A DNA stretch of 64,000 nucleotides. It comes from Trichuris trichiura. Taxonomy: Eukaryota; Nematoda; Enoplea; Trichinellida; Trichuridae. The translations under genes were made by a program, and so were the position numbers. Positions 1 through 64,000 of the stretch are shown in pieces. The notes beneath the pieces are model-generated. The model did not search any database, was not told the origin of the DNA, and saw only the letters and a program-made list of their open reading frames with translations. The DNA lies in assembly GCA_037903355.1 (NCBI GenBank), contig JBAJFE010000004.1:6246001-6310000 (forward strand), given 5' to 3'. Within the stretch, counting starts at the first letter, position 1; each line of letters begins with the position of its first letter.

Positions 1-1210
1 TATGTGCATTAGCTTAGTTCGTCTCTTCATTTTCTTGGCCTGCTGGAATATATGAAGAATGCATAACAAGTCATTAGCAAAGCATCATATCTGCTCAGAA
101 ACCTTAAGTGCTTCTTATGTACAGTATGACGTAGGCATGCATATAAATCAAGTATTGAACTGATGCTTAGCCAAGCGTTGCCAGAGAAGTTGCTTATTAG
201 GGTCAAGTCAGAATAAAGAATCAGTAGTCTGCAAAATTATCAAACAGCTACTGACCGGGCAAACGGCATTTAGCAGATTTGAGCCACTTAAGTTGGTACG
301 CCGTGTTGACTCAATAATCCGGCGCCTGACCCGCTGATTTTCTATTGGAGGCTGTTAACATAGTGCTCTTTCAAATGGTCGACAATGGCAAGAACGTGTT
401 TGCATGCCCATCAACCGGTAGGAAGCACCTCGTCCACCGTTCTCCTGGCAAAACAAATGTCTTTGCACCTCGTCTGTAGACATAAGGAATCAGCTCCTCT
501 TCTTTTCTCCTCTAAACTGGTGTTAACTGAACTTGCTGCCAAGGATTTGGACAGCACTTAAACCGCCGGCGCACTTGGATTGCATTTCTTGACAAACAGG
601 TAACTTGTTCTTGCCAGCCTTGTGGCGCACTCCATCCTACAGAAGAGTGTTTTCACAAGTTGAAGCTACCTAGTTGCACTGGAACTGTTAGCACCCATTA
701 GTGCTGCTTTTTGCACATTGGACGTGATTTCTCAACTTGACCCACATTCTGGCAAATCTAAGGTCACAAGCAACGCCCAACTCATGGTTCAGGATTAAAT
801 AACATTCTTTCACGCTCCTTTACTTCGTTTAGGTATGTGTTGACGCCCGTTAATTATGATACATTCTACATGAATGTGCAGATTCATTACACTAACAACA
901 ATTCAGTGCTAACATTCTTTTAAACAATTATTACATTTTGCGTGATGCGTTTATTCATGAATAAATACTCTACGGAGCACGTCTGAAGCCAGGATAAGTT
1001 GTTTGTAGCTTCTTTCAGCAAAAAGAAAATAATATTTCCTTAAATGACAGTCAGAATAGCAGATGGCCAAGCGAAGCGAAGTTCAACTTTCAATCTCACA
1101 ACGTCAGTCCACTGATTTTAGTATAAACCAGGTTTAAGTGCAAAAGATTCTATATTGTTTCATAATTTTCAATCATGGTTCTGAGATTCGCTCTCCATTA
1201 AGTGGACGTA

Positions 1211-1292
<82 letters not shown>

Positions 1293-2142
1293 GAAGATGT
1301 GATGTTTATGTTATTATTATTAGGTTGATAATATCTTACTCAAATAGAACAGTATTGCTATTAATTCATATACCTGATAAGGAAACGGTTGCTGAGAAAT
1401 ACTTCTACGCTTTTGTTTGAGCAGCCATCAATCCTTGTGCAATTATTAATGCTTCAGATTTGTCGTATTTGATGAGAGTGAGTTCTTCATTAAAGCCCAC
1501 CCACAGTGACAATACATTCAAAATTTTGGAGGAATATATCTCCATTTGTTGTTAGTTAGCTGACCACGCCGCGAATGAAGCTGCTACTTCATTATGTTTT
1601 TCCGTTTGGGTTAATGAGAGTACCACAGCTTGAACTTTAAGGAGTCTTTCCAAGCTTCATACTCACTGAATTTATTTGACTGGTAATTTTCACTTTTGTC
1701 TGTTCATAAATGCAGCGTGTCTACTGAAGCAACAAGTTCCTAAAAATCTTTAGCTGTTAAGACAGTCATCTTATAACCTATGTATCCTAGTACTGTTCAT
1801 CTAATGAGATAGAGATATTATGTAAAGTTCAAAGCTTTTGAGACCACCGGATTCCGTCTTCGACCACCAGCGAAAGAAGGTCGATGGTTGTGTTAGTCTT
1901 CAAGGCATTTTATAACATCTGTCCAATCAGCTACTTGATCTAACCATCTCACGGTGCAATGTGCTGTTATTCATTTCAGGTGCAGGGAAGATAGAGCTTT
2001 AGAGAAGGGCAGCCCAGGGAATTCACGCTAAGCACCTTACACGTTATGAACCTTTGAACGGCTATTGTTTTTTCTAAACTTGTATTTATGATTACTTTTG
2101 TCTACCTCTGCTTAAGTTCACTGTCATCATGCTTATAGACGC
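1..2142. other. AT-rich gene-free stretch
   Basis: No coding region or RNA gene is supported here. Reading frames are short and interrupted on both strands and match no family I recognise. The only clear structure is the (TTA)n microsatellite annotated separately. Confidence 0.6.
1212..1292. repeat. (TTA)n microsatellite, about 81 bp
   Basis: About 27 uninterrupted TTA units, followed some 20 bp later by a short second run of four units. It is a simple trinucleotide repeat in non-coding DNA and probably length-polymorphic. It lies in no recognised gene. Confidence 0.97.
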
Positions 2143-2300
2143 ATACGTCAATTTAAGACCGCTGATGACGGGTCGCGTTTGGACCCGAAAGCTACGGAGA
2201 ATTTAGTAATAAAAGTTTTTCAACGGGACTCAAAATACGTATAAAAAAGAAGCAACCCAATGAAATTATACGGTCCCGTACGAAGAAACTATATGTTTAT
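2143..2300 (+). mobile_element. solo Penelope-like terminal repeat with hammerhead
   Basis: The segment carries the same string of landmarks as the ends of the Penelope-like elements downstream: a CTTAAGACC-like lead-in, a hammerhead core, an AATAAAAG run, ACGGGAC, a CCGTA-like step, then a GGTCCCGTACGAAG tail ending near 2300. It closely resembles the solo copy at 28517-28684. No ORF is attached and I found no target-site duplication, so the left boundary is approximate. Confidence 0.7.
2159..2197 (+). ncRNA. hammerhead ribozyme motif (PLE family 1)
   Basis: Order of elements: CCG (stem I), CTGATGA core, GGGTC pairing with GGACCC (stem II), GAAA, then AGCT, A at the cleavage position, and CGG closing stem I. 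Stem III is only the self-complementary AGCU, as in minimal hammerheads that act as dimers. One extra C precedes stem II relative to the textbook core. Activity is inferred, not shown. Confidence 0.7.
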
Positions 2301-2310
2301 TGGTTTTGTC

Positions 2311-4016
2311 ACATTTATTTGAAACCTTCCATTTACCTTGTTGATACGAAACGGTTAACAGGCAGTAATATGGGTTTTTTAGAGCTTTACTTTGTGACAA
2401 TATGGTCACGTTAATTCATCATGTCTTATAACGTCTGATAAGCACCGGTATATGCGTTCAATAGCCTCAGGTAATGACATGTCTACATAGATTTTTCGAG
2501 CCAATTTATTTATAGCTGCCGTGCTTGCTGGACGAACCGATGCCGCAGATTAGATTTACAAACTTGTACTGTCTGCAAAAATATAAGCCATTTTAAAGAA
2601 TATTCTTGAGATTTTAATTTTTGCTTTCTGAAACAAATTTGTTACAGTCATATGCTTTGCAAATAAACGTGCATTATTGCAAATCTTGCAGAATTAGCTA
2701 CTTCTATAAGCTTTGTGTGTCGTGGCAAATATAGTTGGCACTTTGCTTTCTGCATTTATTTTTCTCATAACAGCGAACAATATAAGAAGCTCTCAGAGCG
2801 TTCTAGTCCCGTTGCCAACGTGATGCACGATATGCTGACAATGAAACCGCACGAAAAACCCATCACTCCGTTGCAAAACTTGCAAAACATCCCATCTTTT
2901 ATCACACAGCGTGCCGTGCAAGAGTTGGCAGTTATCGGTCTTAAACTAGGTTAATTATCACAGCATTTAAAGAATTTACATTGCACATAAAGCGCTTATT
3001 TGCTAAGTACAGCTGGTGTTTAGTAAATGTGAGCACATGAAAGAATCGAGCTCAGCTCGTAAAAATCAACTCTGAACTGCTTTCACTGTAGCTTGAATTA
3101 GGTTTCAATTCTGTTAAAGTATTTCACAATCATCTGAAGCAGGATGTGCCATTTATACAGATCATGTAATGTCGGTAAACTGGATTTATTAGCATAAGTA
3201 ATATTTACGTAACACGTAGCTGTTCGTTTGTAAATGCAAAGGAAGTCTTGTAGCATGCTTTCCTGCTAAGTCATTATTCATGACCTTGAGCGGTTACTGT
3301 AAAGCTTAGCAACACGTCAGACTACCACTTGACTTGACTTAACGCTACTAGAGGTCATTAGCGGCTTCAGCCTTCCCGCTGATGGTCAAACTAATTAAAG
3401 AAGATTAAAGACAACAGCTGCTTCCGGATTAGGCCTAGCGTGATGCTTTCCATCTGATCAATTCGATATTCAGCTCTGATTGTTGACGTTCAGTTGTTTT
3501 CAAACAAGCACGCAATGAAAATGCAGTCATAAGGCTAAATGCCGACAACGAGAGGCTCCTGGGGCGGCAAATTAGCGCTTCTAGTTTCGCCAATCACACA
3601 GTTTAGCCGCTGTCTGCGGTACGGCTTCATATAATCCTCTTTCTTTTCTGTTTATCTGACTGCAGGAAACTGAGGCAAGCTGTGGTCAGGTGTTCTGCAT
3701 TCACATGGCAGGCCTCTGAGGTAGGACAAAGCATGAGGAGGCCAGGAATTTCCTGTTCCTATAGTTTAATATGGTGTGAACTTTCAGGACTATCTGTATT
3801 AGATCATTTCTGCTCCTGTTTCAGGTATCATTTTATGCATGAAGCTTCTACCGCAGGCTTGCTTTCACAGCCAACAGAGGAGCTTCGAAATGCTCAAGCT
3901 GCAATGCCCAATAAATGCTTGACGACAACAACTAAACTTTAAACAAAAGATATACAGTCCACTGTATTGGTACAAAAGCTTTGTAAACCAAAATTATAGA
4001 GCGGTAAAGAATTAGA
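2311..4016. other. gene-free stretch
   Basis: Open frames at 2715-2954 and 3682-3942 resemble no known family and look like chance. Around 2790-2815 the minus strand has a decayed relative of the foldback/hammerhead repeat seen at 4.0-5.0 kb (a GGGAC-TAGAAC-like hairpin). Nothing else is supported. Confidence 0.5.
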
Positions 4017-4119
4017 ATAGACGGATGAATACTTATCAGGTGCTGCCGTCTGCCGGCACAAATCTTTGTGCAGTAAATTTTTACTTTTTGTTTATATCTC
4101 AACATGGAAATTTAAAAAA

Positions 4120-4532
4120 CGTCGTTGATGGGAAAACATTAGATAATCTAAAAATCATTTAATTCGAAAAGGGAAAGCATTTTACATCTCATAATCTGAG
4201 ACTAAGTATGTCTTAAAGTGTTCTAAAGGCAATTTCTGCGTCTTTCACTTAATTATCACTTTATAACAGAACTTCTATTCCATTGTATAAATTGTGCGGA
4301 TTAACAGCCACCTTTCATAAAAATACAGGCCATTAATCCATAGCATTTATACAATAAAAAATAAATTAAAACCCCTGCTACGAAGTAACAATTAATTGAA
4401 AAAACACAGAAAGTACCTGTGGAGTACTTTGGGACGTACGTAGTCCAAGATAATGAGATCTAAAATCCCTTCTATTTTTGAATTAAATGATTTTAAAATG
4501 ATCTGTTTTCCCATTAATGACCTTCTTTAAAA
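4120..4532. repeat. inverted-repeat insertion nested in the foldback's left arm
   Basis: The ends are inverted: TTGATGGGAAAACA followed by AAATCATTTAATTC at about 4124-4173, mirrored as GAATTAAATGATTTTAAAATG...TGTTTTCCCATTAATG at about 4481-4519. The matching right arm of the host foldback lacks this block. That supports a later insertion of a MITE-like element; no transposase is present. Confidence 0.6.
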
Positions 4533-4670
4533 TTTCCATCTTGGTTTTGGTAGATCTTCTAAGGCTTTTCCCATTTTCTTGTATCTGCAATTAAAAGAAA
4601 CAGCTGCTCTACCGACGGATGGATGGCGATTATTAGGAAAATTGTACAGAACCAATGCACTCAACTTTGT

Positions 4671-4706
4671 TTCAGAGCTTTCGGAACGCTCTAGTTCCGC
4701 TGTCAG
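4671..4706 (-). ncRNA. decayed hammerhead-like hairpin
   Basis: On the minus strand the order is CTGACAG, CGGAAC, loop TAGAGC, GTTCCG, AAAGCTCTG. The hairpin pairs perfectly and the GAAAGCTC part is intact, but the catalytic CTGANGA strand is altered. It is probably a dead relative of the motif at 7226-7264, which has the same stem II. Confidence 0.4.
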
Positions 4707-5042
4707 TGAGATGGTTTTGTGCATTTTCTTAATAATCGCTCATCCATCCGTTGGTAGAGCAGTTGTTTCATTTAATTGCAGATACAAAAAAACAGAAAAA
4801 AGTCGTAGAAGATCTACCGAAACCATGAAACATTATCCCGTTTTGAAGCATCATGTGTTCAAAAAGAAATTTCATCTTGAGATATAAGTAAAAAGTAAAG
4901 ATTTAGTGCACAAAGGCTTGTACCGGCAGACGGCAACACCTGATAAGTGTTCACCCGACTATTCTAATCGAGCTTTTATCAACGATGACTGTTAGCCCGT
5001 CTGGTTTATAGAGTAAATAATAAACATACACTTCATTACGAA

Positions 5043-5390
5043 GTGATAGCTAATCGAAAAAATGAATGCACAGCTAACTCACGGCCGACAGATATCGGTA
5101 AGCGCAAGAACGAAATGGTTAGACTAACAATGGTGGTAGTGCCTACAGTAAACAAAGCCAAAGAAAAACGCCAAGGGTGGTTTGGACATGTACTGCAACG
5201 GAAAGACAGTCAGTCTCCGAAACAACTACTACTCCACACTCAAATAGAGGTCAGACGGCCGTGAGGAAGATCAAACTTAAAATGGATGGCCAAAGTGCAA
5301 GCAGATCTAAGAGAACTACCAATCACCCATGACCAGGCACAAGGCAGTAGTAAATGGACGAACATTACCAGAGCCGCATATTACACATAA
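5043..5390 (+). pseudogene. C-terminal fragment of a non-LTR retrotransposon reverse transcriptase
   Basis: The frame reads through to TAA at 5388 with one internal TGA at 5262, a likely CGA-to-TGA change. It encodes a tail typical of LINE pol proteins: KEKRQGWFGHVLQR, then RGRSNLKWMAKV (with the stop just before), then DLRELPITHDQA and SSKWTNITRAA. In autonomous elements this tail follows the reverse-transcriptase domain, and the (W/Y)xGHVxR and GRPxxxWxxxV blocks are hallmarks. No upstream catalytic motif is found, so this is a 5'-truncated dead copy. The clade cannot be told from this part. Confidence 0.8.
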
Positions 5391-6042
5391 GTGAGTTAAA
5401 CGCGAAAGAAAAAACGAGAAAGATGGTCATAAACGCTTAATGTATTAGAGCTTTCAAACTACATTTGTCACCTTCGTGCACATGTTCATAGACACTCATG
5501 CAAACGTTGCTATGTGAGGACAGTGAATTTGAAATGCTCCAATAAATTAAATACGTGAAACAAATGTTCTCGTCCTTAATCATAACTGTCAATTTGTCTG
5601 TTGATTAGATATCTGTTCAGGTGGCAGTATCTTATCGCATGTGTTAATACTATAGACTTCTATGATAGCTGCGACACCCCTGTCGTGTCTTGCGCTTTTG
5701 TTGAAGAGAAGAAGAGGAAGAAAGTGTAAGAAGACGTTCAGACGAAACTCAGCATAGTTGCACAATCGCACATAACAACATAACTGTACTTCACGAAAGT
5801 GTCAAATCGATACAACCAACGCCGCAGGAATGTAAAAGCTTCTTCAGTCGAGGATTTGAACAAACTTAAAAGACCAAATGCATTGATGCAGTGAAATCGT
5901 CTACATCAGTAAGTTCGGTTGTCATCTCGAGAATGTGTGCTCTCCCAACAGGCCGCTGCGTTGTATACAATAAAAACTGTTTAATCCCCGTTATTGTGTA
6001 GCAGGAATATATCGAAGCTTTCATGAGCAGAGGGTTTGGTAT

Positions 6043-6135
6043 ACAGTAAGGCCTCCGTATCTGCGGGGGCTGCGTTCCACGGGGGGCTGAGAATGACTAA
6101 AAACCTCAGATAACAGTGAACGTTTTATGAACGCG
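6043..6135 (+). mobile_element. terminal end of a pogo/Tigger-like DNA transposon
   Basis: TA is followed by CAGTAAGGCCTCCGTATCTG, a GGGGGCTGCGTTCCACGG block and then CCTCAGATAACAGTGAACG. This layout (CAGT, CCTC, a (T/A)TCYGCGG-type block, then GCGTTCCA) is typical of Tigger-family terminal inverted repeats. No partner end or transposase was found nearby, so this is a fragment. Confidence 0.45.
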
Positions 6136-7139
6136 TACATAGCGTGATTTTGAGATGAACACACGTGAGTTGGTGTGAGAGTGAGCACAGAGTTTACAAT
6201 TGACTCTAGGATAAAGTCGAATGCATGGACAGATCACGCTCTGATGCTACCAATTAACGGTGTCCCTCACACGTTATCTCAGAAGTTTCGTTGAATAGGG
6301 CTCATTATACTGCGCGGTTATTTCCATAACGGTATTGCGGAAATTCGACCCATAAAATTTATTTTGCGAAGCTTTTGGGAAGAGTCTGTTTTCCAAATTT
6401 TACAGGTCGAACTTGAGTAATCCCACTACACATTTTCACACGTTTGTTAGAAAGAGCTTCTTTCTCAATGCATGGCGCAGCTATTTATTTAGTATTTAAT
6501 CTGTATCCAGAAATCAGTGAATCATCGATAAAGAAGAACACAATGCCTCTGGTTTGTTACCGTTTTGCAATATGAAATCGCTCTAAGCCAGGCATGTCAA
6601 ACTGGCGGCTTAATAGCTTTGTGCAGCCTTGGCAAGTACATCTGCGGCCTGCAAAATGGTGTACAAAATGACTGAACAGTTGTAAATAAATGTTCATTTC
6701 GAACAGTTGTGATTTTTGCAAAATGTATTTAACTCCTCTCCTTTGTTACATAACTTTGTTACTTCGCATTCATGTGCATGGGCAAACCATACGTATTCAC
6801 ATTGTGTCAATGTATAAGGAACAAAAATGTTCTGCAGTAATTTCTATTGAAAGACTTGAGCAAGTCGCCTGTGCGACCCTCAGAGATCTCTCTGTTCGAC
6901 ATGTCTGCTCTAAGCTATCTGCTACGCTTGCCTGACCACAGAGAAGAGCAGTCGTTGTCACAAGAAAGCAAATAAAATTCACAATAACTAAGAAATCAGC
7001 TGATTAGTTTAATGGTTAATTCGATTCACACATGAGGAAACGGTAAGAACCACTTAAACATCTCATGCAAGCAGCGAACTGGGTAACGTCAGAGTGCATG
7101 GGGTGGGAGGAAAGAAAGAAATCGCGAATACGGAGGTCT

Positions 7140-7174
<35 letters not shown>
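7140..7174. repeat. (TA)n microsatellite
   Basis: A pure TA dinucleotide run, with a second shorter run at 7188-7201 and a third at 7428-7447 next to a GATA-like tract. Short frames here that encode strings of Tyr-Ile are artefacts of these repeats. Confidence 0.95.
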
Positions 7175-7177
<3 letters not shown>

Positions 7178-7199
7178 GAAGAATTACTATATATATATA

Positions 7200-7345
7200 T
7201 AGAACGAATTACCTTTTCACTCACACTGCTGACGACGGAACAAGAGCAGTTCCGAAACGTACGGTATCCAAAGTGTTCTGCATTTTCTCTAACAATTTGC
7301 TCATCCATTCGTTGGTAGGGCGCATTGAAGTTTACTTACAGATAC
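7200..7345 (+). repeat. dispersed repeat copy with intact hammerhead
   Basis: The hammerhead motif at 7226-7264 is followed by CTGCATTTTCTCTAAC, GCTCATCCATTCGTTGGTAG and CAGATACA. These are the same blocks found in both arms of the 4.0-5.0 kb foldback and, single-copy, near 9.25 kb (minus) and 61.05 kb (plus). The family is therefore dispersed and hammerhead-linked. Boundaries are uncertain because of the flanking TA runs. Confidence 0.6.
7226..7264 (+). ncRNA. hammerhead ribozyme motif, variant family
   Basis: CTG (stem I), CTGACGA core, GGAAC pairing with GTTCC, GAAA, a palindromic ACGT where other families have AGCT, A at the cleavage position, then CGG. Stem I still pairs (C-G, a G-U wobble, G-C). 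Stem II and the stem III palindrome both differ from the PLE copies yet keep their complementarity. Confidence 0.7.
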
Positions 7346-7822
7346 ATCAAACAGGCTAAACCCGTGAATCAGAAGATCAACTATGAAACAACTTAAGCCT
7401 GTTAAAAGACCCCCCGTCTTTCGAAACATATATATATATATATATATGCATATCGATAGATAGACAGATATAGGTATAGAAAAATAGCCTTTGCTTATCG
7501 CTTGCACTAATCAGTTAAATTGAATGCAATACGAGTGAGCTATGAGTAAACAGATGTTTTCAGTAGAGGAACTAAATCGCTTGAAGAAATATTAATATTA
7601 GTGAGTTAGGAAGAAAACGAGTCGATGGCATGCAATATTACATGTCTCTCTATACGAAAATAAGCATAAATTGTAATGCTGAAAACTATTAACACTTCAT
7701 ACTAGTCACTGCTTATTAGAAGTGGCTATTTATCTCAAATTTTACTGTTGTAAACGTTTCGTATTTATGAACAAGAAATGTAAATGGATTTTTCCCGTTT
7801 CTATTTGCCCATAAAACCTCGA

Positions 7823-7860
7823 CATAGAGAGGTGGTCAACTTCGGAGGTCAACCTGTATA
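7823..7860 (-). repeat. captured pogo-family terminus
   Basis: GACATAGAGAGGTGGTCAAC followed by TTCGGAGGTCAACCTGTA matches the right end of the pogo element near 58575-58612 with a few changes. It lies inside the foldback insertion, which suggests transposition into it or template capture. Confidence 0.5.
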
Positions 7861-7962
7861 GCCTCGACAGGTCAAGGTTCGACTAGACAGGCACGCACAC
7901 GACTCGGAAAGGTGGAGGAGCAACTCCTGAGGAAAAACTCGGTGGGAGGGCAACTCCTGCGT

Positions 7963-8000
7963 GCGCTGACGACGGCTCAAGATTGAGCCGAAAGCTTCGC
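7963..8000 (+). ncRNA. hammerhead ribozyme motif, second PLE family
   Basis: GCG (stem I), CTGACGA core, GGCTC pairing with GAGCC, GAAA, palindromic AGCT, T at the cleavage position, CGC. Compared with the main family, stem I changes from CCG/CGG to GCG/CGC and stem II from GGGTC/GACCC to GGCTC/GAGCC. Both are compensatory pairs, and the cleavage base is still not G. Confidence 0.75.
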
Positions 8001-8160
8001 CAGACTTGTTTGGTTTTATGCCCTTGAACGACATTAAAGCTTTTTCACTTTTTTGACTCGTTTTATGGGCAAATAGAAACGGGAAAAATCCATGTACATT
8101 TCTTGTTCAACCACCAAACCCGTTACGAACCTTACGCCTTCATATCCGTTTCGTATTTAT

Positions 8161-9216
8161 TTGTTTTTTAGGTAAAGGCATTCGTCAGACTTGAAAAGTT
8201 GAATTATAAAGGCAAAAAATCAACTACAGTCATACGATCATAGAGCATTAATGTTTATTAGCTTTCAGACTGAATAAAATGATGTAGCATGTAGGGCAAA
8301 TGCGCAGTTCTGCTCGCATTTCTCGTCTTACGTCAGAGGAGAAGTTTGTTTTGTCAAAACAAAAATTAAATCGCATAAAGGTATCTTCTGAGTGACTTGA
8401 AGCTATCTATGCATGAAGCATGCTTTAAAAAATCTGTAACTCCTGCATTGATAATGAAAGCTCTTTCATACAGGCATCTGAAATTTCATAATAGTTTACG
8501 GAAGTATCACCCGTAAAAGCATATCAACGTTAGCCAAGCCTTTTGGAAAAATATATTCCTGTGTTTAGCGCGGAGTTATTGACAGACAAAACTTTCGCAG
8601 TCGACTGGTTAAACGAATTACTTTTAAGGATGGCGTTCTTGAAAAGTTTGAAAACAGGTAGTTTTTAAAAGAAGAAAGGAAAAAAGGAGAACTGAAAACC
8701 AAACGAACCCAAAGCACAAGAAGTAAAAGAAACTAAAAGCTTGAGAATGAAAAAATAAATGAAGTATTTAGCGAAATGAACATCGAAATAAAGGAAAATA
8801 AAATTGGAGTATAAGTGGAGAAGGGAACTATTTCTGTCCCAAAAATCCATCGTAAACGGTCGTTGTTCAGCACCTGGTGATTCATTTAAAAGTCAGCAGC
8901 TTGTAGCCTGTATAATATCTGTCCAGTACTTGCCCAAGGTTATGCCAGTGTCCCTGCTGATATTTGAATTTGGGCGTCTTTTACTTTTCGAATCATAAAC
9001 TGGCTGTCTAAAGAGCAGTTTCACATGTGGCCAGCGCGGACAATATGCTGCACGTTGTACGAATGCAGTGTCAAACTAAAGGTGAGAATGATTCGTGATT
9101 CCGTAAATTCTTTGGAATTAACATTACCAAACTCATCAAGACACTTTGAAACTGCTCCTGTCTACCAATAATCTTATTGGTTTTAATTTGAAAATCTTTC
9201 TACGCTTTTCTGATTT
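8161..9216. other. gene-free stretch
   Basis: AT-rich, with no frame that looks coded. An A/G-rich patch (8670-8800) gives a low-complexity minus-strand frame rich in Phe. Nothing is recognised. Confidence 0.5.
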
Positions 9217-9312
9217 TTTTTACTGTAGTACCTGTAATTAAACAAAACAACTGCTCTGCTAACGGATGAGTGAGCCGTTATTAGGAAAAATGCAGAACGG
9301 TGCCAACTGTGT
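9217..9312 (-). repeat. dispersed repeat copy (4.0-kb foldback family)
   Basis: On the minus strand: GTTCTGCATTTTTCCTAATA, CTCATCCGTTAGCAGAGCAG, then TTTAATTACAGGTAC. This matches the conserved blocks of the foldback arms at 4.6-4.8 kb and the copies at 7.27 and 61.05 kb. No intact hammerhead remains. Confidence 0.6.
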
Positions 9313-9698
9313 TCAAAACCTGGAAACTAAACTGAAGACAGTTTAGAAACGCGTGCAAGAACAAAGAACATTTACGAGCTCAAGCATAAAACAGATTACT
9401 CAGCACAGCTGCCGTTTCGTCCTAAGACTGCGTAGTGCTGTTGAGGCAACAGAGTTTAGCATTTCAAGTTGCTTTTCATTCAAGAAATAACCTATATAAT
9501 GCAATATCTTCTTCATACCTACTGTGCAACTTCAAGGTATAACCGTCGCATCTAATAAATGTTATTAAAAATTTTTATGCTTGTTTACAGAAACATGCCC
9601 TTACCGAAGGTGCAAAATAGGCGGTCTTATGTTTGAGACACGACTGGTCCGCTCTTGGGCTTCTCGGTGAAATCGTTGCTAGCATACTGAAACAACCA

Positions 9699-9837
9699 TT
9701 TTTCCCGTTGAACAAATTTTTAGCTCATCAGATAATTTTGGAAGAATATTTCCTCCGTCAGGGTTATAAGGTAAGATTTTGCAGAAAATGAGTTCCTGAA
9801 AGCCCTGATGCACTAAAAACTTGTTCAACGGGAAAAC
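9699..9837. repeat. short inverted repeat, probable decayed foldback
   Basis: TTTTCCCGTTGAACAAATTT with TTTTAGCTCATCAG at the left is mirrored by CTGATGCACTAAAAACTTG with TTCAACGGGAAAAC at the right. The TTCAACGGGA string also follows the hammerheads of the Penelope-type termini, and CTGAAAGC survives in the spacer. It is probably an old foldback copy; no target duplication is visible. Confidence 0.45.
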
Positions 9838-9899
9838 CCATATATCCAGTAAAACATTTTCCGTCCTTGTGTAAAGAGGGCAACACTCAAGCTGCATTT

Positions 9900-12800
9900 G
9901 CAATCACAACGCTTTTCTGAAGATTCAGTTTAAAAGAACTCTTTGGGCCTTAACTGAGACAATCCTTGCACTAAGCAGATTGCTCACGCAACTGATGTAA
10001 ACTTATCATTTACCTCTGTAGGAACAGATAGCACAAAAATCAGCTCATACATGCATGTCAATGATTGCTTACTTTTTCAGGTGCCTTTCTCAACACAGTC
10101 GTCCAGTTTAGCTACTAGTGTGGTTATTTGAATTGAAGCAGCGTTTTTCTTATCAAGAAAACCTTGCAACTTAAACGGACACTAGAGAACATTCAAGATT
10201 TTAGAGACTTCTTTTTATTAAAGTTTATTTTACGGCACCTTAATGCAATGGGCATAGCAATATTTACCTTTGGCACTTCAAGAGCAGCCATCGATGAAAA
10301 GTTTCAATTTTAGCTTTGCCTAGCAGCATATTGATAATAACAAGGTGATTACAGTTGTTCTAAGAATTTACAGATGACGTTCGAAGGCTATTCATTTTCG
10401 ATTCCACTATCTTTTTCCACGACATTAAGAACTGAAGACGTAACTACACATTCATGCCGTCGGCCTAATCCGTTGAAAACATTCTTATCTCAGTGATCAA
10501 CCTGAAATGAAAAGTTTCCTTTGAAACAAATAAACGCAGCCTTATCCTATTTATTCATCACATATGGGAATAGAAAACTCTTCTATTTGAACACTTGTTG
10601 CAATGGAAGATGACGTTAAAGGCTTCATTAACGGCAAAATAGAACTTACTGGCATACTACTCTTCCTTATTTTGCGTAGGAGAAAACTGTTGTTGCAACT
10701 AATTTCAATTTACATTTCTGATAAAAGCATTTTAAAAATGACAACTGTGCAGACAACTCATCAAGTAATCAGAACAAGCAGCGTGTGTCAAAAAACACAG
10801 CTGCATAGCAAGAGTAGCCCTTTAAAGGCGTGATCGTTGACCAACATAGATAGATTACGCGAGCTTCAGGCGCAGTATGTTTAGCAACGTTGTTAACTTT
10901 TTCGTCAACGTAAAAGCAGGCTTAGTGACGTGCTCCAATTTTGCGACTTCGATATTCTTCTGAGCAGTGTAATTATTTTTGAATGTTGCTGTGTAAACTA
11001 AATAAAATTACAATAAGCTAATGAATGGAAATTTAGTTAAGCGTCTGCAAAACTGCAGTTTTTATGGACATACCAATGGATCAGCACCAGTCTTTATCAT
11101 CATAAGATGGACACTGCCATTGAGACAACTGAAAAGCTAGCGCATAGGCTTTCGAGTAGTTTCCTTTCTGATAGGCGGGAAGGGGTAAGCTGTCTTTACC
11201 TTACCGAATAGTTAGACTCGAAGTCTTCTTGACCAATAAATAGTTTGTCGTTGACTTCGTGGTGTAGAACAGCTGTGATTGCAAACAGTAGGAAACGTGG
11301 CGATTAAAAAAACATTAATGTTACGAGCGTGGAGTTCACCGCCTCAGGTTTGGAACGCTTTTCACTGAATTAAATTGGCTAAGGAATGCAGCATCGATTC
11401 GTGCGTCAAGAACAAAGAATACTGATACGGCGCGCGAATTTAAGATTTATTTATAAGGCTGCCTTGCGTCGTTTTATAGTAAAACATCAGCACCAAAAAG
11501 TAAAGTACACAGTTTACGCGTGACTGCACATGCAGGTGAGTGTATTCGTGAAAAACTAGGCATCAGTATTTTGGTACGCCATTTACAAACAAGCAGCTTG
11601 AACGAAATGTATTCCAGTTTGTGCTTTGTGCGGGCACACATCTGAATGTTCCCGTACGAACTCAAAATTGGCAATGACCCGCACCTTTCGGCTGTTGAAG
11701 CTGACATATGATAAGTACATTTTAAACGAGAAAAATTATGTAGAAGGAATTAGCTAATGCCTGCTGCCGTCAGCTGTTTGGCTGTTGCGCAGTTTTTTTC
11801 TGTTGACGCTTTCATTGAGCCAAACTTGTTGTCCTAAGGAACAGTTTGCACATGCTGCAACGATTGCAGCTTGTCGATTCAAATTCTCTTCAATTTGCTT
11901 GAGCAAGAAATAATAGCGTATGTTTAAAGTGAAAAGCTTGAATAAAGCGCTATAATGTAAATTCACGTTTTGGTGCCGAGGTGTGCAGACTCAATTTAAC
12001 GATGACCACCTATTCATTTATTTATTCAGTCGTGTTGCTATACACTTTTAACTTTATGTTTACTGTTTAGAAACTTTTGAATAGGAGGGAGAAGCCTGAT
12101 TTACTGGTCCTTAAATTTGGCATACAGTTCGTACTGTTAGCTATGATGGGACGAGGAAATAAAACTTAAATGCTCGATATTTCGTTAACTTCACGAATTT
12201 TTCGCAATCCAAATGTCCCGCGCAAAGAGAGCGCATACGGTTTTCACGGTTAAGTGCGAAAGTACGGCATTACTATTCGCTGATTAACCCACGCATCTGA
12301 GTTCAATTCTGGAACGGTTCAACTCCGAACTAAAGCTGAAGAAGGTAAAATATCTGACAAGCCGATTTCACGTGAACTCGTTGAATATCAGAACAGTCGC
12401 TCATTTCAGTTTACTTATCTCGTTTTTCGTAACAAAAGTAACCCTTTTGGTCTCAGTCCGTACGCTAAGACGAGCAGTGAATACCTTTTGACGTCAAAAA
12501 GTGAGTTGCGCAATGGTTTAGACAAAACAAGACATAGACGTTTGCTTGCTCATCAAATTTCTTACCGAAACGGTCAATTCGCTAAGCTATGAAAACGGAA
12601 AGGTGAATTAGTAAAGATAGATCGAACAAATCATGGAAACAGCCCAACAAAAGTCATTTGCGAGAACAAGTCTGATTTGTAATGCGCATTTGAAAACATG
12701 ACTCCCTTATAATGGTTTCCCGGAACTTCGTAATATTTACAGCTAACACCGGGAATCGTTTAACAAGATTCGGCATGTTCATACTCTTTTTCAGTTACGG

Positions 12801-12990
12801 CCTTTCCACGTTGCGTAGCTTAACCACAGGCATTCAAAAAAGCTGTTACTGATGAACAGCATGAATATTAATGCAGAATAGAACCGTTATTCAGGGTTAC
12901 AAACGTACAGTGTTCGGAAACACTAAAAAATGGAAACAACATTTAAACCAGCGGAGATTTGTCACGGTTCAAAACAAAACCTTTCTTTAA
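9900..12990. other. gene-free stretch
   Basis: I see no gene, RNA or clear repeat in these 3 kb. The frames present (for example 10603-10833, and 11474-11707 on the minus strand) are short and match no known family. Confidence 0.5.
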
Positions 12991-12999
12991 AGGAAGACC

Positions 13000-15059
13000 A
13001 TTTAGCACAGTGCTTCTGAAGATCAAAGTCTCGAACCCCGCCCCTCCGCGCGATTTAAGGAATGCTTGAAAGCCCTTTTCTGATTGGTCAATTTCACCAG
13101 CGATGATTGGCTGAAATGGTGGAACAAGAGAAGGGGACCCACTGCTTTACAACTTTATCTTGGGCAGTACACTTACAGCCGAGCCACGGGCCGTCCTTTC
13201 ATATGTACTTCAATACTAACCAGGGGACATGTGCCCCGCTTAGCTCAAAAGTGCCTGCCAAATGCTCCTCACCGGTTCAGGACACCATTCGTGTTGCTCT
13301 TCCACAACGTATTAAGAGACTGATGATTAGAAAGCTGGCCCAAAAGCTCTGTTCTTTTTTAAGCTTCAATACATGGATTTACGCTATGTCAATGTTTTGA
13401 AATTCTGGTGAGCGTTGGGCATGAATGGCGTCGGAATAGCTCAATGTCATTGAATATGGAATGTTGGCTTATGAACAATTTGTCAATTGTTTACCATGTC
13501 GAAGTATTTAGGCAACGTTTAAACAACTGAAAATCGAATAAAGTAGAAGCGTACCACCAAATCGATTCAACCTATTCTTCATACCTGAGGCTCAGCAGCT
13601 TCATGCGGTACGCAAAAATAATTAGGTTTTATACTGACGAAAATGTAGCAATTCGAATGGTCCTTGTTATGACAGCGTCTGTAAATAGTGTAATATGCAG
13701 ATCTAAAAGGTGCTCATTAGTTTGAATGCATCATGCCGGTTCGCGCAGAGGAACGGTTACTTGAATACACCAATCTACCATACGCAGTTTGAGCTGTATT
13801 GATTTGGCAATCTGTTCCACTTTGGCAGAAGACAAATTGACGCGGCATTTGGTTTGACTGGTGCGCGCGGTTATGGCCGCTTGAATATCTACTATCAAGG
13901 CAGCGGGTGTTGGCGCTTCTGTTTTTGAAAAAAAAACTATCAAAACTTGGGCGCGCTTATTCATTTTCTGACAGCTTTCTCGAAGAGTTGATCTTCGTTG
14001 ACGTCGGGTTCGTTGGCACATGTTCAGGTGACACCCTTTGCGCACCAGTCGTTTCGTCGCGTCAATCAATCCTTTGCTTGTGCCGAATAGGAAAAGTTTT
14101 GCTTAAGAAGGGAAATGGCGCGACGGTTGGGCGCTTGGACAACACGCGCGCCTAAGCAAAAGGATCAACGTACGTAACAGCGACTTGCTGCGTGCGGGTC
14201 GTTTTTCGCGCCTCAACGACGCCCGGAGCATTAGCAAATGCTGGCGGGCGTGAAGCAAAAAATGCGTCCAAAGGTCAGCGCGCGAACAAAAAGCTTTTCG
14301 CTGTATAGATCAGCCTCTGCGGATTAGACTGGTCGCTTGACCTTGCTCTACGCCCGTTCCGGCCTGGTGACAGAACGTTGATTGACAAGCCGAAGTCGGC
14401 GAAACGATTCTTGACCGGCTGTGGCTGCACGACTTTCATTGGTCTATTCAATGGACCAATAAAATTGCTTCAAAGGGTTTCTTGCCGTGGCAGTTCAGCC
14501 GTCTGTTGCCTTATCTCGTGCTGAGCACGAGAACGATGCAGCCAGAGGAGTATAGCGGCAAACGCCCAACTGCTCGCAGCAACAGAGCGCGCATGGATGG
14601 AGAGACGCGTTGAGTAGACTGACGTAGAGTGTGTGCCAAGCGACACAGTCGTTGTCATCATCATTTTCGTGGCTATTACGGAAGCGCGTTGACCAGACAC
14701 GTCGTATACAAGTTGTCATTATTGTCGCTTCCATTTGTACATCCGCTGCTGCTGTTGGTAATGCAAATTTGCATAGGTTTTCTTCCAATCGGTGTTGCAA
14801 CCATTCTTCGTGACTGCTTGGCGCGCCACCTGTCGCTTTACTCTGAAACTATTCTGTTTTGTTTTTCGTTTTGCGCAGACGGTCGTGTCCATAAGGCGTC
14901 TTCGAGCCTACCTGTGTGTGTGTGTCTCTCTCTCTCTCCGTGGCAAACAAAGATTCGACAGTCAATTGCTTAACTGCATAACAGCGCTGTTGTGGTCGTA
15001 TTGGTCTAAAAAGAAATAAGGCCTCTAGCTAGTGTCGCCTTGTTGCGTCTATCACCATC
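13000..15059 (+). promoter_or_regulatory. CpG-rich upstream region of the Groucho gene
   Basis: Base composition shifts here: 13030-13060 and especially 14100-14450 contain many CG dinucleotides, unlike the AT-rich flanks. It ends at the Groucho start codon, so it plausibly holds the promoter and 5' leader. I cannot place a transcription start or exon. Frames in this block (13084-13400; 13731-14069 minus; 14629-14973) have no recognisable product, though an unrecognised 5' exon cannot be excluded. Confidence 0.35.
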
Positions 15060-27193
<12,134 letters not shown>

Positions 27194-28453
27194 TCGGCCA
27201 CCTGCAGGAACTGCGTAAAGCTTTATGAAGAGCATTTGGGACATTCCATCGATTATTTACAATTAGTGAATTATTTTTGCTTCGTCATTGTTATCCAAAA
27301 ATAAGCAATCCCTTTTCATGCCAACTGCATATATCCGTCAGCCGGAAACCAGTAAATTTTACTCCCAATGACTCGCCGATGTGTCAGTTTTTTGGCTGAT
27401 TGTGATTTTTATGTTTTCTTTTGAAGCCTTTCATTTCAAAGTGTCAAAAGTTTTTATTGTTAGTTACACACTAATCAATATACATTGGATTCATTTCTCG
27501 TCTCCCTTTAGAGTATTTCCGACTAGCTATTAGTGCCTCAACAGTTGGTCTTTCTAATGTTTTGTTTATCCATTGCTGAGTGGGAGGATGAAAAAGTTCG
27601 ATCAGCTGTGATGATGAAAGGTTGTTTCAATGTTTCTTTCGTTCTGAAGTAGTCCACTGAAGCATAGGAACAATATGTACGGAGAAATGTTTGGTCAAAC
27701 TTCATGTTGGTAAATGGTTTATTCAACACGTACCCCTTCGCTAAACAGTGATAATCCTTATTATCTCAGGGATTGCCAACTTACGATGCTATTTCGTTCC
27801 AAGCATTCCACTGTCATTCGATACCTGTAATCAATGCATTTAATGCCGAATCAGACCGCAGAGTCAGCGGCTTCCTAGTCACAGTCTCCCCATTGCTCTC
27901 CGTTGGTCACACGTTGGTTTAGTGCCGTCAGTGATACAGACTTAGGCTTATGCATAAGATGAAGTTGAAATGTGCAGTATTTAACTGATATTAGCATAGG
28001 AAGGTTGAACGGCTACGGTGAGAGGCTCCTCAGGGCAGAACGGGTACGAAGAATTGTAATGAGCCCACGTACTGAAAATTAGAGAAGATTGATAGTGTAG
28101 CCGGTGTAGGCTGTTTTAGGGCGGCATCAAGTTTGTTTCTATGCTCTTCTATTTTGAATGCATAACACTATATTTATGCTCTTCTGTGTTTTTTCGTATA
28201 TTTCTTTGTAGCAAGAAAGAGAGCATCTGGAATCTGGCGATCAGTTTTTACAAATCTTTCGCAGTCGTTGTCCCCCAAGAAAAAATAGGCATTTCAAAGC
28301 GAGTGTGCTCGGCTGTCGAGCAGATCGTCTGTCTTCAGGTTGGATATGATAGCTTTTTGCAGTATTTTGATAGTGTAGTCTGTGTGAAATGAACAATGGC
28401 TTCCGATTGTCAACCTGTGAAAAGTATTGCCAGTAGAGCTACTTTAATGCAGT
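27194..28453. other. intergenic region after Groucho
   Basis: It should contain the Groucho 3' UTR, but I see no canonical AATAAA in the first few hundred bases; the nearest candidate is AATAAG at about 27300. No other gene is supported. The frame at 28141-28392 matches nothing known. Confidence 0.45.
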
Positions 28454-28516
28454 GTTCCCTTTTGTTTTGTAAATGTAACTTTTTGTAAATGTAACTAAAC
28501 TAAACACACAAAGAAA

Positions 28517-28684
28517 TACGTCAATCCTTAGACCGCTGATGACGGGTTAAGTTCGGACCCGAAAGCTACGGACATTTTATTAAGAAAAGTTTATTAATAA
28601 AAGTTTATTCAAGGGGACAGAAAATCCGTACAAAAGAAGCCAAAATGAAATTATTTGGTCCCGTACGAAGACATTATATCTTCA
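28517..28684 (+). mobile_element. solo PLE terminus nested in the older copy, 15-bp target duplication
   Basis: AAACACACAAAGAAA flanks it directly at 28502-28516 and 28685-28699. It starts TACGTCAATCCTTAGACC, holds a hammerhead, and ends with GGTCCCGTACGAAGAC. It is a near-twin of the solo copy at 2143-2300. Because its target lies inside the 28467-29024 element, it must be the younger insertion. Confidence 0.85.
28533..28571 (+). ncRNA. hammerhead ribozyme motif
   Basis: CCG, CTGATGA, GGGTT pairing with GGACCC (with a T-G wobble), GAAA, AGCT, A at the cleavage position, CGG. All core positions are intact apart from the family-wide extra C before stem II. Confidence 0.7.
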
Positions 28685-28933
28685 AAACACACAAAGAAAA
28701 CAAAGAATTACGGATCAAAACCAACCAAATGGAGAAGAACCTTAAAATGAAATTTCTGAAGAACAACATATATCCGCAACAAGAAAAATGGCTAGCTGAC
28801 AGACAGAAGATGAGGACACAAGGAAATCTACTTTAAAACATTCGACTTTAAACAGTTAAAACATCCCCGCGCAACACCCATTACATCATTTTAACACCGT
28901 GAATTTTTGTTACTTCATTGCTTTATATTAACA

Positions 28934-28971
28934 CCGCTGAAGACGGGTCTCGTTTGACCCGAAAGCTCCGG
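28934..28971 (+). ncRNA. hammerhead ribozyme motif, N7 = A
   Basis: CCG, CTGAAGA, GGGTC pairing with GACCC, GAAA, AGCT, C at the cleavage position, CGG. The fifth core base is A instead of T. That is the one core position known to vary in hammerheads. Confidence 0.7.
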
Positions 28972-29037
28972 AATAATAAAAATATTATCAACGGGACAAA
29001 CTTTCCGTAAAAGAAACTCGACACGTTCCCTTTTGTT

Positions 29038-32000
29038 GTCTTATAGGCTGTTCACTATTCATTTGGCTGTCTCCTAACACCCGCAGCTACAAGTGCTTGA
29101 CGATGGAGCTCGGCAAGTGGCCATAGCAAAGGGTGGCTCTTGTTGCCGTTATTGAATTGATTGATGGCAGATCAATGGCATTTCTTCTCAACGGTTCGAT
29201 TGGTTTTACGTATTGCACCTCCCAGAGCACTTGATGGTATTGACCGACGCTTTACAAGGAGGCAGTGGAAGGTTGATGAGGCGGCGGGACAATTGGAATG
29301 CTGTTGAGAAAGATAGGGGTGCAAGGTCTGCTGGGAACCATGTGCAAGAAGTAATCGAGAGCGCAAATGAATGGAAACGTTGCGTCCACATGAGTTGTTT
29401 CGCCAGCTGGAGTATTGCATTGCACATGAGTCATAAGCAGACAGGCTGAGTAACTAATTGTACGCACGTAATCGTTGGTCGTATGCCCCATTCAGCAGGA
29501 ATTGTTACTTCAGACATCTCTTACAGTTCTTCCCAGCAAAGTTAGCGTACTACGTAAGCCAGACTTATGATAGCGCAGCAGCAGAAAGCGTGAGCCGTTA
29601 ATTTGTCTATATATTACTATCTGTATTCTAGCATAAATTAATCCTGAATGGTTCATATTTGTCAGCTTTCTTTGCATTCCAAAAGATGCCTGAATTCTTG
29701 CCCCAGCTTAAGAGTATAAAGTTACTGCTCCTTCTTTACTGCCGTTTTCGATCTTAGTGCGGTTTCCGTAAGTGACGATGAACAGACGATAGTTCTTGAA
29801 AAAACGCTCGAAAGTAGTCTTTACGTTTGTATGTACCGATCAATTTTACTTAAGTAATCAATCTTATATGAAGCTAACTGAGTAAAAACAGACTGAACAG
29901 TTAGTAGGCTTATTAGTAGTGTAACAGTAAAGGCTGATCTCAAAGTTTAAACCAGCAAATTAAACGAAAAAGCAGTTCAGTTTTAAAAGGCCATAAATTT
30001 CCAAAAGTCAGTGTTTGAACTTTCCTTGGAAAATTACTGGAGAATTTCAGTTTGGACAATTTTTCTCAGACTTTTAAAGTAGGGTAATTCCATTCAAACT
30101 AAATCGATTTTAACACTAGTAGGCACAAAATGAAAGGAAAAGTACAAGCAGCTTAGTTCTGAGTATCTAAAAAATTGGCTGTATTCCTTCACCTAATAAC
30201 AGACAGAAGGCAAAAGAATGGAGAACAGCTAATTATGCATGCACGTAACCGGCAGGAAGGTACTTTTGAACAGACGATGAAAATGTCGAAATTGGTGACG
30301 GTCACTTCTAACGGTTGTATCCGGACAAACAAATAGAGATCCGCTGCATGTTTGATCACTTCGTAGCATATTAAACAAGCAGCCGAAGGTGGGATATGTG
30401 CCTCCGTTAACGTCCTTAGTAGAAGAAGATAAAGGCTTGCACGTGCCGTATAACACTGTCAGTTTTAAGATTCAGGAAAGCACAGCATTGATGAAGGATC
30501 GTTGCTTCGCATAGTAAGTGTAGTTTTGAACAATGCTGCATGAAGCAGCCGCTTAAACAGTTGACAAGACTCCCTTGTTGGACGTTACAGTTCAACATCA
30601 TATTGACGAAATGAGCAAGAATGTTAAAGACGCGTTATATGACTTCTTACAGTGTACTAAATTTTATTGCAGCTGGATGAATTACGCTGCCAGAAATGAA
30701 ACATCTATTACTGCCCTGCATTTACTTTATAAAAAGCTGGTGCGGTAACGGGTACGGTATCGTGTTTTGAATGACATTTTAGAAAATTAAGTCTGTTGGA
30801 AGGTTACGGCTTCGCAGCTAAGCGTAATCGAAATCACTTACTTGGTTACACTGTGCAAACAGAATAGACGAGTGAACACTTATAAGCAGGTCGACATAAA
30901 GGCAGAAATGAAGCAGGCTAGGTTAGCGGTCAGGTTTTAAATAGGGAATGTCTAGACGTCGTCGCTGCCACGTCTTTGGATCAGCAATGAATAAGCGGGT
31001 CACAAAGTGGCTATGAATGGACGCCGTCTATCATCGTTAATCTTGCCTTTTTTGGAGACTGGCGTATATGACGATGGTCGTATTTACGACTAATTTATCT
31101 TTATTTGTCAATGTTAGAAGTGTAAAATGATGATCCGGTTTACTATCAGTTTTTGAATATTAATTCATGCCAGATATAAGGCAACTGTAAAGAAGCAGGG
31201 GTCTCTATGTCGCCGTTTTGGTGCTGGGATGCTTCTTTAGGTGGTTTCTGTCATAGTTTTTAAAGGTCTACAGCAGATTCGTCATTTGAAGCAAAAAAAT
31301 TTATTTGTTTTGCATAGAGTAGCTACATATTTTGGACGATTTGCTGGATGTTCGCTAGATAATAAAATTTTGGTTTGTAAGTTGTTTGGAATGACTTTCT
31401 CGCAAAATGCTTGCGATTAATTTTGAAATAATGGTTTTCCAGCTTGCACACGCGCAGCAGGTCCTCATAAAACTGTCCGGAAAGCAACACCGAAATGTCA
31501 CCGAAGCGACTATTCAGCCATTTTATCCTGAGTGAAGGTTGCACTTTAGCTAATACAAGGATAGAACTGACGTATTACAGATCTGTTAAACAGTCTGCCC
31601 AAACCATTACTAACTGAAGCGTCCATTTTAGCTCATTTTGGCTAAATTGCAACGGGTTCATAGAGTTAAATTATTTTTGCAAATGTTTTTATTACTTCTT
31701 CTGGTTGTACTGAAAATCAGTAAACACTTAAAAGCGGATAATGCTTCTTAGCCACCTGGCGCTTACCCTAAGTCAATATAGACAGCCAAATATGGCGCAG
31801 TTCAATAAAGGGGGGAGGGTTAAGCCATTTCTAAAGCTTCATAAGTGAAAATGCAACGGGTATTTTGCCTGAATGACAAACCTATTTTGCTGCACTGAAG
31901 GATTGTCTTATACACCGGCGTCGCACCAAGCAATTAAAGCTACAATTCAGGCATGTGATACCTTGCTGTTTTACCGAAAGATATTCTGACGGCGGAACAA

Positions 32001-32067
32001 AACTGCTTCGTCGATGTGCGCGCTTGTCTGAATGACCAAACGTTCAGTGCTGGTTTACATTATGCAC
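29038..32067. other. gene-free stretch
   Basis: No product is recognised. Frames at 29172-29491 and 30229-30601 (minus) are open for 60-80 codons but resemble no family I know and lack splice-framed continuation. Base composition is AT-rich throughout. Confidence 0.45.
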
Positions 32068-32135
32068 ACATTGAATTTATTAATGAAGAAGTTTATTACG
32101 GATAATTCCCGTTTACTTATGTATACAGAAGAATT

Positions 32136-32173
32136 CCGGAGCTTTCGGGTCATTTGAGACCCGTCATCAGCGG
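32136..32173 (-). ncRNA. hammerhead ribozyme motif (left arm)
   Basis: On the minus strand: CCG, CTGATGA, GGGTC pairing with GACCC, GAAA, AGCT, C at the cleavage position, CGG. The core is intact. Confidence 0.7.
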
Positions 32174-32258
32174 TCTTAAGTTGTTGATATGATTCGTGGC
32201 AGCGAGTGCCTAAAACATTAGGGCACTCGCTGCCACGAATCATATCGACAACTTAAGA

Positions 32259-32296
32259 CCGCTGATGACGGGTCTCGAATGACCTGAAAGCTCCGG
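32259..32296 (+). ncRNA. hammerhead ribozyme motif (right arm)
   Basis: CCG, CTGATGA, GGGTC pairing with GACCT (one G-T wobble), GAAA, AGCT, C at the cleavage position, CGG. It is the head-to-head partner of the left-arm motif. Confidence 0.7.
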
Positions 32297-32407
32297 AATT
32301 CTTCTGTATACATAAATGAACGGGAATTAGCCGTAATAAACTTCTTCATTATGAAAACATTTGTTCCCGTACCAAGAAACCACGTTTTCAAAAACATTGA
32401 ATTTATT

Positions 32408-35119
32408 TTCATAAATAGAGTGCACTGCAAAATGTGTACGCATTCCTCAATGGAAAGTATACATTTTGTTAGGACAGGCAGTGGGCTCTGGTGTGCATGG
32501 AGGTAGTTATAATGCGATTCCGGTTAGAAGTGAAAGCTGTTCAATTGAAGAGTTCGTTAATAAATACCTGTCCATTTCTGAATGGGAAAGATGCTTTCTG
32601 TTAAGATTGCCGATGAGAAGCACTGTGAATAATGGAGGTTAATTTCTACCTTGATCGCAGAGAAAAGTGTTCAAGCGAAAGGTTGGATAAACACTAGACG
32701 CTCATCCATTCCCCATTAAGTACTACGAATTTTATAGAACGGACAACGTTCTTTGGCTTGAAACTAGAAAATTCGCGAGAACAACCTGAACAACAAGCAC
32801 ACAGAAGGGGCATTAAGATGTATGGTCTAAACGATGCAAAGAAAAGACAGAGAATTAAGTCACGATATGAATGAGTAAAGGCGTCAATGGAAGCTATTCG
32901 AAGCCGGGAAGACACATAGACCATATGAATGGTGAAAACTAAATGCAAGATGCATTCTGCTTTGATCATATCATACGGTTGAGGAAACTGAGCAGCTTGA
33001 GGACTACCTAGGGTTTTGCTTCTGATCTGCTATCCATGTTTCATTTTTCTTCCCTCCTGGGAACGATAGGAGCACAGCACTGCTTATATGTCCGTGTTAC
33101 AGCAGACTAAACGTTACTCCCTTCTGTTTCTCAGGCCTCTAGCAACAGTACACCGCTCAATTCGCACAGAAAACAAAAACACGTCACTTACAGCACCGTT
33201 ACACCCCGTGTGTGAGTTTTCCTTTTCTTCAGCTGCTACGCCCGCCTACGGATTTCTTCGGCCGGGCGGCGCCCCATAACATTTTGTAACGGCGTGAAAT
33301 TTGTAAGCGTGCCTTTCATCCTCGAATCTTGTAAAACGACGGCACCAGAGGGTAAAGCGGGGGAGGCAGAACAAAGTGTTGGTGGTCAAATAAGCTGGTT
33401 AGCGCTAACCAACTGACAGCAAAACTGGCACTTTGCTGCGGTAAACCCGTCATACCATTCGCAGTCAATGGTGCCAATAAGGCATTTTGTGACAATAAAC
33501 GACACATACAGATATTTTATTCAAAGTAACTTGGTTAAGTTGGTATAGAGTGTACAAATAGTAACACTGATGCAACCGGAACACATGTCCAAGTCGCCAA
33601 CCCACTACTAGAGCAGCAGTTGACACAGCGAGTCCTGCACCTCATTCTCCTTACCTGTCCGCTGAGAACGGGTGAAACCTCCTGGAAGCTCTGGCCGCAA
33701 CAATTTTGTCCGTTATTATAACGGGATGTTTACGGAACAATAAAATTAGCTACTCTACACGGAATTGACCAAAGGGGGACAGTGTCCCATGACAGAACAA
33801 CAGCCTAATGGAACCTTGAATCATAGGAACCATGAGCTAAGGTTGGACGACGTTCTGCAGACTGCGCACGACTATATAACGGGAAAAAGGAGTCTTTCAG
33901 ACTGTCCTACCGGTCGTCATAAGTTTAGGCTGCGTAGAGGCAGCGACCTAATGTTATTGTCAATAACACGAGCTTCGTCCAGCTGCTAGAGCAGGCACGC
34001 TCATAGACACAGAACGTTTTGCACTTAAGATATTCAAAGGATAATAACATATGGAAATGTACTCCGCAGATGCGTACATAAATGCCCTCACGGAACTTAC
34101 CCTGCAGGAAGAAAACACATCTGTAATGAACATGAACGAAGTTAGGAACTCACGGAATCATACCTTCTTAGTTCCGTTCAAACGCATTTCTTTTAAGTGG
34201 CAAAATGGAAATCCATACGTACACACGATCAGACGTGCCTGTCCTGCGCAATTATCTTCACAACACCTGGTCAGGGGAATCCTGGACCCAAAAAAGCGAA
34301 TGATCGCATGCAAATGGAAACGCCCACACGATCATGAAGGAAAGTGTGCCCACACCATAAAAAAGTACCCATGGAAACAATTTACATCGAATGCAGGCAA
34401 TGGGGAAACATGATGGGATGAAGACGAAACCGCCATCGAAAGGAAGGCTTGAGAACATGGCGGGGAAAACGCGATGCTCCCAGGGAAGCACAGAAAAATT
34501 GTCCACTATCGTCAGTCACTCAATGAAATTTATGCTTGTAAACCAATGGAAATATACCTGGCGGAAACGTACCGGACAGAAAAGAAGCCCTGAGGAAACG
34601 TGCCAGCATGAGATACAACAAAACAGACAAGAAAATCTCATGAGAGCTCACCATGACAACTAAACTCACCCGAAAGGTAACCTACGAAACGAAAAATAAT
34701 GTCCACTGCCCTGAACCAAAAGAAGTTTGCCCACTGGCGACAGTGATAAATGAGACAGCACATTTCATTCGTATTAACCACGCGCTGAACCGCACGCGGC
34801 GAAACGTACTGCACCTTACCACGTCCATCGATCGCGACTGCCTTCACAAGAAGGGCACTACAATTTTACTACAATTATTTTATTTTACTTTACAAGTACT
34901 GGCAAGCGCAAAGCATAGATAAAGAATATGAAGGGTATACGCACCTAAAATATAATGCATGGATACGGTGCAGCGCAAAAGAAATGCAACGTATCCAATG
35001 CAAACTGTATGCGATCAGATTCTAGGGAGGCGCGCAGTTGTCAAGACAGAAACGGTTTGCAACTGCGGTTTCCGTACCACCGCTACTGCTAAGTCCCAAT
35101 TTGATCTCTGAAAGCCAAG
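32408..35119. other. decayed sequence, partly repeat-derived
   Basis: No intact gene. A worn Penelope-type terminus is suggested at about 33655-33760: CCGCTGAG, ACGGGT, GGAAGCTCTGG, then AACGGGA...TTTACGG and AATAAAATTAG. Frames at 34051-34413, 34391-34663 and 34653-34922 lie just upstream of the Copia reverse-transcriptase remnant and may be its eroded gag/integrase part. I cannot identify any domain in them. Confidence 0.4.
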
Positions 35120-35518
35120 CTGATATTTGTAAAGTTCATTTGGGCATCAGGGAATTTTCGCCGTGTTCCAGGCAGGACTGCAAATGACATGTTTGCTCAG
35201 TTGTCAAGTATGACCACTGGGCACTGCTGGTCATAGCAACAGATCACAATTTACGCCTTCATCATATGTATATCAAAAACGCGTACCTGAATAGCCCACT
35301 CGACGAAGAAGTTTATATCGAACAGTCTCCCGATGTTGAAACGCAGGGACAAGAAGCTAAAGTTTTTTCATATCACAGAAGTCTCTGCTATCTAAAGCAA
35401 TCAGCAAGGGCCTGGAACAAGATACCCTTGCCGGTTTCCCGACTAAGCTGGACTTCAAACAAGGCAAAGCCGATTAGTACTTTATCTCTACAACGGAGAA
35501 ACATGAGAGCAAAGCATT
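35120..35518 (+). pseudogene. Copia-type polyprotein, reverse-transcriptase remnant (5' part)
   Basis: From 35191 an open frame reads VCSVVKYDHWALLVIATDHN, LRLHHMYIKNAYLNSPLDEE, VYIEQSP, then SLCYLKQSARAWNK. This is the Ty1/Copia RVT_2 signature (FAPVVKYxxLRxLL, LHHMDVKxAYLNGxLxEEIYMxQP, KSLYGLKQSxRxWN), with the catalytic Asp of motif A changed to Tyr (MYIK for MDVK). A decayed lead-in is visible from about 35120. The polyprotein is interrupted by the PLE at 35519 and resumes at 38103. Confidence 0.88.
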
Positions 35519-35522
35519 TGAT

Positions 35523-37655
35523 TTGACGAAATTTGATAGCATTCGAGACAATATTCCGACAACATCTTCAAACCCTTACAGAAATATTCCACAAAGAACT
35601 CCTAGGTCAGAGCTAGATTCAGCGATAATAAATCTCAGCTCATTCCCTTTAAGTGAAATTGAGAACCATATATTAAAAAAAGGACTTAACTTCGTCCCAA
35701 CACCAAAACAACCACCACTTCTCGACATGATTGCCTCCGTTGAAGACAGCCTATCTTCGACGGACACACAAAAAGCCACACAGATCAAGAGCAATCTATC
35801 TACATTGATCCTAGGCCACCACTTCACTGCCACATCGAACCTAAGCCGATATGAGATAAACAGCTTATATAAACTTAGAAACCAACCCAACAGAATTATA
35901 ACCAAAGCAGATGAAGGGAATAAAATCGTCTTACTTGACAGAAGCACCTACACCAAAAAGATGACAACTATCTTGAACACTAGCAATTATACGCTCCTAC
36001 CAACCAACCATACAGAGGTTTCCCGAAAAAATTTCCGATCTCTTCTCATTACATATGCCACAGAAACCAAAGAACCTGCTATCACCAAAATGACAACACA
36101 TCTTAAGTTTGCATCGAACTTCAGACCCCTCGAACTCTATGGTCTCCCAAAAGTACACAAACCAGATATCCCGCTAAGACCGATAGTCTCCACAATTAAC
36201 ACCATCACCACTGAACTCAGTAGATACTTAAGTAAGATCATCAAACCTCTAACAGGCAAGGAACCATCCTTTGTCAAAAACAGCAAAACGCTCGTCAACG
36301 AAATAAGAAACTATTGTTTGGAACCCGACGAGATTTTAGTCAGCTATGATGTAAAAGACTTATTTCCCAGCATCCCAATATCAGACACCCTAGAGACCTT
36401 ACACAATCTCCTCCACACGGACACAAATCTACCCAGCAGAACTAAATTAAATCCCTTTCACATTGTCAAGCTGGTCTCGTTTTGCATGCAAGAAGGCAAT
36501 TACTTCACTTTTGATAACAAGTTCTATAAACAATCTAACGGAGTACCTATGGGAAGCCCCCTATCCCCTGTATTAGCGGAAATCTTTATGGAAAACTTTG
36601 AAAGACAAATGTTCAGAACTATAGACAGACACATAGCTCCACGCCTTTTTAAAAGATACGTAGACGACATCTTTGTCATTATAAAAGCTGGAAAAGAAGA
36701 ACAATTTTTACAATTCCTCAACAACGTCCGTCCTAACCAAATAGTCTTCACAATGGAAAAAGAAGATAACAAAACCTTGCCCTTTCTAGACGCCTTAATT
36801 ATTCGCTCAAGCGAAGGCCTTAAAACCAGAGTGTATAGAAAACCCACGCACACAGATCAGTACCTCAATTTTTCATCACATCACCCACGATCAGTAATGC
36901 GTGGTATCCTCTCCGGAATGATAGACAGAGCATTCAATTTATGCAGTCCCGAATATCTCCAGCCAGAAATTAACTACATTAGAAAAATCTTCTACAAAAA
37001 CGGTTATCCTAAATCCTTTATCAACCAAGCGTTCAACCACAAGCTTCGCACACGCGAGTCTCCAAAGCAAAACACTCCGCACGACACTTGTCTGGTTATT
37101 CCTTATGTGCCAGGTTTAGGCGAAAAGATTGTCCAATTAGGAAAAAGATTAGGCTTCAGAGTCTTTTTCAAGAGTTCGCCCAACCTCAAGGCAATTCTCC
37201 GCACAGACAGAACTAAAACCCCCGCAAACAAAAAGACAGGATTAATATACGCGGTTGAATGTTCCTGCTCAGGGATTTATATTGGTGAAACGGGAAACAC
37301 TCTAGAGCATAGATTTAACGAACACTTAAAAAAGCTCACAAGTTACAATAACGCGAAAGCCATATTCAACAATGGTACCAATCTAACCACACAACGAGGC
37401 AGACCAATTGTGGACCCAAAAATTACAATGGAAAAAGCCAAACAAGCCTCTGCCGTAGTGGAACACGCGACGCAATGCACACAACCACTCCAAACAAAAG
37501 TTTTATGTTACGAAAATAATTTACGGTTAAGAAGAATTAAAGAAGCACTATATATTAGGCATAATACGACTTACAACCGCGATCAAGGAGTGGACATAAG
37601 TGGGATTTGGACAAATATTGTGACGCGGTATAATTGTTGCTCACTCAACAGATGA
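35523..37655 (+). CDS. Penelope-like reverse transcriptase with GIY-YIG endonuclease
   Basis: Copies element RNA and nicks target DNA. Residues about 60-80 hold the PLE lead block (LSSFPLSEIENHILKKGLNF). Reverse-transcriptase motifs follow: LYGLPKVHKPDIPLRPIVS, DVKDLFPSIPI (first catalytic Asp), QSNGVPMGSPLSPVLAEIFM, RYVDDIFVI (catalytic YVDD) and LPFLDALI. C-terminal: GLIYAVECSCSGIYIGETGN, then LEHRFNEHLKK, a GIY-YIG nuclease with nearby cysteines as usual in Penelope proteins. The frame is open throughout. It has no ATG start: translation is drawn from a TTG near the truncated 5' end, so the true N-terminus is missing. RT and nuclease could be intact, but the copy lacks its own start. Confidence 0.93.
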   Translation: MTKFDSIRDNIPTTSSNPYRNIPQRTPRSELDSAIINLSSFPLSEIENHILKKGLNFVPTPKQPPLLDMIASVEDSLSSTDTQKATQIKSNLSTLILGHHFTATSNLSRYEINSLYKLRNQPNRIITKADEGNKIVLLDRSTYTKKMTTILNTSNYTLLPTNHTEVSRKNFRSLLITYATETKEPAITKMTTHLKFASNFRPLELYGLPKVHKPDIPLRPIVSTINTITTELSRYLSKIIKPLTGKEPSFVKNSKTLVNEIRNYCLEPDEILVSYDVKDLFPSIPISDTLETLHNLLHTDTNLPSRTKLNPFHIVKLVSFCMQEGNYFTFDNKFYKQSNGVPMGSPLSPVLAEIFMENFERQMFRTIDRHIAPRLFKRYVDDIFVIIKAGKEEQFLQFLNNVRPNQIVFTMEKEDNKTLPFLDALIIRSSEGLKTRVYRKPTHTDQYLNFSSHHPRSVMRGILSGMIDRAFNLCSPEYLQPEINYIRKIFYKNGYPKSFINQAFNHKLRTRESPKQNTPHDTCLVIPYVPGLGEKIVQLGKRLGFRVFFKSSPNLKAILRTDRTKTPANKKTGLIYAVECSCSGIYIGETGNTLEHRFNEHLKKLTSYNNAKAIFNNGTNLTTQRGRPIVDPKITMEKAKQASAVVEHATQCTQPLQTKVLCYENNLRLRRIKEALYIRHNTTYNRDQGVDISGIWTNIVTRYNCCSLNR

Positions 37656-37972
37656 AAATACAAAAACCGGGAAAGAAGAAAAAACAAATAATTAGAACTA
37701 ATAAAAATGGATCAAATTGAAATATATATGAAACAAAGAAAGAAAAAGAAAAATGAATGCAATATGAAAAAACAGCGATTCAACAACAAAGAAGAATGTT
37801 CGAAACAACCAACGAAGACAATCTAGAAGCCATACGGAACAAGAAAAAGAATTGCGCTGACAGACTCAAATGCGAAAACCTAGCAACGGAAAACTTTAAA
37901 AAATGCCCGCTTTAAAATCCTCGGAAACGATAGATGGCATTCGCTGCCAAAAATCATATTTACAACTTTAGA

Positions 37973-38010
37973 CCGCTGATGACGGGTCTCGAATGACCCG
38001 AAAGCTCCGG
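37973..38010 (+). ncRNA. hammerhead ribozyme motif of the main PLE
   Basis: CCG, CTGATGA, GGGTC pairing with GACCC, GAAA, AGCT, C at the cleavage position, CGG. It lies about 320 bp after the ORF stop and before the 3' tail. It is the only ribozyme in this 5'-truncated copy. Confidence 0.75.
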
Positions 38011-38102
38011 AGTCTCTTTTCATATACATCAACGGGAACCGTTCCGTAGTAAAGTTTTTTCATTATGAAAATATATGGTCCCGTACCAAGACACCACGTT
38101 TT

Positions 38103-38790
38103 CAAAGCATTCTTCTCTAAATTAGTTGTTACTATTGGTTGATGCCTTGCCAGAAAATACGAAGGTTGGTACACAGCTGAAAAAGTTTTTAACCAAAGAT
38201 TTTGGGCGACACGAAGAAGCCAGCTCAGGTGAAAAGGGGATAGCTCTTTTCTGCTGCACAACACGAACAAGATTGACTGGCTGCTAGAACAGCAGGAACT
38301 GCTGGATTGCAAACCAGCAGCAGCACCAGCGAAGCAGGTTTCCTCTCCATGAATGAGGAAAGTGCAGTCAGAGCAAACAACACGAATTATTGTTCATTTA
38401 TCAGATTTTTGCTTTACATCTTTAGTGTATGAAGACCAGGCACTGCTGTTGCAGTTGGATTCCTGTGTTGGCGTGCCGGAAAACCAACAGAAGCTGTCAC
38501 TGGAGCACTGGAAGTCACTAAAATGTATCATTCAGTATTAAAGTATTTGGGTACCACAAAGCACATGGAATTAAGACTGTCTTCGGCTGGTGACACATAG
38601 CTCAGATGGTATTGTGACGCCGATCGGCCTGGAGACAGTTTGAATCACAAATCAACGACAGGATGCACCTTTCAGCCGGGTAGCAGCGTGACAGCTTCGT
38701 TGAGCCACAAGTAGTCAACGGCTCTCTCTCTCTTCAAAAAATAAGCGGAGTAGGCAGCCAAGTGAGTTCTGAAAATTATCTTTTCAACAA
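38103..38790 (+). pseudogene. Copia-type polyprotein, RNase H remnant (3' part)
   Basis: Resumes after the PLE, with frameshifts and stops. LLEQQELLDCKPAAAPAKQV (near 38280) corresponds to the LExFGMxDCKPVxTP segment. QQKLSLEHWKSLKCIIQYLK (38488-38541) and the following TKHMELRLSS match the AHWxALKRVLRYLKGTKxxGLxF block. YCDADRPGD and KSTTGCTFQPGSSV (about 38615-38695) match YSDADWAGDxxxRKSTSGYVF of Copia RNase H. It is clearly inactive. It shows that the host of the PLE insertion was an old Copia copy. Confidence 0.85.
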
Positions 38791-41591
38791 GCAATTCCTT
38801 CAAACAGTCGACGATTCTTCATACTTTTTTGAAAAAGCATTAGAACACGTAAACCACTGCCTTTTGAAGGTGAGAAGTTTGCTAGGAATGATGACGTATA
38901 TCTGGATATTAGAAGTACCCAACCAGTGCAATAGAAGAAAATTTTATTAATATTTAAGGAATGTTGAAATGACAACCCTCATCTATGGTGCACATAAAGT
39001 TTATGATGTCGATAAAGATTCTACTGCTTACCTCCCATCCTGCCTATGACAGTTAGCTATCACAAACTGAAGTTGGTGTAACGCAATCCAGAAAATTAAA
39101 TTGTGTAAGTTCACCCAATTATGGTTATACTTCAGCTGAAGAGGTACTTGGAAACGTGGCGACATATTAGTAACCCGAACAACGATGACCGAACCAGCAT
39201 TAACAGCAAAAATCGCTTATCGCTGTTAGTCACAGTCTAAAATGATTGTTTCTGTCACTGAGATTGCCGCTTCGAATCGCGTTAACTCCGTATTATCAAA
39301 ATAGCTTCTTGAACGTCAAGCCATGATATATGTGAGCAGCTGCAGTTTCTTCGCACAAATCAGCGCCTCATACGCACAGCATTAATAACTACTCACACAT
39401 CTTTCTCTTTATTCACGTTTAACGTCGCGTGTGCCTCTCTATCGATGCAGGACAAGTTTCAGAAAGTTCAGGTGAGAACTTGCTGAAATTTACGCTTACG
39501 CTTCCCGCTTTGGAGCGCGTTAATGCAACCGTAGTTATTTTGACGTTCAGAATTGTATTGATCAGAAAATAACTTAAACAACGATAGCGTGCAAAAGCTG
39601 TTCCACAAGTGCTCTAAAGATCTGAGTGTCAAGGGAGCTGCGGCGGATGAAATTGTATCTACGGACACAAAGACATAAACTGTCAATGTTCTTATGTAAA
39701 GTAAAACCATCAGAAAATTCTCATCGATTATCTCAGTCCACGCATTTTTTTAAGCTATGACATACGAGTTGTCTTTTATAAGTGTAGCGTGAAATTCTTT
39801 ATCTGGAATGCTCCAAAACCTGGAACGTTTTTTAGCGTCAATACGACGTCACATGTGTTCTTATAACTGTCCTGTTGGAAAACAAAGTGGGCGCCGATAA
39901 ACACGACGCCCATGCCAGAGCCACAGCCGCCGTCAAGGGATATGGTGAATTCTGAAAGCTGCGTCATAATTTTAATTTTAATAATAAAAACAGGTTTAAC
40001 GTAATTTTTTCACGAAGTTTATATAATCGATGAAAACTTCATCGATGAATTCCGTTGTTGGTAACGAGGCAAGGAATCCTGAACGAAGCACTTTTGAAAA
40101 TCGTCAACAGGAATAAATCCTTATCCCTAGAGATTCCAGTTACAGTTCATAAAAACTACTAAACTGTTAAAATATTGCCTAAAATTATCTTCATGCTATG
40201 CTTTGCGTATGGGATGCATTCGAGCCATCAAATGAAATTCGAGTTTCCATTTATTTCAGCCTGAATACTCCATTTTGGAACACATAAATACATATTCCAA
40301 AATCCGGGATAATCTTGTTCTGAGCGTTCCGAATATCGGAAAACATTTATAAATGAGTCCCCACATAGCGAGCTGATGAAGTTTCATGTTAGAAAAACGG
40401 TTTAACTCAATTGCAGGATGCGTAAAACAACCTCTGGAATTTATTCTCTGTCTTCAGAATCTCAAGACAAAAGCCTAAAAAGGATAAACCAAAACCTTTT
40501 CATACTATCTGAGTCGTTCGTCTAGTTAGCAGAGCGAAGCTGTGAAATACAAGATCATAAAGCTAGCAACTGTATGCAAGGATATTTTTGCTTTTAAACT
40601 AGACAAACAAGCATCTAAACTGACCTGAGGAAGTTATTACCAATCTTCTATGCCTCAGAGCTTGCATAATAAATTTAAAGCAAGCAGCTAATTGCTATTT
40701 CTAGGCGAGCGTTAACTTCAACGATGTGTCAAAAATACTACTCACTGGACAGCTTAGTGCGCATTGAAGCTATAGCTGCTTACCTATTACCAAGTGTCCA
40801 GTAACAGTCTGCTGCTAAAACAACTTTGTCATCATTAACCAGCCAGATATGCTACATAACTTATTACGGAAGTACCCGTGGGAAACTTTTTTTTTATTAA
40901 TAAGTGCGAAACATTCGGGGTGAGCCAACAACGCTGCGTGTAATGACAAACGTATTCTGCGACCATAATCTTGTAAGATGAAATAATTTAGGAATGTGGA
41001 TAGAGGTCACAAATTTAAAATTAATGTATTTACGGGGACTTTGTTATCAGACAGTGGTGCGAACGTAGAAGGATTAAATTAAATTGGGTGGAAGAATGTG
41101 TATTAAAAATTTCGCAGGTGCTAGAAACTGGGAATATGGGACAAAAATGAATAAAGCAATAACAAACTGAAATTGAAAAAAATAAATTTTTTAGCGTCCC
41201 TTCCTTACAGTCGCGTACTTTAGCAATCGCTTGATTCACTTAGCATTTATTTCAACTTACTTATTTGTTTTCAGTCTTATTTGATTTGTTTGTTACTGCT
41301 TTGTCCATTTTTATCCTACATTGATAGTTAATTTCTAAAACCCATGAAATCTTTAACACACGATTTCAATCTCGTTGAATTTAATTTTCATTCTCTTTCA
41401 CTACACCTTGACAATAATGCTCCCAAAAAGTACTGTTGTTTTAATCTTATTAGTTCCTCACTCTTTTTAAAATAATTCGTTTCAGAAAGTCATAATCACA
41501 AAAGCCCTGAGGAACGCAGCTCAGATGAACGAACACGGCTAAAACAACTAATAAGAAATAGGCATTAACTGTTCATCCGTACTAAGTTATG
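38791..41591. other. gene-free stretch
   Basis: The first 150 bp may still be eroded Copia sequence. Beyond that I see only short unrelated frames (for example 39468-39710 and 39776-39967 on the minus strand) and AT-rich DNA. Nothing is recognised. Confidence 0.45.
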
Positions 41592-41634
41592 AAGTTATAC
41601 GCACCCGTCAGTCAACATTCAACGAATTTATTGT

Positions 41635-41672
41635 CCTAGCTTTCAGGTCCCAGCCGGAGTAGTCATCAGCGG
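41635..41672 (-). ncRNA. degenerate hammerhead motif (left arm)
   Basis: CCG, CTGATGA and GAAAGCTA are intact on the minus strand, but stem II no longer pairs and stem I is partly lost. It is probably inactive. Confidence 0.5.
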
Positions 41673-41700
41673 TAAACAGTAATGTATTTAAATGACCCTA

Positions 41701-41739
41701 CCGCTGATGATGGGTAAAGCGTGGACCCGAGAGCTACGG
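41701..41739 (+). ncRNA. hammerhead-like motif with GAGA (right arm)
   Basis: CCG, CTGATGA, GGGT pairing with ACCC, then GAGA in place of GAAA, AGCT, A at the cleavage position, CGG. The A-to-G change hits an invariant core base, so activity is unlikely. Confidence 0.55.
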
Positions 41740-42777
41740 CAATAAATAAATTTATTGAATCTCGACTGACGGTACGTCATCTATGACAATACTACGTACT
41801 CAACATGCACTGTCCCGTACCGAGGTGTTATCTTTTCCAAGTTATACACACCCATACAGAAAAGCTCTATTTTCAATGTTATCAAATATGCTAGCATTGG
41901 AAATAAAAAGCATTGAACCACGCTTTGCAAATGAGTCCGAAATATGTACAGGCTATGAATTCAGTACTCGTCTCTCTGATTTGAAAACTACTGAACAATG
42001 ATAACGTCAATTTTCTCTTAATTGCAACGCCTCAAAATTCAATCAAATAACATAGCTGACAGTATGAAAAAACGGCACTTGACAAGGCTATGTTAGGAAA
42101 ATATTAGGAAAGACTTTCAGCAAATGCGTACTCCCAACTGCTGTTAAAAACATAGCTTCTCGTAACGGCTACGTACGTGTGCCTTGATATATGGCTCATT
42201 CATGGAATTGAATCGTTTGTTAAAAAGCTGATTTAGCTCACAGCTTTCGGTCTGTTCTTGCCACGTAGTCAACGAATTAAAACACTGGGACCGATGAAAA
42301 CCGTTTAGATAAATACAATTGCAGTGTGCATTTTGTCAACTTAATGAAGACTTGTGAAGGACATTGTGCAACGTATGCAAGAAAATATGCTTCCAGCACC
42401 TTTAGGTTCACTGCATGTCCCTATAGTAGCGCGAGTGCATGTTTGAGAGTGCTTACATGTCAATACAGGCCGACCGACCCCATTTAAAATTGCGCGCACA
42501 ACATCTTAGTGAACCACTGCATGGATTTCACTTACAGGTCATCTCGACCAGTACATCCTGCATCTTGCAGTAGCCGTGTTTCCCAGTGCAACATGGTTAA
42601 TTGCGAAGCAAAACGTGAAGGCAATGCATCTGCAAATTCTAAGCCACGTAAGCGCAAGATGATTGCCGAAACAAAAGATATCGTCTTGAAAATGTGGTTT
42701 CTTCGTACGGGACCGTATGTTTTCATAATGCAAAAGCTTTATTACGGAATAATTCCCGTTTAGTGTGTTAAATAACT

Positions 42778-42815
42778 CCGGAGCTTTCGGGTCGACCGAG
42801 ACCCGTCTTCAGCGG
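42778..42815 (-). ncRNA. hammerhead ribozyme motif (left arm), N7 = A
   Basis: On the minus strand: CCG, CTGAAGA, GGGTC pairing with GACCC, GAAA, AGCT, C at the cleavage position, CGG. The core is intact and faces the right-arm copy. Confidence 0.7.
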
Positions 42816-43149
42816 TTGTGAGTTATGGATATAACTTGTGCGCGTGACTTGAGTCTTCTGTCGTTTCCATGGTTTAAAGCGGGTGTTTTAAAGTTTTCTG
42901 TTGGTGGTTTTCTGTTTGTGTGGTATGTGATTTGTCCGTTTTTCGCATTTCTTTCATGTGCGGTGATTATTTCTTCTTTCACTTGCTCCATGTGTTCTTG
43001 TATCACGTCCAATTATTGAGCAGCAGACGTAACGCGTCACTATATTTGTCCAAATTTCACTTACGTCTGCTCCTTGGTCGCGGTTGTATGTGTGGTTGTG
43101 TCTTATGTAAAGGGCTTCTTTGATTCTTCTTAATCGTAGGTTCTTTTAC

Positions 43150-44732
43150 TAACTCCCTAGCTCTACGGTCTCCCAAAAGTACACAAACCAGGGATTCCAA
43201 TGAGACCAATAGTTTCCACCATTAATAGTATCACAAGTGAACTCAGTAGATACTTAGGAACGATCATCAAACCACTTACTGGCAAAGAGCCGTCTTTTAT
43301 CAAAAATAGCAAAACTTTTGTCAACGAAATCCGGAGTCACTACCTAAAACCAGATGAGATTCTGGTTAGTTATGATGTAAAAGAACTATTCCCGAGCATC
43401 CCCATATCAGATACACTTGAGATCCTATACAATCTCTTCAATGGAGACACAAGTCTACCCACCAGAACTAAACTAAATCCCTTCCACATTGTCAAATTGG
43501 TTTCCTTTTGCATGGAAGACGGCAATCATTTCACTTTTGATAACAAGTACTACAAACAATCTAACGGAGTACCTATGGGCAGCCCCTTATCTCCAGTATT
43601 AGCAGAAGAAATATTTATGGAAAGCTTTGAAAGACAGATGCTCGCAACGGTTGACAGACACATAGCTCCACGCCTTTTCAAAAGGTACGTAGACGACATA
43701 TTCGTAATTATTAAAGCTGGAAAGGAAGAACAATTTTTACAATTCCTCAACAACATCCGCCCGAACTAAATCGTTTTCACAATGGAAAAAGAAGACAACA
43801 ACACCCTACCCTTTCCAGACGCTTTAATTATTCGCACAAACGATGGGCTAAAAACCAGAGTATATAGAAAACCCACGCACACGGATCAGTACCTCAACTT
43901 TTCATCACATCACCCCAGATCAGTAATGCGTGGTATCCTCTCCGGAATGATAGACTGAGCAACCAAATTGTGCAGTCCTGAATATCTTTAACCAGAGTTC
44001 AACCACATTCGAAAAATTTTCTACAAGAAAGGGTAGCCAATGTCTTTTATTAGCCAAGTATTCAACTACAAGCTTCGCAAACGTGAATCTAGTGCAGAAA
44101 ACGCTTCGCACCAGCCTTGCTTAGTTATTCCCTATGTGGCAAGCTTAGGAGAAAAAATTACCCGGTTAGGAAGAACATTAGGTTTCAGAGTCTTCTTCAA
44201 AAGCTCCCCTAACCTCAGATCAATTCTTCGTTCAGACAAAGCAAAAATCCCAACAAATAAGGAGACAGGATTAGTATACGCAGTCGAATGCTCTTGCTCA
44301 GGAATCTATATTGGCGAAAAGGGGAATACTTTGGAACATAGATTTAATGAACATTTTAAAAAGCTTGCAAGTTACAACAATGCGAAGGCCATGCTTAATA
44401 GCAGTGGCTATGGAACTACACAAAGAGGAAGACCAATTTTAAACCCGTTAGTCACCATGGAAAAAGCCAAACAGGCCTCTGCTGTGGCAGAACATGCCAC
44501 ACAATGTAACCAAACGCTCAACCCAGTCTTATGTTATGAAAAGAAGCTACGATTAAGAAGAATCAAAGAAGCCCTTTACATAAGGCACAACCACACATAC
44601 AACCGCGACCAAGGAGCAGACGTAAGTGAAATTTGGACAAATATAGTGACGCGTTACGACTGCTGCTCAATAATTGGACGTGATACAAGAACACATGGAG
44701 CAAGTGAAAGAAGAAATAATCATCGCACATGA
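43150..44732 (+). pseudogene. Penelope-like RT/GIY-YIG pseudogene
   Basis: Starts at LYGLPKVHKPGIPMRPIVS, so everything before that RT motif is absent. It keeps DVKELFPSIPI, QSNGVPMGSPLSPVLAEE, RYVDDIFVI and C-terminal CSCSGIYIGEKGN with LEHRFNEHFKK. Lesions relative to the main copy: an extra codon (AEEIF), a CAA-to-TAA stop at 43768, CTA-to-CCA in the LPFLD block, a stop near 43957, a stop near 43989 and one at 44035. The open tail 44040-44732 runs past the normal stop. It encodes a non-functional protein; divergence from the 35.5-kb ORF is moderate, so it is a separate lineage rather than a recent duplicate. Confidence 0.9.
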
Positions 44733-44870
44733 AAGAAATGCGAAAAACGGACAAATCACGTACCATACAAACAGAAAACCACCAACAGAGAACTTTAAAA
44801 CACCCGCTTTAAACCATGGAAACGATAGAAGACTCAAGTCACGCGCACAAGTTATATCCATAACTCACAA

Positions 44871-44908
44871 CCGCTGAAGACGGGTCTCGGTCGACCCGAA
44901 AGCTCCGG
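44871..44908 (+). ncRNA. hammerhead ribozyme motif (right arm), N7 = A
   Basis: CCG, CTGAAGA, GGGTC pairing with GACCC, GAAA, AGCT, C at the cleavage position, CGG. It is the inverted partner of 42778-42815. Confidence 0.7.
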
Positions 44909-44979
44909 AGTTATTTAACACATTAAACGGGAATTATTCCGTAATAAAGCTTTTGCATTATGAAAACAAAAGATATCGT

Positions 44980-46020
44980 TGCTGACTTCACAGCAGATAC
45001 TAAGATGAGCGCTTGTCTTAAAACTGTTTTAACCTGGCCTTGCTAAAGCTCTCAGTCAGTCATAAAACAGTCCACAAAAGTGCCGAATACTCACTTCCCA
45101 ACTTCACGTTCAAAAATGTTCAGGAGTATTGCTTACCGAACTGAAATTTACTGGCTTACTAAATTTAAATGTTCTAACAGTTTCACCAGCAACCATTTCT
45201 CGTTATTATTTCGTGTCGATAACAGTTGGCAAAACATGAGTTGCCTTTAGAAAAGCCTGTTACTTGTAATCTTGCGGGCAGGTTGGGAAAAACAATGTCG
45301 ATAACTCTTCTTCTTTCGTAAATAAACAGCTTTAAAGCAAAAGAAGCCTAGAGCCCCTGCCGTAAGCATGGCAAGCTAACGGGCATGCACCAAGAGCTAA
45401 ATGAAGATGCAGAGAGAATTCATTCTAAACATCAAAGAACTGTACGGTTTGCACATCTAAAGAACGTGCTGCTAGTACTGCTTTAATCAGCGAAAATACT
45501 CTCTTGCTCTTTTACATGATCCAGAAAGCAGATTATCACTTCTACTCACAAAATGCCGGCATTAGTATTTGACTAAAATCAAAAGTTATGCCATTATCCA
45601 CGTTTCATGGCTGAATGGATTACAGAGGATTAACGAATTTGGATCAGCTGCAGATAGGAAAGGTATAGATATACCGTAGTGCAAGGTAAGTCCTTTATTC
45701 TCATTTTCGTAACGACTATTGAGAAACTTATGTCCATGCTAAGCCACCTGAAATAGTGCACTATGCTTTGATTTCGTTCTGGCGATGGAATAACAGAAGT
45801 CTGTCTTCGCCTATGTCCACGCATGGCGAGCATGTCTTCAGTCTGCCACTGGTGAAATAATAGTTCGCAAAATGTTCGCATGTAGGGGGGTTTGACATTT
45901 GAATAAACGACTGGACGACTGTCAGGTCTGGGTTTAGAAGCAATGCAGACTGAACCAGAAAAACCAGCGATGCAGCACGCGAATTAGCAACAACTTTATC
46001 CTGCTCCCACTTTACTGTAC
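44980..46020. other. gene-free stretch
   Basis: No gene or repeat is recognised in this kilobase of AT-rich sequence. The minus-strand frame 45630-45881 has no recognisable product. Confidence 0.45.
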
Positions 46021-46023
46021 TTT

Positions 46024-46690
46024 ACGGTTTGGAAAAGTTCCGTTGCGTCAAAGCGCTGGGGCAATATGTAAAACATGACATAGCGCAAGCGAACGAAACA
46101 GAAGGGTCAACTCTGCTACAAAACAAAGCGTCGGACGTTTGCATGGTCCACCCTATCATCGAAGATGAGTTTTGGGTTCTCAACCATACTCCAAAGCGGT
46201 CTCTGATGGGTTTCCTCTGGCGCTGCAACGCGGGTCGAAGTTAGAGCCGACGAATAGTCGAAGAAGCTCACGCTTCGCGTCTGGTGGATTGTATGCGGTA
46301 TGGAGCACTGGAAGGTGGTTTCAGAAGAAACGCCTGTTACGGCCAAAGTTTATGATAACCAGTTAACAAGACCTGAAGGCAAAACCAATCAAGATTTCTA
46401 CTGGAACAGGCGAGGTTTCTTCCAGCATGACGACAGACGACCACGTGTCGGCGAAGTTGTTCGCAGGTTTCTGAGAGCAAGTGATTAGAAAATAATCTAC
46501 CACCCAATGCAGTCCTCAGATTCTACGCCTTCAGACTGCCACTTTTTGTTTCTCAGAAACTATGTTGTGGGACGTGGAAAGGATACTATCAATTATTTTT
46601 TACTTTAAGCACACCTCATTTTACAGGGATGGCGTTACGGATATGAAGGATAAACCGCAAAAGGTTATACACAGCAATGGTGAATAAACT
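46024..46690 (+). pseudogene. mariner-type transposase pseudogene (C-terminal half)
   Basis: Aligns by eye to the mariner catalytic domain across several frameshifts and stops. EDEFWVLNHTPKRS (about 46160-46200) corresponds to the GDEKWVLYxNxKR block, with the catalytic GD spoiled. FQHDDRRPRVGEVVRRFLRA (46423-46482) corresponds to LxHDNARPHxAxxVxxFL. SDSTPSDCHFLFLRNYV (46518-46568) corresponds to SPDLxPSDYHFFxxLxNxL. RDGVTDMKDKPQKVIHSNGE (about 46625-46685) corresponds to the C-terminal YxxGIxxLxxRWxKCIxxxGxY block. No terminal repeats were found. It is long dead. Confidence 0.85.
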
Positions 46691-46699
46691 TTTAAAGTT

Positions 46700-49600
46700 A
46701 CGTAATTCCAAAATAAACTTGCAAGCCGTGACAGAACTTACAATTCAAATCAAACTCTGGGTTCTCCACGTGAGGTCGTGTGTCAGATAATCTTAGGTTC
46801 GGTAAAAGCTGCTTTGTTATGCTGCGTTGGCACTCATCTCGTAGTCGAAAGGAAATGGCAAGGGGATTTAGAAAACAGGCAACTGCACTTATCCTGATTT
46901 TCAACTTTATTGACAGTACCTCTTCACTTGTCAACTGTTGTAATTCTGGTGTACGCTTAGCACAAAAAACATCAGTAACAAAAGAAGCTAAGTACTGCAT
47001 TCGTAGAAATAGCAGTAACTACGGCTAAACTTTTCATCTCATTCATTTATTTTAGCTGTCTTATTCAAGCAACAGACTTTGGAAACTGTGCTTTAGGCTT
47101 ATGGAAATCGTAAATTAAGATCACCTGCAGATTGAATAACGATGCAACAAGTTCAAAAGATGAAAGGTCAAATTGGCGAAAAGTCAGCAGAAGGAATGCA
47201 AGTTTGTCACGTTGCATCGTGCTCCCCTAACCGGTACTGACTGGCCGTCGAATGAATGACGAATGACAGCGGGAATTATAGCCCGTTGGTGAGCATTAAA
47301 GCGACACGGCACATCAGATAGGTCATTTGGTGGAAACGAGACCTCTTTTCTCAGTTGTATTCGTTCTGAACTTTTGCTCAAAGGAAAGTGACAAACACCT
47401 CATGTCTAACACATGACGCTGAATGAAAATTCTTACATCCGGGCATGCTAGGTCACTCAGGCATCTTCCCCAGGTCTTGCTAGCGCATTCCAAAGTGCAT
47501 AACGAAACTGCTAGAGATGCAATCAACGTGATCTACACCGGCGTCTTTCTGTTCGCAAGCAGTCCGCTAGTTGTGTGAGTACGAAGCGCGTTCAAGCAAA
47601 GAAAACCAACCAGTAGTGCTCTTCATGCTTAAAAATTTTTCTCATTGCCTCCACAGACGCTTCAGATGCATCGGCAAACTGACTGTTCGAACTGCGGAAA
47701 CTGCACTCAACATACCTTTTCTGTTGGCATAACAGACAACATTGCTACTCGTTTGACCGACTACGTGAAGCTGCCACAGATCGCTCTTTCTTGCAATGGT
47801 TCGACAGCTCGTTGATGCCATCATGTTTACACTGCTTAGTCAGCCAAAATGTTTTGCATACGCATTCTATCGCTCCTTAAGAAACACCTTATCAGCGACG
47901 ACAAGCGAACCATCTCTTCGACTTGTGCCAGTAAAAACCCGGTAGAATTGATTGGCCATTCTTGAAATGACTTACCACTGTTTCGAGAAATTTGCCTGTG
48001 CACTGTTTTACGATGATCCTAACACAAATTTCAAGTCTGCCTGCGCTCTTCGAATTAAAAGTTAAAATTGCTTATAAACACATTACTCTTACTGTTTCGA
48101 TAAGTGATAAAAAAAAGGCATGCGTTTGGGGAAGCCAGCAGCAGCGCTGGTCACTCTACTGTCTCCAAGCGGCCTGCCTGCCGCTGTAAGACAATGGAAC
48201 GCATAGCAGTAACGTCTCAACTATCACTGCGCTGCCTTTGGCAAACAGAAGTGATTCTGTTGACTAGAGGAAGAAACGCATCATCTTCACATCACCAATA
48301 ATAACGAACAGGTTTTCCCTTTCTGATAGGCTGATGGTGAGCTGCTGCTCAGGGAACAGAAAGGCCAGTCTAGCTGGCCAAACCACTTTTGCATCTGAGT
48401 ATTTTAACTTTTTAATGTGGCGGTTATGGAAGCATCGATGAGAGAAAAGGATCGACAGAAACAAATGACGCAACTGATCGATCTTAGTAGGACTCAGCAA
48501 TTGCTTCTGTAATCCTCCGCTTTCGTTGTGTGGTAGACTTGTTTCTGGCACGTTGAGTCTTGGCGCTGTTCTTAGCTTTGGTAACCTAGCTTTATGATGC
48601 ACTTTACACACTCATACGGCTAGATAACCAAAGAAAAAGACAGCGCCTTTACGAGGGCAGAACCATGCAACAGGATTTGTTAAGTCCGATATTTGATCCA
48701 ACAAAGCGACGTTGACAAATTTACAGCACAAAACGACCGTCCACAATGTACCAGCGAACCGGTGCACAACCAACTCCACACAACCCCGAACAGAGAATAA
48801 CCAGCAACCGCCCAACAACCAAGCACTTCAACTGGCAATTCTGACTGTCCAATCAGCAATGAATCAGCGTACAGCTGCTCACAGAAGCGCCACCATCATT
48901 CAGACCGGTTCTTTCCGGTGAATGGGCAAAGCAAACGTTTGCTTGCCAATGAAAGTTTTCGCTGTTCTTTGTGAGCTGCTCGTCCGCCGATGTGTACGCG
49001 AGCAAGCAAAGGCGCCGATCAGCCTCGGGGCACAAGTTACCGCCTACGCCTTAAGGATGCAACGTTGCTGTTTGCCGATGGCTGTCACAGCGCCGCTCCT
49101 ATGTGAATATTTTGCAAATTACCAAGATAGATTGACGTTGTCAAACGAAACAAGGCACGCCAATCGCACAACATGCATTAATGGGAAGGATTTCAGCTGG
49201 TCTACAGAAGCTGTGAAGAATGCGATGGACGTTCGCTGAGCTGTTCAAAAGACGTTGTTGTCCCATGGGCACAAAAATTCGCATGTGTGATTCTACATCC
49301 AGCGTGTTCAGTTACATTCTGATGAATCATTACTCTGGGCAGGCAAGGCGAGAAGACGAAAACGATGATGAGGGTAATGAGCAACGAACTGGTTTAGAGA
49401 GAAGCGCACAACTGCTACAAGTCGGCGTTTCGAAACTGGTTGGTACGCTGAGTGCCTTCGTTACTGAAACAACATTATCCATTGGAATTATTTCCTTGCG
49501 AGCACTTCGCTTGCTAAAATGCCACCGTCTTAGTCCCCCAAGAATTTGTGCAATGTTAACGACAAATGGACAGTGATGATGGGACCTAGGGCATAGCCAG

Positions 49601-52600
49601 GCATGTCATAGGCGACTGCTGACCAGTGTCACATTTATCTGTTTATTCAGTTTCATCTGACTGCTTGCTTTGCGTTCGTATTGAATTTGCTTGGCTGGAA
49701 CGGGAATGGCAATGCAAAACTATCATCTGACTGTCCCTTTGTATTACTTGCATGTCCCATTAGAACTTGCGAATCCTAGCACGGAGAGAAAGAGAGAGAG
49801 AGAGCTTACCTGCTGCAGTTCACGAAGAAATCTCTGTTTCAGAGAAAGCAGCAATGAAGAGGGCCGGCGCAAAGCACACTAATTCATTAGCTGCTTTCCT
49901 TTCGTTCCTGATTGACTTAAGTATGACGAGAAGGCGATTATGACATCCTGACATTGCAGTCTGAATCTAAATCAGCGCTCGCTTCTCTTCTGCGGCTGTT
50001 GGCTGTTGCGTGTTCTGCGATTTGGACGGCAAGTGCTTGCGTTTGAAGTTGTTTCAGCACCAAAACAAGCAGCGGCGTCTCCTGTGTTAACGGTGTCAGA
50101 GAAACTGATGAAGTGCCGGCCAGATGGTTTAAATAAGCTAGGACTTGAAATATTTTGTCTCTGGTACTTGACGTACGTTCTTACAACTATTATCTCCCGT
50201 GGGTTGCATACACTCAGCTGTTAGCACATTAATAGATTTATGGAATCTGTCAACTTTCGCCGTGACAACGTTGGTGAGCAAGCTTTTTGGAGAGCATTTT
50301 ATCCGAGAATAAGTGCTCTTTGAAAAAATTAAAATGTCGTTTGAATCAAGGCTGGGCGCAGGCTTCTAGCCACAAAGCATCGAGTCCATATAAACAAAGT
50401 GAAAGTATTCTAAAACTTTAATATCGGTTCTGGTTAATTCTTATGTCGTGTGCTGTGTTCTTACTGGAAGCTCAGTTCATCAGATGAAACACAGGGCCTT
50501 TAGTATACAAGGTGTATTGGAAGGATTACAATTCGTTGTCCTAGGAGTGATTGTAACTGTATGTACGGGGTTTTCAATACTCCGAAAAAAGGTTTTGAAA
50601 GTTGTTACTTCAGTCAGGCTACTTCAACACGTTTATGGAGTGGCAAGACCAGCAATTGTGATTGTGCGGTCCGTGAAGCCGCTTCAGTTGACGCAGGAGA
50701 CAGACCGTAAGCTCCCTGATCCTCTGAATGCTTTGTAAATCAAAAATTTACACATATTGCTCAGCAGAAGGGATTTCAGGACGTGCCATTGACAGCACTG
50801 CTATTCATAAGGCAAGCATAGCTTTGCTGGACTAAAATAAGATGTGCATCTTCGTCATATGGCGTGGACTTTTTGTCTGGTTCAGTGTTTCTAAGTTCAG
50901 AGGTGCTATTGCTCCCTGATCGTAATAGTATCTTCGACACCTGAAGTCGTTGTTCAGAAGTGTCAGTCTTTTCCTACTATGCGGGCAGACAGAAATTCGG
51001 CAGGACAGTAGAAGTCTAGTAGAAGTCTTTGGACGAGTAGCAACCTTTCCAGTAGCTCTCAGTTCGATGGTCAGGGGCGACATCGCTGTCCTGCCGCCGC
51101 TAGCAATCCCTCTCCTTTATCGCCGCTTAAGAATCACTTTTGTATCGCCTCTTGCAAATTCCGTTGCGCTCTCTTCATGAACACTCCATGGCTCTACGAA
51201 AATCTGAAATCTTTCTCTGGTTAACGCTGATGCACTTGAACTAACTTTTGCAGCATCTTTGAATGATTTTGGGAAAGCATTTTTTTAAACGCAGTATGAC
51301 GACTTTCTGAGGAAGTAATCCGTTCTTGTATTCAATGGCTCCAAAGAAATGGCTTTATACGGACTGACTGAGGTGCCATCTGTTGTTTGAAAATCGTTCA
51401 ATCTCAACGAAAATAGAACAAAGGATTGCTACCTTTCAAGCATTTTCGTTTTGGTGACTTTAGTAGCAGTTCAGTTGCACAGCTACGCTACAGCATTATT
51501 CTTGTGCTTATTTAACAAGTTCAACCTTTCGAAAAGATGGCTTTTGTTTGTGAGGAGTATGGACTGTCCGCTCAAAACGACTTGGTAAATCTCAAATGCC
51601 ATGGACCAGACGCTGGATCTAGGGGTGGTCAATGAGAAAAAGATGGGCGATGAAAGTGGTTCGTGAAAAGTCACATCTTCCTGGTTTTCATGGCTATTGC
51701 TCAAATACTGTTTCTGCCCTTACATATAGTGCGAAAACTTCCTTACGCCTATGAGATTTTTCTGGTCAATCCCCGCTACAAGCAATGTTGGGGATATCAA
51801 ATTCCGTATGCTAGTTTGTAAACCATGCGTCAGCTTAGAGAGAACTTAAATGCGTTTGTAGGACCAACTGTCTCATGAGATAGTGATGGAAAGTTTGACT
51901 TCGTTCCGATCATGCATACTACAAGGAATCATAAACCTGAGGTACTGACAGTTTGTGCAAGTATGTTTCTGTTCAATGCTTAAATTTTTTATATAGCCAT
52001 TTTTTCACTTAACTTTCAAGCAAATCTTAGAAGCGTGAGAACAGCGCCAAAATGTTCTCAGCTGAGTATCAGTATTTCTGTTGGGCAAACTTTTCAAGAT
52101 CTGACTTGTGCTCAGAAGGGAGGACGAAGTAACGTAATGTTGTAGGCTAGAGGTCTTTCAGAAAAGATAAAATATGAAAAATGATTTAATCAGCTATTTC
52201 CAAGGGTCTCAATTCGACCTGTGAAACCGAAAATGGACGTGTGGTGACGAGTATGTAACTGTTCATACTTGAAGTGGTAGTGAGTCATTCAGCATGCTAA
52301 AATAAGCATTATGGAATTTTCGAACCAGTCGCAATTCACTGACTACAGGTCATGACGTATACGAAAGCTCCGTAATACGTTACTACGCTAAACGAGTTTC
52401 GTGATATTATGTCTTACGGCGTTGTTCTGTTAAGTGAATGGGGCCGATGTTGCGAAGGCTTTTTATCGCATAGAAATCACGTCGCTTTCAGAGCTGACCT
52501 TATTCCATGTCAGCAAGCTCGTGCTGACAGCAGAACAAAGTCGATTTGGAAAGCTACGTGACTTCGCGATAAAAAGTCTTCGCCGCATTGACTCCACTCC

Positions 52601-55137
52601 TCTAACAGTACAACACTGTAAAATATAACACCATGAAATTCAGCTTCTGGCTCCCGAAAAACTACATCCTCAGACGCGCTAAACGAGTTTACAGTAACTT
52701 TTAGTACATGAAACCGAAAGGTACAGTCAAACTGTTCAGTCAGAAAACTATAGAAGTGCTTGTAAATGCAAGCGCTATAAGGGTTAAGATCAGTTCATTC
52801 TACCGTCAGAAAATTTATTCTATCTCGTCATGCAAGCATTTTTGCAAAACTTTCGCAATGTGCAACAGCAAGAATTGAACCAAACTATGAGACCGTCGTT
52901 TCTATGACACGGGATTGAGTAAGTGGATTTTTCGGGTTTCCTGCTGAGTGCTGAACTGTCTTACTTTGTGTTAAAGCCCACGTCTTTTTTAAAGTTCAGC
53001 GACTGCCGTAAGATTTCGCCCTGCTTAAAGCTTAGTTTTTTAATAGTGAGTGTCTTTTCAAACCCTTTAAGCCACTTTACATGCAGTTAGTAGCATGTAA
53101 TGTCTATAACAAAGGCGAGAACAATTCCAGCTAATGGGTAGGCTTGCGACTAAATTTAATGCGGTAAATACAACTTGTGCGCTGTTATCGTTGTCAAATC
53201 ATAGGATTGAGTTGCTCCGCCATCGGCATCAAAATTTATCTGGCATTGATTCACAGTTTGTAGACATTGTACTACCAATTTGACTTAACCATTTCAGAAT
53301 AAACGTTTGGCTTGCTTTCAAGAAGCCCGGTACAATAAATACCAAGGTACTTTTCATTCATAATGTAGCCTTGAGCAGTACTATTATCATTTGTACAAAA
53401 AACCATGTGTCCAAAGTCATATATGCATGTCCTTAAAATTTACTGAAAAAGTTCAGAAAATAATAGTCCTTGTCGTCAGCTTGGCTGCTCTGACGGTTGT
53501 TTTGTGAAACAGGATTTTTTGCGGGCGCTAAAGCGTTAACGACTTTTCCTCCAAGTTATATTCTGTCGCAGGCAGCATAGTTCATGGACTTATGAGCTAT
53601 ACGGTTCGTGGAGGTGAAGGTGGTTCTTCCCGTTGCCAGAAAACAAACACTGACGAATAGTTATTGCCTGACTCAGGATTTAATCAGAATTAGGTGCTGC
53701 GAAAGTTTGAAAAGTGAGTAAATCCTTCTTTGCGGAAGAATCACATGCAATTGCTACTGGCGAAGCATTGGATCCCGTTTTCTAGCCACCAGTCTCTTGA
53801 TCAAGACCATCCCATGTTTTCAAATTGCGTAAAACTGTCAATTGCAAAAGCAGCGGCAAACATAGCTACTTAGATAAACTGACAAGCTTCGTATCACGCA
53901 GGAATGTTCACCTCAAAGCAGTCATCTTGCCATCTGCAGTTTGTTTTATCAAACCCGTTGAACGTACCTGTGAGTGATCTAATCTACACAATGTTGACAG
54001 TACTGCTGTTGGAATTGATGTGAGTGTGGTTAGTGCTGAATAAAGGTTGCACTAGTGTTTTTAAGCTTGCTGATTCAGATAGAACTACTCATAATTTCTG
54101 CTACTCAAAAAAAATTTATTCACTTTTGTGTTTATATAAACGAAAGTAAACCGGTAGACATTCTGGTGTTCTATCATGGAACAAAGACTAATAAAATGAT
54201 ATAGACTAATCGCTTTTTAAGAACACAATGAGGAATAATGGTATGCCGAGAATGTTAGATAGGATCTCAATCGTCAAAGGTTAAAGGGTAACAGAGTTAA
54301 CGGAACGGCAAGCATTTGGTTACAAATTCTTGTCCTCTGCTGTCAGACGGTTAGGACGATAAAGACCCAATTGGGACCGGTTTGAAGGCTAAGGATCTAC
54401 AACTGTGCGACAGATATGCCAACTGGACTCACTGTCCCGTTTATGCCACTCACCGCTTCGAAAGATGACACTTCTGATAAGCAGTCAGGATGACTATTCA
54501 CATAAGGTTAGGTGACTTAATCGGTTAAATCGAGCAGTCTGTGCCGTGGTGTTGACTTGATAAGAGTCTTGATTTATTATACAAGCAAAAGCAGCATTCT
54601 TTGCCTCTTCAGTCGCCACTGCTGGAAAAATGATCCGATGTCGCCTCGTCACGGCGGCGGGAAACTGGAGAAACCAGTTCAAATCACAGTGGTCGCACAG
54701 TGGCTTAGAAGGAACTTAACGAAAATGCATGCAGTACGCGCTTGTTTAAAAACTTTTCCGGCATACATGCTTTTTAAGAACGTTCTCTGATCTCTTATGC
54801 TAAAAAGTTACCATTTATTCTGCTAACGTAAGATTTAGTGGGCAGGAAAAACTATAATCCCAATGAACTATGGTTTTAACTAAATTTTCACCTTCACCTA
54901 AAAATGCACTTAGAAAAGAGCTGCTTCTATCTGGTTCACTTGTAAACTCAACGAAAAGCAGCCTTCAGTTTGCCTTTACTGTCTCCAAGGATTTCTTGTT
55001 AGTCTTACTAATAATGGTTTAATATTAATAAAATTTTCTCGCTATAATGAATTTTATTATTAATGCGGCATGCAGAAAACTGGACTCCTTGAAAAGATCA
55101 ACAGTGGAAACTTGTCCGCTGAAATAAGTAATTATAT
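46700..55137. other. long stretch without a recognised gene
   Basis: No family is recognised in 8.4 kb. The part 48600-49600 is less AT-rich and has longer plus-strand frames: 48712-49239 is open except for one in-frame TGA at 48919, and 49220-49576 overlaps its end in another frame. They could be parts of an unknown gene or chance. A short AG-rich patch lies at 49784-49804. Near 52355 the string CGAAAGCTCCGTAA recalls the hammerhead 3' part but the rest is absent. Confidence 0.4.
48712..49239 (+). other. unrecognised open frame with one internal stop
   Basis: In one frame 48712-49239 is open for 176 codons apart from a TGA at 48919-48921, immediately followed by ATG. The first part is rich in Asn, Gln and Thr; the second has two stretches with several Cys residues. 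I recognise no domain, splice pattern or homologous family. It may be a decayed gene, a mis-sequenced exon or chance in a locally GC-richer block. Confidence 0.2.
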
Positions 55138-55205
55138 AGAATTTTTTTCATAATGAAGAAATTTATTACGGGTTATGTCCCGTTTGTTTCGTATATAAAA
55201 AGACT

Positions 55206-55243
55206 CTGGAGCTTTCGGGTCATTCGAGATCCGTCATCAGCGG
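55206..55243 (-). ncRNA. hammerhead-like motif (left arm)
   Basis: On the minus strand CTGATGA, GAAAGCTC and the hairpin frame are intact, but stem II has one A-C mismatch and stem I reads CCG against CAG. Activity is doubtful. Confidence 0.55.
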
Positions 55244-55247
55244 TCTT

Positions 55248-55766
55248 AAGTTGTCTATGGTCTATAGTCTCCCAAAAGTACACAAACCAGATATCCCGCT
55301 GAGACCGATAGTCTCCACAATTAACAGCATCACCACTGAACTCAGTAGATACTTAAGTAAGATCATCAAACCTCTAACAGGCAAGGAACCATCCTTTGTC
55401 AAAAACAGCAAAGCGCTCGTCAACGAAATAAGAAACTATTGTTTGGAACTCAATGAGATTTTAGTCAGCTATGATGTAAAAGACTTATTTCCCAGCATCC
55501 CAATATCAGACACCCTAGAGACCTTATACAATTTCCTCCACACGGACACAAATCTACCCAGCAGAACTAAACCGAATCCCTTTCACATTGTCAAGCTGGT
55601 CTCGTTTTGCATGCAAGACGGCAATTACTTCACTTTTGATAACAAGTTCTATAAACAATCTAACGGTGTACCTATGGGAAGCCCCCTATCCCCTGTATTA
55701 GCGGAAATCTTTATGGAAAACGTTGAAAGCCAGATGTTCAGAACTATAGATAGACAGACATTTTAA
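55248..55766 (+). pseudogene. Penelope-like RT fragment
   Basis: Encodes the middle of the reverse transcriptase: SLPKVHKPDIPLRPIVS, DVKDLFPSIPI, QSNGVPMGSPLSPVLAEIFM, then IDRQTF and a stop where it runs straight into the hammerhead terminus. The catalytic YVDD motif, the thumb and the whole GIY-YIG domain are missing. Very close in sequence to the 35.5-kb ORF, so both come from the same subfamily. Its 5' junction falls at the same RT motif as in the 42.7-kb copy. Confidence 0.9.
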
Positions 55767-55768
55767 GA

Positions 55769-55806
55769 CCGCTGATGACAGGTCTCGAATGACCCGAAAG
55801 CTCCGG
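55769..55806 (+). ncRNA. hammerhead ribozyme motif (right arm)
   Basis: CCG, CTGATGA, AGGTC against GACCC (one A-C mismatch at the base of stem II), GAAA, AGCT, C at the cleavage position, CGG. The core is intact. Confidence 0.65.
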
Positions 55807-56062
55807 AGTCTTTTTATATACAAAACAAACGGGACATATCCGTAATAAATTTCTTCATTATGAAAACATATTGTCCCTTGCCAAGAAACCATGTTTTCAG
55901 AAGTTTTTTCAAAGATAAAGTCGAGACAACAAGTTGGGACAGGGCTAATCCGAACAGATGAATAGGTCGACCGACTCACCGATGAAATATGCCCATCTAG
56001 TCCTTGGTCGTTGCTGTTGCCTAAGTTTTGGGCTTGATCTGTACGCGGTTAGTGCCATAACA

Positions 56063-56248
56063 CAGTAGAACCTCTGAAGTTGACCACCTCTCTATGTCGA
56101 CCACCTCCCTAAGTTGACTGAATTTTAACCACTTGGTTGGTCCGCACGTTAATAATATAATATACCCACAGCCTCCAATGTTGACCACCTCCTGTGTTGA
56201 CCAGTTTTTCCCTGTCCCTTGGGTGGTAAACTCATGGAGGTTCTACTG
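56063..56248. mobile_element. pogo-derived MITE, 186 bp
   Basis: Ends CAGTAGAACC and GGTTCTACTG are perfect inverted repeats; TA follows on the right. Its left half (GAAGTTGACCACCTCTC ... GTTGACTGAATTTTAACCA) matches the right end of the pogo element at 58.5-58.6 kb in reverse complement. Its right half (CCACAGCCTCC ... GACCAGTTTTTCCCTGTCCC) matches that element's left end at 57.18-57.28 kb. It is an internal-deletion derivative lying in the opposite orientation. The short motif TTGACCACCT recurs near both ends. Confidence 0.85.
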
Positions 56249-57181
56249 TATATTATTTTATCAAGTTTATTAACATAATGAAATCAAGTATTCGCCTCAT
56301 TCGTGTCATTTGCGTTGATCAATGCCGCAAGTATAAAAACAGATGCAAAATGACTAAACAGCAACTCTGAGAGTGGAGCCACTCAAGCTGCTTTTCTGTT
56401 CCTAGAATAGCAGGTGCAACCTAAAATGAATTAGCAGCAATTTTTTCACTTTAAAGTTTTCTTTTTAGACGTTTTCTTCTTACTTATAGCCTTTTAGAAC
56501 AAAAAATAGACGCCCGGCAATGATAAAAGTATATTTTAATAATCGAAATTTAATGAACTGATAAAAGCGTGGTAGACGCTGAGAAGTTAATCTCCCACTG
56601 TCCTACCATTCAAAGTTCAGCGGTTTCTTCCTTCTAATTACCGAAATTTAAAAAAATGCTGGCAGAAGTTTTCTTGTTCGCTCATTCCTACATGCCATAA
56701 ACTCGGAACTGAGTGCAATTATTACGCTTCGTCGTCACACTAAATTTCATTGTCAGATGTACGGTATAAGTCTTGTTCAATATTCTTTTCGAGATAAGCT
56801 AGTTAGCGACACTTACTGATCACAAAAGCGCAGAGCATTCGAAGATCTGCTTTTGCTATCGTAGGCTCTTAAATAGGTGGGTGGCGTGTCAGTGTGAGCG
56901 AAGCTCAGAATGCTTCGGACTCCATCAATTGATGCGACTTGTTTCTTTTAATCAGATGTCGTGAGCAGTTCTTCACACGTGATATATACACGCTGAATTC
57001 ATTTCTGGAATTATCTTCTCAGAGCTTTGAGGACTGTTCGTGCTCCGTCATTAGCGAATCGAAGAGACTTACCGTAAGAATGAAAGGAGTGGCAAGAGAA
57101 TGCGAGAAGTAGGTTGTTACAGGTCCACTACGTCTGTTTAGGCTGCCCCTATTGTGTGATTTTGCTGACTTCCATTTTCTA

Positions 57182-58610
57182 CACATTTGAACCTCCGTAA
57201 GTTAATCATCCAACAGACTGGGGAAAACTGACCAACATATAAAGGTAGTTAATATACGAAGGCTGTGGGTATAAGTAGTTCGGCTGAACAGATTAGTATC
57301 TGTACGCGTTTTATTCTGTTGCACAGCATCTACTGGGGGCCGATTAAATGGGGAGGTGCATAAAAATAACGCCATAGTAAAATCATGCATAGGGCTTTTC
57401 AGGGGCTATAATGCTTCCTGAAAATGTGTCAGTTCTAGTCTGGTACCTATTCTTACTACAAGCATAAGCGGTAAGGGCGGTCTCCGCGCTAGCTACCTCG
57501 CTCTGCATCTCTGAGCGTTTTTCAGCATTGAAAATGTCTTCTTCCTTGAAGTCACTGGCGAAATAACAAAACTTAGCAATTAAGTCTTCCGAGACCTCGA
57601 CGTGAACTTCGTTAGATTCGCCGCATAAGATGTTCTGGGAGATTTTATGAATGAACTTTAACTTCTGGAGCCAACCGTTTGTTGCTTAAAAACCTGTCAG
57701 CCCGAATTCCAGGGCGAACCTTCTAGCAACTTCCTGGATCATTGGACCAAAGATCCGTGCATTAGCTGTTCTCACTTGCTTAAACCACCTTAACGCTGCT
57801 TCACTGACTTGGTCGAAGGAGCTCCTTCTTCTTTTTCGTTGCGCGTCTCCGCTTTCCTTATCATATCTTTCCAAGTACTCACGTTTACGTCTCTGAATGT
57901 TGCAAACGGTAGTCTTACTGACATGAAACCGTTCCGCTGTCTTCCTTTGACTGTTAGTTTCGATAAAATGGATAAGATCCACTTTTTCCTTCAGTGCCAA
58001 CTCTTGATTCTTTCCGTTCGGCCATTGTGCAAACTGTAACCAGCCTGATAACTTCTACCGACTAAGGCAGAATATCTTTACTCGCGAAGACACGTTAAGG
58101 CTACCTCCCGCACGGGTACAGCAAAGCGAATGAATAGAACTGAGCTCGACGGAAACGAATACAAGTAGGCTCGATTCGTCGTATTTTGCACCTTGGGAGA
58201 ATGCTGCCGACACCTAAGTGAGAGGTCGCGTAAACGAGAAAACGCGCAAGCCAAGCGTAAAGGAAGCATCGTCAAAGCAACGGAATCGCTTCTGTTATCA
58301 GGAATCTCCAATGCACGGTAATGAAAAACTTCGCTGTGTTGAATAATAGCACATTCAGGCACTGACGGATGAAAGCTCTAAGCGACTGGTACAGAGCAAA
58401 CTGAAGTGCTCATCTTATGGAAAACAAACTAGCGCTGGGCCGATATACCACGTCATGACCAAGGCGGTCAACTTCCCACTTGCAGAGGTAGTCAATGTAT
58501 AGAGGATGTTTTTGCTCTTATTTACGCGGGAACCAACCAACTGGTCAAAATTCGGTCAACCTAAGGAGGTGATCGACATGGAGAGGTGATCAACTTCGGA
58601 GGTTCCACTG
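57182..58610 (-). mobile_element. pogo/Tigger-type transposon, internally deleted
   Basis: The left end has TTTGAACCTCCGTAAGTTAA and the right end CAACTTCGGAGGTTCCACTG, inverted relatives of each other and of the MITE ends; TA follows on the right. A minus-strand transposase pseudogene occupies 57540-58030. The part that should follow, coding most of the DDE domain and C-terminus, is deleted. Confidence 0.8.
57540..58030 (-). pseudogene. pogo/Tigger transposase N-terminus (CENP-B-like HTH), truncated
   Basis: LALKEKVDLIHFIETNSQRK, TAERFHVSKTTVCNIQRRK is the first CENP-B/pogo helix-turn-helix. SEAALRWFKQVRTANARIFGP and EVARRFALEFGL form the second DNA-binding domain (HTH_Tnp_Tc5). After a stop at 57685 the same frame continues ATNGWLQKLKFIHKI, ILCGESNEV and DFKEEDIFNA, matching xASxGWLxRFKxRHxI, LCGES and YxxxDIFNADETG. 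The sequence breaks just at the first catalytic Asp (NAEKRSEMQ). The protein cannot be active. Without its C-terminus it could at most bind DNA, and the stop argues against that. Confidence 0.85.
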
Positions 58611-58620
58611 TATACATATA

Positions 58621-59788
58621 CAGTCAGCCCTCGTTATTCGCGGTGTTCTATTACAACGCGGTCCGTCCGGCGTGAAATAACGCCGTTATCTTTTGCACGG
58701 CAGTACACGAGATAAAGCCTAGAACAGTTAGTGGTGGCTGGCTTGTGGGAAGACGCAGTCAGTGAATGCGTGGATTTAGGTGCTATCGATGAGAAGGTCA
58801 TGAACATAGTGAATATTGCCAAGGAGTTGGGAGGCGAGGGTTTTTTCGACGTGATAGAAGACGATGTCAGGGAGCACAAAAGAGATTGTGGAAAACCGTC
58901 CACCAACGAGGAACACGAGGAACTGATGCAACCACCTACGCGCTGCGACGAAAACGTTATGGAAGATACAGGAGCTTAAACACCCTCAGATTGAACGTTG
59001 CAAAAGCTTGCCAGTATTTTTCGGCATCGCAGGTCTTAAAGGAGATGATTGCTGAATACAATCCGCCCATGGAATGTGGCATCATGGTTACACGAGGAAA
59101 AACGGCCTCGTTGAAGCCGCTGCAAGATTTATTCCAACAGGTGAAGAAAAGGGAGAGACAGCTCCCTATAACAATGTTTTTGAATAAACCTCCAGCAGCT
59201 GCGGCGCCTAAAATTTTAAGGCGACAAGTTTTGCTACCAACAAGTTCAAGAAACCGTAGGACTGGCCGGTCTCGTGGGGATCTGTGCCCACCTACAGAAA
59301 GTGAGTAAAGTGATTCCTGATGCGCCAAAGGTTTCCGCCGTAAACGTTTCGCTCTGTGTGGGTGTGTTCTGTGGGATGTTCGCTATTTTTGCTTAAGTGC
59401 GCCTATTCATTTTATATTTCCCCTGCTCTGTACCCACTCCGCGCACTGGTGCATCGCTTAACTCATTAAAACAAGGCGATTCCCACTAGTTTAGAGAAAG
59501 AGAATCATACTTTCATCCCTTCTTCTATCTAATGGCTTTGACTCTGTTGGCTAACCCCATTGAACAAGAGCAGTCTCACTGATGTTTTTATCTCTTGGCT
59601 AGATTCCGTAGTACGAAGCTTCGAAAGATCACTAGGCATGATAACCGTTCCGGAAGGAATTGAAGCGGTGGGTCGAGATAGTCGGCTAGAATGTAAGCTA
59701 TTTAGCCTTTTTCATAGGGTATCCTATATAACGCGGTAAAATGTTAAAAATTTTGGACGAATTAACCGTGGATAATGAGGGCCGACAG
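58621..59788 (+). mobile_element. Tigger-like element, left member of a head-to-head pair
   Basis: Begins after TA with CAGTCAGCCCTCGTTATTCG and ends CGTGGATAATGAGGGCCGAC followed by AG-TA. These are imperfect inverted repeats of the Tigger style. Inside is only the 3' part of a transposase gene. The neighbouring element 59795-60934 is nearly the same sequence in reverse. Confidence 0.8.
58731..59308 (+). pseudogene. Tigger transposase C-terminal remnant (left copy)
   Basis: First frame (58731-58979): VDLGAIDEKVMNIVNIAKEL, GGEGFFDVIEDDVREH, NEEHEELMQPP, the acidic linker typical of Tigger C-termini (xDxxELLDSHxEELTNEELxEL). After a shift near 58970 the other frame continues: NVAKACQYFSASQVLKEMIA, GKTASLKPLQDLFQQVKKRE and RQLPITMFLNKPP, like the KxARQxxLxxFFKKxP end of the family. 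Catalytic domain absent. Confidence 0.75.
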
Positions 59789-59794
59789 TATATA

Positions 59795-60934
59795 TAGTCG
59801 ACCTTCGTTATCCACGGTTAATTCGTCCAAAATGTTTAACGTTTTACCGCGTTATATAGGATACCCTATGAAAAAGGCTAAATAGCTTACATTCTAGCCG
59901 ACTATCTCGACCCACCGCTTCAATTCCTTCCGGAACGGTTATCATGCCTAGTAATTCTTCGAAGCTTCGTACTACGGAATCTAGCCAAGAGATAAAGACA
60001 TCAGTGAGACTGCGCTTGTCCAATGGGGTTAGCCAACAGAGTCAAAGCCATTAGATAGAAGAAGGGATGAAAGTATGATTCTCTTTCTCTAAACTAGTGG
60101 GAATCGCCTTGTTTTAATGAGCTAAGCGATGCACCAGTGCGCGGAATGGGTACAGAGCAAGGGAAATATAAAATACATAGGCGCATTTAAGCAGAAATAG
60201 TGAAAATCACACAGAACACATCCACGTCTACGGCAGAAACGTTTGGGGCATCATGAATCAGTTTATCCATTTTCTGTAGGTGGGCGCAGATCTCCTGGAG
60301 AACACCCAGGCAACAAGTTTTTTGAACTTGTTGGTAGCAAAGCTTCTCGCCTTAAAATGTTAGTCTCCGCAGCTGCTGGAGTTTTCTTTAAAAACATTGT
60401 TATAGGGAGCTGTCTCATCCTTTCCTTCGTTTCATCGAGTAAATCTTTTAGGGGCTTCAACGAAGCCGTTATGCCTAGTGTGACTATGACGCCACGTTCG
60501 ATCGTATTCAGCAATCATATCCTTCAGGACCTGCGCTTAACAGAAAATACTGACAAGCTTTTGCAGCGTCCAATCTGAGGGTGTTTAAGCTCCTGTATCT
60601 TCCATAACGTCTTCGTCGCTGCGCGTAGGTGACTGCATCAGTTCCTCGTTGGTGATCGGTTTTCCAAAACCTTCTATGCGCCCCCAAATATTTTCTTCTA
60701 CCGTGTCAGAGAAACCCTCACCTTCCAACTCCTTGGCAACATTCACTATGCCCATGACCTCATCGATGGCACCTAAGTCCTCGCATTCACTGACTGCGTC
60801 CTCCCCACAAACGCTTTCAGCAACCTCTAACTGTTCTAGGCTTTATCTCGTATACTGGCGTGTAAAAGATGACGTCACTATTTCACGCCGGACAAACCGC
60901 GGTGTATAGAACCCGCGGATAACGAAGGCCGACT
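59795..60934 (-). mobile_element. Tigger-like element, right member of a head-to-head pair
   Basis: Ends TCGACCTTCGTTATCCACGG and CCCGCGGATAACGAAGGCCG are inverted relatives of the left member's ends. The body is the reverse of 58621-59788 with scattered differences. The two are separated only by a short TATATATA string that can serve as TA target duplications for both. Confidence 0.8.
60260..60905 (-). pseudogene. Tigger transposase C-terminal remnant (right copy)
   Basis: Minus-strand counterpart of the left copy: GITASLKPLKDLLDETKERM and RQLPITMFLKKTP at 60514-60263. An acidic linker upstream (about 60620-60830) is readable only in pieces. Base differences from the left copy are spread along the whole length, so the two are separate insertions or an old inverted duplication. 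Confidence 0.7.
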
Positions 60935-61004
60935 TTATTTAGGTGTATACAGTTGGAGTAAACATCTCCTCTACCATGGTGACCACATAACTAGAACGTT
61001 CCGA

Positions 61005-61100
61005 ATTTTTCGAACAGAGTACTGCGCTCTGTACTTTTTTCCATTAACCGCTCATACTGTTGGTAGAGCAGCTGTTTTGGTTTAATTACAGGAAAGCAAT
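61005..61100 (+). repeat. dispersed repeat copy (4.0-kb foldback family)
   Basis: Contains CTCATACTGTTGGTAGAGCA, GCTGTTTTGGTTTAATTACAG and, upstream, GTTCCGAATTTTTCGAAC, a worn remnant of the hammerhead hairpin with the GGAAC/GTTCC stem. It matches the copies at 4.6-4.8, 7.27 and 9.25 kb. Confidence 0.55.
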
Positions 61101-61474
61101 ATAAAAGAATAAACAGGAAAAAGCCGTAAATTACGACGATAATGCAAATGTTGTGTTCTATCTTCACCAGTGTATGAATTATGAGTTGAGTGCAAGCTTA
61201 ACCATTTCAGGCTACAACTATCAGCAATTGACTTCTTGTCTGGGAGCATGCTGATATAAACGTCCCACTTTCAAAAGGGGAACGCAAGTAAAAAATACGC
61301 ATTAAAAGGGAGCGACAGGGAAAATTTTAAAATTACAGTTTAAAAAAATTAACTAATCGTAGGTAAACACTCTGAATTTTAGAGCCCAGTTAACTTGTGA
61401 TCTGTCGAAGAACTTTTAATTTTAGAATTGGTAAACAACCGTGTCACATGATAACTACGAGCTACACCGGAGAA

Positions 61475-61585
61475 CTAGACAACGGCAGCTCCGTAAAGAC
61501 GAGGTGCAACCGAGTCGTCATCAGGAATTCCCAGTTCTTCGTCCGTAAACTGTTCCAGTCGTGGTAAAGGCCATTCTGGTTCACC
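61475..61585 (-). CDS. orphan terminal exon, conserved-looking C-terminus, unknown gene
   Basis: On the minus strand a polypyrimidine tract and TTTTTTAG acceptor (61586-61595) precede an open frame of 36 codons ending in TAG. It reads GEPEWPLPRLEQ, FTDEELGIPDD, then DSVAPRLYGAAVV. Dense acidic and Pro/Leu content, the strong acceptor and an immediate stop all fit a last coding exon. The frame enters in phase 0 if it begins at GGT. I do not recognise the protein and could not find the preceding exon between 61.6 and 64 kb, so the gene may continue beyond the window or across a long intron. Confidence 0.5.
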   Translation of the reverse strand, partial: GEPEWPLPRLEQFTDEELGIPDDDSVAPRLYGAAVV

Positions 61586-61589
61586 CTAA

Positions 61590-64000
61590 AAAAGCAAAAA
61601 GCTAGACTTGCCGCTATTTACATGGCCACTTAAAGTTAGTTTTATCGTAACAGGTTGACGTAGTTTCACTTTCTTGAAACACATTTTGGTTGGCAATGCT
61701 TCACGTTAAACGATAAGCATCCAATACTTCCAAAGCATAGCATCGTTCCTCCATAAAGTTCCGTAAAAAGTAGGGTTCATAAAAATGGATCGTTGTCTTC
61801 AATTCTTCAACGGCACTAATTTCTGCTGATGAACGTAATCACAGAAAAGATGCTCAACCCGCCGGTGATCGAACAGTTTATTAGCACAAAACGTGTCACT
61901 TTCCTGCTAATAAACTGCTCGAGCACCAGTAGGTAAAGAATTTGTTCTGTGATTATAGACTTTCAGATCATTTTTGAAAAACTGAAATCGCACCTTGCTT
62001 GAATAAATAAGTTCTGTAACGATAAGCAGTTGTGAGCAGTGCTCCTTTATTTACTGACAAGTGTTCTGTGAGCTGATCGGTCTCTATTTATTGCTAGGAT
62101 TGGGTATCAACAATGGTCATTATCAACCGGGCTTTACAGTTCAGGCGAAATAAGTTGGGGAAGTAACGGTCTGACTAGATCGATAAAGCCCCGTGACCTT
62201 TTGGAGATAAACACTGCAGTTTAAACCCTCATTTGGGGCAGAGATTTCTAGGCCGGCCGTATCCTGTCGTTAGCGCCGAATGTAACGAATTACATTTTAA
62301 TCCAGTGACACAATGCATAGCAATCACTGTCATATCCATGACAAACTGATTCTTTTGCACTTTATAAATACCGTGAACTCCTGTTTGAAATATATTATTT
62401 ATTTAAAATCATAAGAATACCCAATGGACAGATTGGTTCTGCTAAGGCAAATTGTTAAGTCATGGCTAGTGCCCTTTACGAAGCACTTCACACCAGCGCA
62501 AAGTGAAACTGTTCCGAAAGACTGGTTTTTCTTTTGCGTTAAACTTGTGTTCCCAAATTACAGATGGTTATCATAACAAAACTTTCTGCAGTTTCATATT
62601 TTTCTTTTTTCTTATACCGTCTGAAGTTGCTCAGCCAATAGAAACGTCTTTTGACGACGACAAAAACCTCGTCGAGAAAGCGCTTTGTTTTACTACAAAA
62701 CGGTCTTCACGTTTCTAATGTGCAGTAACACTTTTTACTGTCCTGGTCTCAAAACAATGCAGACGGATCTAAAGTTTTCAGAGATTGCTTTCTCAGAAAG
62801 TTGTAAATCTTTCTGTATTCTTCAACATACGTCTTCAGCGGAAAGGCAGTGAAAATAATCGGGTCAAGGAAAAACCCAAAAGCTCTAGTAACAAGTCTAT
62901 TGGATGTAATAAAGGGACATTTCCGTAACAATAAACTTTTGTACTCTACAGGAAGTTGCATTGTTCTGTATCAAGAAGCTAAGTTTTCACAGCAATTTTG
63001 TTTTGGAGTTAACAAGATAGAACTTTATGTATGGCAACTATTTATATAAACACACGTACGAGAGCTCACTGATCCGTTCGACATACTGAACTGATACTTA
63101 GATAATAATAATGCTATAGCGAGAACATGATGTAGTTCTTTTCCTGCTTGAACTAATGGAAAGTAGATGAAGCCACTCCTGTGGTGACTGATAATGTACC
63201 ATTTAGGCTGCTTTAGCAAGAGAGCACCTTCCTAATTTCGCAGATCTCTCGCAGTTGTTATCTCTCAAGGAATCAACTACACATTTCGAATTGAACGTGT
63301 TCTGCTATCAAACCCATCGTAGTTTGGCGACCCTATGTAGTCGCCTTGTGCCACTTCTAGGCTACCTAAAGCTTCAGAGGGCAACAAAAGTGCAGTTTTC
63401 AACCATTCTCAGATTTTATCACCGAAAGTGTAGTTGGGTAATAGGAATGTTCATGGTGTTGATACAGCATGATGAAGACTGTCTATGGTCTTTCGGAACA
63501 GTCTAGTTCCTCCACTGGGGAAATAAAACAGGCATTCAGATACCCACTACATGAAAAAGAACGGAAAATATCGTCTTAAGATACTCAAAAAAATGAAAGC
63601 GTTGCATCCTGTTGAGAAGCACCTTGCCACCAACGAAGTTTTAGGCAGTGCTCCCCAATGGGGTAATGGAAAGCAAGGGCGACAGAATTTGCCCGCGCAG
63701 CAAAATGATGCTCCAGAGGATGAAACAGCAGTAGTAGGGACAAGATATCGCCCCCTGTCCATCGGACAGAAGGCTGCTATTTGGCCAAGGACCTCTTTTC
63801 CCGCTCCAAGTTTTTCTGCCGATTCTTCCTCTTGTTGGGAGAAACTGCCAGGTAATCAAATCAGCGGGATAGAAACTTGCGTTTAGGAAACTGCTTCAAA
63901 CGGAAGCCTGTTTATCGGCAGTGGCAACTTCAAAAGCTAAGCTTTCGGGATTCATCCGTTCGCATCATCAATACAACAGCTATCAGGGCGTAACAACACT
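61590..64000. other. right flank, no firmly supported gene
   Basis: Several frames are open but unproven. 62503-62718 (+) ends with SEVAQPIETSFDDDKNLVEK and could be a terminal exon. 62749-62961 (-) and 63551-63886 (+) are also open. No homology is recognised for any of them. At 63491-63517 (minus) a CGGAAC/GTTCC hairpin followed by GAAAG, and near 63938-63975 (minus) a CCCGAAAGCTT string, look like worn hammerhead copies. Confidence 0.35.
63551..63886 (+). other. unrecognised 111-codon open frame
   Basis: ATG to TAG without a stop. It begins with a Lys-rich stretch (KYRLKILKKMKALHP), then a Gln/Asn/Gly-rich part and a Pro/Ser-rich end. Composition is protein-like, but no domain, signal peptide or family is recognised and the minus strand is also open over part of it. 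It may be an exon or chance. Confidence 0.2.

Follow-up and report, generated by a model that had tools for sequence, protein, structure and literature searches.

A short motif that recurs along a 64-kb stretch of the genome of the whipworm Trichuris trichiura (the window; the genome comprises 72.7 Mb in 62 contigs) is probably a minimal type I hammerhead ribozyme of a Penelope-like element (PLE). It would cleave after base H17, be mostly inactive alone, and be opened by a partner RNA and/or a protein. The basis of this explanation is the core letters, the covariation of the stems, the avoidance of G at base 17, the link to PLE reading frames and a near-invariant base at position 10. Hammerheads of this kind are already known, and the near-fixed extra base is the distinctive trait of the whipworm motif. 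Cleavage, opening and role are inferred, and a ribozyme held shut by a latch is offered as a proposal. With a base that thousands of copies retain and that is expected to help switch the core off, the role of PLE hammerheads becomes a one-base question.

Core letters and stems of the motif

All 14 hammerhead-like motifs that a sequence-only reading of the window had claimed are found at their positions. The CUGANGA and GAAA letters of the hammerhead core are present, and CTGANGA occurs 60 times in the window where 29.8 occurrences are expected, a count that 0 of 100 shuffles reached. Ten of the listed copies are well formed. For example, the copy at 2155..2201 (+) has CCG/CGG as stem I, GGGTC/GACCC as stem II, AGCT as stem III palindrome and A as H17, whereas the corresponding elements are CTG/CGG, GGAAC/GTTCC, ACGT and A at 7222..7268 (+), and GCG/CGC, GGCTC/GAGCC, AGCT and T at 7959..8004 (+). 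Two more lie at 28529..28575 (+; GGGTT/GACCC, H17 = A) and 28930..28975 (+; GGGTC/GACCC, H17 = C), and the others are described with their elements below. The copies listed at 55206 (-) and 55769 (+) have mismatched stem pairs: the former, at 55202..55247, carries GGATC and CCG/CAG, and the latter, at 55765..55810, has a single mismatch in the basal pair of stem II (AGGTC). Two are decayed. In the copy listed at 41635 (-; 41631..41676) stems I and II are broken, and in that listed at 41701 (+; 41697..41743) a T takes the place of the extra C and GAGA that of GAAA. As described in the earlier reading, the stem III palindrome is either AGCT (13 of the 14 listed copies) or ACGT (the copy at 7226).

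A covariance model made from 60 copies, eight of which come from the window and so match by construction, recovers all 14 motifs, that at 41635 (-) only at E 0.036. The model also picks up a 15th, decayed copy that the first list lacks, at 4668..4713 (-), with the core CTGACAGC, stem II GGAAC/GTTCC and AGCT. Eight further and weaker hits (E 0.044-1.4) are left out of the window count. A mir-9/mir-79 gene is present within the same 64 kb.

The Rfam hammerhead models that had been proposed as a check return no hammerhead hit in the window, either at the gathering cut-off or at E<=10. The search of the window covered all Rfam families; the motif does not reach the gathering cut-off of the Hammerhead families (RF00163 and others) and is not filed there. 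A genome search with RF00163 gives nothing, and this model is also silent in all 14 control genomes. These models presumably miss the motif because stem III is missing and an extra base is present. The copies offer a rich set of natural sequences for aligning a motif that escapes every Rfam model in the window.

Genome-wide, the pattern CTGANGAC-N10..24-CGAAAGCTH has 3390 matches, compared to 2 for a reversed-pattern control. A strict pattern for the main family has 1023 matches and a version with ACGT has 353, and the reversed control gives 0 in both cases. Since the core letters are fixed in the search patterns, these counts alone cannot show that the letters are conserved, but comparisons between patterns can. 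The 3390 matches have A, C or T as base 17, each of the three being common, and only 39 further places have G (control 3; 39/3429), many of which look decayed. The putative cleavage base, never G in the copies listed by the earlier reading, is thus almost never G in the genome. Because base 17 is unpaired, the avoidance of G fits the NUH rule of hammerhead cleavage and is hard to ascribe to pairing. Base 7 is T, A or C in the window copies, as had been noted, and genome-wide it can also be G.

Compensatory changes in the stems, claimed from the window copies, are borne out for stems I and II, which covary in 60 copies above both shuffled and slid controls. These copies derive from 60 places fetched from 100 listed matches to the core pattern, mostly distinct sequences and all within the first 3 Mb of one contig, together with the window copies. 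Rows were admitted if they contained GAAA and formed three or more basal pairs of stem II, a filter that conditions the first three pairs of that stem and makes no use of stem I. This filter removed nine of the 60 fetched loci and 4 of the 14 window copies, and 65 rows remained, 60 of them distinct. In the resulting alignment of distinct copies (A2), both-sided changes affect 47 cells, compared to 12.9 after shuffling. The covariation score, a measure inflated by the relatedness of the copies, is 0.308, versus 0.107 for shuffled alignments (0 of 500 shuffles reach the observed value) and at most 0.076 for slid controls.

Individual base pairs differ in their support. In stem I, 59 of 60 rows form the third pair, through six pair types, where shuffling predicts 34.5. 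The first two pairs hardly vary and exceed the shuffled values by little (52 versus 50.8 and 54 versus 53.4). A fourth pair is unsupported (10 of 60 rows, versus 13.4 shuffled), and stem I has just three pairs. Of the stem II pairs, the fourth forms in 59 of 60 rows and shows 14 both-sided changes, and the fifth forms in 53 of 60 (47.3 shuffled). The letters GAAA and CTGANGA, which the search pattern itself selected, are constant while both stems vary. Far more than three stem families exist in the genome, and the view that three of them in one window is unusual is not borne out. Only A15.1-U16.1 and an inner G-C pair of stem III are possible within one molecule; the palindromic AGCT or ACGT could pair between two molecules.

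Association with Penelope-like elements

The reading of the motif as a PLE-associated hammerhead gains support from its position 3' of frames that encode RVT_1 and GIY-YIG domains, with which the core and stem evidence agrees. In the window, the open frame at 35478..37655 (+) encodes an RVT_1 reverse transcriptase and a GIY-YIG endonuclease and is followed on its 3' side by the hammerhead at 37969..38014 (+). The best full-length relatives of the window reverse transcriptase are from Trichuris muris (49% identity over 95%) and T. suis (47% over 88-93%). An interrupted frame at 43200..44732 (+) consists of an RVT_1 piece (43200-43769) and a GIY-YIG piece that falls just under the Pfam cut-off (44040-44732). 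Around these broken frames is an inverted pair of hammerheads, with a long-tailed left arm at 42774..42819 (-), a short-tailed right arm at 44867..44912 (+) and the target duplication AAACAAAAGATATCGT. A PLE reverse transcriptase fragment is found at 55251..55766 (+), and its positions 55261-55756 are 96% identical to 36136-36631.

A search of the genome with the frame 35478-37655 yields 65 scored matching places, the best non-self match having 98% identity. Twenty loci without inner stops were taken from these 65 matches, and in 18 of them a same-strand hammerhead lies 134-356 nt 3' of the frame. At three loci (L147, L156 and L160) a second hammerhead in the same orientation precedes the frame, 2.78-2.91 kb away. 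Two of the 20 (L151 and L159) have no hammerhead under the criteria used. The motif thus occupies the location of minimal PLE hammerheads, at the ends of an element with reverse transcriptase and GIY-YIG domains. The element itself has the traits of canonical endonuclease-bearing PLEs as defined in passages of two sources (PMC3846280; PMC11167929): a single frame with RVT_1 and GIY-YIG, pseudo-LTRs in inverted or tandem arrangement, an optional tail of ~30-40 nt and a short target duplication.

Close neighbours among 100 listed matches to the main family are mostly inverted, with their tails outward (23 of 29 pairs within 5 kb). In 14 of these 23 inverted pairs, the copies stop close upstream of the motif. 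A set of 41 inverted pairs, comprising hand-chosen loci from the listings and the window, was examined for insertion traces. Target duplications of 7-16 bp are present in 35 pairs, three of them only 7-8 bp long, which could be chance. Six pairs lack a duplication of at least 7 bp and are left uncounted. Every one of the 35 pairs with a duplication has one arm whose tail is 32-50 nt longer, and this arm is the right one in 19 cases and the left one in 16. In the window, the pair formed by 32132..32177 (-; left arm, short tail) and 32255..32300 (+; right arm, long tail) has a 14-bp target duplication, ACATTGAATTTATT. The mismatched copies at 55202 and 55765 are a left arm with a short tail and a right arm with a long tail, respectively, as judged by eye; the pair 55240/55772 was left out by the duplication filter. 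One locus, L132, has a doubtful placement, its arms aligning over just 18 nt.

This arrangement of tails and duplications is consistent with target-primed insertion that involves both strands and begins at two start sites. For rotifer Penelope, a passage of PMC3846280 already describes a tail that one of the inverted ends may carry. The Anolis element is described as having two start sites, and its strands showed no difference in vitro (PMC11167929).

Searches outside the whipworm genome covered several sources. A PLE fragment has no match among phage sequences. The extra base was also sought in PLEs of other animals, among viral and genome contigs, and no example came to light. In viral contigs, no PLE is confirmed (seven pattern matches) and the pattern with C has no match; the sole match without C, L123, seems to have a poor stem I and was dismissed by eye. 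Other genome contigs contain one PLE-like contig, L091, which is binned with a bacterial metagenome-assembled genome and carries no hammerhead. The other 11 genome-contig hits are weak matches in bacterial records and are taken for bacterial reverse transcriptases.

The extra base and the predicted fold

An extra base, here position 10, stands between A9 and stem II. It is C in 3390 genome matches and another letter in 362 (control 12), of which 281 have T (control 5); among the 100 matches listed for the non-C pattern, at least one lacks base 10 instead. A genome pattern search for the main family without base 10 gives 0 matches, versus 1023 with C. Around the 20 long open PLE frames, 29 hammerheads pass the stem II filter, 27 with C10 and two with T10, and the form without base 10, also sought there, accounts for none of them. 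The statement of the sequence-only reading that every copy has an extra C applies to 13 of the 14 listed copies, with T in the copy at 41701. Placement of stem II directly after A9, a usual but not strictly defining trait of hammerheads, is absent from nearly all copies. A text search of the literature for core strings with the extra C gave no match; the extra base may have been published before.

The general base in hammerhead catalysis is G12. Other letters occur at this position in 248 genome matches (control 4). Since both C10 and G12 are near-invariant, covariation cannot show whether they pair. Matches with both T10 and A12 number 38, where ~21 would be expected if the changes were independent (281 x 248 / 3390, with 248 counting all non-G letters). 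These doubles were set aside as support for a C10-G12 pair, the listed ones having mostly decayed stems.

Folding of six window copies predicts a gain of 2.5 kcal/mol from the C10-G12 pair in every one of them, with a pair probability of 0.98-1.0. Because C10 is predicted to pair with the catalytic base, the RNA is expected to be mostly closed on its own. The lowest-energy structures of three of the six copies contain a further pairing, between the AGC of GAAAGC and the GCU with which the core begins, and this competing pairing stays when C10 is omitted from the fold. A second inactive fold thus persists without C10, which cannot be the sole obstacle in these predictions. Omitting C10 alone is not enough for the hammerhead core to become the lowest-energy fold.

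These elements can be combined into a proposed mechanism. The motif lies at the element's 3' end and, where copies are in tandem, sometimes ahead of the frame as well, and the RNA would be cut after H17. Cleavage of a tandem transcript would release a unit-length RNA of ~2.8-2.9 kb, running from hammerhead to hammerhead. The motif alone would be mostly inactive for two reasons. Stem III is just the palindromic AGCT, which would need a second copy to pair, and the C10-G12 pair would close the core. Opening would then fall to a partner RNA and/or the protein that the element encodes.

Possible roles and related hammerheads

The motif has the same anatomy as the minimal type I hammerheads of PLEs (Cervera and de la Pena 2014; Lunse, Weinberg and Breaker 2017). 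According to passages of two reviews (PMC6155905; PMC7761336), PLE hammerheads are minimal, lack helix III and may act as dimers; they lie in pseudo-LTRs and number thousands of copies per genome, as the motif does in the whipworm. The role of minimal hammerheads in PLEs is described as unknown in one of these passages (PMC7761336). The whipworm motif would differ in that nearly all its copies have a base, mostly C, after A9, unless the two defining papers already show one.

One tentative suggestion is that the extra C serves as a latch built into the ribozyme. It would pair with G12, lengthen stem II and hold the ribozyme closed, and the template RNA would stay joined to the region where reverse transcription starts until the element's protein or a second RNA opens the core. 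Such a latch would explain why no cleavage of the Anolis PLE hammerhead was seen without the element's protein (PMC11167929). The methods section of the same paper mentions that its authors earlier saw Mg2+ self-cleavage of a PLE hammerhead, which implies that a protein may not always be required.

The Anolis Poseidon element (PAc) resembles the whipworm element in having a PLE hammerhead upstream of reverse-transcription start sites, and its cut is 26 nt downstream of its start codon (PMC11167929). This equals the distance from A9 to the cut in a whipworm copy with a 16-nt hairpin, the extra base counted. If the start codon begins at A9, the numbers would fit an Anolis hammerhead that has the extra base too. 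The two systems differ in that the PAc frame begins at stem II, whereas the first methionine at L147 is 292 nt behind the 5' hammerhead. Furthermore, cleavage has been measured for PAc and is predicted for the whipworm motif.

It seems doubtful that the extra C merely bulges out and has little effect in an otherwise ordinary, active hammerhead. The near-certain pairing of C10 with G12 in the predicted folds speaks against a bulge, and a neutral bulge would not require base 10 to be kept in all 29 copies around long open frames. The hammerhead of chrysanthemum chlorotic mottle viroid has an extra nucleotide at the same position, but it belongs to a viroid and carries A there. De la Pena and Flores reportedly found in 2001 that, in the (+) hammerhead of this viroid with its extra A10, C is detrimental and U beneficial. 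In a passage of PMC11014351, a viroid hammerhead whose core contains an additional nucleotide is treated as an accepted natural hammerhead; its activity is described as weak and as raised by deletion of that nucleotide.

It is also unlikely that the motif is a relic whose fold is kept as a protein-binding site or a structure that arrests reverse transcription, with cleavage lost through the extra base. Such a loss would agree with the predicted closing of the core by C10-G12, with the ending of copies close upstream of the motif in many inverted pairs, and with the strong harm that a C at this position is said to cause in the viroid hammerhead. Cleavage is likewise dispensable for insertion in Anolis, which is unaffected by hammerhead mutations (PMC11167929). 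However, a relic would have little need to avoid G at a base that is unpaired in the fold while using A, C and T freely, as cleavage would demand. The fixed GAAA and CTGANGA among changing stems, although selected by the pattern, and the protein-dependent cleavage of the Anolis relative (PMC11167929) also speak against a relic. A chance sequence or a DNA-level repeat without RNA structure is highly improbable: the copies are dispersed repeats whose shared letters alone prove nothing, but both stems covary across families beyond the shuffled and slid controls, and the reversed-pattern controls are near zero.

The reading as a minimal PLE hammerhead can also be set beside other type I hammerheads with reduced stems. 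Those of the newt satellite and of animal retrozymes have a canonical core and are not known to carry the extra base. Passages of PMC7229834 and PMC6155905 describe for the newt satellite and animal retrozymes a very weak palindromic stem III and a dimer requirement, which the whipworm motif may share. These hammerheads sit in satellites or retrozymes, whereas the whipworm motif lies beside a PLE frame.

Paired ends of Penelope-like elements

Inverted pairs of Penelope-like element (PLE) ends consist of two arms, each made up of a hammerhead and an outward tail. We chose 41 such pairs from the listed matches and the window (genome loci L103-L121 and L124-L143; window pairs 32170-/32262+ and 42812-/44874+), and 35 of them carry a target duplication of 7-16 bp. 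Tail lengths are unequal in all 35 duplication-bearing pairs, with exactly one arm longer, by 32-50 nt. The occurrence of one long tail together with target duplications suggests that there are two reverse-transcription start sites per PLE insertion, one for each target strand. The window pair 55240-/55772+ resembles the asymmetric-tail pairs by eye and lacks a clear target duplication.

Helices of at least 6 bp across the optional tail, in the 3' flank of the hammerhead, are found in 67 of 146 arms (partly non-independent because some loci overlap), compared to 8-26 in 20 shuffled controls. A single type with compensatory changes (ACGGGAC/GTCCCGT, ACGGGAG/CTCCCGT, ACGGGAA/TTCCCGT, AACAGGC/GCCTGTT and AACGGGT/ACCCGTT) accounts for 56 of these 67. 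Examples of tail helices occur at window 32262+ and at L104, L105, L120 and L141. Together with a possible TGAAAAC/GTTTTCA pairing noted by eye, the tail helix might fold into a pseudoknot where reverse transcription starts.

Boundaries of copied DNA and a tandem array

Among the matches listed for contig C1, hammerheads lie no more than 167 nt apart in 14 of 23 inverted pairs. This spacing places the end of the copied DNA, in many cases, a short way upstream of the ribozyme, as though copying were halted at that point.

Another locus (L069:1011-2073) carries a tandem array of three hammerhead units in direct orientation, each 475 bp long, next to an inverted unit. By analogy with retrozymes, this array could be a source of circular or unit-length small RNAs.

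Other features of the window

Immediately upstream of the PLE frame (35478..37655, +) is a frame at 35188-35460 whose translation contains a string that we take to be a Ty1/copia-like reverse transcriptase motif. The junction between these frames is possibly a joint or insertion site. A 2.35-kb near-palindrome with no relation to the hammerhead motif occupies 58604-60957 (~85% identity with its own reverse complement), and a mir-9/mir-79 microRNA precursor is located at 48566-48643 on the minus strand (66.7 bits).
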